Source of the DNA: Larkinella soli
GTDB lineage: Bacteria > Bacteroidota > Bacteroidia > Cytophagales > Spirosomataceae
NCBI RefSeq assembly: GCF_003703975.1
Contig: NZ_QTJY01000013.1
Span: 62,001 to 126,000 of the forward strand
DNA: 64,000 nucleotides
Reading direction: 5' to 3'
Positions within the stretch are counted from its first letter, which is position 1. Each line of letters begins with the position of its first letter. The notes beneath the pieces are model-generated. The model was not told the DNA's origin. It ran no database searches and worked only from the letters and a program-made list of their open reading frames with translations. Of the stretch, positions 1 through 64,000 are shown in pieces. The position numbers and the translations under genes were made by a program.

Positions 1-1707
1 CCGCTCCAGCCAGGTCGGCGCCCCGGATGTACTACCCGGGTAGTTGACCGTAAAGGTGAACTGGGAGAAGGTCTGACCGCCCCGTGGATCAGTAACCGCC
101 ACCCCTGATGAATACGTGCCAGCCACCGTCGGCGTGCCGGACAATTCGCGCGTGACAGGGTTGAATGAAAAGCCCTCCGGCAGCTGAAAGGCCCACTCGT
201 AGGTGAGCGGCTGGCCTTCCGGATCCCGGAACGTGTTCAGCGGTACGATCCAGCTGAAGGGCTGGCCGACGATGGCCGTCATAGCTGGCAGGGGGTTGTC
301 GACGACGGGAATCTGGTTGGGCGCTTCGGTTGGATTCGAGATGGTGATTTTCAACGTCGTCGATACCTTGGCGCCGTAGTTGTCGGTGGCCGTCACCGTG
401 GCCGTCGCGACACCCCCCGCCGACGGAGATCCCGAGACAGTCCGGGTGGCGGCCGTATAGGACAGACCACCCGACAGGCCCGTTACTTCGATGGAGATAA
501 TCTGGCCGTCCGGATCAGAAAATGTATTGGCCGGGATGAGGTAGCTAAAATTCTGACCGACCGTCGCCGTCTGGTCCGGAATGACGTTGGCGACGACGGG
601 TCCCTGGTTGGTGGAGGTCTGATCGAGCAGCGTCTTCAGCTGAGCGATGGTCATACCCGCCGGCTCCTTGCCGTTGGGGGTATCGATCCACACCCCGATG
701 ACGTTGAGCGAATTAACCGTCGGTAAATTGCCCACCCGGATGGTTTTGACCTCCGGCGTTTCGTCCTTCGCTTTCGGGTCTTTCTGAAGCGTTTCTTTGA
801 AGGAGGGCATGGTCAGAATTTTGGCTTGCTCGAAAGACAGTCGGGTAATCTTGCGGCCCTGGCCGCCCGCTTCGATGGCCGCAAATGCCTCGGGATTGAC
901 CGAGTCGGAGGGCAATTCGATCCGAAGGCCGGAATCGTCGGTAGCGAGACGGAAGGGGTATTGGTCGGGAAGAGCGGAGTCGAAAACGACAGTTCCCGGA
1001 GGACTTTCCATGAAGTCAGGCGACTTCTCAATGTCGGCCTGGAGGCCGTAGACCTTCACCGAATACGCCACAAAATCGCGGTTTAGCCGCACGTACACGG
1101 CGACAGTACCAGCCGCTTCGGCCAGACAGACGAGATCGCAACCCAGCGCGTCGGGCAACATGGCTTCGCGCGTCCACCAGTAGGCAAAGCCTCCCCGGTT
1201 GGCGCAGAACAGGCGGATGACGCCTTTCTGGTAGCCGCCCCAGCCTCCGCCGGTCAGCTCCACGAAAACGTGATCGTAGGTGCCCGCCCCGGAGAGGGGC
1301 AGCGTGGCGACCCGGCGGTAGATGACCTGATTCGATCCGCTGGGACGCGAGTAGGAGATGCCCTCGGCATCCTCGTTTTTCTGGAGCAGTTCGATGACGT
1401 CGGCGGCCGACAGGACGCGGTCCTGCGCTTCCAGATGGCTGGGGTCTTCCGGATCGGCGAGCTTGATGAGGCCCGGCGTCAGGTAGTTGGCCAGTCCGGG
1501 CAGGACGGCATTGGCAATCTGGGCAAAGGAAGGGAACGCCGTGGCCAGGTTGATGTCGGTGACCTCTCCGCCCTGACGGGTGATCGTCAGAATACCATTG
1601 GCGGGGTTGAAGCTGTAAGACGCAGGAATCTGGGCGATCGCGGCATTTACCTTGTCGCGGCCTTCGTTTACAAAATCACCTTCCTGGATGGATTCAAGGA
1701 CTGCCAT
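1..1707 (-). CDS. Phage tail-fibre-like protein with Ig-like repeats (partial)
   Basis: An open frame runs on the minus strand from ATG at 1707 through the left edge of the window, so the C-terminus is missing (569 codons visible). The first 100 residues (MAVLESIQEGDFVNEGR...) resemble the N-terminus of a virion-anchored fibre. From about residue 400 there are at least two tandem beta-sandwich repeats of the putative-Ig/cadherin-like type, with the recurring pattern 'P..D.TATVGQ.FSY.IP..TFSDPDG' and 'LSGTP..AGTY...V.VTD..G'. Such repeats are common in phage adhesion proteins and in secreted Bacteroidota proteins. It is the last virion gene seen on this strand and has a degenerate copy of the late leader upstream. 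Host-adhesion function is inferred from position and domains. Confidence 0.75.
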   Translation of the reverse strand, partial: MAVLESIQEGDFVNEGRDKVNAAIAQIPASYSFNPANGILTITRQGGEVTDINLATAFPSFAQIANAVLPGLANYLTPGLIKLADPEDPSHLEAQDRVLSAADVIELLQKNEDAEGISYSRPSGSNQVIYRRVATLPLSGAGTYDHVFVELTGGGWGGYQKGVIRLFCANRGGFAYWWTREAMLPDALGCDLVCLAEAAGTVAVYVRLNRDFVAYSVKVYGLQADIEKSPDFMESPPGTVVFDSALPDQYPFRLATDDSGLRIELPSDSVNPEAFAAIEAGGQGRKITRLSFEQAKILTMPSFKETLQKDPKAKDETPEVKTIRVGNLPTVNSLNVIGVWIDTPNGKEPAGMTIAQLKTLLDQTSTNQGPVVANVIPDQTATVGQNFSYLIPANTFSDPDGQIISIEVTGLSGGLSYTAATRTVSGSPSAGGVATATVTATDNYGAKVSTTLKITISNPTEAPNQIPVVDNPLPAMTAIVGQPFSWIVPLNTFRDPEGQPLTYEWAFQLPEGFSFNPVTRELSGTPTVAGTYSSGVAVTDPRGGQTFSQFTFTVNYPGSTSGAPTWLER

Positions 1708-1740
1708 AAGACGCTACGGGGGTAAACTATGGTAGCGCTT

Positions 1741-1753
1741 CGCAGTCCGGTAG
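1741..1753 (-). promoter_or_regulatory. Late leader motif, copy 1 (half-element)
   Basis: Read on the minus strand this is CTACCGGACTGCG, the core of a leader found eight times in the window. Here only the 5' arm is kept. The usual 3' arm CGCAGTCC before the start codon is replaced, so no clean hairpin forms. A TTCTTTAA sequence lies 16 bases upstream of the core. It precedes the tail-fibre-like gene by 33 bases. Confidence 0.55.
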
Positions 1754-1855
1754 TGAAGCAGGTGCTAAGTTAAAGAATTTGGGAAGATTTCCAAAAAATG
1801 ATAATTTGATACCTGACGATCAACCATCTACACTTTTCTACCCTATCTTTTCATC

Positions 1856-2611
1856 ATGGCGTCAGGTAATGGAAGCCAAGAGGCACAGAGTGGAGGCTCC
1901 GTTGAGTCTTCCAAAGCCGGGATATTCATAAATATTCCGGTTCAGGAGTCTTCTAAGGAAGCGAAACCAGCTTCTTGGCTAGAAAGTACCGAACAAGTCC
2001 TTAAGCTGTTAGGATTGATTGCTGGACTGTTTACTTGGCCGCTTGTTATTCTGGTTACCTTACTGATGTTTTATTCTCCTTTGAAGGAGGTTGTAGAAAA
2101 GCTGCCCAGAAAAATAGACTCCTCTCAAGAAGTAAGCTTTGGCTCTTTTTTATCCTTTAAAATAGATAAGCAGGCCCGAGCAGAGGGTAATGCAGAATTA
2201 GCTGCCATCATTAAGGGGCTTAGTCAGCCCGCCATCCAACTCTTACTTGGTGTTGGCAATGCTTCTCACCAAATTTTAAGTTCAGCCGAAAATGACACGG
2301 AAACCCTTAAGGACAGTGACTTCGAATCCTACAAAGAGCTTTTTAAGAATGAATTGATTGAACCTACCAACTACTCTGATGACATGGATCTGAAAGGATT
2401 CTTTGACAAGGTTGAAGGGCTGAATATCAAAGAGGAAAACCGTCTAGACTTAACTGAGCTTCCCTCTAGCGAACGTGAAGTAATTTCAAATTATACCGTT
2501 CAATTATCTGCTTCAGGAAGGCGGGCGTATGATATTATTATTTCGGTCATCTCAGAATCTATCTCCGGAGATATTCCTACAAAACAAGATTCTACTGATT
2601 CAAAGAATTAA
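1856..2611 (+). CDS. Predicted membrane protein, cargo
   Basis: 251 residues, not recognised. A polar, Ser/Gln-rich N-terminus (1-45) is followed by one strong hydrophobic stretch at about 50-75 (LLGLIAGLFTWPLVILVTLL) and a long charged, probably cytoplasmic, C-terminal region. The gene is AT-rich and antisense to the virion genes on both sides. It lies 42 bases upstream of another single-membrane-span gene, so the two probably form a unit. A TTG...TACACTTT pair at about 1807-1837 could be its promoter. The position between late phage genes suggests a self-expressed cargo gene, perhaps for exclusion or defence, but nothing in the sequence proves a function. Confidence 0.7.
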   Translation: MASGNGSQEAQSGGSVESSKAGIFINIPVQESSKEAKPASWLESTEQVLKLLGLIAGLFTWPLVILVTLLMFYSPLKEVVEKLPRKIDSSQEVSFGSFLSFKIDKQARAEGNAELAAIIKGLSQPAIQLLLGVGNASHQILSSAENDTETLKDSDFESYKELFKNELIEPTNYSDDMDLKGFFDKVEGLNIKEENRLDLTELPSSEREVISNYTVQLSASGRRAYDIIISVISESISGDIPTKQDSTDSKN

Positions 2612-2653
2612 TTTCAAACCACATTAAATAAAAAAATAAAGAAGAGCTTTGTA

Positions 2654-3295
2654 ATGGAACGTTTACAATATTTTTTAAAAACTTGGTTTTCACCAAGCTA
2701 CATTGCCAATATTGTCGCCATTCTCGCTTTAATCGTTTCCGTGAGAAGTTGTCGACTCTCTCAAGCCTCTTTTGACCTTGCAAATGACGAGTACAAAACA
2801 AGTAGAATGCCGGTGTACACCGGCATTCTACAAGACTCCATTAAAGTGTTTAAACTTCATAGTACAGACCCATCGATTAAGTTGCAGATGGCAAAAGTTT
2901 ATTACCCTCCTCAAATACGAAAAGATGTTTGGGATGTTTACCCTCCAGAGTATGAATTACATATGACAGGCATCCTGTTTGAATTACAAAGCTTTATTGA
3001 AAGTAAGGTAAAAAAGAAGAAAGATCATGTTTCTTTTGCACTTGACTGGAACATTCCATTCATTATAGAATCGCTATACGTAGCAAAAGGACGTTCTTAC
3101 ATTGACCGATCGCTATACTTGTTACGATTTGAGTTTTCTATTCCTGATGGAGCATATGAAAAGCCAGATATAAAATTTACAGCTATATCTTTTCTTGAAC
3201 ATTTGAAATCATCCGAAGATTCTCATAATCTGTTGAGTAGACTTTGGCAATCAGGTGGTATTACTATGCATCAAGACAAGTTCTTAAGTGATTAA
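2654..3295 (+). CDS. Predicted membrane protein, cargo
   Basis: 213 residues, not recognised. There is an N-terminal membrane anchor at about 13-32 (SPSYIANIVAILALIVSVRS) followed by a soluble domain of mixed structure. The arrangement 'hydrophobic anchor, then SCRLSQASFDLANDEY' resembles small anchored proteins often seen in defence islands, but I cannot assign a family. It follows the 1856 gene in the same direction and ends tail to tail with the 885-residue tail gene: its TAA overlaps the opposite stop codon. This tight convergent junction means no dedicated terminator separates cargo from phage gene. Confidence 0.7.
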   Translation: MERLQYFLKTWFSPSYIANIVAILALIVSVRSCRLSQASFDLANDEYKTSRMPVYTGILQDSIKVFKLHSTDPSIKLQMAKVYYPPQIRKDVWDVYPPEYELHMTGILFELQSFIESKVKKKKDHVSFALDWNIPFIIESLYVAKGRSYIDRSLYLLRFEFSIPDGAYEKPDIKFTAISFLEHLKSSEDSHNLLSRLWQSGGITMHQDKFLSD

Positions 3296-5949
3296 TTGAA
3301 GTCCAAAAAGCGGCAGAAGCGGTAAAAGTTCGGATCGGCGCTCGGATCCGTCTCAAAACGCAGGAATTGCCAGTTCGCATACAGATCACAGTCGTACGTC
3401 GGCGCCGTCTGGTACCGCTTCAGCATCTTGATCTCCACAACTTCCGAGCAGGGGTTGTATTTGATGCTGCCTCCCATGCGCAGCCAGCCCGTAACGTATT
3501 CGCCGTCCGGATTTTTCACGCTGATGTAGCCCCGGTGGATGACCTCGGGGACGTCGTCGCTGCTTGTCATGGCCGCCAGCAGGAGTTTCAGGTCGTCGCG
3601 GTCCACCCGGGCGGTCACATACACCCACTCGGGACTGAAAAACCGCCCTTCGACCTTTTCGATCTCACCCAGGGCAATGGGCCCCGACTCCCGGATCGTC
3701 TGTTTGTAGAAGTCGCCGGGCAGGCTCGGCGATTCGGCCCGCACCCGCGAGGTCATCGCCCCATTTTGCGAGAAAAACGTGCATTTCATCTCCTCAAACA
3801 GGGGCTTGTAGCGCAGGCCGTTCAAGAGAAACGGCGCATGCCGCCGGATGATGCGGGCGGGTGAGAGTTCGGCATTGACGACGGTGGCCGGGTCCGAAAG
3901 GCCGGTGATCTCCAGCCGCTCGTTGGTGCGGATCATCACCGGTTCCGTGCCGGACCGGAAGGTAATGGGGGTATAGGCCGACACGTTGGGAACCGTCTCG
4001 TTGGTGATGAATTCAACGCGGGTGCCGGTCAGCAGGCTCCGGCTAATTACATTGGTGATGATCAGAATGGCACCGGCGCCCGGGCCGGTCAGGATCGTGA
4101 TGGCGACCCCGGTCCGCACGGCCGTTGTAGGCAGGAAGAACGTGGCGATCCGGCGCTGGTAGGGGATGCCCGGAAAGGTCTCTGCCGCCAGCGTCTGGAA
4201 CTTGACCAGATTGGCGTGAACGGCCGTCTGCACATGCAGGATGAAGCCGTCGTCGTCGTAGGCGTGGGAATCCGTCGGCTGCTCGGCAAACTGCACGGTG
4301 CGGACCTGTTCGATAGCGGTACCGGCCCCGATCAGCGGGCATTTGATCTCCAGCGTCTGGCCGTAATTACGGATCGGAGTTTGATACGTCCGAATCGTAT
4401 TAAATTCCTCCCGGACGCCCGGGCCGTCTTCCGGGTATTTCTCGTAGCCGACTTCGACCTGGTTATAGAGGTGATCGGTGGCGACCTCCTCGCGGTAGCT
4501 GAATACCTCGTCGATCTCCAGCATCTGCGAGTTCTGGTAGAAGTAAGCCCCTTCCTCGATCTGGACTTTATCCCCTTTGTATTGAATGCCGGCCGCGTGA
4601 AGCGAGGATAGGACCCCGATCAGCTGCTTCAGCGTGAATATCGGCGCCTTGGGCACCCCGCGGAGGCTGGCCCCGTTGGTGACCACGTATTCGGAGGCCG
4701 GGCCGGGGAAAGGGCCTTCGCTGCTCAGCAGGCTGCTGAGGATCGGATCCTCGCCGGCCGGCTGGTCGATGATGCAGCGCAGCACGTGTCGGATGGCATC
4801 GGAGAGAAACCACACCCGGGCCAGCGACGGTTCGGCCCGCGTCAGCGTCCGCAGCTTGATATGGACCAGCAGGGCGGTGACTGAGCAATTGATCTGGCGA
4901 GGCATCTTGTCCGCAGCTACATACAGGGCCGTATAAATGAAAACCGAATCCCCCTTATCCAGCGTCAGCGTTTGATTGATATGCACCTCCACGGTTTTTC
5001 GGCCTAAGTGGGTTTTCTCTCCTTGACCTCCCTGACGCGGGGCTACCTCCGTCTCCGTGCGTTCCCCAGTTTCTTTGACGACTACCATCAATGGGCGAAG
5101 GGTCCATGTTTTAAACCGGATCGCGCCAATATCAAAAGCACGCTTGGTAAAACTGACCTCCACCGTAAAAACCCAATCGAATTGGATTTCATAGGTTCCG
5201 TCTGCATCGGCTTTCAGGAAAGGAAACGAGCCGCCCTTCTCCGGGTCGACCTTTTCAGGGGTAATGCCCGCCAAAACACCGCCCGGATGCCGTTTCAGGG
5301 CGGTAATCGTCTCCGTATTGGTTTTGGCAGGCTCTCCTGGAACCGGAGGCACTTCGTCGGTATTGGGCAGGATAAAGTAGATCAGGGCCGGAACGCCGAC
5401 CTGGGCCGGGGTATCGAAGTCTTCCCGCTGGATGCGGTTCGATTCGAGCGTTTGACGGATCGCTTGGCCCGGAAGACGTAATTCAATGTAGCTGGGAGGG
5501 ACAATCGCCTTGCCATCCAGGGTAAGATTGGCATCCATCGACACCTTCGAGTCCCAACGGGCGTCAATCACCGAATGGATGGATTTCTGTTGAATAGAAG
5601 CCTCTACGCGGCCCGGTGAAACCACAATGCTTTCGCCCAGAATCACCCCCTCAAAGTCAATTTCTTCCGTACCGTCTTTGTGATGAAAGACTATCTGAAA
5701 CCGCACGTCAAGGTCCGAGCCGTACTGGTAGTATTGTTGAGAAATCAGGTTGTGAGCGGGTTCACAGGTGAAGGTGAGTTTGATTTCATCCTCCCCATAG
5801 CCGTAAAGGAAGCCGTGTAATTTGGGGTCGGACTCCCCGACCAGCCGCAGGTCAGAGAATTTGATTGGTTCCCGGATAGTAGGAGAGACGACCGTGGGTT
5901 CATCGACGCCAACGGTTTTGATTACCGTAACTAAGCGAAAGGAATGCAT
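3292..5949 (-). CDS. Large phage tail protein (tail tip/baseplate-associated)
   Basis: 885 residues, beta-rich, GC-rich like the other virion genes. It follows the tape measure gene in phage gene order once the cargo is ignored, the usual place for distal-tail or tail-tip proteins. No enzymatic motif is visible. The start MHSFRLVTVIKTVGV is supported by the late leader hairpin, which ends one base before the ATG. The same start sequence recurs in two decayed copies (7024-7104 and 23208-23285), showing that this gene end takes part in recombination. The exact role (distal tail, hub or receptor-binding scaffold) cannot be told from sequence alone. Confidence 0.75.
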   Translation of the reverse strand: MHSFRLVTVIKTVGVDEPTVVSPTIREPIKFSDLRLVGESDPKLHGFLYGYGEDEIKLTFTCEPAHNLISQQYYQYGSDLDVRFQIVFHHKDGTEEIDFEGVILGESIVVSPGRVEASIQQKSIHSVIDARWDSKVSMDANLTLDGKAIVPPSYIELRLPGQAIRQTLESNRIQREDFDTPAQVGVPALIYFILPNTDEVPPVPGEPAKTNTETITALKRHPGGVLAGITPEKVDPEKGGSFPFLKADADGTYEIQFDWVFTVEVSFTKRAFDIGAIRFKTWTLRPLMVVVKETGERTETEVAPRQGGQGEKTHLGRKTVEVHINQTLTLDKGDSVFIYTALYVAADKMPRQINCSVTALLVHIKLRTLTRAEPSLARVWFLSDAIRHVLRCIIDQPAGEDPILSSLLSSEGPFPGPASEYVVTNGASLRGVPKAPIFTLKQLIGVLSSLHAAGIQYKGDKVQIEEGAYFYQNSQMLEIDEVFSYREEVATDHLYNQVEVGYEKYPEDGPGVREEFNTIRTYQTPIRNYGQTLEIKCPLIGAGTAIEQVRTVQFAEQPTDSHAYDDDGFILHVQTAVHANLVKFQTLAAETFPGIPYQRRIATFFLPTTAVRTGVAITILTGPGAGAILIITNVISRSLLTGTRVEFITNETVPNVSAYTPITFRSGTEPVMIRTNERLEITGLSDPATVVNAELSPARIIRRHAPFLLNGLRYKPLFEEMKCTFFSQNGAMTSRVRAESPSLPGDFYKQTIRESGPIALGEIEKVEGRFFSPEWVYVTARVDRDDLKLLLAAMTSSDDVPEVIHRGYISVKNPDGEYVTGWLRMGGSIKYNPCSEVVEIKMLKRYQTAPTYDCDLYANWQFLRFETDPSADPNFYRFCRFLDFN

Positions 5950-5950
5950 A

Positions 5951-5993
5951 GGACTGCGAGTTGATGGGTGTATGGGCCGCAGTCCGGTAGCGG
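5951..5993 (-). promoter_or_regulatory. Late leader hairpin, copy 2
   Basis: On the minus strand the sequence runs CCGCTACCGGACTGCGG, about 19 bases, then CGCAGTCC and the start codon of the 885-residue gene. GGACTGCG and CGCAGTCC pair perfectly over 8 bp. A TATCTTTA (-7 type) box at 5999-6006 lies 8 bases upstream of the core, so the hairpin should sit at the extreme 5' end of the mRNA and end at the initiation codon. Confidence 0.7.
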
Positions 5994-6210
5994 TTCAGTA
6001 AAGATATTGTTTTTCTTTAAGTGAGCATGATAAATTATGATCACACTAGGTTAACCACTGAAGTAGTGTGTAAAAACTTGACTTGATTAGAGGTTTTTGT
6101 AATTTACAAGTTAAGAAAGGGGCAAAAAAGTAATTTTTAAAATAAGCATATATAAATAATAAATTTATATCATATATATATACTTAGCCACCAAAACACT
6201 ATAAAAGAAA

Positions 6211-6951
6211 ATGGGAAAAAGAAATGAAAACAAAAGCTGGATCTTTTCGATTGAAGTCATTGCGGCAATTATTGGATTTATGGGCGTTATAGTTGGGGTA
6301 ATGTTCTCGCCATTTGTAAATAAACTAGCTGAAAAGACTTTTGCGCCAAAAATCTTATTAAATTCTGGATTCGATAGATATTATTTTGGAATGCCTTATA
6401 ATATTGTAATAGATAACTTGCCGGAGAAAATTAGATCAAATTTTCAAAACATCTCTTGGGACAACTTGCCAACGGCCCCAGAGTTTATTGACTCACTTTA
6501 TGGTGAAAATATGCAATGCAGTAATGTACTTCCTTTAAAAGAAAGCGTAAGATATATTTATATTTCGTTAAAAGATGCCGACATTAAAGCTCTGCCTCCA
6601 TCAATAAAAAGCGAAGAATATTTCAAATCTAGCTTTTTATTTTTTTATTTCCACCAAAAAAGACTTTTCAGGATAACGATAAGGTTTATGGGTCTTGAAG
6701 AAAAGGACCGTAAAAAAGCTCAAAATTCAGTTGAAAAGATTGATACTAAAAAAGTTTTGGAGAAATGCGTTAATTTCTTTGAAATTGATACTGATGAAAT
6801 TAAAACAGCAAAAAATTCAAATAAAGGTTTTGTTGTTCTCTACAAAAGTGAATATTCAATATTAGTAGGTGAAGCAGCTACAGATAGCAGTGGATGCCAC
6901 ATTTCATTTATAAAGCCTTGCTCTCCAAGAGCATATGGCGAATTATATTAG
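6211..6951 (+). CDS. Predicted membrane-anchored protein, cargo
   Basis: 246 residues, not recognised. A hydrophobic segment at about 11-33 (IFSIEVIAAIIGFMGVIVGV) anchors a Lys-rich soluble domain. It is very AT-rich compared with the neighbouring virion genes and lies on the opposite strand, so it is probably acquired. It sits between the true start of the 885-residue gene (5949) and a decayed second copy of that start (7024-7104), so the cargo gene is bracketed by direct repeats of leader plus gene start. Confidence 0.65.
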   Translation: MGKRNENKSWIFSIEVIAAIIGFMGVIVGVMFSPFVNKLAEKTFAPKILLNSGFDRYYFGMPYNIVIDNLPEKIRSNFQNISWDNLPTAPEFIDSLYGENMQCSNVLPLKESVRYIYISLKDADIKALPPSIKSEEYFKSSFLFFYFHQKRLFRITIRFMGLEEKDRKKAQNSVEKIDTKKVLEKCVNFFEIDTDEIKTAKNSNKGFVVLYKSEYSILVGEAATDSSGCHISFIKPCSPRAYGELY

Positions 6952-7023
6952 CTGAGGTGAAGTCCTCATCTGTTAAATATTTACTAACCGGAAAGAAACC
7001 CGAAATTTGTAGCATTGGATGGG

Positions 7024-7104
7024 TTATTGAATCGTCAAACTGAAGACGGTCGGTTTCTCGACGCCGACGGTGATGATGGAGGTGACAAGCCTAAAGGAGT
7101 GCAT
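7024..7104 (-). pseudogene. Decayed 5' end of the 885-residue tail gene
   Basis: ATG at 7104 opens a 26-codon frame beginning MHSFRLVTSIITVGVEKPTV, closely matching MHSFRLVTVIKTVGVDEPTV of the intact gene, and ends at TAA 7024. It still carries the leader hairpin directly before its ATG. It looks like the old start of the tail gene, left behind when a cargo gene plus a replacement gene start recombined in. Confidence 0.75.
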
Positions 7105-7150
7105 AGGACTGCGAGAGAAGCAATTATATGTTCTGCAGTCCGGTAGCAGA
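7105..7150 (-). promoter_or_regulatory. Late leader hairpin, copy 3 (orphan)
   Basis: GGACTGC arms at 7106-7113 and 7136-7142 flank a loop of about 22 bases; the core on the minus strand is CTACCGGACTGC. It now precedes only the 26-codon gene remnant, so it may drive a non-coding or vestigial transcript. Confidence 0.6.
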
Positions 7151-7415
7151 AAGATGGCTAAATTTAAGTTATATTTCGAAAAACTCAATTATTCTTTAAA
7201 TCCTGATAAATTATAAAGGATAACATATGGGAAGTTGATGTTACGGTAGGAAAACAATTTGATCCAGAATTTAAAATCCCTTTTTCATCATCTCGATTGC
7301 TAGCGCTGATCCGACTTTTAAACTAGCCGAACCTTTATAACATCATTCTTTAATGAAGTTAAGGTAAGACTATCTATAATCTTTCATTTATAAATGTTCA
7401 CATATATCTCCTAAT
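7151..7415. other. Intergenic, possible decayed cargo gene
   Basis: No intact gene. ATG at 7154 opens a short AT-rich frame (MAKFKLYFEKLNYSLNPDKL, stop). A second frame at about 7219-7320 reads like ordinary protein (NIWEVDVTVGKQFDPEFKI) before another stop. Together they could be a frameshifted remnant of an acquired gene. The evidence is weak. The promoter of the following HEPN gene probably lies in the last 100 bases. Confidence 0.3.
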
Positions 7416-8384
7416 ATGAAGGTTAACTTTATTTGCAGTACAATTTTAATGGAAATAGACCTTTCTGGTCAAAATTTCTTCGGAGTTTCCAACTATGTCC
7501 TTAATCAAGACTTAAATCTGATTGCCAAAGAGTTCAACGCTGACTATTTGGTCGAAGCCATAGGAAATATAGAATTTGATTTCTATATGAAGAACCCATT
7601 TTTTTATTCAAGAGCAGAATTCGAAAATAGGGAGCCTATATTTAGATGGACAGAAATTGACACCAATCTTTTGCAATATTTCATGTTTTGTTTATGGTTT
7701 GTTAAGGACAATAGTTCAAATATTTTACTTTTAACGGCGGTTTCTGACGATAATTATATATTAACTAATAGAAAGGAGACGTCTGTTAGTAATTCAGCGG
7801 GTGACCATACTTTAACTAAATTTACATATAAAGAGTTAGAAGAAGCATACGAGTTTTTATTAATTATTGATAAGATATCTTCTGTAAAAAGTATTGAAGA
7901 TGCTCTTCAAGTTAAAAAGAGAGGTTTAATATTAAACCCAGATTATCATAGCGAAAAATATAATGCGAGAAATAGGATAGAAAGAGCGCTTCTGTTTCTT
8001 CAAATAGCAAGAAGTCAGTCATTTTTGCCTCCGAAAATATCATTCTATGTACTTGCAATTGAGTGTTTGTTTTCAGCAAATGATTTAGGAGAGATTCAAC
8101 ATAAAATTGCAGAGAGGGTTGCAATGTATATTGGAAGAAGTTCTACTGAAAAACAAATCATTTTTGAAAAGATAAAAAATGGTTACAAAATTAGGTCTAA
8201 GTACCTGCATGGCCAAACTTTATCTAAATCTCAAGACAAACTTGATGTTTTAATTGAAATTTCAAACGAACTCGATGATTTAGTAAGACAAATTTTAAAA
8301 AAAGTATTGCGTGAAGACTCAGCCAAATTTCTGCTGAAAGAGGAAGAGTTAACCTTGTGGTTTAATAGTCTTTTATTTGGTTGA
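7416..8384 (+). CDS. ApeA-like HEPN-domain protein, probable abortive-infection cargo
   Basis: 322 residues. The C-terminal half (about 170-300) has the character of an ApeA/Apea-like HEPN domain: KISFYVLAIECLFS at 207-220, then a basic helix with RSKYLHG, giving the R-x4-H motif (R260, H265) of HEPN ribonucleases. The N-terminal 150 residues would be the sensor-like region of ApeA-type proteins. HEPN proteins of this kind act as RNases in abortive infection. It is a lone AT-rich plus-strand gene between virion genes. Family assignment rests on motif spacing and overall pattern only. An alternative is a HEPN protein unrelated to defence. Confidence 0.6.
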   Translation: MKVNFICSTILMEIDLSGQNFFGVSNYVLNQDLNLIAKEFNADYLVEAIGNIEFDFYMKNPFFYSRAEFENREPIFRWTEIDTNLLQYFMFCLWFVKDNSSNILLLTAVSDDNYILTNRKETSVSNSAGDHTLTKFTYKELEEAYEFLLIIDKISSVKSIEDALQVKKRGLILNPDYHSEKYNARNRIERALLFLQIARSQSFLPPKISFYVLAIECLFSANDLGEIQHKIAERVAMYIGRSSTEKQIIFEKIKNGYKIRSKYLHGQTLSKSQDKLDVLIEISNELDDLVRQILKKVLREDSAKFLLKEEELTLWFNSLLFG

Positions 8385-8770
8385 ATAGCTGTTTCTGCTT
8401 TAAGAGTGCTTCTCTTGGCTAAAAATTATGCCGGAGGGAATTTACAACCACTCATTAAGTCATTTCCCGACTTGAAAATTCGTCCACTTGGACTTGTGGG
8501 AACTTAGTTCAGGACTTTCAGTAACAGTTACTTAAGTGCCGCGCCTATTTGCACAGAATTCGCCGGAAAGTCAATCTCTATCACAGCCCGGCAGAAGCTT
8601 TTCCCTCCAACGCCTGTTTGTTAGGCCACTTTTTAGCGTAAATCAAAATAAGCTCAGCCACGGAATTCCCCGTTAAATAAATGACTGTCAGCCTTCTCCT
8701 GATAATTCATTAGGTTGAATTCTATTCTTGAGGACATTTATATCCTATCCACGACTAAAATCTTACTCTT
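8385..8770. other. Intergenic, nothing recognised
   Basis: 386 bases between two plus-strand cargo genes. I see no ORF with coding character, no strong hairpin and no late leader. The promoter of the 8771 gene is expected near its end. Confidence 0.4.
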
Positions 8771-9520
8771 ATGGAAAAGCAAGAAGAACAAGAGAAGGAG
8801 ATGCTCGAAAAAGACTATGCCGGGTTAATGGAGAAGTTGAAAAACGTCCGCCTTTTCGACTCTGATGATGAATTTGACATTTACAATCCCAGTAGATTTT
8901 TTTCTTTCCAGCAGCGGTTATTAGACGACCGGGACTTCTTTGCCAGGATACAGGGAGATATTCCTCAGCTTGGTGAATTTCGTCCTTTAAGAATGCACTC
9001 AAGGGAAATCGATATGTTTACTGTCCATCGTCCTTTTAGTGATGATTGGAGGTTTGTCAACTTTCAGTTTCCTTCTTACGTTCACACCGAGCCCTGGGGG
9101 CACGTTACAACCGGTAGTGTCTCGTTTGATTCGCCTTCTTTAAGTAGTATTGAAACTCCTCCCGGCGTTAGGCTGACTTATTACTTTACCCCCAGTTCAG
9201 GAGTGGTTTATTACCATGTCACCTTTGAGGTGGCTGTGTATGAGCCTGATTTTCGTGTTCTGGATACGACCGCCCGGTTTAGGATTATGGCTTTAGATGG
9301 TCCGTCTTTAGATTCGGATACGATCGTTTCTAGGACTCAGGTTATTTCGAATCTCGGAAGTACCACAGCACAGATTAGTTTAGGTATACCGGCCGGTTCA
9401 GCCAGTAGACAAGTTTTGACGATTTGGCTTTACTTGGAGTCTTGGCAAACCTCTTCCTTGACCTGGTCATTTCATAATGTTAAAGTTTCAGAGACCAGAT
9501 TGATTTTCACTCCCAGATAA
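8771..9520 (+). CDS. Hypothetical protein, cargo
   Basis: 249 residues, not recognised. A charged coiled-coil-like N-terminus (EKQEEQEKEMLEKDYAGLMEKLK, residues 2-24) precedes a Ser/Thr-rich, beta-strand-rich region (about 95-249). No signal peptide or membrane span. It is less AT-rich than the HEPN gene before it. A strong hairpin terminator at 9580-9615 separates it from the opposing tape-measure remnant. A helix at the front and a beta-sandwich-like end could suit a virion-attached protein as well as a cytoplasmic one. Confidence 0.6.
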   Translation: MEKQEEQEKEMLEKDYAGLMEKLKNVRLFDSDDEFDIYNPSRFFSFQQRLLDDRDFFARIQGDIPQLGEFRPLRMHSREIDMFTVHRPFSDDWRFVNFQFPSYVHTEPWGHVTTGSVSFDSPSLSSIETPPGVRLTYYFTPSSGVVYYHVTFEVAVYEPDFRVLDTTARFRIMALDGPSLDSDTIVSRTQVISNLGSTTAQISLGIPAGSASRQVLTIWLYLESWQTSSLTWSFHNVKVSETRLIFTPR

Positions 9521-9579
9521 GCTTCAAATCTAACTAAGGGCAGATCAGCAGATGCTGATGATTTCTTTCATCTTCCGAT

Positions 9580-9615
9580 AACTAAAAGAAGCCAGATCCC
9601 TGGCTTCTTTTAGTT
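9580..9615. terminator. Bidirectional hairpin terminator
   Basis: AACTAAAAGAAGCCAG pairs perfectly with CTGGCTTCTTTTAGTT around a four-base loop. A-rich and T-rich flanks make it usable in both directions, fitting its place between a plus-strand gene and a minus-strand gene remnant. Confidence 0.85.
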
Positions 9616-9638
9616 TAACCATTTTAAGTTTTATTCTT

Positions 9639-10118
9639 TTATCGTCTTCCTAAATAACGATTCTGATTCTTTAGAATTCGCCGGGATGTGCCTTCCACGA
9701 TTGTCCGGGTGAAGCCCCGCTCGTCGAAATCGACCTTGTCGAAGGGCAGTTTCTGCAGGTGGTTGGCCACGGATTGCCCTACGGCGTCGTAGTTGATGGC
9801 CATTCCCCGGCCGACCAGACCGGACTGATACGCCATGCGGTCGCGCCCTAGTTTCTGGTAGGCCATTTCGCCCTGCGCGATGCGGGAAAGCATCCCGGAG
9901 GCCGCAAACGCCCGGTCGTCCGACAGCAGCCGTTCGGTCAGATGGTTGGGCAGGATGATGTCGTCGCGGCCGACGTTGATCAGCGACGGGCCGTCGACCA
10001 GCTCCACGCCCGACCGGCTGAACCACAACTCCCGGCCGGCCTCCCCGGCGATGGCCGGTCCTTCGAAACGGTCGAGATTGTCCAGCCCTTTCCCGTCCTT
10101 GTACTGGGGGATCGGACG
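9639..10118 (-). pseudogene. Orphan 3' end of a tape measure gene
   Basis: The minus strand encodes about 160 residues starting RPIPQYKDGKGLDNLDRFEG and ending SRRILKNQNRYLGRR. This is colinear with the last ~170 residues of the intact tape measure protein (23287-26811), starting at RPIPQFKEGKGLDNLDRYEG. No start codon or 5' part exists here. Homology stops abruptly at 10118, only 15 bases from the stop codon of the LAGLIDADG endonuclease gene. It therefore seems to be the displaced original 3' end of a tape measure gene cut by the arrival of cassette A. It is GC-rich like the 5' part of the intact gene. Confidence 0.85.
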
Positions 10119-10132
10119 ATATAATTTTGACT

Positions 10133-11302
10133 TCAGGAGTTAAAATCACTGACTAAGAGGTTTCTTCTTTTTTTATAGTAATGTTGGTTATAGTGCTTTC
10201 GACAGTAATACAGACTTTTTTTTGTTGGACTATCACACAACATGCAAACCCTAATGGGTTTATGTTGTAACTGAGGTGGCTTTCTGGGTCTTAAAATTCG
10301 GTTCGCGTATGCGTCAAGCCTCGCCTTTTTTCTTTGTAGATAGATTGTCGCGCCGTGATACATGTAATTGTATAACCTCAAAACCTGCTGCCTGCCACCA
10401 ACTAAAATTGTAATAATTTTTAAATAGCCGTCCGGGTGGGAAATTCGCCTTTGAAAATATACATCACATTTAGCCATTAAAAACTCCCTTAGTGGATCAA
10501 TAAAGTCCATATGCCCAATAAATCCAGCAGTACACCTGAATGTGGTTCTGCTCTTATCATTGCTGCGAAGAAGTACAGTTTCAGGATTAGTTATCCACCC
10601 ATCGCCATCAAAGAAGCCTCTAACAAAGTGATGTATAAGGGACGGGTCAATAAAGTCAGGAAAAGAAATATTATAAGTCTTTCGTGCGTTTATCCCCCAC
10701 CTTTCTAAAGCGCCGGACATACGCTGGTTCTTAATCTGGATTTTGCAGTACCTGTGTACATGACCCTTTTTCTTAGGGCGCTCTTCTCCGTAAACAAGCG
10801 GCTTGTCGGGATATACCAACCTGTTGAGCCTTTCCATCAATTCCGCATCTCCTTGTTGTAGCATCAGCACAATCAGGTTTTTCTCTGGCAAGTGATATCC
10901 ATCGGCGTAAAGCATCCCGAGAAAATACGCTTTTTCCTCTGTGTCTATGCGATCAAAAAAGTCCTCATTGATTGCATAGCGCCTGTTTCTAAGGGATCGG
11001 TCTCGAATTGGTACATTGCGCCTCTTTAATGTATTGAATATGGTCATAGGAGAAAGGCCGAATAGCTTAGCGACTTTCCCCAACGGCTTGCCTGAAAGGT
11101 ACTCTTTGGCAATTTCCTCCGCGATACCATCGGTTTTCGATATTGATCTGATGGAAACTTCATTTTTTTTCAGGACATAGGTCACCGCCTTCCGGCTTGC
11201 GCCCATTCGTTCAGCGACTTCCCTCTGATTGAGTCCAGACAGATACAAATCAATTATTTGGGCATCCATCCCTTTTAGTTTCCCTGATTGCTTATTGCTC
11301 AT
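10133..11302 (-). CDS. LAGLIDADG homing endonuclease with N-terminal helix-turn-helix repeats
   Basis: 389 residues. Two helix-turn-helix segments come first (about 12-50 LSGLNQREVAERMGASRKAV, and 64-100 LSGKPLGKVAKLFGLSPMTI). The two signature helices follow: YFLGMLYADGY at 126-136 and HHFVRGFFDGDGWI at 224-237, whose acidic residues would form the DNA-cleavage centre. The C-terminus has a CMLC...YYCRKHYNQH zinc-ribbon-like end. LAGLIDADG enzymes make double-strand breaks that spread their own gene. This one is not in an intron: its ATG overlaps the LytTR stop (ATGA), so it is translated as the last gene of the cassette. Its stop lies 15 bases from a broken tape measure gene, making a site in that gene its likely target. 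Confidence 0.85.
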   Translation of the reverse strand: MSNKQSGKLKGMDAQIIDLYLSGLNQREVAERMGASRKAVTYVLKKNEVSIRSISKTDGIAEEIAKEYLSGKPLGKVAKLFGLSPMTIFNTLKRRNVPIRDRSLRNRRYAINEDFFDRIDTEEKAYFLGMLYADGYHLPEKNLIVLMLQQGDAELMERLNRLVYPDKPLVYGEERPKKKGHVHRYCKIQIKNQRMSGALERWGINARKTYNISFPDFIDPSLIHHFVRGFFDGDGWITNPETVLLRSNDKSRTTFRCTAGFIGHMDFIDPLREFLMAKCDVYFQRRISHPDGYLKIITILVGGRQQVLRLYNYMYHGATIYLQRKKARLDAYANRILRPRKPPQLQHKPIRVCMLCDSPTKKSLYYCRKHYNQHYYKKRRNLLVSDFNS

Positions 11303-11661
11303 CTTTTGATTGACTTTTTGAATGCTACAGATAATCGACGCGATATAGGTATCCTTTCATTGTTACCAAGCTTCGCAAACACCTCTCCTTGACCATTTTG
11401 GCGTATCTCGGATATAAGCGACTCGTTCACTAGATGCGACCGATGTATCCTTATAAAGCCGGGCAGTTCCCTCGACAGTCGCGCGAGGTGAATGGCGATC
11501 AGGTGCTTCCGCCCATTCTTTAAAATAAGCCAGCTATAGCTTCCGGCCGCTTCAAAGCGCACGATCTGGCTGAGGTAGACCCAGTCCGTATTCGCCCCGA
11601 TGCGAAGCGTGAAGACGGCAATTTTAACGGGCTTAGCGGGCCGGTCACGGAGTGTAGTCAT
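11299..11661 (-). CDS. LytTR DNA-binding domain protein, cassette A
   Basis: 120 residues from ATG 11661 (MTTLRDRPAKPVKIAVFTLR), a start shared with the cassette B copy and overlapping the antirepressor gene by 17 bases in both. The rest is essentially one LytTR domain (IVRFEAAGSYSWLILKNGRK, then LPGFIRIHRSHLVNESLI), the DNA-binding module of LytR/AgrA regulators, here without a receiver domain. It differs from copy B mainly in the last 35 residues, after HRSHLVN. A role as transcriptional regulator of cassette or phage genes is inference. Confidence 0.8.
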   Translation of the reverse strand: MTTLRDRPAKPVKIAVFTLRIGANTDWVYLSQIVRFEAAGSYSWLILKNGRKHLIAIHLARLSRELPGFIRIHRSHLVNESLISEIRQNGQGEVFAKLGNNERIPISRRLSVAFKKSIKR

Positions 11662-12379
11662 GGTAGAAGAGTTCAGACATAATGATGCCGTACAGCTTTT
11701 CCAGATGCCCATGCCGCTCGGCGACCTCCAGCAGCGAGACGCCCGGTTGTCGCCGGTAGCCCCGGATGTTGACCCGGTAGAGCTGGTAGAGCCGGTCATA
11801 GAGCCAGTTCCAGGCTTCATGCTGGGGAATATCCCGCTCCCCGCAGTAGTCGTTGATGAGCTTGTTGATTTCCTCCCGGCTGGAGGGTTGGGGCGGGGCG
11901 ACCGGAGCCGGTTGAGAATACCGACCGCCCGTGATCAGGTGCGTGACCAGCGTTTCCAGCTTCGCCAGACGGCCACTTTGCTCGGTGAGTTGCTGGGCGT
12001 GGTTGACCAAGAGGGCTGCTTGCTGGAGCATCAGTTCCGCCGAACCGCCCGCCACCGCTTCGGGGGCGGGAACGGTCTGCTGCAACTGCTTTTCGCATTC
12101 GATGAAGTAGCGCCGGGCCTGTTTGCCCTTCTCGTTACCCTCCACCATCGCCAGTTCCTTGGCCGCTTCCAGCGTCAGGGCGTAGTCCAGTTCGGGCCGA
12201 CCTTTTTCTAAAATTTTAGAAATAACCACAAAGTCCTGCCCCTCAATCAAGTCATACTTCTCAATCCGGTTTTTCATCCAATCGGCAAACTTGGAGCGGA
12301 TTTGAAGGAAGCCGTGCAGGGTCCGGGCGGAAACGACCGCCCGGCCTTCTTTCTGTTCAATGGGAATCAAGGCGTTCAT
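11645..12379 (-). CDS. AntA/AntB-type phage antirepressor, cassette A
   Basis: 244 residues. The N-terminal 90 residues (VVSARTLHGFLQIRSKFADWMKNRIEKYDLIEGQDF, then YALTLEAAKELAMVEGNEKGKQARRYFIECE) match the AntA/AntB antirepressor fold. A coiled-coil-like linker and a C-terminal domain (INKLINDYCGERDIPQHEAWNWLYDRLYQ) follow. AntA proteins bind and neutralise phage repressors. The C-terminal ~150 residues are nearly identical to copy B, but the N-terminal DNA/ligand-facing part (residues 8-75) differs clearly, which suggests the two copies have different partners. The ATG overlaps the recombinase stop. Confidence 0.85.
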   Translation of the reverse strand: MNALIPIEQKEGRAVVSARTLHGFLQIRSKFADWMKNRIEKYDLIEGQDFVVISKILEKGRPELDYALTLEAAKELAMVEGNEKGKQARRYFIECEKQLQQTVPAPEAVAGGSAELMLQQAALLVNHAQQLTEQSGRLAKLETLVTHLITGGRYSQPAPVAPPQPSSREEINKLINDYCGERDIPQHEAWNWLYDRLYQLYRVNIRGYRRQPGVSLLEVAERHGHLEKLYGIIMSELFYHDYTP

Positions 12380-13821
12380 TGGAGAGATAGTGTTTGCGGG
12401 TGGTAAGGGTTGGTCTGGGCCATCTGGCTAAGCAGTAGCTGCTCTCCGGCATCGACGTACTTCGTCAGCATTTCGGACGAGGTATGCCCCGCGTTCGCTT
12501 GCAGGACCAGCGTAGGCGTTTTCAGCATCGCCCGGTGCGTCAGACCCGTATCGCGGCCCATGCCGAAGGTCAGCCGGATCGGCTTTCCTTTGCTGTCCCG
12601 AAGGCCCGCCAACAGGCTGATCTGCGTCAGCCGGGCATGGTACAGACTGTAACCGGCGTACTTTAGCCCCTTCACCCCGCCCCACTTCGCCAGAAGCCTC
12701 TCGGCGCGGGGCGTCACATCGACGTACATGTGAATGTCGGCCCGGCGCTGTTTGACGCGTGGGTGAATGAAGTACCTGCGGCCGCTGACCGGATCGGTCT
12801 TAAAGTGCATCGTGGGCAGTTCCATGAAATCGGCATGATGCAGGCAGAGTTCCGCCGCCACCAGCCAGCTTTCGAGGTAGTGTTGCAGGTCGTGGGGTAA
12901 GTCCAAGCGTTCAAGGAAGTCCATTTGCTCGAAGGTCAGCGGTTTGGGGCTGGCTTTCGACTTACCCCCGTTGCGAACCGCATGCAGGGGGTTGTATTTC
13001 AGATAGCCTTTCAGCACCGCATAATCCAGCAGTTGACGAAGGAAGGTCACCGTGTAGGCGATGGTGGAGTGTTTGACCGGCCGGCCGTAGCGGGACACCT
13101 GTCGCTGCAAAAATTCTTTCAGGTTGACTGCATCAGCGGCCGTTACCTCCAGCAGGGATCGGTCGACAAGGTTGGCCTCCCTGAGGAAGGTTTCGATCAG
13201 CTTCCAGCGGTAGCCATACGACTGGTAAGTGGCGGTGCTGATTTGCTCTCCGTCCCGCGTAAACCGGTTGTCGTTGATGAGTCTGCCCCGCACGGCGATA
13301 AACTCCCCGTAGAGGCTTTCCAGCGTGACGACCTTCCGGCGAATGCCTCTGAGCAGATCGGTGGCTTCCTTGCGAAAGGTATGCTGCACTTCCGCGTCCG
13401 GGTGAAAGGCTTCGGTCTGAGGGTCGAAACCCGTGCGCTGGTGGCGTTTCTGCATCCACACGGCCAATAGGTAGAGGTTCCGTGGGGTCGGCCCAATCTT
13501 CTCCTGCATCAAGAGCAGGTGAGCCAGTTCCAGCCTCCGGCGAAAGCCTTCGATCTTGGTGTTGAGGTCAATGGAGTCGGGCCGGTTGGGAAAGCGGTAG
13601 CGGTTCTCCCAGACGGGCCGGGTGGTTTCGATCTTTGTTGACCGGGGGGCGGAAGCTTCTTCGCCCAAGAAAATCAGCACCTGAACCCTTCCCGCCGGGC
13701 TGGTTTGCAGGGTACGGCGGTTCTTTCGAAACTCGAAGCGGCAGCGCAGGGGCTTCTGGGAGAGCGTGGTGTAGAGGGCGGGCCCGAAGAAGGGGCCCGC
13801 CTGAGCGTTATATGCATTCAT
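12376..13821 (-). CDS. Degenerate tyrosine recombinase-like protein, cassette A
   Basis: 481 residues. The region about 150-300 looks like an arm-type/SAM-like core-binding domain (ATYQSYGYRWKLIETFL, HSTIAYTVTFLRQLLDYAVLKGYLKYNPLHAV). The C-terminal half looks like a tyrosine recombinase catalytic domain ending in AGHTSSEMLTKYVDAGEQLL, with the GH (445-446) and candidate nucleophile Y455. The first catalytic arginine (usually TGLR) reads CLHHADF, and the H-x-x-R box is shortened to LTHRAML, so classical activity is doubtful. Almost identical to the cassette B copy over its whole length, including the unusual N-terminus rich in Gly/Pro. Could be a diverged but active recombinase or a DNA-binding derivative. 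Confidence 0.75.
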   Translation of the reverse strand: MNAYNAQAGPFFGPALYTTLSQKPLRCRFEFRKNRRTLQTSPAGRVQVLIFLGEEASAPRSTKIETTRPVWENRYRFPNRPDSIDLNTKIEGFRRRLELAHLLLMQEKIGPTPRNLYLLAVWMQKRHQRTGFDPQTEAFHPDAEVQHTFRKEATDLLRGIRRKVVTLESLYGEFIAVRGRLINDNRFTRDGEQISTATYQSYGYRWKLIETFLREANLVDRSLLEVTAADAVNLKEFLQRQVSRYGRPVKHSTIAYTVTFLRQLLDYAVLKGYLKYNPLHAVRNGGKSKASPKPLTFEQMDFLERLDLPHDLQHYLESWLVAAELCLHHADFMELPTMHFKTDPVSGRRYFIHPRVKQRRADIHMYVDVTPRAERLLAKWGGVKGLKYAGYSLYHARLTQISLLAGLRDSKGKPIRLTFGMGRDTGLTHRAMLKTPTLVLQANAGHTSSEMLTKYVDAGEQLLLSQMAQTNPYHPQTLSLQ

Positions 13822-13830
13822 GGGAAAGAA

Positions 13831-14139
13831 TCAGTTTTGGGAGAAGCGGTAGGGAAAGGTGTCGGCCGTAGCGGGCTTAGGCTGGGGCAGCTGGTTTTTC
13901 AGCAGGGCCAGCAAGCGGTCAATAAGCCGCTTTTGGGAATCAATCACCTGATCGCGGTGGTCGATATGGCGATTCAGCAGCTTTTCGCGCCGGGCCAACT
14001 CCTGAAAGTAGAGATCAGCGGGGTAGAAAACGCCGGTTTCGCCGGGGAAGATGCGGGGCCGCAGGTCCGGGGAGGTGGGGCCAGGTTGGGGCGCACTTGC
14101 GCCAAAGGAGGCATTGTCGTAGTTTTGCTCCGTACTCAT
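13831..14139 (-). CDS. Conserved cassette protein of 102 residues, cassette A
   Basis: Not recognised. It starts MSTEQNYDNASFGASAPQPG, has a Pro-rich segment, then a helical segment (ADLYFQELARREKLLNRHIDHRDQVIDSQKRLIDRL) of coiled-coil character. Nearly identical to 39916-40224 in cassette B. It is the first gene after the cassette promoter and is separated by only 9 bases from the recombinase gene, so the two are probably co-expressed. The small size and helical end suit a partner of the recombinase. Confidence 0.7.
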   Translation of the reverse strand: MSTEQNYDNASFGASAPQPGPTSPDLRPRIFPGETGVFYPADLYFQELARREKLLNRHIDHRDQVIDSQKRLIDRLLALLKNQLPQPKPATADTFPYRFSQN

Positions 14140-14297
14140 GACATGAACGTGTTTTGGGTGTCACAAGCCCCTTCGCTGACGTCGCCAAACTGATAGCGTT
14201 GGGGTTTTTTGTTAGGGGTTGGCTTCCTTCATACGGTCCAGCGGGCAACCGGGTTGGTGCTATTCCGCCTTTTCTGATTTGAGCCGTTTCCGTATTA
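14140..14297 (-). promoter_or_regulatory. Conserved cassette 5' leader, copy A
   Basis: About 150 bases between promoter and the 102-residue gene are strongly conserved with cassette B although no long ORF is present. It contains a tiny ORF (MKEANP in A, MKKAQTP in B) and a stem formed by CCCCAACGCT and AGCGAAGGGG with a two-base internal loop, followed by TGTGACACCCAAAACACG before the start codon. Conservation of both the mini-ORF and stem suggests leader-based control such as attenuation, which is inference. Confidence 0.5.
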
Positions 14298-14329
14298 CAA
14301 AGGTAAGCAATCCTTGCATATATGCAAGG
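14298..14329 (-). promoter_or_regulatory. Cassette A promoter overlapped by a palindromic operator
   Basis: On the minus strand TTG at 14325-14327 and TACCTTTG at 14298-14305 are 19 bases apart, an exact match to the Bacteroidota consensus. A perfect 18-bp palindrome (CCTTGCATATATGCAAGG, 14312-14329) covers the TTG box and most of the spacer. It lies between the XRE gene and the operon, so the XRE protein is the obvious candidate to bind it. Confidence 0.75.
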
Positions 14330-14345
14330 GAAATAAGCAAAAAAA

Positions 14346-14570
14346 TTACTGCGTTTTGATATTTATCTCTAACTCAGCATTCAATGCTTTGGCAATTGTT
14401 TTCAAGGTGGCAACTGTAAAATTATTCTTTCCAACCTCGTACCCAGCAACGGTGGACTCAGAGACACCGAGTTTTTGAGCAAAGGTAGCTTGAGTATACC
14501 CCTGCTTCTTCCTTAAATCCTGAATCAGCTTACCCAATTCTTTTGATGTGATTGGCATTACAGAGATCAT
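14346..14570 (-). CDS. XRE-family repressor, cassette A
   Basis: 74 residues, a single helix-turn-helix of the XRE/Cro type (LGKLIQDLRKKQGYTQATFAQKLGVSESTVAGYEVGKNNFTVATLKTIAKAL). It starts MISVMPITSK or, less likely, at the second Met. Small HTH repressors like this sit before the operon they control. It lies directly upstream of the palindrome at 14312-14329 in the same direction. The copy at 39481 is clearly diverged in the recognition helix (SESTVAGYEV against NKSTIALYEK), matching the different palindrome there. Confidence 0.85.
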   Translation of the reverse strand: MISVMPITSKELGKLIQDLRKKQGYTQATFAQKLGVSESTVAGYEVGKNNFTVATLKTIAKALNAELEINIKTQ

Positions 14571-14886
14571 TTTGAGCTAAAGTGGAAGAAAGAAATTCAT
14601 CAAAACAAAGATCAAGCATTTAATTATTAAAGTTGGAATTTGCCTTAACAAAAGGCAATAAAAAAATTAATGAAGCACAGATAAAAAATATCAATGAAAG
14701 ATTAACTTTGAAACCTAAAAAAATGCAAAAAATAATTATACAAAAACTTCAAAAAGTGAAATGAAAAAAGAACCAAACTTGTACAATCAAACAGGAAAAT
14801 GCTCTTAAATACCTAACACCAAAATTATCAATTAATTAAAATTGATAAAATGTTTTATTATTTGTTAAAAATAAAGAAAGAGATTT
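14571..14886. other. AT-rich intergenic region
   Basis: 316 bases between divergent XRE (minus) and the GHKL gene (plus). It must hold both promoters. CTTTAGCTCAAAATG before the XRE start is shared with cassette B. I see no other repeat or RNA gene. Confidence 0.4.
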
Positions 14887-17223
14887 ATGGACAAAAGTGA
14901 AAAAGAAACAATAGATGAATTGTTAAAAAAATTAAAATCAGAAGACCTGGATTATAGAGAAATAATTCGTCTATCGAATCAATTATCCAAATATGACACA
15001 AAATACCAAAGATTTGTTATAGATGCAAAGACACTAATCCATTTAGGGAGAGATAGCATAAAGGACCACACAACAGCATTACTTGAACTAGTAAAGAATA
15101 GTTACGACGCAGACGCAAAAAATGTAATTGTTGAAATATATTCAAAAGGTGAAGAGAAGTATATAAGAGTAGCAGACAATGGTTTTGGAATGAAAAAAGA
15201 GGAGCTGTTAAATAATTGGTTAAGAATCGGATTTTCTAATAAAAGACAGTCAAAGTTAAGTAATTTAGGCAGGAGGAGGACAGGCGAAAAAGGCATTGGA
15301 AGAATTTCAACTGATAGATTAGGTTCAAAATTAGTATTAAAAACAAAAAGTAGTGATGATAAAATAGTTGGCTTAAAAGTAGATTGGGATGATTTTGATA
15401 CAGAAGGGAAAGACGTATTTGATATAAATGTAGAAATATTCGAGCCTATTGAAATTGATATCCCTAAAAATGAAATTAACAATTCATTAACTGGAACAGA
15501 AATAATAATAACAAACTTAAGACAAAATTGGACTGAAAAAAATGTAGAAAATTTATACAATGAACTTTCCTCATTAACCCCGCCATTTGAAGATATAAAA
15601 GATTTTTCAATAGAATTAAAAAATGATATATTATCATCATTATCAAAAAAAGTAAGTACTGAATTTCTTAAGGCTGCAGAAATAGAATTAACACTTATAT
15701 ATGATGGAAAAGGAAAAGGCCTACTTTACACTATCAAAGATAAGCATCAAAAAGAAGAAATAGTTAAGGAAATATCTTGGCAAAATTTAATACAAAAAAC
15801 ATTTTCAAGTAACGAGCAAAACCAAATAAGTGAAGATCTGAGCTGTGGACCGGTAACAATAAAACTATTATTCTTTTTAAGGTCTGCTACAGCCGTAGCA
15901 GATTTAGATTTTAAATTGGCAGACCTAAGAGAATTTTTAAATGTAAATGCTGGCCTTAAAATATATAGAGATAATGTTGCCGTAAAGCCTTATGGATTTC
16001 CAAGTTCACAAAATGGATTTGATTGGCTTAGCTTAGCAGAAAGAAAAGCAAAAGATCCTGGTGGTATTGGGCGAGAAGACGGAGGTTTGGTTTTACCATA
16101 CCAAATTGTTGGCGCAATATATATAACAAGGGATAACAACATTGCACTTACTGATAGTGCAGCTAGAGAAGGACTAGTAGAGTCAGAAGCCTTCAATGAT
16201 TTAAAAAATTTGGTAATGGGTTCTATAGTGTTATTAGAAACTCACAGAGCCGATTTATATCAAATGCTAGATAAGGAGAAAGAGACAAAAACACTAACTT
16301 CATCAAAAGAAAAAGAGTACATTAGAGATAAATTTTTAGTTGTAAAAGCAGGGTTAAATACGCTAAAAGAGGCAATTCAAGAGCAAGGTGACACAAAAAT
16401 TAAAGATGAAAGCTTACAAATAGTAGAAAGTGCATCAGAGACGGTTTCTAAAGTTGAAATAATAGTTGAGAAAACTATAACTGAATTACTAGCATGGAAC
16501 AGGGTTTTAAGTGGTTTGGCAACTTTAGGAATATCATCTGCAGTATTTGGTCATGAAACGGAAAATTCAATTTCACAAGTTTTAAACTCTACCCATACAG
16601 CAAAGTTAATTTTAAATCAAATAACGCCTAATATTGAAGATGCAGTACAAGAAATAGATAAAGCCTTAGCGCATTCAACAAAAGTATCTGCTTGGGGTGC
16701 ATATGCACTAACAAGAGTGCAAAAAGAAAAGCGAAGTAAAAAAGCATCAAATATTACGAGAATAATTGAAGCAGTAGTAAAAGAATTAAAGCCTGCATTT
16801 ATGGCGGCTTCAATAGAAATAAAAGTAATAGGCGAAATGATTGTTAGTAAAACCTATGTAATGGATATTGAATCAATACTAATAAATTTACTAACAAATT
16901 CGTACACAGCAGCGACACAAAAACCAGGTGATAGAAAAGTTAAAGTTGAAGTAGCAAGAGAAGACAAGAATGGACAAATCGGGTATTATTTTGCGGTATC
17001 AGACTCTGGCCCAGGAGTAGCAAAAGAGTTTAGAAAGAGGATTTTCGATCCACTTTTTTCAACAAAGAATAGTAGTACAAATGCAAGTAAAAGTGTAGGT
17101 ACTGGTTTAGGGCTTACAATTGTTTCCTCCATAGTAGCTGAGTTAAAAGGAACAATTGAGGTTGATATAGATCCAATACTTAAAGGCGCAAGATTTAAAG
17201 TTTGGTTACCAAAGGAGAAATAG
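14887..17223 (+). CDS. Double GHKL ATPase / histidine kinase, first gene of a putative defence operon
   Basis: 778 residues with two GHKL ATP-binding modules. N-terminal module of the HSP90/MutL/MORC kind: ELVKNSYDADA (67-77), DNGFGM (97-102), GEKGIGR (133-139). C-terminal module of the histidine-kinase kind: candidate H-box SAVFGHETENSISQVLNS with H556, N-box LINLLTNSYTAA (about 660), DSGPGV (706), GTGLGLTI (738). No signal peptide or membrane span, so it is cytoplasmic. The stop is 2 bases before the receiver gene, which suggests H556 phosphorylates that protein. MutL/MORC-like ATPases have been linked to restriction-type systems by comparative genomics. The combination of both GHKL types in one chain, with a receiver, HNH and methylase downstream, is what makes it notable. 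Very A-rich codon use marks it as acquired. Confidence 0.85.
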   Translation: MDKSEKETIDELLKKLKSEDLDYREIIRLSNQLSKYDTKYQRFVIDAKTLIHLGRDSIKDHTTALLELVKNSYDADAKNVIVEIYSKGEEKYIRVADNGFGMKKEELLNNWLRIGFSNKRQSKLSNLGRRRTGEKGIGRISTDRLGSKLVLKTKSSDDKIVGLKVDWDDFDTEGKDVFDINVEIFEPIEIDIPKNEINNSLTGTEIIITNLRQNWTEKNVENLYNELSSLTPPFEDIKDFSIELKNDILSSLSKKVSTEFLKAAEIELTLIYDGKGKGLLYTIKDKHQKEEIVKEISWQNLIQKTFSSNEQNQISEDLSCGPVTIKLLFFLRSATAVADLDFKLADLREFLNVNAGLKIYRDNVAVKPYGFPSSQNGFDWLSLAERKAKDPGGIGREDGGLVLPYQIVGAIYITRDNNIALTDSAAREGLVESEAFNDLKNLVMGSIVLLETHRADLYQMLDKEKETKTLTSSKEKEYIRDKFLVVKAGLNTLKEAIQEQGDTKIKDESLQIVESASETVSKVEIIVEKTITELLAWNRVLSGLATLGISSAVFGHETENSISQVLNSTHTAKLILNQITPNIEDAVQEIDKALAHSTKVSAWGAYALTRVQKEKRSKKASNITRIIEAVVKELKPAFMAASIEIKVIGEMIVSKTYVMDIESILINLLTNSYTAATQKPGDRKVKVEVAREDKNGQIGYYFAVSDSGPGVAKEFRKRIFDPLFSTKNSSTNASKSVGTGLGLTIVSSIVAELKGTIEVDIDPILKGARFKVWLPKEK

Positions 17224-17225
17224 CC

Positions 17226-17885
17226 ATGGCAGGAAAAATTGCAATAATTGACGATAACAAAGACCAAAGAGAAACCTTACAGAAGGCATTAAAAATTTTG
17301 CTTTCGGCAAATGGAAGTGATCTTGATGTTATAACAGTCTTTCCATTTGAAAACCTTGAATTATATTCAAAATGGATTTTAGATGAAGAAATATGTGTTT
17401 TAATATTTGATGAAAAAATGCATGATGGGAGGGAAGATGGACAAGGCCCTGTACATTATAAAGGCAGCGACTTAGTTGATACAATCAGACAGGTTTTTAA
17501 AGATATTCCTATATTTACAGTCACTGCTTATGCAAATGATGAAGAATTGCGTGCCAAATTTGGGCATTTTGAACAAATTATAAATCGAAAAGATTTTATT
17601 TGGTTTGGAGATAGGTATGTAAATATAATAATAAGGGCCAGTCAAAGATATCTAGATCAAAATCAAAAAGAAATGGCAGAATATAATTCTTTGACTAAAC
17701 TCGCTGCCCTTGGAGATATAGATCAAAAGGACTCTGAAAGACTTGAGGCGCTTCAAATAAAGTTAAGCCTTCCTGTTATAAATACACTAAAAGATAGAGG
17801 AGAATGGATTAGGAAATATGAAAGCCAAATAGATGCACTTAATCAATTATTACAGACAGTTCAAGCGAAAGTCAAAAAGTTATGA
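17226..17885 (+). CDS. Receiver-domain protein, partner of the GHKL kinase
   Basis: 219 residues from ATG 17226, preceded by AAGGAG; a longer in-frame start inside the kinase gene is less likely. The N-terminal 125 residues form a receiver domain: IAIIDDN acidic pair (D9, D10), LIFDEKMHDG with phospho-acceptor D62, IFTVTAY with the conserved Thr, and INRKDF with the conserved Lys. The remainder (about 130-219) is helical with coiled-coil character (YESQIDALNQLLQTVQAKVKKL) and has no DNA-binding domain, so the output is probably protein-protein contact with an operon partner. The stop overlaps the HNH start (ATGA). Confidence 0.85.
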   Translation: MAGKIAIIDDNKDQRETLQKALKILLSANGSDLDVITVFPFENLELYSKWILDEEICVLIFDEKMHDGREDGQGPVHYKGSDLVDTIRQVFKDIPIFTVTAYANDEELRAKFGHFEQIINRKDFIWFGDRYVNIIIRASQRYLDQNQKEMAEYNSLTKLAALGDIDQKDSERLEALQIKLSLPVINTLKDRGEWIRKYESQIDALNQLLQTVQAKVKKL

Positions 17886-18499
17886 ATTGGAAACTTATAC
17901 TAAAAAAAGCTGAAAATCAGCCTAAAACTGGAACTTATTCAGATTGGAAGGAACAAATTGCTGAGGAGTGCTTTCATCGATGCGTATACTGTTCAATCCC
18001 CGAATCTCAATTTGGCGGGATTAATAATTACCATATAGATCATTACCGGCCTAAATCGCTACCAGAATTTATTCATTTGGAAAATGACATTTTGAATTTA
18101 TTTTATGCCTGCCCTATTTGTAATAGGTTTAAAAGTAACGATTGGCCGAATGATTCTGATGATCTTGAACTTGTATGTTATCCAGATCCATCTAAAATAG
18201 ATTATTCGCATTTATTTAAAATGGATGATAATTTCTTATTACATGGCAATGTAGTTGCCGCAAGATATTTAGTTGAAAGGTTATTTTTGAACCGTGCTCA
18301 GTTGGTTTATGAACGAAAAGAGTTAACACTTATAAAAAAAGCAGCTCTTTTAATTGATGAAATAATGAAAATAATTGGCAGAATTGAAGATAAAGAGTTA
18401 CTTTTGGAAGCATTTGTATTAATTGGGGAATTACATAATACTTTAGCTGAGAAAGCTGAAGTTAGACCTTACGAACTTTTTGAAATTAGGCGCCCTTGA
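17882..18499 (+). CDS. HNH endonuclease of the putative defence operon
   Basis: 205 residues. A zinc-bound HNH core is clear: CVYC (C34, C37), HIDHYRPKS with the catalytic-type H-x-D-H at 51-54, then YACPICNRFKSND (C77, C80, N81). The remaining C-terminal half is helical. HNH proteins of this short type are nuclease effectors in several anti-phage systems and in restriction enzymes. It overlaps both neighbours by 4 bases, so it is translationally coupled to the receiver and the methylase. Its likely job is DNA cleavage under control of the kinase/receiver pair; that is inference. Confidence 0.85.
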   Translation: MNWKLILKKAENQPKTGTYSDWKEQIAEECFHRCVYCSIPESQFGGINNYHIDHYRPKSLPEFIHLENDILNLFYACPICNRFKSNDWPNDSDDLELVCYPDPSKIDYSHLFKMDDNFLLHGNVVAARYLVERLFLNRAQLVYERKELTLIKKAALLIDEIMKIIGRIEDKELLLEAFVLIGELHNTLAEKAEVRPYELFEIRRP

Positions 18500-20109
18500 A
18501 CATTAAAGAAATTGGATCATATTATACTCCCGACTTTTTGGCAAAGTTTATTATTAACTTTGTTAAAGAAAGCTTAAACACTTCTGGGAGTTTATCCATC
18601 CTTGAACCAAGTGTTGGGGATGGTGCATTCCTTAAAGCTTTTTTAGAAAATAATTTTGGTAACTCCTCCGATATAAAGTTCACTTCAATTGAGTTAAATG
18701 ATCCTGAGTTAACTAAGGCAAAGAATATTTTTAATTTTTACTCTCAAGGTAAAAACCTTTCTAATTTTCAATTCTTTAATCAGGATTTCCTTGATTGGCA
18801 AAAAGATTGTAATGATAGATTTAATTTAATTATTGGTAATCCTCCATATATTAAATCAAATTTGTTAACATCAGAACAAATTTCTAACTCTCACTTGATT
18901 TTTACTTCAGCAGGATTAAATGAAAAATTTTTTAAAAATATATGGTCTTCTTTTTTGATTCGATGTACTCAACTTTTAACTGAAAATGGCATTTTAGCAT
19001 TTGTTTTACCAGCAGAATTCTTACAAGTTAATTTTTCAAAACAAATTAGAAAGTTTCTAAAATCTCAGTTTGATAGAATTGAGGTTTTTACTTTTAATCA
19101 ATTAATGTTTGAATCTACTGGCCAAGATACTATAATTTTATTTGGCTATCGGGAATCTCAAAAGCAAAAGGGAATTTATTTCTCTAACGTTTCTGATATC
19201 TCTCAATTGGAGGAACAAAGTTTTTTTTTGAATGAAAACGTAGCCTTATCTAATTCTGAAACTAAATGGACTCACCATATTCTATCTTCAGATGAAATCA
19301 GTTTTCTTTATAATTTATATAATTCGGTAAACAAGATTAAAGATTTTTGTAGTTCCAAACCTGGCGTTGTTACTGCAGCTAACGACTTTTTTATTGTATC
19401 TGAAAAGGTAGAAAATTTTTATAATCTTAATCATTTTACTGAACCAATTATCCAAAAAGGCGCTTTTGTCAACGGTAGCGTTATTTTCTCAGGGGAAGAT
19501 TATGCAACTTTGGTAAAATCTGGGAAGCCTTCAAAATTCCTTCGGTTAAGTGAGGATTCTATCTCTTCTTTTCCGCCTAGCGTTATTGAATATTTATCTT
19601 TAGGCTTAAATAAAAAAATTCATACAAGACATAAATGTGGAAAACGAAAGGTCTGGTTTATTGTCCCAAATATTGTACCTCCTGGTCATGGTCTTTTCTT
19701 TAAAAGATGCCATAGTTATCCTAAACTTCTTGTTAATGAGGCAAATATTCTTGTTACTGATGCCGCTTATAATGTTTACATGAAAGATAATTTCAATATT
19801 GAATCATTGGTATTTTCTTTTTACAATTCTCTTACACTTACATTTGCCGAGTTATTTGGACGATATTATGGAGGAGGGGTTCTTGAACTTACTCCTAATG
19901 AGTTTAGGGATTTGCCACTTCCTTATAATTCAATATCATTATCTGCTTTTAAGCAATTTAGCGATGATTTTAAACTTAAACACTCGATTTTCGATGTAAC
20001 TTCTTTAAATGATTTCTCTATATTTAAAAATTCATTAAAAATAGATTCTGAAACAATTTTGAAAATCAACGAAATTAAATCAAAACTTATTTTAAAAAGA
20101 CTCCGTTAA
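18496..20109 (+). CDS. N6-adenine DNA methyltransferase (Eco57I-like), last gene of the operon
   Basis: 537 residues from a TTG start that overlaps the HNH stop (TTGA). GSYYTPDFLAKFI near the start, motif I EPSVGDGAFL (37-46) and the catalytic motif NPPY (115-118, in IIGNPPYIKSN) define a gamma-type adenine methylase. The long C-terminal region (about 280-537) with GRYYGGGVLELTPNEFRDLPLP resembles the target-recognition domain of Eco57I-like enzymes. It would mark self DNA while the HNH protein cuts unmodified DNA. No nuclease domain is fused to it, unlike type IIG enzymes. Confidence 0.85.
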   Translation: MNIKEIGSYYTPDFLAKFIINFVKESLNTSGSLSILEPSVGDGAFLKAFLENNFGNSSDIKFTSIELNDPELTKAKNIFNFYSQGKNLSNFQFFNQDFLDWQKDCNDRFNLIIGNPPYIKSNLLTSEQISNSHLIFTSAGLNEKFFKNIWSSFLIRCTQLLTENGILAFVLPAEFLQVNFSKQIRKFLKSQFDRIEVFTFNQLMFESTGQDTIILFGYRESQKQKGIYFSNVSDISQLEEQSFFLNENVALSNSETKWTHHILSSDEISFLYNLYNSVNKIKDFCSSKPGVVTAANDFFIVSEKVENFYNLNHFTEPIIQKGAFVNGSVIFSGEDYATLVKSGKPSKFLRLSEDSISSFPPSVIEYLSLGLNKKIHTRHKCGKRKVWFIVPNIVPPGHGLFFKRCHSYPKLLVNEANILVTDAAYNVYMKDNFNIESLVFSFYNSLTLTFAELFGRYYGGGVLELTPNEFRDLPLPYNSISLSAFKQFSDDFKLKHSIFDVTSLNDFSIFKNSLKIDSETILKINEIKSKLILKRLR

Positions 20110-20617
20110 ATTGTATTTTTACCTTTGATTCTCTATAAAAATTCTTGTAATCTTGGGTGCAGTTAATTAATATTTTTATATTTTATATTATTTTAAATTT
20201 TTCTGGTTTCCTCTTTCATGTAATTGTTTGCTTGTATATATTCTTTGGTCTTTTTATTTTATTCAGCCCTCTCTCTTACCTACCTCGATTTAAGGTTTTG
20301 GCGTCGATTTACTTTGGCTGGCTCTTAAACTATTTGTTTCAGCTTTTATTTTCCTGACTTCCGCTTTTCTGATTGTTATCATGTTTTTTTGCCTAAGGGC
20401 TTACTAATACTCTCAGGTTTTACTCTGAGCCGGTGAATTTATCCCTATTCCGTTCTTGAAAGAGGACTTTTCCTTTATGGGTATTGGTCTAAGTGAGCAA
20501 AAAGGGCAAATTTCCCCTGATATACGGGAATTTTACCCTTGACGGTCGATCCTGCCTGAGCCAACTTTATCACCTCATTCTATAATGGTCGTTTGTTCAT
20601 CTAATCCAGATGAGGTT
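20110..20617. other. Intergenic region
   Basis: About 500 bases, T-rich at first. A 66-codon hydrophobic frame at 20157-20357 is low-complexity and probably not a gene. Around 20500-20545 an imperfect palindrome (GGGCAAATTTCCC...GGGAATTTTACCC) precedes the next gene and could be its terminator or operator. Confidence 0.4.
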
Positions 20618-21877
20618 ATGAAGCTACTTCTACTCTTCCTGCCTGCGTGGCTTGTTTTTGCGGCCACCTACGTGCAACCCGAGATTAAATTTACCAAAGT
20701 GAATTCTTCTTTCATGCGTAAGCCCGGTGTGGTCACACAGGCCGTTGGGCTTACGGCAAAGAAGGTGACTACCGCTCAAAATGTCACCATCAAACGGCTT
20801 TCAGGTCCGGGCAGTGGCGTAAGTCTTCACACTGACCCTACCGTTCATTCGTTTTCAACGCCAGGTGAATCCAGTTGGTCCGTTATTTTGGATGTCTCGG
20901 ATGATACGACTAAAAAAGACACCGAATACCACACCTTAGAGCTAACCTATACTTATCTGGACGCGGCCAATAATTCAGTCACCAAGACAGAAACCCATGT
21001 GGTGGCCTTGACCGCTTTCCGGGAGGACCCACCGGCGCCGGTGCTGATCCGGGATGATGTGCTGCTGTTTACCGGCTCGAATATCGATCCGGCTAATGAT
21101 GGGGCCGCTCTGACCAGCTTTTCCTTTGAAACCATCTTTAAACTCGATTTAGGGAAAGGCTTCCATATGCGGCTGGGGGGCTATTCTAACCGAAACTTCT
21201 CTACAGACTCCGCGACGGCTTTGCCTCAGACCCGGTATATTACAACCACTCCCGGCATCCCGGCAGAGGTTGGTAAGACCCAGCTAGTAGTGCAGCGGTT
21301 CGTTCAGGATGTGCGGACCACCACCCGCAGCGCCGGGTTATATGCGGATCTGTTTTATACCTTAGCGGGTAAGAAATCGAAAGACTTCCGGCTGTCAGTC
21401 ACCAGTCATTTTGAGTATGTCCGGCGTAAGATCATTCCCACCGTGGCCTTTGTCAACGTAGGAGACACCGATACAATAACCTATACGCAAGCGCTGGCTG
21501 ATCGAAGAATTGTGATTCAGAGTAGCCTGACGACCAGTGAAAACGCTTTTGTCCCAAGACGAAACCTGGATCAGTATTTTATCACCGCAGGGATCGCCAT
21601 TGAGAAGGCTACCCGGTTATTTGACATATTCTTTCAACCTTTAGGAGGGGTAGTGGTTAACAACTTGAAGTATTCACACCGGCCCAACCAGCTATTTGTC
21701 AGCAGTTATTTTACACTAGGCGTTAGAGCGCAGGCCACCATCAAGCTGCTGGATGTGACGCTGGCGATTGACTTAAAAGACATCAATACCTCCAGTCCGT
21801 TTACGAATGTCTCCATCGGCATCCCGGTTTCCGGTAAAAAACTGACCGAACGGGTAAAAGAATTGTCAGGAGGCTGA
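20618..21877 (+). CDS. Secreted or outer-membrane beta-rich protein, possible lysogenic-conversion gene
   Basis: 419 residues from ATG 20618; a 33-base longer frame exists but the inner start gives a proper signal peptide (MKLLLLFLPAWLVFAA). Residues 25-140 are Ig-like beta; from about 150 on there are alternating amphipathic strands (TIFKLDLGKGFHMRLGGYSNR, SAGLYADLFYTLAG, QYFITAGIAIEKATRLFDIFFQPLGG, SSYFTLGVRAQATIKLLDVTLAIDLKD) typical of a beta-barrel. Its GC content is closer to the phage/host than to nearby cargo. Flanked downstream by two strong terminators. As a cargo gene of a prophage it could alter the cell surface, for example to block superinfection; this is inference. Confidence 0.65.
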   Translation: MKLLLLFLPAWLVFAATYVQPEIKFTKVNSSFMRKPGVVTQAVGLTAKKVTTAQNVTIKRLSGPGSGVSLHTDPTVHSFSTPGESSWSVILDVSDDTTKKDTEYHTLELTYTYLDAANNSVTKTETHVVALTAFREDPPAPVLIRDDVLLFTGSNIDPANDGAALTSFSFETIFKLDLGKGFHMRLGGYSNRNFSTDSATALPQTRYITTTPGIPAEVGKTQLVVQRFVQDVRTTTRSAGLYADLFYTLAGKKSKDFRLSVTSHFEYVRRKIIPTVAFVNVGDTDTITYTQALADRRIVIQSSLTTSENAFVPRRNLDQYFITAGIAIEKATRLFDIFFQPLGGVVVNNLKYSHRPNQLFVSSYFTLGVRAQATIKLLDVTLAIDLKDINTSSPFTNVSIGIPVSGKKLTERVKELSGG

Positions 21878-21893
21878 ACCAAACCAAGAATAG

Positions 21894-21922
21894 AAGCCCC
21901 GAAGGTTGTCCTTCGGGGCTTT
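21894..21922 (+). terminator. Hairpin terminator
   Basis: AAGCCCCGAAGG pairs with CCTTCGGGGCTT around TTGT, followed by TTTG, 17 bases after the stop of the surface-protein gene. Confidence 0.85.
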
Positions 21923-21948
21923 TGCCTCTTGAGCAATGAATATTGAGC

Positions 21949-21980
21949 AAAAACACACCGGAAGGCTTCCGGTGTGTTTT
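21949..21980. terminator. Second, bidirectional hairpin terminator
   Basis: AAAACACACCGGAAG pairs with CTTCCGGTGTGTTTT with essentially no loop beyond GC. It is the second terminator in tandem and is flanked by A and T runs. Confidence 0.75.
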
Positions 21981-22148
21981 ACTTTTAAGAAGATAAATTC
22001 TATATGATAGATAAGAATAATTACCTTAGAGTCAAGCTGAAAACATATCTAATAGGATGATACCCATTTATTTAACGAGGTATGTAAATATTTTATAGGG
22101 TATCTTATATTAATTAAACAATGGAAATTGTCCTTAAAAAATTAATAT

Positions 22149-23027
22149 ATGATAGATATATCCGCTGAGTATATACTTTATTTCAGCATGATCGCAGCCA
22201 TTGCTTTTGGTGTTGGAGTCTACCATAACTTAATCGAATCAGGTTACATCCCGCCTGAGGGCCTACTTGAAACGTTTAGATTGATGAGATTTTCAGAAGA
22301 AAATTTAGAAAAGATTGATTCTGTACATACTCTTCCTAAGTTTTCCATAACAGAAGATGATATAGAAAACGCAGATGAAAGACTAAAAAGATTTCATGAA
22401 AAATATCTAGATTTTGAATCAAACAAACTACTTACTTATAAAAGCCTAGATTTACGTTTAGCAAGAAATGAAAATAATGTTGTCGTAATGTTATTTTTAT
22501 CAATAATTATGTCGGGTCTATTGATCTTTACAGTTCCCTGGTCTGGTATTTTATCTTCACGTGATGAGGTCAGGGAGAAAGTAAAGGGCAAATCAATTAC
22601 GCTTCTGATTCATCCTCTTGAGCGGTATAATACCATGATGCAAATAATTGGCTCGATAGCTTCATTGATAATAATATGCTCAGTCCTTGATTTAATTCTT
22701 CCTAGGTCCTGGGGCGTAATTATTACCATTATTGGATCAATTGAAATAATTATTTTCCTGTACTATTGCATAAAACTAACCATTAAACAAATTGAATGGA
22801 AAAATGGCTGGAAGGAAATTCTAGATTATATTATGCAAAAGTCCACCCTTGAAAAAGATCATGATTTGCATAATAGGGCACTTTTACTTAAACAAAACGT
22901 TTCAATGTATCCAGATATTCCAATTTCCCAACTCCAAAAGGCAGGTGTAGTCATATTTGCTCTATTGCAATTTCTTGTTCCAAGAATTATAACTTTTTTT
23001 AGCTTAAAAGATTTTACAGTTTTTTAA
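22149..23027 (+). CDS. Multi-span membrane protein, cargo
   Basis: 292 residues, not recognised. Hydrophobic segments at about 5-25, 112-130, 160-182 and 188-208, with a hydrophobic C-terminal end (VVIFALLQFLVPRIITFFSL). The charged loop between the first two spans (about 30-108) would be on one side of the membrane. AT-rich and alone on the plus strand. Its downstream neighbour is a decayed late leader, not another cargo gene. Membrane cargo of this kind often mediates exclusion or abortive infection, but no motif identifies it. Confidence 0.65.
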   Translation: MIDISAEYILYFSMIAAIAFGVGVYHNLIESGYIPPEGLLETFRLMRFSEENLEKIDSVHTLPKFSITEDDIENADERLKRFHEKYLDFESNKLLTYKSLDLRLARNENNVVVMLFLSIIMSGLLIFTVPWSGILSSRDEVREKVKGKSITLLIHPLERYNTMMQIIGSIASLIIICSVLDLILPRSWGVIITIIGSIEIIIFLYYCIKLTIKQIEWKNGWKEILDYIMQKSTLEKDHDLHNRALLLKQNVSMYPDIPISQLQKAGVVIFALLQFLVPRIITFFSLKDFTVF

Positions 23028-23159
23028 GAGTAGCTTTTCAACGTGTTAATCTGAAAATTTATAGTTAATTGTATAACAAATCTAGAATTTCAGTATGTCT
23101 TTCAAATTTGGATTAATAAGTTAAAACCATAAAAATTAAGAGAGATTTATCTTAACTTA

Positions 23160-23285
23160 CCTCTCTGCTACCAGACTGCGACCATACTCCCATCACCTCG
23201 CAGTCCTATGCACTCCTTTCGCTTATTAAGCCTACGCAATAAAGAAGCCCTAAAGGTTGACCAACAGGGCTTCTCTATTGCGTAG
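23160..23285 (+). pseudogene. Inverted late leader (copy 4) plus decayed start of the 885-residue gene
   Basis: On the plus strand, opposite to the virion genes, CTACCAGACTGCG (23168-23180) and CGCAGTCC (23199-23206) form the leader hairpin with one change in the core. It ends one base before ATG 23208, which opens MHSFRLLSLRNKEAL..., ending at TAG 23285. The first six residues match the 885-residue tail gene exactly, then the reading runs into a terminator hairpin. It is a recombination scar in inverted orientation. Confidence 0.7.
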
Positions 23286-23286
23286 G
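23230..23286. terminator. Hairpin at the end of the tape measure gene
   Basis: CTACGCAATA.AGAAGCCCT pairs with AGGGCTTCT.TATTGCGTAG with one unpaired A and a 14-base loop. The minus-strand side starts within the tape measure stop codon, so it should stop late transcription from the right; it also faces the plus-strand scar transcript. Confidence 0.8.
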
Positions 23287-26200
23287 CTATCTTTTGCCTA
23301 AATACCGTGATTGATTGAGCAAAATCCGCCTTGATGTTCCCTCTACGATCGTCCGGGTAAACCCGTTCTCATCAATATTTAGCTGCAAGCGGGGTCGTTT
23401 TTCCAACTCATCAGCTAAGGCAGCCGCAATTTCTCTGGCACTGGGACCGGACCTGCCGCCAGCCTGAGCCATAGCCGTACGATAAACCATCCGGTCCCTT
23501 CCTAATTTTTGGTAAGAAGCCTCCTGTTGGGCAATTTGAGACAATAGACTGCTGGCGGAAAACGCCCGATCATCTGAAAGGAGCTTTTCCGTTAACCGGT
23601 TCGGCAGAATCACATCGTCTTTGCCAACCTGAATCAGTGAAGGCTTGTCGACCAGTTGAACGCCGGAGTCATTGAACCAGAGTTCTCTGCCTGCCTCTCC
23701 TGCAATCGCCGGTCCTTCGTAGCGATCTAAATTGTCTAACCCCTTACCCTCTTTAAACTGAGGGATGGGCCGGGCTAAAACCGCAGCCGTTTGAATGGCC
23801 GCAATCACGCCCAACGCTACGTTGAGGGGTGCGGCTAAGACCGGCGTAAGCGTGGCATTGTTCTTCATGATGCCTTTGGCTAATTCTAAGCCAATGGAAA
23901 AAACGGCCTGCGCTTTTTCAGCAATCGCCTGTCTGCGCTTGATTTGAGCCGACTGCGCATCATACTTTTGCTCAATCATGGCAATAGTAGCCCGTTTGGA
24001 TTCTTCGGACATCCGGGCAAAACCGTCACTTTGCTCAATTTTTTCGATTTCGGCCTCCTTCTTCTTTTCTACATCATCTAAATCTTTATTTCGGAAATCA
24101 TTGAGGAGGCTAAAGTAACTGTTCATCGCTTCCTCAGACGCCTGAAAGTACAATCCTTCCAATTGCTCCTTGGCCTCCGTTGCCTTTCGTGCCGCTTCAA
24201 CTTCGGCTTCGGCGGTCTCTTCCGCGGTTTTTACCTTCGCGTCGGCCAGTGCCTTATTCCTTTTGGCTTCCTCATCCTCCAGTTTCTTTAATTTTTCCTG
24301 TTTGAGCCTTTGTATTTCCATTTCAGCATCAGCTCTTTGCTTGGCGGTAAGATTCCCTTTTTTGAGGAGGTCTTCCAGGACGTCTATCTCCGCGTTATAA
24401 GCCTCCTCAATGGTTACGGCCTGCTGGGCGTAGCTTTCCGTAACCGCATTGGTCAAATCCTCCAGATACTTTAGGCGGAGGTTATGCAACTCCTCGTCGC
24501 GCTGCTCCTCGGTGATCTTCCGTTTCGCGTAGGCGACGCTTATTTTGCGTTCTTCCTCGGCATAGTACAAATCCAGATTCGCCAACCGTTTGGTTAGGCC
24601 GTTCTGTTCGGCATCGCCGATCTGTTTGAGGGCCTCCTTCGCTTCCGACAGGGCTTCCTTCCATTTTTCGCCCTCCAGCTTGTTTTTGGCCTTCAGGTAG
24701 TCGGCGTCGGCGTCCAGAATGTCGCGGGTGGCCTCCTTGAACTCCTCAGATTCGGCCTTATGGTATTGGTGCAGGATCTTCTGACGGGCGATCGCGCCGG
24801 CCACGGTAAGATCATGCCGCTTTTTGATGTAGTCGGCTTCCAGTATCTCTCCGTTTTCAAACGCCCGTTCCAGTGCCTTGAGTTGTTCGGCCGTGGCGGA
24901 TTCGGCGGCTTTCAGGGCGGCTTTCATCCGTTTTTCGGCTTCCTGCTCGGCTTTTTTCGGGTCGGTCTTTGGCCCGGCTGGTTTGGGCGGTCGGGCGGCT
25001 GCCGGAATGGCACCGGGATTGGTCGCCGGCTTCTGATCCGGCTTAGCCTGGGCCGTCCACAGGTCGGTCATGGCCTCTTTGGCGCTTTTCAGATCGTCGA
25101 TCAACTTGTCGACCGAAATGCGCTGGTCGATCTCGAATTCGGCTCCGAAAAAGTTGGCGACCTCCTTGCCTTTCTTGATCAGCAGGTTGTAGGCGTCGAC
25201 AACCAGCAGGACGCTGGTCGCTACCAGAATCAGCGAGGTACCTACCAGCCGCATGACCAGATTCAGACTGTCGGTGACGATCGTAGAGGCTTTCGCCTTC
25301 GACTCGTAGCCGAAGAACTGCTTGATCATCGTTCCGATGGAGGCCCCCACTTCGTAGAAAATGCCGAGAATCTTCGTAAAACTCTCCCGAACTGGGGCCG
25401 TACCCTTCCAGATGTCGATCAGTGCGTCGATGAGCTGGTTGGCCAGGCTGATGATGCCCGCAAATGAGGTTTTCATGTCCCCGCCCAGTGTCGTTTTCAG
25501 CCGGTCGAAGTTATCGCCCAAGTTCGACAGCTGACCTTCGAGGGTTCCGGAGATTTTGGCCGTCATGCCCATCACGCCCGGCATTTCCCCGAAGGCGGTG
25601 ATGGCTTCCATGACGCCCTGCTCGGTGCGGGCGACCTCCTTGGTGACTCCTTTAAAGGTCAGCGATACTTTATCGCCGTTGGTTTTGGCCTTGATGCCGA
25701 ATTCGTTCCAGCGTTCGGTGTTGTTGATGTCGTTGATGGCCTCGACCAGATCCTTCATCGGCTTGCCGGTGGCGTTCGACACGTCAGCCAGCTTCATCAG
25801 TTCCTCCTGACCCGGGCGCAGACCGCGGTTGGCCATCTTGATGTAGGCATCGGTCAGTTCGTCGACGCCAAAGTTGGTCTGGGCAGCAAACTTCTGAATC
25901 ATCTGGAACGCGGCCGCCCCAGCTTCCGTGCTTCCTAACGTGGTCGCTAAAATCGCGTTGTATTTCTCAAACTTGGCGGTTAGGTCTAATACGTCTTTTC
26001 CGAAGTCAATGACCATCTGGCCGACTTCTTTTACCGCTTCGAGGGCAAATAGCTGTTTGGCGACCGATCCAATGCCTCCCGCAAAGCCACCGAGCGATTT
26101 GGGATAGTTACCGACATTGCGCCCGAAACTGCCCATGGTCGCGTCCATCTTTTTGAGGGCCGCGTCCGCTTTGGCAATGTCTTTACTGAGTTGGACGGCT

Positions 26201-26811
26201 TCATGGTTGAACTGATTCAGCTCCCCTGTATTCTTGTCGAAAGCTGAATCAAGGCCGCGCAGCCGCGCCTTCATCTCGCCCAGATGCTTCGACAGGGCAT
26301 CGTAAGAGCCGGCGGCCGCGTTGTTGGTCTGGGTAGCCTTCTGGGTTGCCTTGATCAGGGCGTCGTAGGAGCGGGTCGACTGGGCAACCTGCTGTTCGAT
26401 CTCCTTCTTCCGCTTCAGGTCGGACTTCTGGGTCAGGTCGAGTTTGGTGTACTCGTCCCTGAGCGCCTTCATCTGCTTTTCCAGATGGCCCACCATCTCG
26501 GCGTTGCCGGCCACGACCTGCTCGTTGAAGCGCAGGGCTTCCGAGTTGGCTTTATAGGCTTTCGTGGACTCCATGACGAAGTCCTTCAGGCCCATCAGAT
26601 CTTCCTTGGCACCTTTCTGGGAGGTATTCAGCGAGACGACCTGATCCTTATAGGAGGCAATTTCGGCCTTCAGCCGGGATACCGAGTCGGCGATGATCCG
26701 GTTGATGTTGACGGACGACTTGCCGTAATCCTCGTTGGCGGCTTTCAGGCGTTCGATCTGGAGGAGGATGTCTTTGACATCAGCCAGATCATCGAAACGA
26801 ATGGGTTCCAT
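23287..26811 (-). CDS. Phage tail tape measure protein
   Basis: 1174 residues. Long coiled-coil N-terminus (about 1-230), then a region typical of tape measure proteins (TLGSTEAGAAAFQMIQKFAAQTNFGVDELTDAYIKMANRGLRPGQEELMKLADVSNATGK, about 285-350), a hydrophobic stretch at about 505-525 (LVMRLVGTSLILVATSVLLVVDAY), further coiled coil with many Lys/Glu/Ala (620-950), and a conserved C-terminal segment. It sets tail length and enters the cell envelope at injection. It follows the tail chaperone pair in gene order. The last 400 codons are visibly less GC-rich than the rest, as if a foreign 3' end had been swapped in. Four other places in the window hold pieces of this gene. Start fixed by the leader hairpin that touches the ATG. 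Confidence 0.9.
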   Translation of the reverse strand: MEPIRFDDLADVKDILLQIERLKAANEDYGKSSVNINRIIADSVSRLKAEIASYKDQVVSLNTSQKGAKEDLMGLKDFVMESTKAYKANSEALRFNEQVVAGNAEMVGHLEKQMKALRDEYTKLDLTQKSDLKRKKEIEQQVAQSTRSYDALIKATQKATQTNNAAAGSYDALSKHLGEMKARLRGLDSAFDKNTGELNQFNHEAVQLSKDIAKADAALKKMDATMGSFGRNVGNYPKSLGGFAGGIGSVAKQLFALEAVKEVGQMVIDFGKDVLDLTAKFEKYNAILATTLGSTEAGAAAFQMIQKFAAQTNFGVDELTDAYIKMANRGLRPGQEELMKLADVSNATGKPMKDLVEAINDINNTERWNEFGIKAKTNGDKVSLTFKGVTKEVARTEQGVMEAITAFGEMPGVMGMTAKISGTLEGQLSNLGDNFDRLKTTLGGDMKTSFAGIISLANQLIDALIDIWKGTAPVRESFTKILGIFYEVGASIGTMIKQFFGYESKAKASTIVTDSLNLVMRLVGTSLILVATSVLLVVDAYNLLIKKGKEVANFFGAEFEIDQRISVDKLIDDLKSAKEAMTDLWTAQAKPDQKPATNPGAIPAAARPPKPAGPKTDPKKAEQEAEKRMKAALKAAESATAEQLKALERAFENGEILEADYIKKRHDLTVAGAIARQKILHQYHKAESEEFKEATRDILDADADYLKAKNKLEGEKWKEALSEAKEALKQIGDAEQNGLTKRLANLDLYYAEEERKISVAYAKRKITEEQRDEELHNLRLKYLEDLTNAVTESYAQQAVTIEEAYNAEIDVLEDLLKKGNLTAKQRADAEMEIQRLKQEKLKKLEDEEAKRNKALADAKVKTAEETAEAEVEAARKATEAKEQLEGLYFQASEEAMNSYFSLLNDFRNKDLDDVEKKKEAEIEKIEQSDGFARMSEESKRATIAMIEQKYDAQSAQIKRRQAIAEKAQAVFSIGLELAKGIMKNNATLTPVLAAPLNVALGVIAAIQTAAVLARPIPQFKEGKGLDNLDRYEGPAIAGEAGRELWFNDSGVQLVDKPSLIQVGKDDVILPNRLTEKLLSDDRAFSASSLLSQIAQQEASYQKLGRDRMVYRTAMAQAGGRSGPSAREIAAALADELEKRPRLQLNIDENGFTRTIVEGTSRRILLNQSRYLGKR

Positions 26812-26856
26812 GGACTGCGTAGCGATGGGATGGAAATGGGCCGCAGTCCGGTAGCG
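26812..26856 (-). promoter_or_regulatory. Late leader hairpin, copy 5 (tape measure gene)
   Basis: GGACTGCG and CGCAGTCC (26842-26849 and 26812-26819 on the plus strand) flank a 22-base loop, and the 3' arm directly touches the ATG. Core CCCGCTACCGGACTGCGG; a TACTTTTA -7-like box (26866-26873) lies 11 bases upstream. Confidence 0.7.
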
Positions 26857-26933
26857 GGAAGTATGTAAAAGTACCTTTAAATTCTAAATTCAGGGCCAAT
26901 TCAACCACAAGTTAATGGCGCCCCTCCGTGATG

Positions 26934-27494
26934 TTAGTCGGTCGAGTCAAACGGAGGACGCTTCTTCCGGAAAACTCTCTGTATGAGTGGCGGCTTCTTT
27001 GATTCGAAAGAGGGCACGAAAGCAGAGCCAGATCCATTTTTAGCGCCTCTACTCATCGCAATATAACGCTGGTATTTCAAATCAAGCTCTCCGTACAAAT
27101 CCTGATATTCCTCAAGTAAGTTCTGAATTTTCTGATCATCCAGGGACGTGTTGAAACGTGTCCTATTTGCACGTTCACGTAAACTAAGATACCCGGACGC
27201 TCCGGTATAAAGATCAAGAACTTCTACATCTTTAAGCCCTGAGTTCACTAATAACGATATCAAGCCGGAAATAACTGAGAAACCGGCTGCAATCAGCTTC
27301 ATTGCTGGATCAGGAGTATAATCCGCAAGGACAGAAGTAACCGTAGCCGCAGATAACAAAGACAATACCCCTGCTGTAATATTGAGCCTTTTACGACGAT
27401 AAGTCTGTCTGCTGGCAACTTCAAGAAGCATGTCACGCTTTTGGGCAGCATTCCTTGCCAGTCGCCTAAATTCATATTCCAAATCTTCTTCCAT
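26934..27494 (-). CDS. SLATT-like two-span membrane protein
   Basis: 186 residues from ATG 27494; a TTG at 27524 would add ten residues. A charged helical N-terminus (EEDLEYEFRRLARNAAQKRD) is followed by two membrane spans at about 37-57 and 66-84, then a conserved-looking helical region (DVEVLDLYTGASGYLSLRERANRT) and a basic tail. Two spans followed by such a helix is the plan of SLATT domains, pore-forming effectors found with nucleotide-sensing defence systems. No sensor or cyclase partner is next to it. Unlike most cargo it is on the virion strand, between a tail gene and the tape measure leader, and has intermediate base composition. Family call is tentative. Confidence 0.5.
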   Translation of the reverse strand: MEEDLEYEFRRLARNAAQKRDMLLEVASRQTYRRKRLNITAGVLSLLSAATVTSVLADYTPDPAMKLIAAGFSVISGLISLLVNSGLKDVEVLDLYTGASGYLSLRERANRTRFNTSLDDQKIQNLLEEYQDLYGELDLKYQRYIAMSRGAKNGSGSAFVPSFESKKPPLIQRVFRKKRPPFDSTD

Positions 27495-27576
27495 CCGTTC
27501 GAGGGAGGGTTTTGTTGAATACAATTTAGCAGTTAATTGATTACAACTGAAGATATTAAATAAAAAGGTAAGGCCT

Positions 27577-28374
27577 TCAGCAACGATTTACTTCACTGAA
27601 TTCGGTCTGATACATTTCAAACGAGCCCTCAGATAGTCTACGATGCCCATTTCCTGACGAATAGCCCGACTTAAGACTATAGGGGCGGCCATTGATTAGA
27701 ATATCCTTGTGCCTTAGCATGGTCATAAACCCTTCATGCCCGAACGCATCCGTGAGCGGGGTGCGGAAGGGAACGACCAGATCCTGATTGATCTGCACAG
27801 CTACATGGCGGCCCGTGGTCACTTCCTGATAATCCTCAATCTGCGTATCCGCCTGGGGAACGCCTGTATAGCACTTCAGCCGCAACACCTGCCGGAAGCC
27901 GTTCAGCTCGGGTTTGTCGTAAGGGATGCTGGCCAGCGCCCGCCGGTTCCGGAACGAAAACAGCGCCGATCCGTTGTCATTCCCCGACGGGCAGTACCAG
28001 ACGCGGTTCGAAATCCAGTTCACCCCGCCGGTCTCCGACTGGATGATCAGCCGGTAGTACCCTTCCGGAAGTCCGGACGGTATGGTGATCTGAGCTATGT
28101 AGTTGAACACGCTCGGCCGGATCTCGACCGGCGTCAGGTTGCCGATGCCCGCGGCCATGGGCTTCAGGTCGTTGCTGCGCAGGTGAATCGGGAAATCCCC
28201 AACGGGCATCCCGTCGGGCGCGTTGATGAAAAACGAATAGGTTTCGCCTGGTACCAGCAGCACCGAGGCGGCCATCTTACCCAAAAAGCCGGATTCCGGA
28301 AGGCTGTGGAGGTCTTCAGGTTCCGGAGCGGTCTTTGACCAGACCAGAAAGTTAAAGCGGTTCTGCAGGGCCAT
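27577..28374 (-). CDS. Phage tail-associated protein
   Basis: 265 residues, beta-rich, not recognised by name. GC-rich virion-type coding. It begins at the base where the chaperone extension ends (28374), so it belongs to the tail operon. Being between chaperone and tape measure gene is unusual, because these two are normally adjacent. A major tail tube, fibre or tail-accessory role is possible. Sequences such as LVPGETYSFFINAPDGMPVGDFPIHL and IPSGLPEGYYRLIIQS suggest Ig-like beta-sandwiches. Confidence 0.65.
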   Translation of the reverse strand: MALQNRFNFLVWSKTAPEPEDLHSLPESGFLGKMAASVLLVPGETYSFFINAPDGMPVGDFPIHLRSNDLKPMAAGIGNLTPVEIRPSVFNYIAQITIPSGLPEGYYRLIIQSETGGVNWISNRVWYCPSGNDNGSALFSFRNRRALASIPYDKPELNGFRQVLRLKCYTGVPQADTQIEDYQEVTTGRHVAVQINQDLVVPFRTPLTDAFGHEGFMTMLRHKDILINGRPYSLKSGYSSGNGHRRLSEGSFEMYQTEFSEVNRC

Positions 28375-28730
28375 CAGCGTACAGGTTTGTATTTCTCCTG
28401 GAGAGCTTCGTAAAAGCTCCAGTAATCGTAAGTCGTTGTTTCATCAGTTACCGGCAGCCCTTCCAGCTGCATGGCGACCCGGTTTTTCCGGTATTGCTTC
28501 CGCAGGCTGTCGACCGCATTGTCCGGATGCTTGTAGTCCAGCACCGGTGGGGTATGCTGATCGGTGATTCGTTTCAGCAGGTCGGCCTGCCGCATCGCCA
28601 GGTGCGGATCGTCCGGAATCAGCTGGCTGTCGATTTCCACCAGCAGCCATTCCTGCAGCAGTTCGGCCTGAGCCTGCTCGGGATCCGGAAACCGGTCCGG
28701 AAACGTCTCGCCGAGGTCGGCGTTCAGTTT
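28374..28730 (-). CDS. Tail assembly chaperone, frameshift extension (gpT-like)
   Basis: This minus-strand frame has no good start of its own: GTG at 28640 is the first conventional start, but coding character reaches back to the A9 run at 28728-28736. It is reached by a -1 slip there, giving after the slip KLNADLGETFPDRFPDPEQ and ending in FYEALQEKYKPVR. The layout matches the gpG/gpGT chaperones of siphophages, where a minority fused product guides tape measure assembly. The A9 site and the frame are seen directly; actual frameshifting is inferred. Confidence 0.65.
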   Translation of the reverse strand, partial: KLNADLGETFPDRFPDPEQAQAELLQEWLLVEIDSQLIPDDPHLAMRQADLLKRITDQHTPPVLDYKHPDNAVDSLRKQYRKNRVAMQLEGLPVTDETTTYDYWSFYEALQEKYKPVR

Positions 28731-29140
28731 TTTTTTACGGCCGGCAGCGTTTCCGCTACCATCTCATCAGTCAGACCCTCGTCGGAGAGTCGTTTCACCA
28801 GCCGTTCCAGCCCCTCTTCGGTCCAGTCCTCCCACGGCTGGCCGTCGACGGTCGCCACCAGACAGGCCAGCGAAAGCGACCGGGCCGACAGCTGCTTATG
28901 CAGCAGGTTGAAAAACAGATACCGGAGGTTGTTGATGGCGGTCATAAACTCGTCCTTCCGGTCGGCATTAGCCAGTGCCAGCAGCCCGTCGAAATGCCGG
29001 TCGACATCGTCGATCGATGATCCGACGCCCGACTCGATCAGCTGGTAACAGTCGGCCTCCACGCGCCGGCTTTCGGGCAGCTTTCGGGCCGAATCGTAGA
29101 ATTCGACGACACATCCGGACGGTAAGGTCAGTGAGGTCAT
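28724..29140 (-). CDS. Tail assembly chaperone (gpG-like)
   Basis: 138 residues from ATG 29140, which overlaps the stop of the preceding membrane protein (ATGA). Helical protein (MTSLTLPSGCVVEFYDSARKL...SIDDVDRHFDGLLALANADRKDEFMTAINNLRYLFFNLLHKQL). The last codons are GTA AAA AAA AAC TGA, so the stop lies one codon after a slippery A9 run. Position before the tape measure gene and the frameshift layout identify it as the tail assembly chaperone. Sequence similarity to known chaperones is not something I can see. Confidence 0.7.
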   Translation of the reverse strand: MTSLTLPSGCVVEFYDSARKLPESRRVEADCYQLIESGVGSSIDDVDRHFDGLLALANADRKDEFMTAINNLRYLFFNLLHKQLSARSLSLACLVATVDGQPWEDWTEEGLERLVKRLSDEGLTDEMVAETLPAVKKN

Positions 29141-29400
29141 TTCAGGGTCAGGCGGTTTAGGATGGCTTGGATGGGAATGGCGGCAAAAGGGACTAGCAGG
29201 TAAACGCTGTTCGGAATCAGCGTCAGCAGAACGAAGACCCCGTAACCGATCCAGAACGCCCGGCAGAGGCTGCACGGATTCGATGGCCAGTACTTCGACC
29301 AGAACCGGTGCGTATTCATATAGTCGTCGACCTTCCACTTCTCCAGCAGGATGACGCCGGTCGAGCCGCACAGGATGGTCAACAGCAGGTGAATCAGCAT
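29137..29400 (-). CDS. Small membrane protein in the tail operon
   Basis: 87 residues with hydrophobic segments at 1-19 (MLIHLLLTILCGSTGVILL) and about 48-84, and a CSLCRAFWIGYG motif between. It overlaps both neighbours by a few bases, so it is part of the tail operon. The pair of cysteines with membrane spans resembles small phage membrane proteins seen near tail genes; the role is unknown (holin-like or exclusion are guesses). Confidence 0.65.
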   Translation of the reverse strand: MLIHLLLTILCGSTGVILLEKWKVDDYMNTHRFWSKYWPSNPCSLCRAFWIGYGVFVLLTLIPNSVYLLVPFAAIPIQAILNRLTLK

Positions 29401-29933
29401 GCGACGTAGTAGTTGACGGCGATTTCAATTCGGAACGCCCGGTAGGGATACGCGTTGAAGCGGTCCTGAAGGCCGGCCAGCGAGAATCCCGGGTAGACGT
29501 TCTGCGGATGGTCGAACGCCCGGCTGACGGCCGACACGCAGGACAGTTCGCGAAGCCGGTTGATGACGGCGTGCTTCAGGCTCTCGATCGAAGGATTGGC
29601 CTGTTCCAGCGCCTTCAGGTTGACCCAGACGATCACCGAGAGGGTGCGTTCGCCCAGGTGGCCGAAGCCCGTCAGCCGCTCGTCATCGTGGGTAAGCAGG
29701 GCGCTGAACGTATCCAGCTCGTCGTTGGGGTAGGCTTCGTAGTACTCCCCCTCGGCCCGGAACACCCACGGCCGCTGACCGCCCTGCTCATCCCGCTGCG
29801 GGTAGATGCGGCCCAGCGATCGGCCCGACAGCCAGGCCAGTTGGCCCAGATCGGACTGAAGAACCTTGCAAACGTGATCGACGCCTGTATCGGACAGTTG
29901 CGGAAGGGTAGGGGGTATCAGTGCCTGGCTCAT
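29394..29933 (-). CDS. Phage tail/head-tail completion protein
   Basis: 179 residues of virion-type composition. The end (RELSCVSAVSRAFDHPQNVYPGF...YPYRAFRIEIAVNYYVAC) is beta-rich like minor tail or tail-terminator proteins, which belong before the major tail and chaperone genes. The ATG overlaps the stop of the 53-residue ORF. It follows the 43986-44438 gene in phage order if the 14-kb cargo block is removed. Function from context. Confidence 0.6.
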   Translation of the reverse strand: MSQALIPPTLPQLSDTGVDHVCKVLQSDLGQLAWLSGRSLGRIYPQRDEQGGQRPWVFRAEGEYYEAYPNDELDTFSALLTHDDERLTGFGHLGERTLSVIVWVNLKALEQANPSIESLKHAVINRLRELSCVSAVSRAFDHPQNVYPGFSLAGLQDRFNAYPYRAFRIEIAVNYYVAC

Positions 29934-30091
29934 GACGCGAATTGGGCCAGTAGAGTTTGAGACAGGCGTTTACTCCGCATAGCATCGTAGACTGCACTGT
30001 GGATTTCTTGTTTAACCTGCCGAAAGGAAAGTCTCATCCATAGAAGGATCACCTTGTCGTCGGCAAAATCGTTAAAACGAAAGGAAAACAT
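29930..30091 (-). CDS. 53-residue ORF with a tape-measure-like N-terminus
   Basis: ATG 30091 directly follows leader copy 6. The product starts MFSFRFNDFADDKVILLWMR, and RF(N/D)D(F/L)AD.K.ILL is shared with the first residues of the tape measure protein (MEPIRFDDLADVKDILLQIE). After about 18 residues the similarity ends. It overlaps the start of the next tail gene (ATGA), so it may serve mainly as a translated leader. Probably a chimera made by recombination at the leader and first codons of the tape measure gene. Confidence 0.55.
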   Translation of the reverse strand: MFSFRFNDFADDKVILLWMRLSFRQVKQEIHSAVYDAMRSKRLSQTLLAQFAS

Positions 30092-30092
30092 A

Positions 30093-30138
30093 GGACTGCG
30101 TTCGGTTAAAGAGAGTATGGGGCCGCAGTCCGGTAGCG
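30093..30138 (-). promoter_or_regulatory. Late leader hairpin, copy 6
   Basis: GGACTGCG/CGCAGTCC arms at 30124-30131 and 30093-30100, loop of 23 bases, one base before ATG 30091. Core CCGCTACCGGACTGCGG. A TATCTTTA box at 30150-30157 lies 13 bases upstream. It restarts late transcription downstream of the 14-kb cargo block. Confidence 0.7.
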
Positions 30139-30319
30139 GTGAGAATGGATAAAGATAATAAAATGTAATTATATATCTATAGATACTGACGAGGCGGAAA
30201 TATGAAAAAAGGTCAGAACTTTTTAACCTCATCAGTCCCTTTGGTTTGCTTCGGTGTCTCACCCGGCTAAATTTGCAGTAGCCGGTGACCCATGACTAAC
30301 GATGCCCATAGTTTAACAG

Positions 30320-30366
30320 AAGGCTGTAGATAGTTGTCTTTTGACAAAAATCTACAGCCTTTTTGT
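30320..30366 (+). terminator. Hairpin terminator upstream of the restriction system
   Basis: AAGGCTGTAGAT pairs with ATCTACAGCCTT across an 18-base loop, followed by TTTTTG on the plus strand. It isolates the cargo operon at 30415 from read-through. Confidence 0.75.
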
Positions 30367-30414
30367 ATGAATTGACTATACTTGTAGAAAAGCTATTATA
30401 TACTACATCAGAAT

Positions 30415-31635
30415 ATGAACGTAGCGTCACCAGCCATCTTAACATATACTGCTATCCGCAAGGCACTTGGTATTGACAATCCCAAGAATAAATTCAAACC
30501 CGGTCTCGACAGTCTCACGCACTACATACAAAATCTGGGTACACCAGCCGCTGATTATTTTCGGGAGGCGGCTTTACAGTATCTCGATGCGAACCGCCTG
30601 ACCGACCTGTCGGAAGCAGTATTTGAGGGCGAAGTTTTCTTTGATGTGCCATTTCCCCCGACTGAGCGGCCAAAGTTTACGTTCATTGACCTGTTCGCCG
30701 GAATCGGTGGCATCCGAATGGCCTACCAAAGTTTGGGCGGTAAGTGCGTCTTTACGTCCGAGTGGAGTCCAATGGCGCAACGTACTTATGAAGCCAATTA
30801 TGGTGAGGTGCCGTTTGGTGACATTACCAAAGTCCACACCGACCAGATACCCGACCACGACGTGTTGCTTGCTGGCTTTCCCTGCCAGCCGTTCTCCATC
30901 GCCGGTGTATCGAAGAAAAACAGCCTCGGCCGGCAGCATGGGTTCAAGGATGAAACGCAGGGTACACTATTCTTTGACATTGTGCGGATACTGGAAGCCA
31001 AGAAGCCCTCGGCGTTCATGCTTGAGAATGTTAAAAACCTTGTCTCCCATGATAAGGGGAATACATTCCGCGTGATTAAGGGTGCCTTACACGAACTGGG
31101 ATACACGGTATATCACAAGGTTCTGGATGGTAAGCATTTTGTTCCGCAGCACCGCGAACGTATTATTATTGTCGGTTTCCGCGAGGACAGGTTCGGTTTT
31201 CTCAACTTCTTTGACTTTCCGGATCTGCCGACGCCTACCGCCGTTATGGAAGACATTCTTGAGCCGGACGCCCACGACCGGTACACACTTACACCCAATT
31301 TGTGGGAGTACTTACAGAATTATGCCGTTAAGCATAAGGAGAAAGGCAATGGCTTTGGTTTCGGTCTGATCCGGCCGGATGGTATATCCCGGACATTGAG
31401 CGCCCGGTATTACAAGGATGGCTCTGAGGTTCTGATACCGCAGGAAGGCGGAAAGAACCCGCGACGGCTGACCCCGCGCGAGTGTGCCCGGCTCCAAGGC
31501 TTTCCGGATAATTTTATTATTCCTGTTTCTGACACGCAGGCCTATAAACAGTTCGGCAATTCTGTTGTAATGCCTCTCATGCGGGCCGTGGGTGCCAAGG
31601 TTGTCGATGTGATTACCCGTTATGAATCTCAATAA
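30415..31635 (+). CDS. C5-cytosine DNA methyltransferase
   Basis: 406 residues. All main C5-methylase motifs are visible: [10 protein letters not shown] (about 90-99, cofactor site), GFPCQPFS (catalytic C157), FMLENVKNL (ENV motif), [11 protein letters not shown], and [16 protein letters not shown]...[10 protein letters not shown] near the end. The N-terminal 85 residues precede the catalytic domain. The next gene (MvaI-like) and the Vsr gene fit a CC-W/S-GG-type target with inner cytosine methylation, though the methylated base cannot be read from sequence. GC content is near that of the phage, so it is not from the same source as the AT-rich cargo. The 3' end overlaps the nuclease gene by 14 bases. 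Confidence 0.9.
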
Positions 31636-32935
31636 CTTACAGCGGGTATTTGCCGCCAATGGCTGCCAGAAGATTTACGTTAAAACCTTAGCCGAGAATG
31701 ACAACTCGAAGAACCAGGTTTACCTCGGCGGCAGTTTCGAGATCCTGAACGTCTTTCCCGCGTCCGACATCCAGTCGGAATCGCCCGGCGGCTGGAAGCG
31801 GGAGCGCTTCAAAGCCTCTGTACGGTTTGCATGGATAACAGAAATCGGTTCGCTGGCTATTGCTCCGAACGCCCAACTGATCCTGTACCCGAAGTACCCG
31901 GAGGTCCGATTCTCCGGCTTCCTGCTGGGATGTCCCGAAGCTCCTTCCGGGCTGATGAAGGCTTCGGCGAGGATCGCTGGCCGGCTACTCTTTCTTGGCG
32001 TGGCAGAAAACAGCCAGATTCTGGGATATGTGACCGCGCCAGACTCTGGGCTTGCTACCGAGTTCAACGGTCTAACCACCGACAATTACGGTGTGTTCAG
32101 GGTGTTACGGCTGGCCAAGGACGACAATCGTGGCAGACTACTGAGCGAACTGAAGCGCATCCATGAACTTGACTGGATTCCGTCTAAACGACTCGACCGC
32201 GCAGGCGGGACCATGGCATGTGAAGCTCCGAACTGTGGAGGCTATACGCTGGAAGCAGAATTGGGTATTACTCCTAACGGCTATTCCGAACCCGACTTTC
32301 TGGGATGGGAAGTCAAACAGTTCGGTGTACGGAATTTCGAGCGGATAGGAAGTGAAGTCATTACACTGATGACGCCCGAGCCAACAGGCGGGGCCTACGT
32401 TGTGCAGGGCCTTGATTACTTCATGCGGCGCTACGGTTACGCCGACAGAATGGGACGGGCCGACCGTATCAATTTCGGCGGTATTCATATCGCCGGTGCC
32501 CGGCACCCGACTACACAACTTCGGATGGAACTGATTGGCTTCGATACCGCGACTGGCAAGATCCGGAGCGCCGACGGCCGCATCGCGTTGGTGGACCCTG
32601 ACGGCAATGAAGCAGCAACCTGGTCATTTGCATCCATGCTCAAACACTGGAACCGAAAACACAATCAGGCCTGCTACGTTCCGAGTCAGTCTGAAACCGA
32701 TCCAGTTAGGCAGTACCGGTACGGTTCCCTTATTATTCTCGGTGTGGGCACCGACTTTCAGTTGTTTCTTCAGCAAATGGCTTCAGGAAACATTTACTAT
32801 GATCCGGGCATCAAAATGGAAAACGCTTCCTCAGCAAAGCCCACGACCAAACGACGCAGCCAGTTTCGCACAAAGTCGCTTTACCTGAGAAATTTGTACC
32901 GCATTAACGAGATCGCCGACCTTGACAAAATATGA
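31622..32935 (+). CDS. MvaI/BcnI-family type II restriction endonuclease
   Basis: 437 residues. The C-terminal half has [29 protein letters not shown] (207-235), the MvaI/BcnI signature, with D225-x4-E230-x-K232 as the metal-binding nuclease centre. Enzymes of this family cut CCWGG or CCSGG as monomers. The protein is far longer than MvaI itself (about 250 residues); the extra ~190 N-terminal residues ([21 protein letters not shown]...) form an additional domain of unknown role. Overlap with the methylase gene shows they are one operon. Confidence 0.85.
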
Positions 32936-32945
32936 AAGCTTGGTT

Positions 32946-33398
32946 TTACTCATTAACCTCAAAGTCTGAGGAATCAGCAGACGGTGCTTTAAGATACAGC
33001 ACAATATTGTTCAAGGTCTTTTTCCTAAGCGGTTGGCGCAATTCACATTCGAAGATGCTGACAACGTTCCAGCCAGCGTCACGAAGCTTTTGAAAATGCT
33101 CAGCATCCTTATTCCGCGTGGTGAAAATTTTATCAGTCCACCACTCGCTACGGGTTTTAGGGATGGTAAAATACCGGCATCCTTCGTGACCATGCCAGAA
33201 ACAGCCATGCACGAAAATGACAGTATGGTACTTTGGCAAAACGATATCCGGCTTACCGGGAAGCTCTTTGGCATGTAGCCTGAAACGAAATCCGTTAGCA
33301 TGCAGGAACCGACGAACCAGCATTTCGGGCTTAGTGTCCTTGCCTTTAATTCGGCTCATATTGTAACTCCTGACCTCCTTTGAATGTACATCAGCCAT
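32946..33398 (-). CDS. vsr: Very-short-patch repair endonuclease
   Basis: 150 residues from ATG 33398 (MADVHSKEVRSYNMSRIKGKDTKPE), the standard Vsr beginning; a GTG 42 bases upstream would add non-conserved residues. Contains VRRFLHANGFRFRLHAKELPGKPDIVLPKY with the catalytic Asp and FVHGCFWHGHEGC with the zinc-binding Cys/His cluster. Vsr nicks T:G mismatches arising from deaminated 5-methylcytosine at methylase sites. It is convergent with the restriction operon, 10 bases away, and repairs mutations caused by its methylase. Confidence 0.9.
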   Translation of the reverse strand: MADVHSKEVRSYNMSRIKGKDTKPEMLVRRFLHANGFRFRLHAKELPGKPDIVLPKYHTVIFVHGCFWHGHEGCRYFTIPKTRSEWWTDKIFTTRNKDAEHFQKLRDAGWNVVSIFECELRQPLRKKTLNNIVLYLKAPSADSSDFEVNE

Positions 33399-33519
33399 AC
33401 TTATATTACGCAGGTATTGCCGTAACGGTTCCGCAGACACAGTATCGTAAGTCGTTTTCTGTCTTGCTGTTAAATACAGAAGCAGTACGTTAACTGCCTG
33501 CTAATAAACATCACATGAT

Positions 33520-33702
33520 ATGATCCTGACCAACAAAGAGAGCCAGCAGAAAAATCTCTTAAAGGATATCAACCCGGAATGCATGTCGGGAGTAAGTTAT
33601 GACCTGCGAATTAAAGACATTATTTAACTGCAGGACTACGATATAGTTGATAAGACTACGCTTCCTCCTCAGGGAATGGCAGTAGCTATTTTCCACGAAG
33701 AA
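33520..33702 (+). pseudogene. dCTP-deaminase-like fragment with internal stop
   Basis: ATG 33520 opens MILTNKESQQKNLLKDINP..., then GVSYDLRIKDII, a TAA stop at 33628, and in the same frame TTLPPQGMAVAIFHEES. 'SYDLRI' followed by 'L.P.G.A.A....E' is the pattern of the N-terminal half of dCTP deaminase-type proteins, some of which are anti-phage nucleotide depletion enzymes. The catalytic half is missing. At 33703 the frame passes directly into a tape measure fragment. The family call rests on a short pattern. Confidence 0.4.
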
Positions 33703-33951
33703 TCCCAAATCGCCGAACAGGAGGCTTCTTACCAGAAATTAGGTCGCGACCGGATGCACTATCATACGGCAATGGCTCAGGCAGGCGGCAAGTCTGGCCC
33801 CAGTGCCAGAGAAATTGCAGCTGCTTTAGCTGATGAGCTGGAGAAGCGACCCCGCTTACAGTTGAATAATGATGAGAACGGCTTTACCCGGACGATCATT
33901 GAGAAGACGACAAAGCGGGTTGAGCTGAATAAGCGAAGGTATTTGAGCTAG
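33703..33951 (+). pseudogene. Inverted 3' fragment of a tape measure gene
   Basis: Encodes SQIAEQEASYQKLGRDRMHYHTAMAQAGGKSGPSAREIAAALADELEKRPRLQLNNDENGFTRTIIE..., matching the tape measure C-terminus (SQIAQQEASYQKLGRDRMVYRTAMAQAGGRSG...) almost without gaps, then KRVELNKRRYLS and a stop. It is on the plus strand, opposite to all virion genes. The break falls exactly before SQIA, in frame with the deaminase-like fragment. Confidence 0.85.
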
Positions 33952-34260
33952 CAGACATTTTAAAATCAATTACCTCAGAAAACTCCATTTGAAGCTTCTC
34001 CAAGCTGTTCCCGACAGGTTTCAGTGCGCCGTTCCAGAATCCTAACCTAGATTTTTTCCATCATAGTTCTCAAATAGCTTGGAATGCTGAATGATTGCTA
34101 AAGCAGCTCAAGGATTTAAGTAGGAAGGCTGTTCCTCTCAGTAGAAAACGAAAATAATGGCAAGATCTATTATAGGCACATTTTTAGAAACAAAGAGCCG
34201 AGTGAAGTATATACTTCACTCGGCTCTTTGTTTTCGTTAAGGCCCTGTCTTGTTAATGAC
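33952..34260. other. Intergenic region
   Basis: No ORF of coding character. The only structure is the long palindrome at 34188-34233. Confidence 0.4.
34188..34233. terminator. 46-bp perfect palindrome
   Basis: A 23-base arm starting AAACAAAGAGCCGAGTGAAG is repeated exactly as its reverse complement with no loop bases. The T-rich end could make it a bidirectional terminator for the minus-strand gene that ends at 34261, but the arm is unusually long for one. Confidence 0.65.
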
Positions 34261-34758
34261 TTATTCTTGAGAAGCCTTCTTTTCTTCGTCTTTTCTTTGT
34301 TTTGACCAGTATAACCAGCATCGTCTGGCATGTATACCAAAAAAGGCAGCTTGATGTGTCTTATTGGTCTTATCCAGAGTCAATCCATCACAGAACTCCG
34401 GATAATCCATTAAGTCGAAAAATCCTTTCCCTGTGATATAGCCGTCCGATTCACCACAAAGTATTACTCCAAGTAAAGGCCTTCCTGCCCGGTACTCATC
34501 ATCATTAATCTCCCAACAGATTTGACCAATTAGCCTACGGTGATAATTGTAGGTCACATACAGAGGAATATTCAATGCTGAATAAAGCTCCCTGAAAGTA
34601 CACTTGTGGCCTTTCTTTGCCAAGCCCTTGAGATAGTTAGAAATAGCCTCTTTCAAAGACTGAGGAGAAGAGTAGTCGCCAAGAAGGTGATCGGGATAAG
34701 TTTCCTTAGGGCGCGAAAGAGCAGGATGCCCATGTGAGCGGGATGATAACTCATTCAT
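34261..34758 (-). CDS. Hypothetical cargo protein
   Basis: 165 residues, not recognised. Ser/Pro-rich beginning, then a helical region that may be winged-helix-like (LKEAISNYLKGLAKKGHKCTFRELYSALNIPLYVTYNYHRRLIGQICWEIND), where a small DNA-binding domain would fit, then GRPLLGVILCGESDGYITGKGFFDLM. The C-terminus is basic. It has its own palindromic terminator. It lies between two tape measure fragments. Confidence 0.6.
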   Translation of the reverse strand: MNELSSRSHGHPALSRPKETYPDHLLGDYSSPQSLKEAISNYLKGLAKKGHKCTFRELYSALNIPLYVTYNYHRRLIGQICWEINDDEYRAGRPLLGVILCGESDGYITGKGFFDLMDYPEFCDGLTLDKTNKTHQAAFFGIHARRCWLYWSKQRKDEEKKASQE

Positions 34759-35192
34759 CTTAATATGAATTGACGGTTATTACTTGTGCTTAGCTTTTAC
34801 AAAGCCCTCACACTATCATTGCAAAATTAGGTAAGCGGTAAATTCTTACCAAGAAAATCCTCATTATTTTATGGTTTCATCAAAAAGGGTCTTTTAATTT
34901 TGAATTCTGCTATTAACGGTCCCAGCCTAGCCAAAGATCAAAAGCGGCCGAAGCGGATTGAGTTGAATAAGCAGAGGTCTCTAAGAAAAGGTTGAACTCT
35001 CAAGCTAGAAGGACTAAGATCAAATAGTTGAAAACATAAGGACAAAAAAAGCGTTCGCAGAGGAGGGTTGCGGACAAACAAGTTAAAAACAAGAAGCAAA
35101 TTCTACCATTAAAGGACTGATCTTTAGCAGGTTGCGAAAATTTTATTTCTTGCCTATTTTAAAGTTTATATATATATTATAAATAGCGCCTT
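34759..35192. other. Intergenic region with a tiny tape-measure remnant
   Basis: 434 bases. At 34942-34995 the plus strand reads KRPKRIELNKQRSLRKG and stop, matching the end of the 33703 fragment (KRVELNKRRYLS). It is a second, nearly erased inverted copy of the same gene end. The rest shows no coding character; the AT-rich 35150-35185 stretch probably holds the promoter of the next gene. Confidence 0.5.
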
Positions 35193-36638
35193 GTGACATG
35201 GATTGAAGAAACTATTCTAAAAAGAGGGCCTTTATTGTCTGGGACCTTAATAAGTGAAATGCAATCACAGGGCATTTCCAATGAAGCTATCCGAAAACGA
35301 ATATCAAGAGTAGAGCCACCGCTATATAAACTAAGTAAATATTTCAAAAATAGGCAGTCCCTCATATATCACATAGATCATATAAATGGAAGAGAATATT
35401 ACAATGGCCTTATATCAGCTTTTGAAACTGCAGGCAAAAGTTATTTCGCCGCTATTAAAGCATTAGAATATCATCAAGGCTATTTAAGGAAAGACGAATT
35501 AGCAAATTATTTAATTAGTCCAGTTGGAAATTTAAAGAAGCATAAAAAAGCAGAAGTCATAATAAAGGACTTAATAAAGCTAAAGGTAATTCAAGAGAAC
35601 GAAGATTATTATTCGTTAAATCCACTATATAGCCGCAGTGGTGATTTTAAGCATTTTAAGGGGATAAATATAGCTAAAGAGGTTACAATAAAACAATTAT
35701 ATAACTGGGCGAGGAGTATAAATTTAGTTTCTTATGATAAGGGAACGTTTAACTCAGAATATTCAGGTTTCCAATGGGCTTTTGTTGGTCCATCATATAT
35801 CTCTACAGTACTCCAATTTAAAGAAGAAAAACTTAATCCTGGGTTCATTGTTTCTGATATTTTAATCATTGATATGGTTGAAAAAAGCCATATTGAGTTC
35901 TTTATTGCAAAATTAGAAATAATAAAAAGGTTAAATGTCCCTAAAGTTATTCCTCTCCTTTTAGTTAACAAGGTATCAAATGAAGCACTGCAGTTATTAA
36001 AAGAGAAAGGGATAATAGTAGGGTTTATTGAGAAAATATTTGGCCCTGGCTATTCTCAACTGTTAAGTTCGCTTATAAAAGTTATAGAAGAAGCCGGAAA
36101 ATTATTAAAATCAGACCCTGATAAGTTTATAAAGTTACTAGATCAAATAAATAAATTTGTTGATGGCGGAGTAAATAATTTACGGGGAGACTTATTCGAA
36201 CTTGCTGTTGGTTATTTTTATAGCAGTCAATGTCAAGTACTTGAGATAGGTAAGAAAATTTCGCATGAAGGGCAAATCACTGATATTGATGTACTTGTAA
36301 TAAAGCAAGACAGATTAATACTTGCTGAATGTAAGGGTTATAAATCAAACATCTCAAAGCAAGTAATTGAAGATTGGATCACAAATAAAATTCCATTGTT
36401 TTATAAATGGGTAAATAGCCAATCTTTGCTAAGAGGGAAAAAGATAACTTTTGAGTTTTGGTCTGCCTCTGAATATACTGAAGACGCAAGGAAAATATTT
36501 ACCGAAAGGTCTGATGTTTTAAGAAAATACGAAGTGAAAATCTATGATCGACAAGAAATAATCAAAATGGCAAAAGATTTTAGGATTACCAAATTTATTG
36601 AAATTATGAACAACTACTTCATTAAAGTACCTGCTTAA
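35193..36638 (+). CDS. PD-(D/E)XK nuclease-like protein, cargo
   Basis: 481 residues from GTG 35193. A helix-turn-helix-like N-terminus (LLSGTLISEMQSQGISNEAIRKRISRVEP) is followed by a long middle region and a C-terminal domain with ITDIDVLVIKQDRLILAECKG, giving D366, E379 and K381 of a restriction-like nuclease core. NNLRGDLFELAVGYFY just before fits the E-containing first helix of that fold. It is convergent with the ABC-three-component genes, 2 bases apart, so it may be part of the same defence locus or a separate unit. Whether it cleaves DNA or RNA cannot be told. Confidence 0.7.
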   Translation: MTWIEETILKRGPLLSGTLISEMQSQGISNEAIRKRISRVEPPLYKLSKYFKNRQSLIYHIDHINGREYYNGLISAFETAGKSYFAAIKALEYHQGYLRKDELANYLISPVGNLKKHKKAEVIIKDLIKLKVIQENEDYYSLNPLYSRSGDFKHFKGINIAKEVTIKQLYNWARSINLVSYDKGTFNSEYSGFQWAFVGPSYISTVLQFKEEKLNPGFIVSDILIIDMVEKSHIEFFIAKLEIIKRLNVPKVIPLLLVNKVSNEALQLLKEKGIIVGFIEKIFGPGYSQLLSSLIKVIEEAGKLLKSDPDKFIKLLDQINKFVDGGVNNLRGDLFELAVGYFYSSQCQVLEIGKKISHEGQITDIDVLVIKQDRLILAECKGYKSNISKQVIEDWITNKIPLFYKWVNSQSLLRGKKITFEFWSASEYTEDARKIFTERSDVLRKYEVKIYDRQEIIKMAKDFRITKFIEIMNNYFIKVPA

Positions 36639-36640
36639 AT

Positions 36641-38323
36641 TTAAAATTTAAAAAATTTCTCATGCTCAGATAGTAACAAACAAGTATTTTCATTTATAAA
36701 CGAAATGTCAAACGATGTGAGTTTATCTCGCAAAATTGAAACAACATATTGACCAGGAAGGCTATTAGCTAATTCAAAGGCAGTAGAAAGTTGATTAATA
36801 TGTACATCCTCTGTGCTATCGTGAAGTACAAACCTTGGCAATTTTGATTTCATTTCATCTAAAAAAGAAATATATGCAAAATCAAAAGCAGTAATTTGGC
36901 CTTTCTTTTTGCCTGTTCCAACATTTCCTGAAAGAGTATCCAACTTAAATTCAATCTTTTCCCCCTTCTTATCGTAAGAAAGAAAATATTGTTCATCGTA
37001 TAACTTTTTTGAATAGTCAGCAAAATAAGTATTGAAAATTGCTAACTTATTATCAAAATCAAACAAATATTCATTCAATTTCATTGTAAACAACTCCACT
37101 GCCTTTCGACTTTTTTCACAATTCGTTTCTTCGCTTTCAATGAGAGATATGAGTTTACTTTCTTGTCCTCTTCTTTCATAAAGTAAATTGAGTTCATTCT
37201 GCAGTTTATTTAGTTCGGACAAAGAACCTGTATCTGTAATTACCTTTAAAAGCTTACTCTCCTCAGTCAAGTAAAAGTTAAGATCCTTATAAGATTCCTC
37301 AATTTGAGTAATAGTCTCAGTTAAGTTTCTTTTAATAAAATCTATTTTTTTATCAATCATTTTATTGTGAAAACCAAGAACTTCTTCGAAAGTTTTTTGA
37401 AGGCTTGGGACTAAAACTTTTGCCTCTTTATATAACTCTTTTATAGCTAAAGGATCAATTTTTGACCGATTACTCTCAAGTTCTTCTAAGCTTTCTTGAT
37501 TTAACTGATGCTTAATTTTTAGGTTCGCAATCCGATTTGTAATTATTCCAATTTGGGTTTTAATTTCATTTAAACGATTAACCTCTCTTTCATAAGATGC
37601 ATTAAGCTTAAAACCTTTTAACTGCTCATTTGTAACGTCAATATTATGGTCTATTATTTTTAGTATTTGTTTACTTGATTGAATTGACCTATTTCCTGAC
37701 TTCAAAGCTTTCAACCTTTTTTCGGTCTTTTGCAATTCTTTTATTGCATACAACCTATCTACTAATAAATTATGATCAGTGAAACCAAACAAAAAAAGGA
37801 ATAATACCTCATATTCATCCTTTGTCGTTGTAGAATAAAGGAATTTTAACGCATTAGTCATTGAAGTCATATCTTTTCGAATAAACTTATGCATTAATTG
37901 CCTTATTGACGGTTTTGAATTTTTAATGCTGAAAATCTCAAGCTCAAGCTTTTCTCTATATTGTTTTAAAGATGGAAAGGATTCATTATTAATTTTTAAT
38001 AATGAACTATCATTAAATCCTCTTTCTAATATGTAAGACTTATTATTACTTGTTAATGATAAAGAAACCACTATTCCATTCTTAAATAGGTATTCATAAA
38101 CGGGCTGATTTATAGTCCTAAACTCTGGATCAGTATAGATATCTTTGCCATCCGAACCAAAACAAAAATCGATTACTCGAAGTAATGTAGTTTTACCTAC
38201 ATTATTTCCAGATTCAGTATTCTTCTTCGTTGTCTCATCTATTACCAAGTTTAAACCAAGCTTAAAATCTACCTTTCGGATTTCGATTTTATCTAACTTT
38301 ACTATTAATTGATTTAATAGCAT
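36641..38323 (-). CDS. ABC-three-component system ATPase (DUF2326-like)
   Basis: 560 residues. Walker A at the start (SGNNVGKTTLLRVIDFCFG, residues 38-56), a very long coiled coil (about 180-420), and a C-terminal ATPase half with SYDKKGEKIEFKLDTLSGNVGTGKKKGQITAFDFAYISFLDEMKSKLPRFVLHDSTEDVH, whose FVLHDSTED is the Walker B-like strand. This is the SMC/RecN-like ATPase of ABC-three-component conflict systems. Its start overlaps the small middle-component gene by 10 bases. Confidence 0.8.
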   Translation of the reverse strand: MLLNQLIVKLDKIEIRKVDFKLGLNLVIDETTKKNTESGNNVGKTTLLRVIDFCFGSDGKDIYTDPEFRTINQPVYEYLFKNGIVVSLSLTSNNKSYILERGFNDSSLLKINNESFPSLKQYREKLELEIFSIKNSKPSIRQLMHKFIRKDMTSMTNALKFLYSTTTKDEYEVLFLFLFGFTDHNLLVDRLYAIKELQKTEKRLKALKSGNRSIQSSKQILKIIDHNIDVTNEQLKGFKLNASYEREVNRLNEIKTQIGIITNRIANLKIKHQLNQESLEELESNRSKIDPLAIKELYKEAKVLVPSLQKTFEEVLGFHNKMIDKKIDFIKRNLTETITQIEESYKDLNFYLTEESKLLKVITDTGSLSELNKLQNELNLLYERRGQESKLISLIESEETNCEKSRKAVELFTMKLNEYLFDFDNKLAIFNTYFADYSKKLYDEQYFLSYDKKGEKIEFKLDTLSGNVGTGKKKGQITAFDFAYISFLDEMKSKLPRFVLHDSTEDVHINQLSTAFELANSLPGQYVVSILRDKLTSFDISFINENTCLLLSEHEKFFKF

Positions 38324-38553
38324 CTTTCAATTCCAGATTTAGAGTTAATACTTATAAGACCTAAAATAAATAGCCAATCTAAGGCATATAAAAAGTAACT
38401 AAACGAAATCTTTTCTGGAAAATTCTTCGCCAGCTTCTCATACAAAATTTGAATGTCAATAATTCCCATACTTTCAGAATTTAGGGTCTCTAAAATTTTT
38501 GACCCAATTACATACAAACTTTTTTCTGGTTTAATATCAATTGGTAATATCAT
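38314..38553 (-). CDS. ABC-three-component system middle component
   Basis: 79 residues, MILPIDIKPEKSLYVIGSKILETL...LYALDWLFILGLISINSKSGIERCY. This is the shape of the small winged-helix-like middle components found between the ATPase and the third protein (I would compare it with middle component 6 first). Its start overlaps the stop of the upstream gene (TGATG), and its end overlaps the ATPase gene, so the three are translated together. Confidence 0.7.
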   Translation of the reverse strand: MILPIDIKPEKSLYVIGSKILETLNSESMGIIDIQILYEKLAKNFPEKISFSYFLYALDWLFILGLISINSKSGIERCY

Positions 38554-39131
38554 CAGCCTTTGTTTGGGTTCTCTAATATCTTACAGTCGATAAAAGCTTT
38601 ACAAACAATAATTACTAAACAAGCTTGAAGGTCTTCCTCCATGATTTGTTCAAAGTTAGATGATCTTTTATAATCAATACTTAATGAATCTATTATGTTT
38701 GTTATAATTATATCTGCATATTTACAAATTAAACTGTGTTTATCCTGATTCGGATTTTGTGCAACTAAGTCACTTACTTGCCTAATATACTTATTATTTA
38801 TGCTTTTTAAAAATCTGCTTTTAGAATTAGGCTTTTCATTATCTAGCGTTTCATAAATTTTATCTACTATTGCACCATAGTTTCCATAGTTTTCAATTAC
38901 TTCTTTGTAAACCTTTATTTTATTGAATTCGATTTTTTCATTTATTTCATATAATTGTAGTGTGGTCAGACCTTGCGGTGTATCATCAAGCACTTTTTCA
39001 AGTCGGCTGATTACAATAGATAAATAAGATGGAAGTCTTTCTTGTAAATATTTGTAATCGTTAATAATTAGGGTACCGGCCGATTGGTATACTGTCCCTT
39101 TTGCTTTAAAATTAGTTAATGCTCCCTTCAT
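38553..39131 (-). CDS. ABC-three-component system third protein
   Basis: 192 residues. Starts MKGALTNFKAKGTVYQSAGTLIINDYKYLQERLP, then an all-helical region with many Asn/Lys and a conserved-looking end (FEQIMEEDLQACLVIIVCKAFIDCKILENPN) like the C-terminal protein of ABC-three-component systems, which is the likely sensor/effector carrier. The FKAKG...Q..G...IN pattern at its start is also present at the end of the upstream membrane protein. Confidence 0.7.
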   Translation of the reverse strand: MKGALTNFKAKGTVYQSAGTLIINDYKYLQERLPSYLSIVISRLEKVLDDTPQGLTTLQLYEINEKIEFNKIKVYKEVIENYGNYGAIVDKIYETLDNEKPNSKSRFLKSINNKYIRQVSDLVAQNPNQDKHSLICKYADIIITNIIDSLSIDYKRSSNFEQIMEEDLQACLVIIVCKAFIDCKILENPNKG

Positions 39132-39336
39132 TTTTCCCTTTATTTATAGTCATATCTCCAGAAGTTTGGAAATTTTCTTTACCTTTTGCTTTAAATTGGA
39201 TGTCACCTTTGTGACTTTTATTTGTTTTTATAGTTTTAGATATTTTGTTCGCTTTCCTTAATGCCATAATGCTTACAATCATTGAAATGATCGAAGAGGC
39301 TCCTACAATTATGTTAAATATATCTATTGCTTTCAT
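39112..39336 (-). CDS. Small membrane protein of the ABC-three-component operon
   Basis: 74 residues with one membrane span at about 5-25 (DIFNIIVGASSIISMIVSIMA) and a polar tail HKGDIQFKAKGKENFQTSGDMTINKG. It overlaps the next gene by 20 bases and is the first gene of the operon, so it is probably the membrane-linked partner. The tail's FKAKG..FQ.SG...IN is the same pattern as at the start of the third protein, which may let the two stack. Confidence 0.65.
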   Translation of the reverse strand: MKAIDIFNIIVGASSIISMIVSIMALRKANKISKTIKTNKSHKGDIQFKAKGKENFQTSGDMTINKGKNEGSIN

Positions 39337-39480
39337 ATTAATGATAAGAGTTAGGATTGTATTTTCAAATGTATTAAAAAACTTGTTTGTTTTTCTCCGC
39401 TCGTTAAGTCAATCTCGAACTTGCGATTTTGGTGCCATAGGTTTGTGTGAACCTCGTTCAACATCTAACTTTAGCACAAA

Positions 39481-39705
39481 ATGATCGCCGTAATGCCGGA
39501 AACCCCTGAAGAGATAGGCCAGCTTATCAAAGAACTGAGAAAAAAGCGAGGTATGACTCAAACCGAATTGGGTGAAAAATTCGGCGCGAACAAGTCAACA
39601 ATTGCGCTTTATGAAAAAGGGCGTAACGGCTTCTCGGTTGCGACATTAAAGCGATTTGCGGAGGCTTTGAATGCGGAGCTCAAAATCGATATCATATTGA
39701 AGTAG
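39481..39705 (+). CDS. XRE-family repressor, cassette B
   Basis: 74 residues, IGQLIKELRKKRGMTQTELGEKFGANKSTIALYEKGRNGFSVATLKRFAEAL, one XRE helix-turn-helix. It corresponds to 14346-14570 in cassette A, with the first residues (MIAVMP) and the end conserved but the recognition helix changed. The palindrome just downstream (39722-39745) is also different from that of cassette A, as expected if repressor and operator diverged together. Confidence 0.85.
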   Translation: MIAVMPETPEEIGQLIKELRKKRGMTQTELGEKFGANKSTIALYEKGRNGFSVATLKRFAEALNAELKIDIILK

Positions 39706-39721
39706 ATATTTTTTTGCCCCA

Positions 39722-39756
39722 AAAGTTTGCAATATTGCAAACTTTATCTATCTTTG
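39722..39756 (+). promoter_or_regulatory. Cassette B promoter overlapped by a palindromic operator
   Basis: TTTG (39726-39729) and TATCTTTG (39749-39756) are 19 bases apart, an ideal Bacteroidota promoter. A 24-bp perfect palindrome with half-site AAAGTTTGCAAT spans 39722-39745, covering the upstream box and spacer. Only the central TTGCA/TGCAA core is shared with the cassette A palindrome. Confidence 0.8.
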
Positions 39757-39915
39757 TAATAAGGAAACGGCAGAAATCAGAAAAGGCGATACAGTACCCA
39801 TAAGGTTGCCCGCTGGACCGTATGAAGAAAGCCCAAACCCCATAAAAAACCCCAACGCTACGAATCTTGGCGGATGAAGCGAAGGGGCATGTGACACCCA
39901 AAACACGTTCATGTT
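39757..39915 (+). promoter_or_regulatory. Conserved cassette 5' leader, copy B
   Basis: Same elements as in cassette A: GGAAACGGC...AAATCAGAAAAGGCG, the mini-ORF MKKAQTP, the CCCCAACGCT/AGCGAAGGGG stem and TGTGACACCCAAAACACG before the ATG. Bases within the stem are kept between copies while the loop and the mini-ORF codons vary. Confidence 0.5.
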
Positions 39916-40224
39916 ATGAGCACGGAGCAAAACTACGACAATGCCTCCTTTGGCGCAAGTGCGCCCCAACCTGGCCCCGCATCTTCCGACCTGCGGCCCC
40001 GCATCTTCCCCGGCGAAACCGGCGTTTTCTATCCCGCCGACCTTTACTTTCAGGAACTGGCCCGGCGTGAAAAGCTGCTGGCGCGTCACATCGATCACCG
40101 CGATCAGGTGATCGATTCTCAGAAACGACTCATCGACCGCTTGCTGACGCTGCTAAAGAACCAGCTGCCTCAGCCTAAACCCGCTACGGCCGACACCTTT
40201 CCCTACCGCTTCTCCCAAAACTGA
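39916..40224 (+). CDS. Conserved cassette protein of 102 residues, cassette B
   Basis: Differs from the cassette A copy at only a few positions (for example GPASSDLRP for GPTSPDLRP and KLLARHIDH for KLLNRHIDH). It starts the operon, 9 bases before the recombinase gene. Strong conservation at the protein level in both copies suggests a function needed by the cassette. Confidence 0.7.
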   Translation: MSTEQNYDNASFGASAPQPGPASSDLRPRIFPGETGVFYPADLYFQELARREKLLARHIDHRDQVIDSQKRLIDRLLTLLKNQLPQPKPATADTFPYRFSQN

Positions 40225-40233
40225 TTCTTTCCC

Positions 40234-41679
40234 ATGAATGCCTCTAGCTTTCAGGCTGGCCCCTTCTCCGGGCCCGCCCTCTACACCACGCTCTCGCACA
40301 AGCCCCTGCGCTGCCGCTTCGAGTTCAGAAAGAACCGGCGGACCCTGCAAGCCAGCCCGGCCGGAATAATTCAGGTGCTGATCTTTCTGGGTGAGGAAGC
40401 CTCCGCCCCGCTTTCCACGAAGATCGAAACCACCCGGCCCGTCTGGGAGAACCGCTACCGCTTTCCCAACCGGCCCGACTCCATTGACCTCAACACCAAG
40501 ATCGAAGGCTTTCGCCGGAGGCTGGAACTGGCTCACCTGCTGCTGATACAGGAGAAGATTGGGCCGACCCCGCGAAACCTCTACCAACTGGCCGTGTGGA
40601 TGCAGAAACGCCACCAGCGCACGGGCTTCGACCCCCAGACGGAAGCCTTTCACCCGGACGCGGAAGTCCAGCACACCTTTCGCAAGGAAGCCACCGAAAT
40701 GCTGAAAGGAATTCGTCGGAAGGTCGTCACGCTGGAAAGCCTCTACGGAGAGTTTATCGCCGTGCGGGGCAGACTCATCAACGACAACCGGTTCACTCGG
40801 GACGGAGAGCAGATCAGCACCGCTACCTACCAGTCGTATGGCTATCGGTGGAAGCTGATCGAAACCTTTCTCAGGGAAAATAACCTCGCCGAACGGTCTC
40901 TGTTGGAGGTAACGGCTGCCGATGCGGTGAACCTGAAAGAGTTTTTGCAGGGACAGTCCTCGCGCTACGGCCGGCCGGTCAAACACTCCACCATCGCCTA
41001 TACGGTCACGTTTCTTCGGCAACTGCTGGATTATGCCGTGCTGAAAGGCTACCTGAAATACAACCCCCTGCACGCCGTGCGCAACGGGGGCAAGTCAAAA
41101 GCCAGCCCTAAGCCTCTGACCTTCGAGCAAATGGACTTCCTCGAACGGATGGACTTACCCCACGACCTGCAACACTACCTCGAAAGCTGGCTGGTGGCGG
41201 CTGAACTCTGCCTGCACCACGCCGATTTCATGGAACTGCCCACGATGCACTTTAAGACCGATGCGGTCAGCGGGAGACGCTACTTCATTCACCCGCGGGT
41301 TAAACAGCGCCGGGCCGACATTCACATGTACGTCGATGTGACGCCCCGCGCCGAACGCCTGCTGGCGAAGTGGGGTGGGGTGAAGGGGCTAAAGTACGCC
41401 GGTTACAGTCTGTACCATGCCCGGCTGATGCAGATCAGCCTGTTGGCAGGTCTGCGGGACAACAAGGGTAAGCCGATCAAACTAACCTTCGGCATGGGCC
41501 GGGATACGGGCCTGACGCACCGGGCGATGCTGAAAACGCCCACGCTGGTCCTGCAGGCGAACGCGGGGCATACCTCCTCCGAAATGCTGACGAAGTACGT
41601 CGATGCCGGAGAGCAGCTACTCCTCAGCCAGATGGCCCAAACCAATCCCTATCCTCTTCAAACGCTATCCCTCCGATGA
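40234..41679 (+). CDS. Degenerate tyrosine recombinase-like protein, cassette B
   Basis: 481 residues, same length as the cassette A copy and nearly identical, with scattered substitutions (AGIIQVLIF for AGRVQVLIF, ENNLAERSL for EANLVDRSL). It keeps the same odd catalytic site: CLHHADF where an arginine is expected, LTHRAML, and AGHTSSEMLTKYVDA. Both copies kept an intact frame despite the missing arginine, so the protein is under selection. The stop overlaps the antirepressor start. Confidence 0.75.
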   Translation: MNASSFQAGPFSGPALYTTLSHKPLRCRFEFRKNRRTLQASPAGIIQVLIFLGEEASAPLSTKIETTRPVWENRYRFPNRPDSIDLNTKIEGFRRRLELAHLLLIQEKIGPTPRNLYQLAVWMQKRHQRTGFDPQTEAFHPDAEVQHTFRKEATEMLKGIRRKVVTLESLYGEFIAVRGRLINDNRFTRDGEQISTATYQSYGYRWKLIETFLRENNLAERSLLEVTAADAVNLKEFLQGQSSRYGRPVKHSTIAYTVTFLRQLLDYAVLKGYLKYNPLHAVRNGGKSKASPKPLTFEQMDFLERMDLPHDLQHYLESWLVAAELCLHHADFMELPTMHFKTDAVSGRRYFIHPRVKQRRADIHMYVDVTPRAERLLAKWGGVKGLKYAGYSLYHARLMQISLLAGLRDNKGKPIKLTFGMGRDTGLTHRAMLKTPTLVLQANAGHTSSEMLTKYVDAGEQLLLSQMAQTNPYPLQTLSLR

Positions 41680-42413
41680 ACGCGCTGATTCCCATTCAAC
41701 AGCAATCCGGGCGCACGGTGGTGTCTGCTCGTGACCTGCACACCTTTCTGGAGGATAAACAAAAGTTTGCCGACTGGATTAAAAAACGGATTCAAAAGTA
41801 CGAGTTGGTGGAGGGCGAAGATTATCTCACGTTTTCATTAAATTCTGAAAACGGAGGGCGCTCGATTGAATACGCTCTGACGGTGGAAGCGGCCAAGGAA
41901 CTGGCGATGGTTCAGGGCAACGAGAAGGGCAAACAGGCCCGGCGCTACTTCATCGAATGCGAAAAGCGGTTACAGCAGACCGTTCCCGCCCCCGAAGCAG
42001 TGGCGGGCGGTTCGGCGGAACTGATGCTGCAACAAGCGGCCCTGTTGGTCAACCACGCCCAGCAACTCACCGAGCAAAGCGGCCGGTTGGCGAAGCTGGA
42101 AACGCTGGTCACGCACCTGATTTCGGGCGGTCGCTACAGCCAGGCCGCCCCGGTCGCCCCGCCCCCACCTTCGACCAGCCGGGAGGAAATCAACAAGCTC
42201 ATCAACGACTACTGCGGAGAGCGGGACATTCCCCAGCACGAAGCCTGGAACTGGCTGTATGACCGGCTCTATCAGCTTTACCGGGTCAACATCCGGGGGT
42301 ATCGCCGTCAGCCGGGCGTCTCGCTGCTGGAAGTGGCCGAGCGGCACGGTCATCTGGAAAAGCTGTACGGCATCATTATGTCCGAACTCTTCTACCATGA
42401 CTACACTCCGTGA
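41676..42413 (+). CDS. AntA/AntB-type phage antirepressor, cassette B
   Basis: 245 residues with the same domain plan as 11645-12379. The N-terminal part reads VVSARDLHTFLEDKQKFADWIKKRIQKYELVEGEDYLTFSLNSENGGR and differs from copy A at many positions, while from about residue 80 to the end the two are nearly identical (IQ).. This sharp contrast suggests recombination or selection for a new partner in the N-terminal domain. Expected to relieve repression by an XRE-type repressor. Confidence 0.85.
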   Translation: MNALIPIQQQSGRTVVSARDLHTFLEDKQKFADWIKKRIQKYELVEGEDYLTFSLNSENGGRSIEYALTVEAAKELAMVQGNEKGKQARRYFIECEKRLQQTVPAPEAVAGGSAELMLQQAALLVNHAQQLTEQSGRLAKLETLVTHLISGGRYSQAAPVAPPPPSTSREEINKLINDYCGERDIPQHEAWNWLYDRLYQLYRVNIRGYRRQPGVSLLEVAERHGHLEKLYGIIMSELFYHDYTP

Positions 42414-42744
42414 CCGGCCTGCCCAGCCCATTAAAGTCGCCGTCTTCACGCTTCGCATTGGGGCGAATACGGATTGGGTGTACCTCAGCCAGATCGTGCG
42501 CTTTGAAGCGGCCGGAAGCTATAGCTGGCTTATTTTGAAAGACGGACGAAAATACCTGATTGCAATTCATCTGGCCCGTTTGGCCCGCCAGCTGCCCGGT
42601 TTTGTGCGGGTTCACCGTTCGCATCTGGTCAACCGGGAGTGGATTCTGGCCGACATAGATATAACCTTGCCTGAAGCGGTGATTCAATTAAAAACCGGGG
42701 AGCGTATCCCTGTTTCCCGACGAAAAGGCAAAGCATTACGATAA
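42397..42744 (+). CDS. LytTR DNA-binding domain protein, cassette B
   Basis: 115 residues from ATG 42397, overlapping the antirepressor gene by 17 bases as in cassette A. LytTR signature IVRFEAAGSYSWLILKDGRKYLIAIHLARLARQLPGFVRVHRSHLVNREWI. The last 30 residues diverge from copy A. It has no receiver, so its activity is not controlled by phosphorylation in the usual way. Confidence 0.8.
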   Translation: MTTLRDRPAQPIKVAVFTLRIGANTDWVYLSQIVRFEAAGSYSWLILKDGRKYLIAIHLARLARQLPGFVRVHRSHLVNREWILADIDITLPEAVIQLKTGERIPVSRRKGKALR

Positions 42745-42777
42745 CCGCTCACTGATGCCCTCTTTAATAACCGAAGC

Positions 42778-43863
42778 ATGAAAGTCAGGTATACCTTTCG
42801 CTGCTATCCTACGGACACACAGGCTCAGGCGTTAAGCCGGGTATTCGGACACACCCGCTTTGTGTGGAACTGGGCTTTGCGACTGCGTACGGATGCTTGG
42901 GGCCATGGTGAGCGCATTAATTACAACCAGACTAGTGCGGCCCTGACTGCTCTCAAAAAGACCGCTGAATACCAATGGCTCAATGAGGTCAGTTGCGTTC
43001 CGCTTCAACAAAGTTTGAGAAACCTGCAAAAGGCGTTTTTGAACTTCTTTGCCGGTCGGACAAGGCGCCCCCGATTCAAGAAAAAGCGGCACAAACAAGC
43101 AGCTGAATACACAGCATCGGCTTTCAAGTATCAGGATGGCGAACTGAGTCTGGCAAAGATCGGCAAGTTAAAAGTTCGCTGGTCGCGCCCGTTTCAGTCC
43201 CAGCCTACTACCGTTACCGTCATACAGACGCCAACGGGTCGGTATTATGTCACCCTAGTACTTGATGAAATGCCTCAGCCTTACAATAAAACAGGAGAGT
43301 TGATTGGCATTGATTTAGGTATCAATCGACTGGCAACGCTCAGTAATGGCGAACACATTCCCAACTTGAAATTTACAAAAAAGCACGAACGTCAGTTGGC
43401 GAAAGCCCAAAAGTCCTTGAGCCGGAAAACCAAAGGTTCAGGACGTTGGATTCGTCAACGAATGAAGGTGGCCCGTGTGCATGAAAGATTGACCAATGCC
43501 CGTATTGACCACATCCATAAGATTACCACCGACCTGGTGCGTAGGTTTGATGTGATTGCAGTGGAGGATTTGAATGTTCGGGGCATGCTAAGAAATAAAA
43601 AACTGGCAAAGCAGATTAGCGATGCAAGTTTTGGCCGATTCGTTTCCATGCTTCAATACAAGTGCGTTTGGCGTGGTAAAGAACTGGTGAAGATTGACCG
43701 TTACTTCCCTAGCAGTAAACGCTGCTCATGCTGCGGCTACATTGCTCAGACGCTACCCCTTTCGGTGCGTAGCTGGCAGTGTCCCGAGTGTCAGTCAATA
43801 CATGACAGAGACGAAAATGCGTCTCGTAATATTCTGAATTTTGCGGTGGGACACCCCGTTTGA
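42778..43863 (+). CDS. tnpB: TnpB RNA-guided endonuclease (IS200/IS605 OrfB type)
   Basis: 361 residues. N-terminal helix-turn-helix region (YRCYPTD-type start, TRFVWNWAL), then a RuvC-like nuclease with GIDLGI (D179), VEDLNV (E263) and HDRDENASRN (D345), and a zinc finger CSCC...CPEC (316-319, 335-338). All catalytic residues are present. No tnpA transposase is nearby. TnpB cuts DNA guided by an RNA from the element's right end, restoring the element at sites it has left. It starts 33 bases after the LytTR gene in the position held by the LAGLIDADG gene in cassette A. Confidence 0.92.
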   Translation: MKVRYTFRCYPTDTQAQALSRVFGHTRFVWNWALRLRTDAWGHGERINYNQTSAALTALKKTAEYQWLNEVSCVPLQQSLRNLQKAFLNFFAGRTRRPRFKKKRHKQAAEYTASAFKYQDGELSLAKIGKLKVRWSRPFQSQPTTVTVIQTPTGRYYVTLVLDEMPQPYNKTGELIGIDLGINRLATLSNGEHIPNLKFTKKHERQLAKAQKSLSRKTKGSGRWIRQRMKVARVHERLTNARIDHIHKITTDLVRRFDVIAVEDLNVRGMLRNKKLAKQISDASFGRFVSMLQYKCVWRGKELVKIDRYFPSSKRCSCCGYIAQTLPLSVRSWQCPECQSIHDRDENASRNILNFAVGHPV

Positions 43864-43966
43864 GCGCGTGGATTCGATGTAAGACCTTCCGGGCTTTGCC
43901 TGTAGGGCGGTTGAAGAGGAAGCGTGAACTGTCTCAGGCTATATATTAGTTTGAGAATCCCTAACA
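43800..43966 (+). ncRNA. Putative TnpB guide RNA (omega RNA) and element right end
   Basis: The tnpB 3' end and following ~100 bases show the layout of an omega RNA: GACCTTCCGGGC...GCCTGTAGGGCGG, GAAGAGGAAGCGTGAACTG, then a hairpin CTCA...TGAG and GAATCCC. The guide would begin right after the right end, near 43966. No experimental boundary can be given. Confidence 0.5.
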
Positions 43967-43985
43967 TAGTATGGGATAGAAGATG

Positions 43986-44438
43986 TCAAGACGCGAGGTA
44001 GGCCCGGATTCGGGCCAGATATTTCGGTTTCAGGTAGTCGGCCAGTTCGGCCTTATCGTCTTCGGAGAGGCCCAGAATGCCGTCTCCGTACTTCTTTTTC
44101 AAACCTTCCGCCTTCGGGTCGGAATCGTCGACCGAAAACGTCCGGTCGAACACCTTCGTGAAGATTTTGTCGTAGAAACCGCCCTTGTCGCGCAGGGTGA
44201 CCCGGTCGGTCGGTTGGTTTTTTCGCCGTTTGATGGCTATGGTCAGGGGTTTGTAGGCCGGTTCGATCGGCGATCCGTCGACGTTTTCGCCCCGGTAAAG
44301 CCGCTCCTGATTCAGCCGGCGGATGTAATCGCTGTTTTCCTCGATCACCTCGCCCAGCAGCTGGTACAGCACCGCCGGGGTGAGCGTCAGGAACGGTTCG
44401 ACGAAGCAGGTAAACAGCGATTTGCGGGCGGAAGCCAT
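43986..44438 (-). CDS. Phage virion morphogenesis protein
   Basis: 150 residues. FVEPFLTLTPAVLYQLLGEVIEENSDYIRRLNQERLYRGENVDGSPIEPAYKPLTIAIKRR has the pattern of tail-completion/morphogenesis proteins (helical start, then 'NVDG.PI.P.Y...T...K'). It overlaps the upstream gene by one base. Cassette B sits directly after its stop. The next virion gene in order is 14 kb away at 29933. Confidence 0.65.
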   Translation of the reverse strand: MASARKSLFTCFVEPFLTLTPAVLYQLLGEVIEENSDYIRRLNQERLYRGENVDGSPIEPAYKPLTIAIKRRKNQPTDRVTLRDKGGFYDKIFTKVFDRTFSVDDSDPKAEGLKKKYGDGILGLSEDDKAELADYLKPKYLARIRAYLAS

Positions 44439-45565
44439 CAGTATTCGGCGTCAAAGAGGCTACCGATGCGGATTTTCTTCCGGGATTCCTCCTGAAGGCA
44501 GGCAGGCCGCATCTTTTCCAGTTGGGCCTTCAGGTCCTTGATCAGGCGGTCGCGCCTGGCGGCCAGCCCGTTGTCAGAGGTGCTGCTGCCCTGTCCGTAC
44601 AGCGCGACATAGGCTTCATTCTTCAGCTGCTGTTTGACTGAGTTGACCCGGTCGCTTGTCGACAGCTCCTCCAGCACGTCGCAGGCCAGCAGATGGAGCA
44701 GCGCCCCGGTCAGCATATCCTTATTGGTCAGCAGGGTGTTGGTGATGTCGCAGCGCACCTCGATGACCGCGTTCAGGCCCCATGTCTGAAGGCTGACGGC
44801 CTTCTCTTCCGCCCAGCTGAGGGTGCGGCCCGTGCCGACCGACTCGACGTACACCGGCTCAATGTTCAGGTACGGCGAGCGGGTCCGGATGAATTCGGCT
44901 TCGATGCCTCCGCAGGTGTTGCAGTCGGCCACGTTCCAGCCCCGCTCGGCGCCGATCGCCCGCACGTCGGTCGGCAGGTCGCTTTCGAAGTAGCCGACCA
45001 GATAATACCCGCCCTGACGGCTGTACAGCCAGCAGTCGGCCGTGTTCCAGGCGGTACGGCCCGACAGCGTGGTGGTCAGGTTGACGGTCTTGATCGGGGT
45101 GGCCGCATCCGAATGGAACACGTACAGGGGCAGGTTGGTAACGGGCCCTGACAGCTGAAGACCCAGCTTGACCAGGTTGACAGCCGTATCCCGACGGGGC
45201 AGGCGGATGCGCAGGCCCAAAAAGCGGCCTGTTTTGTTGAAGGCGCCCTGAATATTGCCCTCCTTCGGATGCAGGGGCGTTGCTTCCAGCAGCGGCCGGG
45301 CGGGTGGGTTGCCCGCGACCAGCAGGCCCAGTTTGTTGATGGCGCCCTTTTCGATCTGGGTGTACCATTCCATCAGGTCACCCCCGGCCGAAAGGTTGGG
45401 GCCCAGGGCGGTCAGTACATCCGAGCGAAGGAGCTTATGGGCGTCCTGCAGGTAGACGGTCGGGGCGTTGTGGGCATCGTCGCTGTAGTCGGTATCGGGC
45501 CGGGAGCCGGGATACAGGCCGACCGTGCCGACGAGCAGGGAATGAAGTTGGGTCAGGTCCAGCAT
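44438..45565 (-). CDS. Phage virion (neck-region) protein
   Basis: 375 residues, not recognised by name. Beta-rich middle (LGLRIRLPRRDTAVNLVKLGLQLSG...PLYVFHSDAATPIKTVNLTTTLSGRTAWN) and a helical C-terminus. It belongs to the head-neck cluster by strand, base composition and overlap. Possible roles are neck, head-tail connector or decoration protein. CNTCGG (around residue 220) is the only cysteine cluster. Confidence 0.6.
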   Translation of the reverse strand: MLDLTQLHSLLVGTVGLYPGSRPDTDYSDDAHNAPTVYLQDAHKLLRSDVLTALGPNLSAGGDLMEWYTQIEKGAINKLGLLVAGNPPARPLLEATPLHPKEGNIQGAFNKTGRFLGLRIRLPRRDTAVNLVKLGLQLSGPVTNLPLYVFHSDAATPIKTVNLTTTLSGRTAWNTADCWLYSRQGGYYLVGYFESDLPTDVRAIGAERGWNVADCNTCGGIEAEFIRTRSPYLNIEPVYVESVGTGRTLSWAEEKAVSLQTWGLNAVIEVRCDITNTLLTNKDMLTGALLHLLACDVLEELSTSDRVNSVKQQLKNEAYVALYGQGSSTSDNGLAARRDRLIKDLKAQLEKMRPACLQEESRKKIRIGSLFDAEY

Positions 45566-45589
45566 GGGCGATAGTTGTTTTTTACATAA

Positions 45590-45620
45590 AGCCCGGTGAC
45601 CGCATTGGCAGCCACCGGGA
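45590..45620 (-). terminator. Hairpin between virion genes
   Basis: On the minus strand CCCGGTGGC and GCGGTCACCGGGC form a stem, followed by TTTATG. It could attenuate transcription between the exported protein gene and the neck gene. Confidence 0.45.
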
Positions 45621-45640
45621 CCCGAATTATTCCTAAACCC

Positions 45641-46105
45641 TTAACCTTTTTCTTCACCGGGGCTGTGGCCCCACAATTTTCGACGGCCGCCCGGCCCTTT
45701 GAACCGCAGCAACAGAAGCGAGAGCAGCGAGAAGGCGCCGAACATGTCGGTGCGAAGCTGCTTGATCGTCAGCGAGTCGCGTAGCGTTCCGGCTGCGTTG
45801 TTGATCCCGGTTTTTTTCAGCCGGTTGATGTTTCCCTTCCAGACGACCTCGCCAGTCCGCCCGTCTCGGATTTCGACCAGCCCCTTATACCCGTTGTGGT
45901 TGAAGGTGACCGGTTTGGGGACCAGGTAGGTCTTTTTGTAGTTCGGCGAGTTGTAAACGGCCGTGGAGTCGTAAAACTCGATCGTCGTCGAGCCGGTGGA
46001 GGCTATGACGGTATTGGCAAACGAAGCCTTGCCCGTGGTCTGTGCCTCGGAGAAACCGGCGATCAGCAGCAGGACGGACCCAAAAAAAAGTTGAAACCCT
46101 TTCAT
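45641..46105 (-). CDS. Exported protein encoded inside the virion gene cluster
   Basis: 154 residues. A clear signal peptide (MKGFQLFFGSVLLLIAGFSEAQ) is followed by a beta-rich domain (about 25-95) and a second hydrophobic segment at about 121-134 before a Gly/Arg/Lys-rich tail. It lies between the major capsid candidate and the neck genes, with hairpins on both sides. A secreted, membrane-attached product is unexpected there. It might be a superinfection-exclusion lipoprotein-like factor or a moron gene. It is not recognised. Confidence 0.65.
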   Translation of the reverse strand: MKGFQLFFGSVLLLIAGFSEAQTTGKASFANTVIASTGSTTIEFYDSTAVYNSPNYKKTYLVPKPVTFNHNGYKGLVEIRDGRTGEVVWKGNINRLKKTGINNAAGTLRDSLTIKQLRTDMFGAFSLLSLLLLRFKGPGGRRKLWGHSPGEEKG

Positions 46106-46153
46106 GATTTCCGAGTTGTTTAAAAAAGGTGTTGGTTAATTCCGTACCCAGAG

Positions 46154-46188
46154 AAAAGTCAGGCCCCATAATCGAGGCCTGACTTTTT
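46154..46188 (-). terminator. Hairpin terminator after the capsid gene
   Basis: AAAGTCAGGCC pairs with GGCCTGACTTT around a loop, with T-runs, immediately after the stop of the capsid gene. It would limit read-through so that capsid mRNA is made in excess. Confidence 0.8.
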
Positions 46189-46195
46189 GCTTTTA

Positions 46196-47248
46196 TCAAG
46201 CCGGCGTGATCTCGAACCGCTTGATAGGCGATTCGCCACTCGTCGAGGTGAAGCCAGAAGAGATGATGAAGTCGCAGGACAGCTTCACATCCATCTGCCG
46301 GGCCTCATTCGCGCAGGTGATCTTCTGCAGAACCCCCCACTCCCAGCCTTCGAACAGATCGTCCGTCGTGCGGGCCCAGCTGGTCAGGTCCGACTTGTTG
46401 TCGAACCCGTTCCAGGCGTCCAGATACTCCGGAGAGCCCAGCGCCGGTGCAGTGCGGTAGTCGTAGTCGATCGCGTTGACGATCCCCACCGAACCGGTCG
46501 GCATCACGAAGTACACCGTGCGGTTCGAGCCGCGGGCGATGCGGTTGGTCCACTCGAAGTTTTCGATACCGGCCCCCTGCATGATCGCTTTGGTGTTGTA
46601 GATCGACCCGCCACCCGGGTTCATCAGCTTGTTGCGGTCGGCCAGCGCGTAGGTCGAGGCCACCACTGAATACGGGCCTTCGAAGTCCAGCTCGGCCATG
46701 ATCGCCGGCAGGTTGTTGTAGAAGTCTTCCGGCTTCGAGGAAGGCAGCTGGTAGGCACCGGAGACGGCATCGTACAGCGGGTAGCTGCCCGGCGTCATCG
46801 TCGTGTCCTTGTTGGTGTCCAGGTGAGCCGCGCAGAGCGTATCCAGATACTCAAGCACCGCCCGGCGGGCGTTCTTGTACTGGTGGGCCAGCACGTCTTC
46901 GGCCGTCACGTAGTTGTCCTCCAGCGTTGCCGGGACAATCGACATGTCGATGGCTACGTGAATGCGGCTCAGCGTCTTCAGCGTCGGCGAGATGTCCGGG
47001 CCGGAGATCGAGCAACTGCGCACGGTCAGGACCGTGTGGGCGTACTTGTTGAGGATGGGAATCTTGACCGTCCGGGTGAACGGCAGTTTCCGGATTTTTT
47101 CAAGCAGAGCCTTGCTGAACAGCTCATTGGACTGCGCGTAATAGGAGTTCAGGGCCCCGTAGTGGCTCAGACGTCCTTCCAATGCTCCGAACTTGCCAGG
47201 CGAGATGCTTGCAATTACCTCGGGTAACAACAATGCGGTAAGCGCCAT
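46196..47248 (-). CDS. Major capsid protein candidate
   Basis: 350 residues, mixed alpha/beta with several features of HK97-fold capsid proteins: an N-terminal arm (MALTALLLPEVIASISPGKFGALEG...), a spine-helix-like stretch (EDVLAHQYKNARRAVLEYLDTLCAAHLDT), a middle with 'YSVVASTYALADRNKLMNPGGGS' and ending TSTSGESPIKRFEITPA. It follows scaffold-like genes and has its own late leader upstream and a terminator downstream, matching a highly expressed protein. Assignment by context and size. Confidence 0.65.
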   Translation of the reverse strand: MALTALLLPEVIASISPGKFGALEGRLSHYGALNSYYAQSNELFSKALLEKIRKLPFTRTVKIPILNKYAHTVLTVRSCSISGPDISPTLKTLSRIHVAIDMSIVPATLEDNYVTAEDVLAHQYKNARRAVLEYLDTLCAAHLDTNKDTTMTPGSYPLYDAVSGAYQLPSSKPEDFYNNLPAIMAELDFEGPYSVVASTYALADRNKLMNPGGGSIYNTKAIMQGAGIENFEWTNRIARGSNRTVYFVMPTGSVGIVNAIDYDYRTAPALGSPEYLDAWNGFDNKSDLTSWARTTDDLFEGWEWGVLQKITCANEARQMDVKLSCDFIISSGFTSTSGESPIKRFEITPA

Positions 47249-47285
47249 GATTGAAAAAGTGGTTTAAAAGTGAAACATGGCTCAC

Positions 47286-47310
47286 GATTGGCAGTCCGGT
47301 AGCGCTTCGT
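47286..47310 (-). promoter_or_regulatory. Late leader motif, copy 7 (capsid gene)
   Basis: Core on the minus strand GCGCTACCGGACTGCC (47289-47304), preceded by AATACTTA 7 bases upstream. No pairing 3' arm is found, so this copy lacks the hairpin. The capsid ATG is 40 bases further on. Confidence 0.55.
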
Positions 47311-47333
47311 AAGTATTAATTGAGAAAAATGCG

Positions 47334-48248
47334 TTAAACGATGCCGGCGAGCTTCTTCTGCTCGGCGACAAACTTCTTCCAGTCTGGGGTCCCGAAAGCC
47401 AGCCCTTGACCGGCAGCCTCCTTGTAGATGTCCGTCAGCGTTTTGGCCCCACCGGTTCCGCCGTTTCCGGGTTTGTGGGTGCCACCGCCGGCCTGCTGAT
47501 GCCCTTCTGAAGCCAGCAGCAGCTTATGGTTCTGTTTGATGATCTCCAGCGGGGACAGATACCGGGCCTCATTAGCGTTCACCAGCGGGTCCTTCGATCC
47601 TTTCTTAGTGAAATACACCTCCCCTTCCTCATCGGAATGGGATTCGTACTTCGCTTCGAAAAAGTCCTTCAGATCGCTGATGGCCTCGGCTTTCGCCTTG
47701 TTTTTGGCCGCTTCCTCCTTGATCGTGGGATCGATCGGGACATTGGCTGCCCGCAGATCCGCTTTGATGACGGCCGAAACCTGCTTCTGGAAGGCTTTTT
47801 TCTCGCCCTCCTCTTTTTCCTGCTGAAACTTTTCGAGCTGCTTCTGCAAACCGTCGATGACCGCATCGCCTTTGGGGGAACCTCCCCCTTTCAGGGCGGC
47901 TTTCAGCTTCTCGATCTGGGCGTCGGAGAAGGGCAGCAGGCCATCTTCCTCCAGCTTGGCGACCCATTCCCGCGTCCGCATCTTGTCGGGCTTTGTCTGT
48001 CCGGTGGCCAAAGCCAGCATGCCGTCGACGGACCGGTAAAATTTGGCGCCTTCCTGATCGATGGCTTCCTGATTCTTTTTGGTCACCTCTGCCGCCAGTT
48101 CGGCATCGTATTCGGCCTTCGTTTTGACCAGGTGACCTTTGCCCGTCAGGAATTTGGAGGCATCGGCGGTGCGCTTTTCAAGCAGCTGGGTGAACAGATC
48201 CGGGGTTTCGGTCAGTTCGGTTTCGAGTTGTTCCAGTGTAAGGGCCAT
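47334..48248 (-). CDS. Scaffold-like phage protein
   Basis: 304 residues, dominated by charged helices (about 100-190: KLKAALKGGGSPKGDAVIDGLQKQLEKFQQEKEEGEKKAFQKQV) and a Gly-rich linker before a C-terminal helix (TDIYKEAAGQGLAFGTPDWKKFVAEQKKLAGIV). This coiled-coil character and its place just upstream of the capsid gene fit a capsid scaffold. Confidence 0.6.
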   Translation of the reverse strand: MALTLEQLETELTETPDLFTQLLEKRTADASKFLTGKGHLVKTKAEYDAELAAEVTKKNQEAIDQEGAKFYRSVDGMLALATGQTKPDKMRTREWVAKLEEDGLLPFSDAQIEKLKAALKGGGSPKGDAVIDGLQKQLEKFQQEKEEGEKKAFQKQVSAVIKADLRAANVPIDPTIKEEAAKNKAKAEAISDLKDFFEAKYESHSDEEGEVYFTKKGSKDPLVNANEARYLSPLEIIKQNHKLLLASEGHQQAGGGTHKPGNGGTGGAKTLTDIYKEAAGQGLAFGTPDWKKFVAEQKKLAGIV

Positions 48249-48307
48249 AATCGGTCCGGTGGAGTTATGGTTTGTAAAGAATGTACGGTTTTAGCACTCT
48301 GTTTCAG

Positions 48308-48922
48308 TTACTTCCCGGGCTGATGCAGCACCGTAAAGGCCAGACCCAGGGCGTCATACGCCGAAAGGCCGGTGGCCTGCTGGGGCTTGGAGAAGGCCTC
48401 GAAGTCCAGCGGGTCGATGAACTGAATCTCCCGAAGCTTCTTATCCTCGTGTTCGTCGCCGGAAGGCAGCTTAACGAAGGTTTGCTTCAGGATGATCACC
48501 TTGTTGTCCGGCAGCTGGGGCAACGGGATGATGTCCCGAATGTTGAACTGCTTTTTTTTGTCCTGATTGCCATACAGCGGCTTTGACAGGTCCACTTCCT
48601 GCGTTTCAGTGGTTGACGCGGCAATTTCCGCAGCCTTGGCAGCCTCGGCGGCCTGCTGCTCTTTCCGGCGTTCTTCGGCAAACTGGGCTTTGAACTCCTC
48701 CATTTGCCGGCTGAACTCCTTTGAAAGCTCGCCTTGATGCGCCGAAACGGCATCGGCTACGGCTTTCTTAAATTCTTCGGTTTCATGCAGCGGCACCTGG
48801 GGCTGGTTTCCCTCTCCCTGGGGCTCCGGCTGGTTTGCCGTTTCCGGGCTGCTGGCCGGCGGGGTTGGCTGGCTGGGGGTTGAGGCCGACGTCTGGTCGG
48901 GACTTGAGTTGCTCTTCGACAT
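48308..48922 (-). CDS. Phage head-region protein, Pro/Gln/Ser-rich start
   Basis: 204 residues. A disordered N-terminus (SSPDQTSASTPSQPTPPASSPE), coiled coil in the middle (EEFKKAVADAVSAHQGELSKEFSRQMEEFKAQFAEERRKEQQAAEAAKAAE) and a globular end (VDLSKPLYGNQDKKKQFNIRDIIPLPQLPDNKVII). It overlaps the 3' end of the portal gene by 140 bases, in a stretch where both proteins are low-complexity. Possibly a second scaffold or a head protease-like adaptor; unresolved. Confidence 0.55.
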   Translation of the reverse strand: MSKSNSSPDQTSASTPSQPTPPASSPETANQPEPQGEGNQPQVPLHETEEFKKAVADAVSAHQGELSKEFSRQMEEFKAQFAEERRKEQQAAEAAKAAEIAASTTETQEVDLSKPLYGNQDKKKQFNIRDIIPLPQLPDNKVIILKQTFVKLPSGDEHEDKKLREIQFIDPLDFEAFSKPQQATGLSAYDALGLAFTVLHQPGK

Positions 48923-50624
48923 AGTCGTATAGTTTTTGAGAAATGGAAGCGATGCGTTTGGGGTAGTCGGTCGCCAGACCGAAGCGCTCGATCGGCATAT
49001 TGTTTTCCCGCTCGAACCGGCGGATCAGGCCCGACAGGCCCGTAGCGACCCCGAACCCGATCGGATCGGTCACGTTGACCTGGGCGGTGGTCAGCTCCTC
49101 CATCGTCCGGAACGGGTAAGGGTTCAGGTCGTTGATCATCCGGTAGCGCAGGCGCCGGGAAGCGTCCGAGCGGGCGTAGAAGTCCTGCAGCATGCTGTCG
49201 ATCTCCTCCAGCAGCCAGTCCGACATACCGCCTTCCTTAGCCAGCTTGTAGAGCGTGGCCAGCGTTTCGCTGGAAAGCACTGAAAACCGGCGGCCGTAGT
49301 CGACCGTGCAGCCCAGATAGTTGTCACCGTAGCGGAGCCGGCCGATGGTGTTGATCAGGTTGCGGTGCAGGTTCTCGAAATGCACGGCCAGGTACTGACA
49401 CACCTGCCGGGCCCGTTCCAGAATGGCCATCACCTGATCCTCGTTGACAGCGGCCTTTTTCATGGGACTTCCTTCGTAGCCGGTGGCCGTCTTCAGAATC
49501 TCGCTGCGGATCGAGGCCAGCCAGTCCCGGTGAAAGGTCAGCGCGTTGTTGTCGACGCCGATATAGCCTGCCGGCGGCCGCATGTCGGCATCCGTATTGG
49601 TCTGAGGAGCCGGAATGGGGATGCGCGAGCCGAGGCCGAACTTGTTCTTGTTCAGACAGCGGGGGCAGGAGCGGCCCGTACCCACTTTATGTCCCTGATC
49701 GTTGTAGGCCATCAGGGTTCCGTGCTCGCAGTAGAAACCTTCCAGCGACTTGTAATCGCAGTTTTCTGACTCCAGATGCCAGAACAGCGGGATAGCGGAG
49801 GTCAGCCGGAACAAGCGGAAGGCTCCCTCCTCGAACACCAGACCGTCCAGCTTACCCAGCAGGGGGCGAAGGACCGTATTCGATAGCAGGGGATTCGTGC
49901 CGGAGACGTCCGACCAGGCCTTGAACACCGGAGCGACGCCCAGCGGGTGGGGGGATGCCGTTTCCAGCGTCCAGTCTCCGCCTTTGGGCTTGATGTAGAT
50001 GCTGTAGGCTTCGCTGTCGTACAGCGCACGGCGCAGCACATCGGGCGTTTCAGGCAGGGGTGGCAGGTCAAAGAAGGCAAACACCAGCTGACCGGCCTGC
50101 TGATGAAACTTATGGGCCTCGATGGCCTGCACCTGATCCAGTGTCAGCAGGTAGACGTACGGTTCGGGGAAGTCGGTGGTCTGCTCTCGGGGCAAATCGA
50201 CGACGACCAGCGCGTTGGGCGACTCAAACAGGGCGTTGTGGCAGTCGCCGGAGATGAAACCTGACAGGTTGATCTGCTCCAGATAATCGTCGAAGTCGCG
50301 CTGGAGCTTCTCATCCCGCATATCCACAGAAATGTTGCGGTCCTGGGCGTGGTGGACGGCTGAACAGGCGTCGGAGATCTCGTCGACGACTTCGACGGTA
50401 CAGAGGGGCCAGTAAATCTGACGGATGAGCTGGTCTAAGGTACCTTTGCCGTTGACGGAAGGGCGAATGACGGTATCGACGAAGCGGGGCCAATAAGGCG
50501 AAGCCGAGGCTGCGTCGGTGGCAGCCTCGGCATGGAGCCGGTGACGGTCATCATCAGCCTTGGCGGCCTGAAGTGCCCTTCGATTGGCTTTTTTTACCCT
50601 CGGATCGTTGGGTGTCAGCGGCAT
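48783..50624 (-). CDS. Portal protein
   Basis: 613 residues from ATG 50624 (MPLTPNDPRVKKANRRALQAAK), chosen over a longer frame because the upstream gene ends after it. Large protein with portal-like features: DTVIRPSVNGKGTLDQLIRQIYWPLCTVEVVDEISD near the start, NNALTFHRDWLASIRSEILKTATGYEGSPMKKAAVNEDQVMAILERARQVCQYLAVHFENLHRNLINTIGRLRYG in the middle (stem helices), a CEHG...CPRC zinc-ribbon-like insertion (about 370-400) and a Pro/Gly-rich tail. It follows the terminase genes. Confidence 0.7.
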   Translation of the reverse strand: MPLTPNDPRVKKANRRALQAAKADDDRHRLHAEAATDAASASPYWPRFVDTVIRPSVNGKGTLDQLIRQIYWPLCTVEVVDEISDACSAVHHAQDRNISVDMRDEKLQRDFDDYLEQINLSGFISGDCHNALFESPNALVVVDLPREQTTDFPEPYVYLLTLDQVQAIEAHKFHQQAGQLVFAFFDLPPLPETPDVLRRALYDSEAYSIYIKPKGGDWTLETASPHPLGVAPVFKAWSDVSGTNPLLSNTVLRPLLGKLDGLVFEEGAFRLFRLTSAIPLFWHLESENCDYKSLEGFYCEHGTLMAYNDQGHKVGTGRSCPRCLNKNKFGLGSRIPIPAPQTNTDADMRPPAGYIGVDNNALTFHRDWLASIRSEILKTATGYEGSPMKKAAVNEDQVMAILERARQVCQYLAVHFENLHRNLINTIGRLRYGDNYLGCTVDYGRRFSVLSSETLATLYKLAKEGGMSDWLLEEIDSMLQDFYARSDASRRLRYRMINDLNPYPFRTMEELTTAQVNVTDPIGFGVATGLSGLIRRFERENNMPIERFGLATDYPKRIASISQKLYDYVEEQLKSRPDVGLNPQPANPAGQQPGNGKPAGAPGRGKPAPGAAA

Positions 50625-50799
50625 TCGTCTCTGTTTCCGTTGGCGGGATGTCGGCATGTACGGTGGGCACGACTTCCCAGCATTGTACCCCGATGCGCTG
50701 TTCGAGATCGAGCAGGCGGGCTGCGTGATCATCGTCCAGCTCAATCTCCCGGCCGAAGTAGGGCATGTCCGGCTGGTGTATTTCCCGCAGCCTGACCAT
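50554..50799 (-). CDS. Small virion-operon protein
   Basis: 81 residues from ATG 50799, whose A is shared with the stop of the preceding gene (TAATG). MVRLREIHQPDMPYFGREIELDDDHAARLLDLEQRIGVQCWEVVP is typical of small phage proteins of the head cluster ending with a disordered, charged tail that overlaps the portal start by 71 bases. The tight overlap argues that it is real. Confidence 0.65.
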   Translation of the reverse strand: MVRLREIHQPDMPYFGREIELDDDHAARLLDLEQRIGVQCWEVVPTVHADIPPTETETNAADTQRSEGKKSQSKGTSGRQG

Positions 50800-51422
50800 T
50801 AATTCTTGATCAGGGAGTGGTTGAAGCCGAGGTCGAGGACTTTGGCGTCTCTCCACCAGCCTTTCGGAAGTTCCAGTTCAAAGTTGAACAGCGTCAGGCT
50901 GTGCAGCTGGCCGCCGGCCGGATCCGATACGAAGGCGTTCAGGATGTCGATGCCGCCACCGCCTTCGAGGAACACGATCTGACGATCACCGAGCAGCATG
51001 TACATCCACAGCTGAGGCAGGTCGGCCGAGGAGTTGGCCCAGGCGAACAGATTCTCCATTTCCTTGTACTGAGTCGGTGACAGGCCCATGTATTGACCGC
51101 GGAGCATCGGCACGGACTGACCGACGACGTAGCTGCGGCCGTCAGGCGTCGAGTTGTCGTTGGAGCCGACTTTCACGGCTTCGGTGGCCGTCAGCTCCGG
51201 GGCAAAGATCTTTCCGGTCGGCGCGACGATCTTCGTGTCGTCGGAAGCGGCCAGGGCCGTCGTCCAATTGGAGAGCGTGAGGATGGTCGTGTTGGTGAAG
51301 GTGGCCGTCCCCTGCTTCTTTTGCAGGACGACTCGTCGGACCTGTTGCAGGATAGTCGCGCAGTTCGCTTCGCTTACGGCGGTAAGAACGCCCGTCAGGG
51401 CGGCACAGCTTTTGAATTGCAT
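50799..51422 (-). CDS. Phage virion protein (terminase-proximal)
   Basis: 207 residues from ATG 51422; the start is set by leader copy 8, which ends near it. Beta-rich sequence (TATFTNTTILTLSNWTTALAASDDTKIVAPTGKIFAPELTATEAVKVGSNDNSTPDG) with a GLSPTQYKEMENLFAWANSSADLPQLWMYMLLGDRQI segment. Coding looks like that of tail-tube-type or decoration proteins, but the position between terminase and portal is unusual. It begins a transcription unit with a perfect promoter. Confidence 0.6.
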   Translation of the reverse strand: MQFKSCAALTGVLTAVSEANCATILQQVRRVVLQKKQGTATFTNTTILTLSNWTTALAASDDTKIVAPTGKIFAPELTATEAVKVGSNDNSTPDGRSYVVGQSVPMLRGQYMGLSPTQYKEMENLFAWANSSADLPQLWMYMLLGDRQIVFLEGGGGIDILNAFVSDPAGGQLHSLTLFNFELELPKGWWRDAKVLDLGFNHSLIKN

Positions 51423-51429
51423 GGATGTT

Positions 51430-51494
51430 TGTCGGAAACGCTCGGTGAGCGAGCGAGGTGAAACAACGGTTGTTTCCGACAGTCCGGTAGCCGG
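51430..51494 (-). promoter_or_regulatory. Late leader hairpin, copy 8
   Basis: Core CCGGCTACCGGACTGTCGG on the minus strand. Here the stem is TGTCGGAAAC with GTTTCCGACA (10 bp, 51472-51481 and 51430-51439), a different sequence from the other copies but in the same place: the core runs into the 5' arm and the 3' arm ends just before the start codon. Compensating change of both arms supports the hairpin being functional. Confidence 0.7.
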
Positions 51495-51506
51495 ATAGAG
51501 TGAGAG

Positions 51507-51536
51507 CAAAGATAATTATTATCTGAAACTTGTCAA
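51507..51536 (-). promoter_or_regulatory. Late promoter of Bacteroidota type
   Basis: TTG (51534-51536, in TTGACA), 19-base spacer and TATCTTTG (51507-51514), an exact match to the consensus. The transcript would start close to leader copy 8. Confidence 0.8.
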
Positions 51537-51563
51537 GCATATTTACTTGCCCTCATAAGCATG

Positions 51564-53048
51564 CTAACTGTTGTCGGCGCCCCTTAGAGTTCTGGGCGGC
51601 CGGAAGTATTTAGTGAACACCGCCCCGCGCACGGCGTCGATGCCATGGTTAAAGGCGTCGATCGGCGTGTTGGTAGCCACCCCACCCATCATGATCCACT
51701 GGTAGTTGTTGCGTTCGCGGAGCAGGTTGCGGCTCCGGCGGGTCACATACACCTCGAACTCCTTCAGCTTATTGATGCCGGCGCTGATCGAGTCGGGGCC
51801 TTTCGTCGTGGGCAGGACCATCAGGCCCGGCAGTCGGGTGCCGCCGGGAAGAATCGTGCCCCTTCTGAGCTCTTCGATGGATTTCGGTTCGGCGCTGTCG
51901 GCGTAGGTCTCCTGATGACGGGGGATTCTGAGGGCTTCAAACCGCTGGGCGATATCCGGGTTGGTCAGGCCCGTTTCGTATAGCAGCTCGTCCAGGTACA
52001 GCCGGCGGCCCATCTTGCCGATCCGGATCAGGGCCGTCGGGTCGTTGGTGTAGCCGAAATCCATGCCGTTGAAAATGACCTCGCAGTCGGCCGGAAACTC
52101 GTCGCATTCCTTCCAGTCGCCGAACACCAGCGCTTCCAGCGACGGTTTGGGGTCCTGCTGGTAGAGGCTGTTGAAGGTGACGGGGTTCTCGTCGCGGATC
52201 TTCTCGATCTTCGCCTGGCTGTGGCGCTCGGGCCAGAGGGCCTGACCCAGAGGACGGGGGTCGAAATCGTTAATATCCTCAGTCCGAAGGGCCGGAAACG
52301 ACACGACGCGCCAGCCGGTGGGGTTTTCCGGGCTCAGAATGCCGTCGCGGGCCAGCAGGCGGCCGCCCAGGTCGTCTTCGTGCCAGCGCGTCTGGATCAG
52401 CACCTGCGCGGAGTGGTTGTGCAGGCGCGTTTCAAACACATCCGTGTACCAGTTCCAGAGGTTTTCCCGGATCGTCAGCGACTGGGCGTCCTGCCGGTCC
52501 TTGATCGGATCGTCGATAATGCCGTCGTCGACAGGGGTACCCGTCAGCGAGCCTCCGACCCCCACGGTTTTGACGAAGCCGCGGCGGCCGACGACCTCGA
52601 AAATCTCACTGTTACGCAGGGCCACGCCTTTGGCCACGGTCACCACGTTGGTGGCGTTCAGGCGGGTGGCCGGAAACAGGCGGTAATAGGGTTCGTCGTC
52701 CATTCGGCGCTGGATATCCCGGTTGAAGGAGCTGGCCAGCGTGGCCGAGTAGGAGGCTACGACGATTTTCCGGTCGGGATCTTTGCCCAGCACCCAGGCG
52801 GGGTAGGAGCGGGTGGAAATCTCCGATTTGCCGTGCTGGGGAGGCACGAACAGCATCAGGCGGGTGATCTCCCGTTGGTAGACGCGCTGCAGCTCGTCGG
52901 CGATGAGGGCGTGAAACCACTGCATCTGGTAGCCGTCCCGGATGTAAGGCAAAAAATCCCGGAAGTTATTCCTCGCCAGAATCCTCTGATACAGTTCCAG
53001 CTCTAATCGTTGCTCTAAGAGCCGCAATTCGTGTGCGGAGTTCTTCAT
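51564..53048 (-). CDS. terL: Terminase large subunit
   Basis: 494 residues. ATPase domain with Walker A VPPQHGKSE (68-76), LFVPP/VVASYSATLASSFNRDIQ and an acidic motif DDGIIDDPIKDRQDA; nuclease domain with GMDFGYTNDPTALIRIG and further acidic residues towards the C-terminus (AFNHGIDAVRGAVF). It packages phage DNA through the portal. Overlaps the small subunit gene by 83 bases. Confidence 0.92.
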   Translation of the reverse strand: MKNSAHELRLLEQRLELELYQRILARNNFRDFLPYIRDGYQMQWFHALIADELQRVYQREITRLMLFVPPQHGKSEISTRSYPAWVLGKDPDRKIVVASYSATLASSFNRDIQRRMDDEPYYRLFPATRLNATNVVTVAKGVALRNSEIFEVVGRRGFVKTVGVGGSLTGTPVDDGIIDDPIKDRQDAQSLTIRENLWNWYTDVFETRLHNHSAQVLIQTRWHEDDLGGRLLARDGILSPENPTGWRVVSFPALRTEDINDFDPRPLGQALWPERHSQAKIEKIRDENPVTFNSLYQQDPKPSLEALVFGDWKECDEFPADCEVIFNGMDFGYTNDPTALIRIGKMGRRLYLDELLYETGLTNPDIAQRFEALRIPRHQETYADSAEPKSIEELRRGTILPGGTRLPGLMVLPTTKGPDSISAGINKLKEFEVYVTRRSRNLLRERNNYQWIMMGGVATNTPIDAFNHGIDAVRGAVFTKYFRPPRTLRGADNS

Positions 53049-53625
53049 CAGTCAGTTTGGTTACGTCGTCGATCGGGATGGGGGCACCACCGGGGCCGGA
53101 GTGCTCGATTTTGCGGACGATTTTGCCCCGCACTTCGAGGATGTTGCGCACGGCCGTCATGGGGTCGTTGAGCTTAATCTTGGTTTTGACCGTCTCCGTG
53201 CTGCCCGTTTCGGAATAGTGGGTGGTTTTGACCTGCTCGACCTCTTTCAGAAGGCCGATGTTCTCCCGGGCCAGGGGCGTGTCGAGGCTGACTTCTCCGG
53301 TGTAAAGGAAGGGGTGAAGCGTGCCGCGTCCCCAGGTCGTCAGCTTATCGATGGCCTCCTCGACCGACATTGACCGCTCCTCGAAGTAGCGTTTGATGGC
53401 CCTCAAAAGGTTAACATTGGTTAACAGGCGGCTGGCCTGCTCTTTGGCGGTATGCTCGCTGTAACCCGCTTTTCGGGCCGCCTCTGCCCCTTTTCCATGC
53501 TTACAATACTCTTCGACAAACTGCTGCTGTTGCAGCGTCAAACCCTCGTACCAGGGCGCATATTCATCAGGCTCCGATGCAGAGTCAGGGGCGTTTTGGT
53601 CCGGTGAAAACTCCTCTTGATCCAT
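52966..53625 (-). CDS. terS: Terminase small subunit
   Basis: 219 residues. LTLQQQQFVEEYCKHGKGAEAARKAGYSEHTAKEQASRLLTNVNLLRAI (about 29-77) is the helix-turn-helix of the Terminase_2 family. The rest is helical, ending in a charged tail. First gene of the late minus-strand cluster, divergent from the early operon at 53749. Confidence 0.88.
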   Translation of the reverse strand: MDQEEFSPDQNAPDSASEPDEYAPWYEGLTLQQQQFVEEYCKHGKGAEAARKAGYSEHTAKEQASRLLTNVNLLRAIKRYFEERSMSVEEAIDKLTTWGRGTLHPFLYTGEVSLDTPLARENIGLLKEVEQVKTTHYSETGSTETVKTKIKLNDPMTAVRNILEVRGKIVRKIEHSGPGGAPIPIDDVTKLTDEELRTRIAALRATIRAGTVSEDSGEE

Positions 53626-53659
53626 AAAATGACGGTGGGTAAAACCAGTAAATAATTCA

Positions 53660-53748
53660 ATAAAAGTATACTTAAAAAATTATGTAAGCAATTTTGGCAG
53701 TTTATATAAATTTATTAAATTTGCTTATACTTAAAGCAAAGCATAATT
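53660..53748 (+). promoter_or_regulatory. Early promoter with repeated TATACTTAAA
   Basis: TTG at 53694-53696 and TAAATTTG at 53716-53723 are 19 bases apart, pointing to the plus-strand early operon. TATACTTAAA occurs twice (53668-53677 and 53727-53736) on either side of the promoter; AAGTATACTT is a palindrome at the first. These could be operator sites for a phage repressor. The region lies between divergent early and late genes. Confidence 0.6.
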
Positions 53749-54066
53749 ATGAAACGCAACGTACTTCAACTGGCATGGCGACTGATCAAACAGTTCGGCC
53801 TTGACCGCAAAACGGCCCTCCTTCAGGCATGGAAGACCTGCAAGGTCAAAGTAAAACTGCAAAACACGGATGAGCGCGGGATGTGGGTGCATTTCCGGAA
53901 AGTGAACGGCGAGGAAACCTATCGGCTGGTGACGCGGACGCTGTCGCACATTCCAGCCGATCAGCTGCCGAAAAACTCGAAGGTGGACGGTGTGACCGTT
54001 CCCTGCTACGATCTGTTCAAAGGGGCTTGGATTTCCTTCAGGGCTGATCTGCTGATTGCTGCGTAA
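53749..54066 (+). CDS. DUF2693-like small protein, first early gene
   Basis: 105 residues. Begins MKRNVLQLAWRLIKQFGLDRKTALLQAWKTCKVKVKL and continues with a beta-rich module (MWVHFRKVNGEETYRLVTRTLSHIPADQLP...VPCYDLFKGAWISFRADLLIAA). This shape is seen in DUF2693-type proteins from Bacteroidota phages and mobile elements, with unknown function. It is the first gene after the early promoter. Confidence 0.65.
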   Translation: MKRNVLQLAWRLIKQFGLDRKTALLQAWKTCKVKVKLQNTDERGMWVHFRKVNGEETYRLVTRTLSHIPADQLPKNSKVDGVTVPCYDLFKGAWISFRADLLIAA

Positions 54067-54082
54067 ATCGAAATAATCATAC

Positions 54083-54104
54083 GCCCGGCGGCTCAATGCC
54101 GGGC
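54083..54104 (+). terminator. Intergenic hairpin
   Basis: GCCCGGC pairs with GCCGGGC across 8 bases, followed by TTTCTTCTC. A weak terminator or mRNA-processing structure between early genes. Confidence 0.5.
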
Positions 54105-54138
54105 TTTCTTCTCTTCATTTCTAACTTTTATCCTAACA

Positions 54139-54759
54139 ATGGCGAATCAATCCAAGCAAGAAGGCCAGCCTGTGGCCGAAACCACCACCGACGTCAAATA
54201 CCTGCCGGGCAACCCGAAACAGTACCGGTTCAATGGACAGGTCGGCCAGTTCTTCTTAGGGGCCGATAAGGCGATCGGAACCACCTTCACCTTTCAGCCG
54301 ATCGCGTGGCGAATTTTCGAGGAAAACCTGTTTGCGCGGGGTCGGAAAGACGAATGGGCAGAGTTGTTTTTCGTCGACGAAAAGAACTGCGTGGCCTCGA
54401 TCATGTTCAACAATACCTCGGTGGGTATTTTGATGAAGCTGATTACTGAGTTGTTTTATGATGATCTGACATTGATGGATGTCGTTCTGACGGTGAAACC
54501 CGAAAAGAAGGAAAACGACAAAGGGAAGTACTTTGCGGCCTCCTTCGAGTGGAAACCGGCCGATCCGGCCCGCACGGAAGCGCTTCAACAGTTAGTCGAC
54601 AGCGTCCCCATCTTCCGGGAGGACACGCTGACAACGACGGCCGTCTACCGGCTGTTTTCGCCCAGCTTCTACTTCCCCGATCGGTACAATCCTGCTCTGG
54701 GGACGGGGCCGGGCGTCGCTCAATTGCCCGAATACACTTCTCAGGAAACGGCTGAATAA
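54139..54759 (+). CDS. Phage early protein
   Basis: 206 residues, not recognised. Mixed alpha/beta with many Phe/Lys (YRFNGQVGQFFLGADKAIGTTFTFQPIAWRIFEENLF) and a disordered C-terminal tail. It is encoded with an exonuclease-like gene two genes downstream, so a role in phage recombination or DNA metabolism is plausible, but nothing in the sequence proves it. Confidence 0.65.
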   Translation: MANQSKQEGQPVAETTTDVKYLPGNPKQYRFNGQVGQFFLGADKAIGTTFTFQPIAWRIFEENLFARGRKDEWAELFFVDEKNCVASIMFNNTSVGILMKLITELFYDDLTLMDVVLTVKPEKKENDKGKYFAASFEWKPADPARTEALQQLVDSVPIFREDTLTTTAVYRLFSPSFYFPDRYNPALGTGPGVAQLPEYTSQETAE

Positions 54760-54771
54760 ATCCTACACCCT

Positions 54772-54798
54772 GCCCGGCTACCGATCTGGTGGCCGGGC
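54772..54798 (+). terminator. Intergenic hairpin
   Basis: GCCCGGCTACC pairs with GGTGGCCGGGC (11 bp including one G-T pair), followed by TTCTGCTTT. The same stem core GCCCGGC as at 54083, so probably the same kind of element. Confidence 0.5.
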
Positions 54799-54853
54799 TT
54801 CTGCTTTCCCATGTAAAAAGGTTTTCCCTCTCACATTTTAACTCATATTGATC

Positions 54854-55429
54854 ATGACTACCAGTACAGCGAAGTTTGCCGAAAAAGAATTAAGTATTCT
54901 TATTGCATCATCAGACGATCCTGGTAACAGGCCGCTTATTGAAGAATTTATTCCTGAAATTCTTGCTTTATGTGAGAAGTTTGGTCTTTCTGGACAAAGT
55001 GGAGGTTCAGCCCCTTATGCCGCTGGAGCCATAGCTGACGCCATCCGTAAATTATGCCTTTTTCAGCCACTTTGTCCAATTACTGGCATGGACGAGGAAT
55101 GGTTCAACGTAACAGATTTAGGTAGCGAAGGTCAGCTTTTTCAAAACTGTCGCTTAAGCTCGGTTTTTAAAAAACTGAATGGGAAAGCGTACTATTTAGA
55201 TGCCATTGTTTGGAAGACACAAACCGGTTCAACTTGGTCAGGCTCAGCTTTCCTGCCTGGTGGGACTAAAATAATGAGTCGTCAGTTTATAAAGCAATTT
55301 CCCTTCACACCAAAGACTTTTTATATTGATGTGATTGAAGAGGAAATTGCTAAAGATGATTGGAAATTCACAATTATAGACGAAAAACAGCTGGAAGAGG
55401 TGTTTAGTTACTACCAGAAACCGGCGTAA
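54854..55429 (+). CDS. Phage early protein
   Basis: 191 residues from ATG 54854. Contains LCPITGMDEEWFNVTDLGSEGQLFQNCRLSSVFKKLNGKAYYLDAIVWKTQTGSTWSGSAF, a pattern seen in conserved phage proteins of unknown function. More AT-rich than its neighbours. Three bases before the nuclease gene. Confidence 0.65.
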   Translation: MTTSTAKFAEKELSILIASSDDPGNRPLIEEFIPEILALCEKFGLSGQSGGSAPYAAGAIADAIRKLCLFQPLCPITGMDEEWFNVTDLGSEGQLFQNCRLSSVFKKLNGKAYYLDAIVWKTQTGSTWSGSAFLPGGTKIMSRQFIKQFPFTPKTFYIDVIEEEIAKDDWKFTIIDEKQLEEVFSYYQKPA

Positions 55430-55431
55430 TA

Positions 55432-56085
55432 ATGGACGATCTAACCTACCGACGCCTTCCCGCCTACGCCAACTCCGATCTGACTGAATTGCTATGCCTG
55501 AAAACGGGGCGATCGCTTCAAAAAGCTGATCCCAAAACGCTCCAGTTCGGCACGATCTTTCACCAGCTGGTACTGGAGCCTGAAAAGCCGGTCGACTGGT
55601 CCGGAATCCATGTCAAAGAGCAGTACGCCTTGATTCAAATGCAGGAGAGTTTTTTGAAATGGATCGACCCTTTCTGGCACAGCCTTCATGATCGGGAAGT
55701 AATCATTACCGAAACCGATGTAGCTACAAAACTTCCAATCAAAGGCCGGATCGATGCGGTTCACAAGATCAGCGGCCGGATTATTGATGTCAAAACGACG
55801 TCCTGCCGGGATGCGCAGTCGTTCTACAATACGTTCGTCGAGTACGGCTATGACCGCCAGGCGGCTTTCTACTTGGACCTTCATGGGATTTCCATAGCCA
55901 ACTTCCTGTTTATTGGCATCCAAAAAATAAAGCCCTTCGGCCTGTTTATGATTGATATGGGGGTGAGCGTGGAAAGGCGATTAATGCTGGAGGAGGGCCG
56001 GCGGAAGAACGTCCGGCTTCTTCAACAGGCACTTCGGGAAAGTCAGAATCCCATGGGATGGCGGCCCAGCAGCTGGTCCCGTTGA
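55432..56085 (+). CDS. RecB/Cas4-like PD-(D/E)XK exonuclease
   Basis: 217 residues. The nuclease core is FGTIFHQLVLEP (H44), then KGRIDAVHKISGRIIDVKTTS with D108, D119 and K121, and YDRQAAFYLDL, the Q-A-x-Y helix of RecB/Cas4-type nucleases. It would resect DNA ends for phage recombination or replication. It ends the early operon, followed by a terminator. Confidence 0.8.
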   Translation: MDDLTYRRLPAYANSDLTELLCLKTGRSLQKADPKTLQFGTIFHQLVLEPEKPVDWSGIHVKEQYALIQMQESFLKWIDPFWHSLHDREVIITETDVATKLPIKGRIDAVHKISGRIIDVKTTSCRDAQSFYNTFVEYGYDRQAAFYLDLHGISIANFLFIGIQKIKPFGLFMIDMGVSVERRLMLEEGRRKNVRLLQQALRESQNPMGWRPSSWSR

Positions 56086-56178
56086 ATCAGAAAGGTTTCT
56101 CTATCAGAATGATAGGTTGTACCTTGCCCGAGTAAAGAATTTATTGTTACGGTGGGTAACGGTTCGCCGTTGCGACGG

Positions 56179-56211
56179 AATCCCTGCTTTCAACTGAAGG
56201 CGGGGATTTTT
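56179..56211 (+). terminator. Terminator of the early operon
   Basis: AATCCCTGC pairs with GCGGGGATT (one G-T pair), followed by TTTT. Confidence 0.75.
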
Positions 56212-56217
56212 AATAAA

Positions 56218-56246
56218 AATCCCAACCTGGAAGCCAGGCTGGGATT
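56218..56246. terminator. Hairpin between early operon and integrase
   Basis: AATCCCAACCTGG pairs with CCAGGCTGGGATT with one mismatch, loop AAG. It could end the integrase transcript on the minus strand. Confidence 0.6.
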
Positions 56247-56276
56247 ATGTCCTACTCTCTAAAAATGGTAAGCGGA

Positions 56277-57527
56277 TTACCGATTCCGGTACAATTCACG
56301 GACAGCGGCCTCGATCTGCACACTGGAGTAATAATTGACCATCCCATCAGTAGCATGTCCCATCAGCAGGCTGGTGGCCTTACTGGACAATCCGGAACGG
56401 TTGCGCCAGTGATGGGAAAAGGTTTTACGGCCGATCCGCGAGGTCAGGTATTTATCAATGCCGCACATCTGGGCGGCACAGCGGACGAGTACGTTCAGGT
56501 CGTGGACCTCGGCAAACTGGGGCATCCTGCCTGCTCCTCCATATTGTTCCAGCAAGCGAAGCGCCTGTTTGGATAAGGGCACCGCGAAGGGAACACCCGT
56601 TTTCTGGCGGGCATCGATCAACCAAAGTTCCTCCGGGTCGATCCGGTCACGGATGTCGCTGGGCAGTTCGATGTCGCCCAGGCGTTTGACCCAGTCGTCC
56701 CTCATTCGCTTATAATCGACAAAGGAGATTCCCGTCTCGGCCAGAAAAATGAAGGCGTCAACAGCCTCCTGCGTTTTCGGATCCAGAAAGAAATGACGAC
56801 TCAGCCGCTCCAGTTCGTCCTGAGTCAGGTAGGTCAGGTTTTTCTGCCAGTCGGAGGTATCTACCGCATAGACCGATACCGGATTCTGGGTAATGTAATC
56901 GCGCTGCACGGCATAGGTCATTACCTCCGTCAGAAAATGGACCTGCTGTTTGAGGGTCAGTACGCCCAGGCCCCGCCGACTGCCCTTCCGGGTGACGTAT
57001 TCATCGCGGAAATACTCTTCCATGGCCATCATAAAGGCATTGTTGACCTCATAGAGGGTCAGTTTCCGGCGGCCCAGCACCTCTTCCACATAGTACCGCA
57101 GATTCTCCAGACGGGTTTTATAGGCCCGGAAGGTTCCGTTTTTAATTTTACCCCGCAGGCGCCGGCGTTCGACCGAGTCAACGTATTCCTGGGCCACGAC
57201 CAACATATATCGGGCTGGCTTGTTTTTGTTGAGGTAATCGGTCAGCAGCATTTCCCCAGTGGCCGGAATGTTCATGGCTTCGTAGCGGGCATTAATTTCC
57301 GTCAGGGCCGCTTCCAGTTTCTTTTTGGCCTCTAAGGCATCGGCCGGCCATCGTCCGGCGTCCCAGTCAGCGGGAGCGCAGTAGTAACCCATGTGGACAT
57401 CGTGCGAACGGCTGGCTGATTCGCCGGCTCCGGTAACCACATAATACATGATGGGACATTTACCGTACTTGGAGGAATGAGGGCGACGGCAGACCCGCTG
57501 GCGACGAAGCCAGAAGTTCACGTTCAT
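56277..57527 (-). CDS. int: Prophage integrase, tyrosine recombinase
   Basis: 416 residues from ATG 57527 (MNVNFWLRRQRVCRR), the usual start of Bacteroidota integrases; ATG 57542 would add five. An arm-binding domain, a SAM-like core-binding domain (GTFRAYKTRLENLRYYVEEVLGRRKL...KQQVHFLTEVMTYAVQRDYI) and a catalytic domain with RIGRKTFSHHW and GHATDGMVNYYS (nucleophile Tyr). The usual arginine of TGLR reads AETGISFVDY, a change known in Bacteroidota integrases such as IntDOT. It is at the phage/host junction, so it most likely integrates the phage near 57.6 kb. Confidence 0.88.
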   Translation of the reverse strand: MNVNFWLRRQRVCRRPHSSKYGKCPIMYYVVTGAGESASRSHDVHMGYYCAPADWDAGRWPADALEAKKKLEAALTEINARYEAMNIPATGEMLLTDYLNKNKPARYMLVVAQEYVDSVERRRLRGKIKNGTFRAYKTRLENLRYYVEEVLGRRKLTLYEVNNAFMMAMEEYFRDEYVTRKGSRRGLGVLTLKQQVHFLTEVMTYAVQRDYITQNPVSVYAVDTSDWQKNLTYLTQDELERLSRHFFLDPKTQEAVDAFIFLAETGISFVDYKRMRDDWVKRLGDIELPSDIRDRIDPEELWLIDARQKTGVPFAVPLSKQALRLLEQYGGAGRMPQFAEVHDLNVLVRCAAQMCGIDKYLTSRIGRKTFSHHWRNRSGLSSKATSLLMGHATDGMVNYYSSVQIEAAVRELYRNR

Positions 57528-57796
57528 GATATGGTAAATCATAGGAAAGAGAATAAATGGTGTTTCAATTCTCTAACCTAAATTGAGAAATGGTAAGTGG
57601 GTACGGGAGAATGGTTTAGGAGTGGAGGGTGCCTCGATATGACTCAATGTATATACGTCATTTTCAGAATGAAATAAAATTTTACTAAGAATAAATAAGG
57701 CTTAATTTAGAATTGATATTTATTAAGTGGCCTTGTTTTCAGATGGTATGTCTTTTGTCAAAAACCGTGCATAACTTCGTTTAAAATTAAGGCATT

Positions 57797-58738
57797 GTGG
57801 AAAAAGAAGCTAAAATATACGTTGCCGGCCATCGCGGGATGGTAGGGTCGGCAATCGTCCGAAAATTAAAGGCTCAGGGTTATGAAAATCTGCTGACACG
57901 CACCTCTTCCGAACTGGATCTTCGCGACCAAGCGGCCGTGGAGGATTTCTTCGAGACGGAGCGACCGGATTATGTGTTCCTGGCGGCCGCCAAAGTGGGC
58001 GGGATTGTAGCCAACAACACCTACCGCGCCGAGTTTCTGTATGACAACCTGCTGATCGAAGCCAACATCATTCATAATGCCTACCGGTATGGCGCCAAAA
58101 AGCTGCTGTTCCTCGGTTCGTCCTGCATCTACCCGAAGCTGGCTCCGCAGCCGCTGAAGGAAGAATACCTGCTGAGCGGGTTTCTGGAGCCGACCAACGA
58201 GCCGTATGCCATCGCCAAAATTACCGGCATCAAGCTCTGCGAAGCCTACCGGAGCCAGTATGGCTGCAACTTCATCTCGGCCATGCCGACCAACCTGTAC
58301 GGCCCCAACGACAACTACGACCTCCAGAATTCGCACGTGCTGCCGGCCCTGATCCGCAAGTTTCATGAAGCGAAGGTCAACAGCAAGCCGTTCGTCGAAG
58401 TCTGGGGAACGGGCTCGCCCCGGCGCGAATTCCTGCACGCCGACGATCTGGCCGACGCCTGCTTTTTTCTGATGCAGGAATACAACGAGGAGATGTTCGT
58501 CAACATCGGCACCGGCGAGGACGTCACCATCCGCGAACTGGTGGAGATGGTGCAGCGGACGGTCGGCTATGAGGGCGAGGTGCGGTGGAATACCGACAAA
58601 CCCGACGGAACACCCCGCAAACTGATGGACGTCTCGCGGCTGCACGGTATGGGCTGGAAACACACCACCGAGCTGGAAGAAGGTCTGCAAAGGACCTATC
58701 AGGACTTCCTTTCCAACGTCGAACTTTACGTCGAATAA
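57797..58738 (+). CDS. fcl: GDP-L-fucose synthase
   Basis: 313 residues from GTG 57797. Extended [13 protein letters not shown] (11-20) binds NADP, S-x-C at 109-110 region (FLGSSCIYP), catalytic YAIAK (Y137, K141), and [12 protein letters not shown]. It makes GDP-L-fucose from the 4-keto-6-deoxymannose intermediate, for surface glycans. Followed by a terminator. First host gene after the prophage. Confidence 0.92.
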
Positions 58739-58741
58739 ATC

Positions 58742-58778
58742 AAAAAGCCCCGCTCGGTCGTCTGAGCGGGGCTTTTTG
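58742..58778. terminator. Hairpin terminator
   Basis: AAAAAGCCCCGCTC pairs with GAGCGGGGCTTTTT. Serves both the fcl gene and the convergent acetyltransferase gene. Confidence 0.9.
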
Positions 58779-59414
58779 CTAACCCACTTTCTGAGCCGGG
58801 TTACCGAATACCGTGGTTCCGGCGGCCACGTTTTCCACCACCACCGATCCGGCACCCACGCGGGCGTTTTTGCCGACGGTGACGCCGGCCACGATGGTGA
58901 CGCCGGTGCCGATAAAGGCCCCCTCCTCCACCGTCACGCCCGGGTTGATGAAGCTCCCCGTTCCCACGTGCACGAAATCACCCAGCCGGGCCTGGGCATC
59001 GATCACCGCCCCCGACTGAATGATGCAGTGCTGCCCGACCTCCGCAAACGGATTGACGACCACCCGGGCCGCGATCAGGTTTCCATGCCCTAAAGCCGCC
59101 AGCGAAGAAACCACGGCCGTATCATGAACGGCATTGACGGGCTGCACATGCCGCCGGTCGTTCAGCATTTTGGTCAGCTTTTTCCGCACGCGCGTGTCGC
59201 CCAGCGCCACGAACGCTTCGCACTTGTGACCGATGAGCTTCAGGAAACCGTCGTCGTCGGTGTCGCCCAATACCGATACATCCCCAAATTCCTTACCGTG
59301 TAATTGTTTATTGTCATCCAGAAAGCCGTAGACCACCACGGCGTTACGCTGGAAAATATCCAAAGCCGTAACGCCCAGGCTGCCTGCTCCGAAGATGAGT
59401 ACCGGATTTTCCAT
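58779..59414 (-). CDS. NeuD/PglD-like sugar O- or N-acyltransferase
   Basis: 211 residues. An N-terminal PglD-type Rossmann part (VLIFGAGSLGVTALDIF) is followed by left-handed beta-helix hexapeptide repeats (IAARVVVNPFAEVGQHCIIQSGAVIDAQARLGDFVHVGTGSFINPGVTVEEGAFIGTGVTI). It acetylates a sugar for surface polysaccharides. Convergent with fcl. Confidence 0.8.
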   Translation of the reverse strand: MENPVLIFGAGSLGVTALDIFQRNAVVVYGFLDDNKQLHGKEFGDVSVLGDTDDDGFLKLIGHKCEAFVALGDTRVRKKLTKMLNDRRHVQPVNAVHDTAVVSSLAALGHGNLIAARVVVNPFAEVGQHCIIQSGAVIDAQARLGDFVHVGTGSFINPGVTVEEGAFIGTGVTIVAGVTVGKNARVGAGSVVVENVAAGTTVFGNPAQKVG

Positions 59415-59528
59415 AATCAGTGAATTACATTATGTCAATATTAACAAACCGCCGGGATGGCTGAAAAAGTTTGCAGATCGGTAAAATTGGGATAATACCC
59501 ACCTCATAATCAATGGGTACTTTCGATT

Positions 59529-60413
59529 ATGAAACAAAGCACACATTTCCGAACCATTGTTATTTCGGATGTGCATCTCGGTACGAGCGGGTCGAAGGCA
59601 AAAGAAGTAACAGACTTTCTAAAGTACTACAGTTGCCAGAAATTAATTCTCAACGGTGACATCATCGACGGCTGGCAGCTGCGCCGTAGCGGGAAATGGA
59701 AAAAGAAGCATACGGCGTTCTGGCGGGCAGTGCTGAAAGCCATGGACAAGCATGATACGAAGGTCATCTACCTGCGCGGTAACCACGACGATTTTCTGGA
59801 CCAGATCATGCCCCTGAAAGTCGGAGGCCATTTCTCAATCCGCAAAGATTATGTGCTGACCTCCGGCCCGAAAAAGTACTACATCACCCACGGCGACGTG
59901 TTCGATACGGTCACCAGCCAGATGAAGTGGCTGGCTTACCTCGGCGACATCGGCTATACGTTTCTCCTCTGGCTCAACAAAGTGTATAACAATTACCGGG
60001 CCTGGCGGGGCCTGGCCTATTACTCGCTGTCCCAGCAGATCAAGCACAAAGTCAAGCAGGCCGTCAGTTACATCTCGGATTTCGAGGAAAAACTCACCGA
60101 ACTGGCCAAAGCCCGGAACTGCGACGGCGTCATCTGCGGACACATTCACCAGCCGGCCATCCGCAGCTTCGGCGACCTGACGTATATGAACTCCGGCGAT
60201 TGGGTCGAGTCGATGAGTGCGCTGGTCGAGGATCACGAGGGGAAGTGGAGCCTGCTGTATTACACCTCCGAGCTTGAAAAGGCCGAAGCCCAGCCGGATT
60301 TCAATCTTGCCGGTTCCTACGATCTCCCTCCCATCAGCCCGGAAATGCCGCTTCGGCGCATTAACGGCTACAACCGACACTATGCCGACCCGCATCAGAC
60401 GGTCGAAGAGTGA
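59529..60413 (+). CDS. UDP-2,3-diacylglucosamine diphosphatase family phosphoesterase (LpxH-like)
   Basis: 294 residues. Calcineurin-like metal motifs: DVHLG (14-18), NGDIIDGW, RGNHDD, THGDVFD and GHIH. The gap sequences fit the LpxH/LpxI-like branch, so lipid A synthesis is likely, but other substrates are possible. The C-terminal tail is extended. It overlaps or nearly touches the glycosyltransferase gene, so they form an operon. Confidence 0.8.
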   Translation: MKQSTHFRTIVISDVHLGTSGSKAKEVTDFLKYYSCQKLILNGDIIDGWQLRRSGKWKKKHTAFWRAVLKAMDKHDTKVIYLRGNHDDFLDQIMPLKVGGHFSIRKDYVLTSGPKKYYITHGDVFDTVTSQMKWLAYLGDIGYTFLLWLNKVYNNYRAWRGLAYYSLSQQIKHKVKQAVSYISDFEEKLTELAKARNCDGVICGHIHQPAIRSFGDLTYMNSGDWVESMSALVEDHEGKWSLLYYTSELEKAEAQPDFNLAGSYDLPPISPEMPLRRINGYNRHYADPHQTVEE

Positions 60414-60415
60414 CT

Positions 60416-61576
60416 ATGAAGCGATTTCTGTTCATCGTGCAGGGTGAAGGACGGGGCCATCTGACGCAGGCCCTGTCGATGGCCCAGATTCTCCGCCGGG
60501 CCGGCCATGAGCTGGTTTCCGTCGTGGTCGGGACGGCCCACGGCCGACCGGTGCCCGAATTTTTCACGACGCAGATCGACGCGCCGGTCGAAACCTTCCA
60601 CAGCCCCTCCCTGAGCTACCACCCCGTGACGCAGGCCCTCGACCTGGGCGTTACGATGCGGGACGTCTTCCGCTACCCCGGACGGTATATTCGAAGCATT
60701 CGTTTTCTGAACCGGGCGTTCCGGGAGCGGCAGCCCGACGTCATCGTCAACTTCTACGACGTGTTGGGCGGCATGGCCTATGCGCTTACCCGGCCTGCCG
60801 CTCCGCTGGTGTGCGTCGGCCACCAGTATCTGATGCTGCACCCCGATTTCGTGTTTCCGAAGGGGCGGCTTCTGGACCGCTGGCTGGTCAACCTGAACAC
60901 CCGACTGACCTCGCTCGGCGCGGCCCGGCGGCTGGCCCTTTCCTTCCGGCCCCTGCCCGACCGCCCCACGCAGCGCATCCGGGTGGTTCCGCCCCTGCTG
61001 CGCCAGGAGGTGCTGGACCTCGGTCCGAAAACCGGCCACTACCTGCTGGCGTACTTCAACCAGCCCGGCCTGAGCGACTGGCTCGAAGAGACCCACCGCC
61101 GGCATCCGGAGATCGAAATGCGGCTTTTTAAACCCGGAGTGGAACAACCCGTGATCCGGCAGGACGCCACGCTGTCGTTCCACCGCATCGACGGGTCGGC
61201 TTTTCTGGAGCAGATGGCCCACTGCCGGGCGCTGGTCACCACGGCGGGTTTCGAATCGGTCTGCGAAGCCCTGTATCTGGGCAAACCCACCCTGATGATT
61301 CCGATGCCGGGGCATTATGAGCAGGCCTGCAATGCCGTCGACGCCCGCCTGGCCGGTGCCGGAGTGGCCGCTGACCGATTCGACCTCGATCTGCTGCTCG
61401 GATACCTCCCCCACCACGACCCGAAAGCCGGTGATGCGTTCCGGGTCTGGCACAGCCGGGGAGCCGCCCTGATCGTTTCGGCGCTCGAATCTTCGGAAAC
61501 GCCCCCGGCCAAACCTTTTCGCCCCCAGCCGGTATTCAGTTTCAATTCTTTACGACAGAAGATGGCCTTCCGGTAA
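60416..61576 (+). CDS. Glycosyltransferase (MurG/UGT-like, GT-B fold)
   Basis: 386 residues from ATG 60416; a GTG at 60410 overlaps the previous stop. N-terminus FIVQGEGRGHLTQALSMAQIL and C-terminal GT28-like motif VTTAGFESVCEALYLGKPTLMIPMPGHYEQACNA indicate a nucleotide-sugar-dependent transferase with GT-B fold. Substrate unknown; surface or membrane glycolipid is likely given the LpxH-like neighbour. Confidence 0.8.
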   Translation: MKRFLFIVQGEGRGHLTQALSMAQILRRAGHELVSVVVGTAHGRPVPEFFTTQIDAPVETFHSPSLSYHPVTQALDLGVTMRDVFRYPGRYIRSIRFLNRAFRERQPDVIVNFYDVLGGMAYALTRPAAPLVCVGHQYLMLHPDFVFPKGRLLDRWLVNLNTRLTSLGAARRLALSFRPLPDRPTQRIRVVPPLLRQEVLDLGPKTGHYLLAYFNQPGLSDWLEETHRRHPEIEMRLFKPGVEQPVIRQDATLSFHRIDGSAFLEQMAHCRALVTTAGFESVCEALYLGKPTLMIPMPGHYEQACNAVDARLAGAGVAADRFDLDLLLGYLPHHDPKAGDAFRVWHSRGAALIVSALESSETPPAKPFRPQPVFSFNSLRQKMAFR

Positions 61577-61672
61577 GCGCCCACACCGACCGCCGGCAGT
61601 CATTTTACCCGCAGGCTCCGCAGACACTTTGGGAAATTTTGTTTAATTTCCCCATGTTAATTGTCGGCATTA

Positions 61673-62932
61673 ATGAAGATTCTGCATACGGCGGACTGGC
61701 ACCTCGGAAAACGGCTCTACAAACACGACCTCCTCGACGACCATGTGCGGTTCCTCGACTGGCTGGCTGAAACGGTAGAAAGCCGCCAGATCGACGTCCT
61801 CCTGATTTCGGGTGATGTGTTCGATTCGACCAATCCCAATGACGGGTCGATGCAGCTTTATTACCAGTTTCTGACCCGAATGCTGCCGCTGGAACGGAAA
61901 ATCATCATCACCGGCGGAAACCATGACTCCCCGACGAAGCTCAACGCGCCGAAGGAACTGCTCCGGCACCTGAACATTCACGTCGTCGGCTGCACGACCG
62001 GCGATTGCCTCGAAGAAGTCATCCGGCTTTCCGACGGCTCCACGGACCTGCTCGTGGCGGCCGTGCCGTACCTGCGCGAAAGCGATCTCCGGCAGTCGAT
62101 TTCCGGCCAGGCCTACGAAGAACGCATCGAAGCCCTGCGGATGGGCATTCGAAACCATTACGAACGCATCATCGACCACTGCCATACCGAATACCGGGAT
62201 GTGCCGATCCTGGCGATGGGCCACCTGTACGTCAACGGAGCCACGATCTCGGAGAGCGAACGCGAGATCCATGCCGTGGGCGGGCAGGCCGCCTTTTCGT
62301 CCGAGCATTTTCCGGCCGGGTTCGATTACGTGGCGCTGGGACATATTCACGTGCCGCAGCAGATCGGAATGGACGGAACCGTGCGTTACAGCGGCTCCCC
62401 GATCCCGCTGAGCTTCGGCGAGCGCGACAACCGGCACCAGCTGCTGGAACTGACCGTGGAAAACGGCAAAATCCGGACCATCGACTCCATTCCGGTGCCC
62501 CGCTTCCGGTCGCTTCGTCAGGTCGCCGGTACGCTCGACGCCGTTCGGGAAACGCTGGAAACGCTGGATGAAACCGACGCGCTGACCACCCTCGTCGAAG
62601 TGCTGGTGGAAGAAGAAAACGAAAGCCTGAGCGTCCGGCAGCATTTCGAGCAGCTGCGTCGCGAATACGCCCGTGCTCCCTTCCAGATTGCCAAATCCCG
62701 ACTGACCTTCCGCAACCGGCTCAAGGGACTGGAAGCCCTCTATGTAGCCGATACTCAGCTTCAGGATCTGACGTACCTCGACGTCTTTGCCCGGCGGCTG
62801 GATGCCTCGCTGGTCGAGGGAGAGGAGCGGACGGTTCTGATGGAAACCTATAAACAACTGTATCGTCTGATTACGGAACAGGCGGCCCAACCCGTCGTAC
62901 TGCATGAAAATCCGACAGATCCGCTTTCGTAA
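61673..62932 (+). CDS. sbcD: Nuclease SbcCD subunit D
   Basis: 419 residues from ATG 61673 (MKILHTADWHLGKRLYKHDLLDDH). Mre11-type motifs: HTADWHLGK, ISGDVFDST, ITGGNHDS, LAMGHLYVNGA and ALGHIHVPQQ. With SbcC it processes DNA hairpins and double-strand ends. The sbcC gene overlaps its end by 29 bases. Confidence 0.93.
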   Translation: MKILHTADWHLGKRLYKHDLLDDHVRFLDWLAETVESRQIDVLLISGDVFDSTNPNDGSMQLYYQFLTRMLPLERKIIITGGNHDSPTKLNAPKELLRHLNIHVVGCTTGDCLEEVIRLSDGSTDLLVAAVPYLRESDLRQSISGQAYEERIEALRMGIRNHYERIIDHCHTEYRDVPILAMGHLYVNGATISESEREIHAVGGQAAFSSEHFPAGFDYVALGHIHVPQQIGMDGTVRYSGSPIPLSFGERDNRHQLLELTVENGKIRTIDSIPVPRFRSLRQVAGTLDAVRETLETLDETDALTTLVEVLVEEENESLSVRQHFEQLRREYARAPFQIAKSRLTFRNRLKGLEALYVADTQLQDLTYLDVFARRLDASLVEGEERTVLMETYKQLYRLITEQAAQPVVLHENPTDPLS

Positions 62933-64000
62933 CATCAACTCCTTTTACGGTGAACACCCACCGATCCGGTTCACCGATGGCCTGCTGAGCAGCACCGGTC
63001 TGTTCATTATCACCGGCCCGACCGGCGCCGGCAAATCCACCCTGCTGGACGTCATCACGCTGGCGCTGTTCAACCGGGTGCCGCGCATTTCGGGGGCGAT
63101 CTCTCTGACCAATATCGTCGAGGAAGGAATCATCGTCAACCAGAATGCCGCCCGGGAACCCGGTGCCGCGGCTTATGCGGAGGTCGAATACGAGGTCGGC
63201 GGACATTGTTACCGGTCGCGCTGGTCGATCAAGAAAAACCGCAACGGCAACTGGAACAACTATGAGATGGAAATCGCCCTCCTGCCCGAAGGCCAGGGCG
63301 AAGGGCTGCTTCTGCCGATCAGGGGATTGAGCGAGTTTCCGAAGAAGAACGAGGAACTGATCGGCCTGACCTACGACCAGTTCGTCCGTTCGATCGTACT
63401 GGCCCAGGGCGCGTTCGACCAGTTTCTGAAAGCCAGAGCCGCCGAGCGGAGCAAAATGCTCGAACGGATTACCGGCACGGAAATCTACCGGCAGCTGAGC
63501 CAGCGGGCGCACCTGGTCAACCGGTCGTTTGAAGAGCGGATTGCCGACAAACGGAAAGAAACCGGCCTGATCACCATTCTGACCGATGAAGAAGTCGAAT
63601 CGCTGAAGCAGCAGCAGGACGAAGTTAACCAGCGTCTGAAAGTACTCACGAAGGAGATCGAGTTTCTGACCGCCGAGGAAACGCAGCTTCGGAAAATGGC
63701 TGAAGCCGAAGAGCAACTCACCCTTCTTGCCGGACGCGAACAGACCCTGCAGCGAAAACAGGAGGAATTTGCTCCGGAAGCCGAACGGCTTGCCCGGCAC
63801 GAGCAGGTCGCCGACCTCGCCACCGACCTGTCCAATCTCGCGGCTCTCGAAAAAAACCGGGATCGTGAACAGCAGAATCAGAACAATGCCCGCCGGACGG
63901 TCGAGCGGCTGGAGCAGGACCTGGCCCAGCTGGTCGGGCAGGCCCGGCAACTCACCCACCGGCCGGCGCTGGACCGGCACGGTTTTCTCCAGGAAGTAGC
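62904..64000 (+). CDS. sbcC: Nuclease SbcCD subunit C (partial)
   Basis: Starts at ATG 62904 (MKIRQIRFRNINSFYGEH) and runs past the right edge; 365 codons visible. Rad50-type ATPase head with Walker A TGPTGAGKSTLLD, the Q-loop region LAQGAFDQFLKA, then the beginning of the long coiled coil. The rest, including the zinc hook and Walker B, is outside the window. Confidence 0.92.
   Translation, partial: MKIRQIRFRNINSFYGEHPPIRFTDGLLSSTGLFIITGPTGAGKSTLLDVITLALFNRVPRISGAISLTNIVEEGIIVNQNAAREPGAAAYAEVEYEVGGHCYRSRWSIKKNRNGNWNNYEMEIALLPEGQGEGLLLPIRGLSEFPKKNEELIGLTYDQFVRSIVLAQGAFDQFLKARAAERSKMLERITGTEIYRQLSQRAHLVNRSFEERIADKRKETGLITILTDEEVESLKQQQDEVNQRLKVLTKEIEFLTAEETQLRKMAEAEEQLTLLAGREQTLQRKQEEFAPEAERLARHEQVADLATDLSNLAALEKNRDREQQNQNNARRTVERLEQDLAQLVGQARQLTHRPALDRHGFLQEV

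Follow-up and report, generated by a model that had tools for sequence, protein, structure and literature searches.

A recurring antirepressor module with differing terminal nucleases within the tail genes of Spirosomataceae prophages

The tail-gene module of a prophage in Larkinella soli is interrupted by two inverted copies of a small operon, and similar units recur in the tail modules of related prophages with one of several different nucleases in the last position. The explanation that we find probable for these units is that of a moron-type, P22-like module holding an antirepressor under a double lock and, in some cases, a terminal nuclease. All coordinates refer to the window, the whole 64,000-nt stretch of L. 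soli that was analyzed (GCF_003703975.1, NZ_QTJY01000013.1, positions 62,001-126,000, forward strand).

Results

The two units in the window

Cassettes A and B both lie within the tail-gene module. When the window was compared with itself by BLAST, 11404-14414 aligned in inverted orientation to 42657-39637 with 86.7% identity over 3026 columns (E=0), and with E=0 over that length the inverted pairing is not chance. In the organism's own genome the DNA of the 102-aa protein and the recombinase is present in exactly two copies, both in the window. The preliminary description of five genes in one order, duplicated in inverted orientation over about 3 kb and followed in each copy by a different nuclease, is borne out: all genes are in their places, and the terminal nuclease is a LAGLIDADG protein in A and a TnpB in B. 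Pfam was applied to all genes of copy A and to AntA and TnpB of copy B.

Unit A opens with a putative XRE repressor (14346-14570, minus strand; HTH_3, 1.8e-15), next to which lie a perfect 18-bp palindrome CCTTGCATATATGCAAGG (14312-14329), the candidate XRE operator, and the forward promoter -7 element TACCTTTG (14298-14305, minus), of the Bacteroidota consensus form TAnnTTTG given in PMC7366714. The leader hairpin CCCCAACGCT..AGCGAAGGGG (14168-14204) reads on the plus strand as a terminator-like hairpin with a T-run, and a predicted antisense promoter, TTG-N20-TAGTTTTG (14097-14127, plus), falls within the first codons of the gene for the 102-aa protein; promoter and terminator predictions together place an antisense small RNA at 14133-14213 (plus, ends approximate). 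The genes that follow, all on the minus strand, encode the 102-aa protein of the small leader ORF (13831-14139; no family match in Pfam or PHROG), a tyrosine recombinase with an altered active site (12376-13821; Phage_int_SAM_5, 4e-05; phrog_1, 3.3e-14), an AntA antirepressor with a unit-specific C-terminal domain (11645-12379; PF08346, 1.4e-23), a LytTR DNA-binding protein (11299-11661; PF04397, 1.2e-15) and a LAGLIDADG homing-type endonuclease (10133-11302; phrog_4645, 1.2e-47).

Unit B has the same layout on the plus strand, with an XRE repressor (39481-39705), a perfect 20-bp palindrome AGTTTGCAATATTGCAAACT as candidate operator (39724-39743), a forward promoter -7 element TATCTTTG (39749-39756, plus), the leader hairpin and predicted antisense terminator (39850-39887), the predicted antisense promoter TTG-N20-TAGTTTTG (39928-39958, minus) and an antisense small RNA predicted from promoter and terminator (39843-39922, minus, ends approximate). 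The 102-aa protein (39916-40224; 96% to copy A), the tyrosine recombinase (40234-41679; 95% to copy A), AntA (41676-42413; PF08346, 2.3e-24), LytTR (42397-42744) and TnpB (42778-43863; OrfB_IS605, 6e-29; phrog_506, 6.3e-134; Cas12f1-like_TNB) follow. Identity between the units is patchy, being low in XRE (56% aa) and in the first 100 aa of the antirepressor (68% aa) and high in the 102-aa protein and the C-terminal 80 aa of the antirepressor (96-97%). The LytTR starts are most likely at 11661 (A) and 42397 (B), both overlapping the AntA stop.

Unit borders and the tail module

The preliminary description covered 10119-43985. Tail genes lie between the cassettes, among them the complete tape-measure gene of the prophage (23287-26811, minus; phrog_33615, 2.5e-121; tape-measure phrog_5062, 2.2e-29), and the stretch is therefore not a single element. 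Position 10119 is the cut point of a second tape-measure C-terminus (10118-9639, minus), the remnant of another gene; the break is at an R/K-P-[IL]-P motif some 15 bases away from the LAGLIDADG stop. Position 43985 adjoins the stop codon of the tail gene bordering unit B (43986-44438, minus; phrog_6195), which is overlapped by the candidate end of the TnpB element. Fragmented tape-measure copies are found at unit borders, including a C-terminal fragment on the cargo side of unit B (33703-33951, plus; 82% to 23300-23541). The cargo adjoining unit A (14887-20109, plus) comprises HATPase/restriction-like, weakly receiver-like, HNH (PtuB-like) and type II-like methyltransferase genes, and that adjoining unit B (35193-39336) a PDC-M68B AAA-type protein, small partners without matches and a weak Csx1-nuclease match. 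One related phage has the tail module without units, that is, unoccupied.

The preliminary description suggested aligning the borders. These are not uniform, and neither terminal repeats common to the units nor att sites were found. An inversion of 9900-33702 as the source of the two tape-measure pieces was rejected because the first piece is a complete C-terminus that runs to its stop. Short hairpins at 5933-5994, 23148-23225, 26795-26857 and 30075-30152 were considered as unit ends; they precede the tape-measure gene and the next gene and mark gene starts, not unit ends.

The tyrosine recombinase and LytTR genes

It was first thought that the tyrosine recombinase moves the cassette and that the two copies flank a 34-kb composite. 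We now regard this as quite improbable. The recombinase is well conserved between the copies, as given above, and related recombinases occur in genomes of the same family, but only 19 of the 55 units described below have a recombinase match and 36 do not, the supposed composite contains phage tail genes, and att-like repeats were not seen at unit ends. The active site of tyrosine recombinases and integrases is R-H-R-H-Y. Aligned to these positions, as generally described for the family, both window recombinases appear to have His in place of Arg I and to lack the His of HxxR, while R, H and Y are kept; a relative, G186a, is changed at the same places and other relatives vary. Because no borders or att sites were found and the active site is altered, a role for the recombinase as mover is unsupported.

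The recombinase, scanned against IMG/VR and genome contigs, and the 102-aa protein, scanned against IMG/VR, gave no confirmed relative. The pair of 102-residue protein and recombinase had been proposed as the hallmark of the element; with 36 of 55 units lacking a recombinase match and the small protein shared between phages over only about its first 15 codons, it was abandoned. LytTR, like the recombinase, is an add-on seen in some lineages.

A constant core at the head of the units

As read from sequence, the constant core appears to consist of XRE, the operator and promoter, a leader hairpin whose stem covaries, and a small ORF with a predicted antisense promoter, and not of the recombinase. 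After the core come an antirepressor and/or a tyrosine recombinase, and sometimes a nuclease. An N-terminal motif of the small protein is common to eight tail-module units, and the small proteins of different phages are alike over about the first 15 codons only and then diverge. This conserved start encodes a Bacteroidota promoter on the reverse strand, so that an antisense RNA of about 80-90 nt over the operon start is predicted, and the shared codons look like an antisense promoter. The reverse-strand arrangement TTG-N20-TAnnTTTG occupies a constant position in 13 of 15 units, and TAnnTTTG alone does so in all 15; both units of the related prophage G201 are without the -33 TTG.

An antisense terminator with a score of at least 9 was found in 48 of the 55 units, compared with 4 of the 55 when the sense strand was scored and with 12% of shuffles. 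In the leader stem, 57 units (37 distinct arm pairs) gave 122 double-change cells against a shuffle mean of 38 and maximum of 51 (n=500), a comparison in which the arms were chosen by maximizing pairing and the shuffles ignore relatedness; extra pair types did not stand out (27; shuffles mean 21, maximum 27). The arms were taken by script because covariance from automatic alignment was weak for A3 (covariation term -0.99) and the hairpin was misaligned in A5. An Rfam scan of the whole window returned nothing at gathering thresholds, and the best Rfam match of the unit B leader was far below that family's threshold.

Distribution of the units

Six further units were found in four related prophages, in the same tail module and order and each with a terminal nuclease, the HNH at the end of one of the six being assigned by eye. 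The window prophage, the closely related prophages G201 and G211 and one distant viral contig have two units each, and the units are therefore not a lysogeny module fixed at one per phage, the alternative named in the preliminary description. A DNA pattern for the small-ORF start gave 82 matches in 33 of 222 Spirosomataceae genomes, and the reversed control gave 4. We read 55 units, made up of 53 of the 82 pattern matches and the two G201 units; 53 contain the promoter pattern, which is not independent evidence in this set because 40 of them were found by it. An antirepressor domain is present in 28 of the 55 units and in none of 55 control windows, which came from 14 loci, one of them (L055) itself holding a unit without those genes. 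With our own HMMs, XRE had no match in 17 of the 55. For 100 viral stretches, 97 matches were scored, the best 25 of them were listed, and 14 loci were examined further; XRE lies upstream in 12 of these 14, and most of the remaining matches are taken for chance.

Among the related prophages, the tape-measure genes and the units are each found in either orientation, and the distant viral contig has a similar two-unit layout, also inverted. Together with the near-identical stretches of the inverted copies, this could be read as an inversion switch in which the modules flip the tape-measure segment and thereby the tail type. The two units of G201 and of G211 are, however, in direct orientation, the flipped form was not seen, and a flip would set tail genes antisense to their own operon, which makes such a switch very improbable.

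Nucleases at the unit ends

With our own HMMs, 16 of the 55 units have a nuclease match and 39 have none, while such nucleases occur in 0 of the 55 control windows. The matches belong to four families (LAGLIDADG, TnpB, GIY-YIG and HNH), with labels that are loose, since some proteins (L209, L228, G202) match two. Among the units with both an antirepressor and a nuclease, every nuclease follows the antirepressor in 13 of 14; the exception, L217, has one GIY-YIG reading frame before and inside an AntA-like start. The search for other terminal nucleases thus added GIY-YIG and HNH, and the idea that these enzymes are interchangeable is supported by the same module ending in any of the four.

By eye, the paired motifs of the LAGLIDADG protein, YFLGMLYADGY and FVRGFFDGDGW, have their acidic residues intact; its Pfam match (LAGLIDADG_3, 0.0012) is below the cut-off. 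The TnpB matches PF01385 (OrfB RuvC) and PF07282 (TNB) above the cut-off, and three acidic RuvC motifs, as generally described, are present by eye. Its candidate right end and guide-RNA scaffold (43864-43989, plus) ends with GATGTCAA over the tail-gene stop codon, and a similar end is found in L208. The sequence matched by the guide region would be the 3' end of the tail gene, at a point where the related phages differ. The fold of the TnpB 3' region was not clearly better than shuffles (z -1.58; 13 of 200 as good). The genome has no second relative of this TnpB, and no Y1 transposase is on the contig, the genome's two Y1_Tnp genes being on other contigs.

Homing enzymes are common in phage structural regions, and the units might be ordinary lysogeny or regulatory morons in which the nucleases are independent selfish genes at a permissive site, with no functional link. 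The 39 units without a nuclease match would fit this, as would the relatives of the window TnpB, which are in units at 3 of 10 places and outside at 7. We nevertheless judge it unlikely given the nuclease-free control windows, the placement after the antirepressor in nearly all units with both genes, the GIY-YIG relatives, which lie inside units at 7 of 8 loci (seed included), and the convergence of four families on one slot.

Discussion

We favor the explanation that both cassettes are moron-type modules sitting in the tail operon of a temperate phage. As a first lock, the XRE protein would repress the operon promoter by binding the adjacent palindrome; as a second, an antisense RNA of about 80-90 nt, running from within the opening codons of the small ORF to the leader hairpin, would overlie the beginning of the operon mRNA. 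Should both locks fail, the antirepressor (an AntA or pRha-type N-terminus joined to a shared C-terminal domain) would upset lysogeny, and the terminal nuclease, where present, would be made too. This nuclease most likely cuts the DNA of related phages without the unit, and during repair the cut phage would then receive a copy of the unit together with its cargo and with neighboring tail DNA, tape-measure sequence included.

The preliminary description knew of no named element with this gene set, and our search of the published literature found no description of this module. An analogue does exist: the account of phage P22 in PMC2629481 places repressors, the sar antisense RNA, ant and sieA in one late-operon moron, the 'ant moron' or immI, which is like the units in its insertion in the late (tail) operon, its high variability and its repressors and antirepressor, as well as in the antisense RNA predicted for them, and which adjoins a superinfection-exclusion gene. 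As expected of a moron, the AntA gene lies between late structural (tail) genes, and a related phage is without the unit. In P22, sar, which controls ant, begins within that gene and terminates ahead of it, the layout predicted for the units. The P22 repressors Mnt and Arc are ribbon-helix-helix proteins, whereas the repressor here is an XRE protein (HTH_3) and the product of the small ORF matches no family. The units further differ in their AntA/pRha and LytTR families, in an antisense promoter set in a separate small ORF, in the terminal homing-type nuclease and the recombinase of some, in defence-like cargo and in the presence of two units in several phages. They would work like the 'ant moron' but are not homologous to it.

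Phage P1 immI, arranged as c4 antisense RNA, icd and ant, also links a small ORF to an antirepressor and holds it by antisense RNA, as predicted here; it differs in that its c4 RNA arises by processing of a same-strand transcript, in having no nuclease and in its host phylum. Free-standing phage homing endonucleases belong to the same families and lie beside conserved phage genes, as does the LAGLIDADG protein with its intact motifs, whereas here the nuclease gene closes an antirepressor operon that is accompanied by cargo. The TnpB resembles those of IS200/IS605 in its OrfB and zinc-ribbon domains and in having, where the element ends, a candidate right end and a candidate guide region, but is without a nearby Y1 transposase.

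The recurrence of the module across related bacteria suggests that it serves as a regulated platform on which selfish nucleases and defence genes are carried. We put forward only tentatively the wider possibility that, across the phages of the Spirosomataceae, the doubly locked antirepressor operon is an interchangeable chassis for four unrelated homing-nuclease families, including the RNA-guided TnpB, and passes defence cargo and alleles of the tape-measure gene from phage to phage as lysogeny breaks down, with two units of different repressor and antirepressor specificity coexisting without cross-talk. The conserved antisense RNA would be a candidate small-RNA family, one without an Rfam match in the window at curated thresholds. 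If our explanation is true, antirepressor switches, protein- or RNA-guided homing nucleases and defence cargo are joined in one regulated module, which would help to explain the gathering of defence genes in the tail operon and would offer natural replicates in which to study how nucleases are swapped at a single slot.

Organization of the two units and their prophage

The window carries a prophage. Its integrase gene lies at 56277-57542, and its terminase, major head, portal and tail genes run leftwards on the minus strand up to the tape-measure gene (23287-26811, minus strand). The tail module is interrupted by both cassettes, called here unit A (minus strand, 14570-10133, ending in a LAGLIDADG nuclease) and unit B (plus strand, 39481-43863, ending in TnpB). 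The preliminary description of one cassette duplicated in inverted orientation is borne out by self-BLAST of the window, in which 11404-14414 matches 42657-39637 as an inverted repeat with 86.7% identity over 3026 columns, and family searches confirmed its gene identities. DNA for the 102-residue protein plus the tyrosine recombinase occurs in only two copies in the whole genome, both in the window. The genome also includes a third copy in reduced form (locus L206, G000 contig C10:137368-144368), which contains the XRE gene, the hairpin and the small ORF, and gave no antirepressor, recombinase or nuclease match. A single 34-kb mobile element driven by the recombinase is not supported; in both window copies the recombinase seems from its sequence to be missing two catalytic residues, and it may be a DNA-binding protein.

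Each unit is adjoined on its XRE side by AT-rich defence-like genes, with a GC content of 0.23-0.37 versus 0.53-0.64 in the cassette cores. Tape-measure C-termini persist as two fragments, one at 9639-10118, truncated some 15 bases away from the stop codon of the LAGLIDADG gene, and one at 33703-33951, on the far side of the unit B cargo; the fragment adjoining the unit A nuclease starts at a motif conserved across aligned tape-measure proteins. Two sets of restriction-modification-like cargo lie near the units (14887-20109 and 30415-32935), the former comprising a HATPase/restriction-like protein, a weakly receiver-like protein, an HNH protein and a methyltransferase. A short hairpin, CCGCTACC-GGACTGCG-loop-CGCAGTCC, is found at 5933-5994, 7093-7147, 23148-23225, 26795-26857 and 30075-30152; it lies directly at the start codons of the tape-measure gene and the tail gene after it, stray copies mark fragmentary gene starts, and similar sites occur in related prophages.

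The stretch after the unit B TnpB ends GATGTCAA at 43982-43989, overlapping the tail gene stop codon, and a TnpB 79% identical to it (locus L208) has a similar end. Should GATGTCAA represent a typical TnpB right end, the guide would extend into the tail gene, and a phage without the unit would therefore be the target; related phages differ from the window at this would-be target. The genome has no second relative of this TnpB and the window's contig no Y1 transposase.

Units in related phages

Using the prophage tail gene 44438-45565 as seed, 222 genomes of the same family were searched, giving matches in 10 other genomes, four of them close (47-52% identity), including Spirosoma spitsbergense, S. 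sordidisoli and Spirosoma sp. 48-14. All four close relatives have tail-module units (a pair in each of G201 and G211, a single unit in each of G202 and G188), and in all eight units, window included, the order is XRE, small protein with an M[SN]T(E/D)Q start, antirepressor and nuclease. The last is LAGLIDADG in unit A, G188 and the second G211 unit, TnpB in unit B and the first G201 unit, GIY-YIG in the first G211 unit and G202, and an HNH-like protein, judged by eye, in the second G201 unit, which supports the proposal that the terminal nucleases are interchangeable and that the phage module bearing them recurs. The module is found again elsewhere in the family, and the recombinase is absent from the six tail-module units outside the window.

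The viral contig IMGVR_UViG_3300036389_000008 shares the prophage tail genes and is unit-free. A distant contig, IMGVR_UViG_3300045938_000231, with tail proteins 22-38% identical to the window's, has two inverted units with outward-facing nuclease ends; one adjoins a homologue of window 29394-29933 (unit B adjoins 43986-44438, the tail gene next to it in order) and, as also seen in the window, the other comes after the tape-measure gene. Both tape-measure genes found in G201 are antisense to the tail genes, and single tail genes are inverted in G202 (homologues of window 27577-28374 and 3292-5949).

Between the paired units of the window, G211 and G201, identity is 45-56% for XRE, 22-68% for the N-terminal 100 residues of the antirepressor, 56-97% for its C-terminal 80 residues and 82-97% for the small protein (96, 82 and 97%). 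In G201 and G211 the antirepressor N-terminus is AntA-type in one unit and of what we take to be the pRha type in the other. The divergent XRE proteins and N-termini would fit two switches prevented from cross-reacting; this pattern is absent from the pair on the distant contig (N-terminal 74%, C-terminal 70%), whose small proteins are 63% identical. Between phages, small-protein identity averages 31% (maximum 46%), with similarity mostly limited to the first 15 or so residues.

Leader hairpin and antisense promoter

On the strand opposite the small-ORF start, TTG-N20-TAnnTTTG lies at the same position in 13 of 15 units, both G201 units having TAnnTTTG without the upstream TTG. This agrees with the Bacteroidota promoter consensus of PMC7366714, the upstream element being frequently TTG and not the TTTG of the consensus. 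Across 57 units, compensating changes keep the stem of the hairpin upstream of the small-ORF start: 85% of stem cells pair versus 62% in column shuffles, and double-change cells number 122 versus a shuffle mean of 38 (maximum 51), in a test biased towards covariation by arms selected by pairing; extra pair types (27) did not rise above the shuffle maximum of 27. Read on the opposite strand, the hairpin scores at least 9 as a terminator in 48/55 units, compared with 4/55 on the sense strand and 12% of shuffles, and the predicted antisense RNA, from an assumed start point, would be 82-94 nt long in 53/55. In front of the operon, the window units have perfect palindromes of 18 and 20 bp, of unlike sequence, adjoining a TAnnTTTG promoter. 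A second conserved leader stretch upstream of the hairpin, GGTTGCC-CGCT..AC-GTA (for example window 39800-39830), is common to several units, not all.

Distribution and gene content

The start pattern occurred at 82 places, compared with 4 for the reversed control, and these lie in 33 of the 222 family genomes, from 6 of 36 genera. Because 311 genomes of other families in an order sample gave 5 matches versus 2 in the control, the module looks restricted to Spirosomataceae. Gene content was scored with home-made HMMs in 55 units (53 of the 82 matches plus the two G201 units). XRE was found within 600 bases upstream in 38, the antirepressor C-terminal domain in 28, a tyrosine recombinase in 19 (six also with the antirepressor domain), LytTR in six, and neither antirepressor domain nor recombinase in 14. 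Nucleases were present in 16 units, 14/28 with the antirepressor domain and 2/27 without; 55 control windows of 4.5 kb had no nuclease or antirepressor domain, their matching ORFs being three recombinases and one LytTR. Among the settings of the units are a cluster of portal/neck genes (L213) and a place next to a tape-measure gene (L218). At loci L022, L024, L026 and L028 the modules contain between one and three tyrosine recombinases, L028 alone having an antirepressor match; in L022, L027 and L028 the recombinase is within about 9 kb of a gene that we take to be bioA.

Starting from the nucleases, relatives of the G211 GIY-YIG were found at eight loci (nine places, two in one gene), and at seven of the eight, counting the seed, the nuclease is preceded in its operon by XRE and the antirepressor domain, L256 being the exception; in most of these operons the small ORF was recognised by eye, since it deviates from the strict pattern. 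TnpB relatives at E<=1e-70, which leaves out the more distant TnpB of L207, L222 and G201, occupy 10 places, three in units, one with XRE only upstream (L247) and six without. At L217, one frame (1850-2668) joins an AntA-antirepressor-like start to a GIY-YIG nuclease and is followed by an intact pRha-type antirepressor; the nuclease looks to have landed in the antirepressor gene.

Proposed function

Protein families and unit anatomy suggest the actions of antirepressor, antisense RNA and nuclease, and homing by the terminal nucleases is plausible. According to PMC2629481, P22 immI is an 'ant moron' of the late operon and comprises repressors, the sar antisense RNA and the genes ant and sieA. 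The unit would best be read as its like, an antirepressor operon under the double lock of a repressor and an antisense RNA, both predicted here from sequence.
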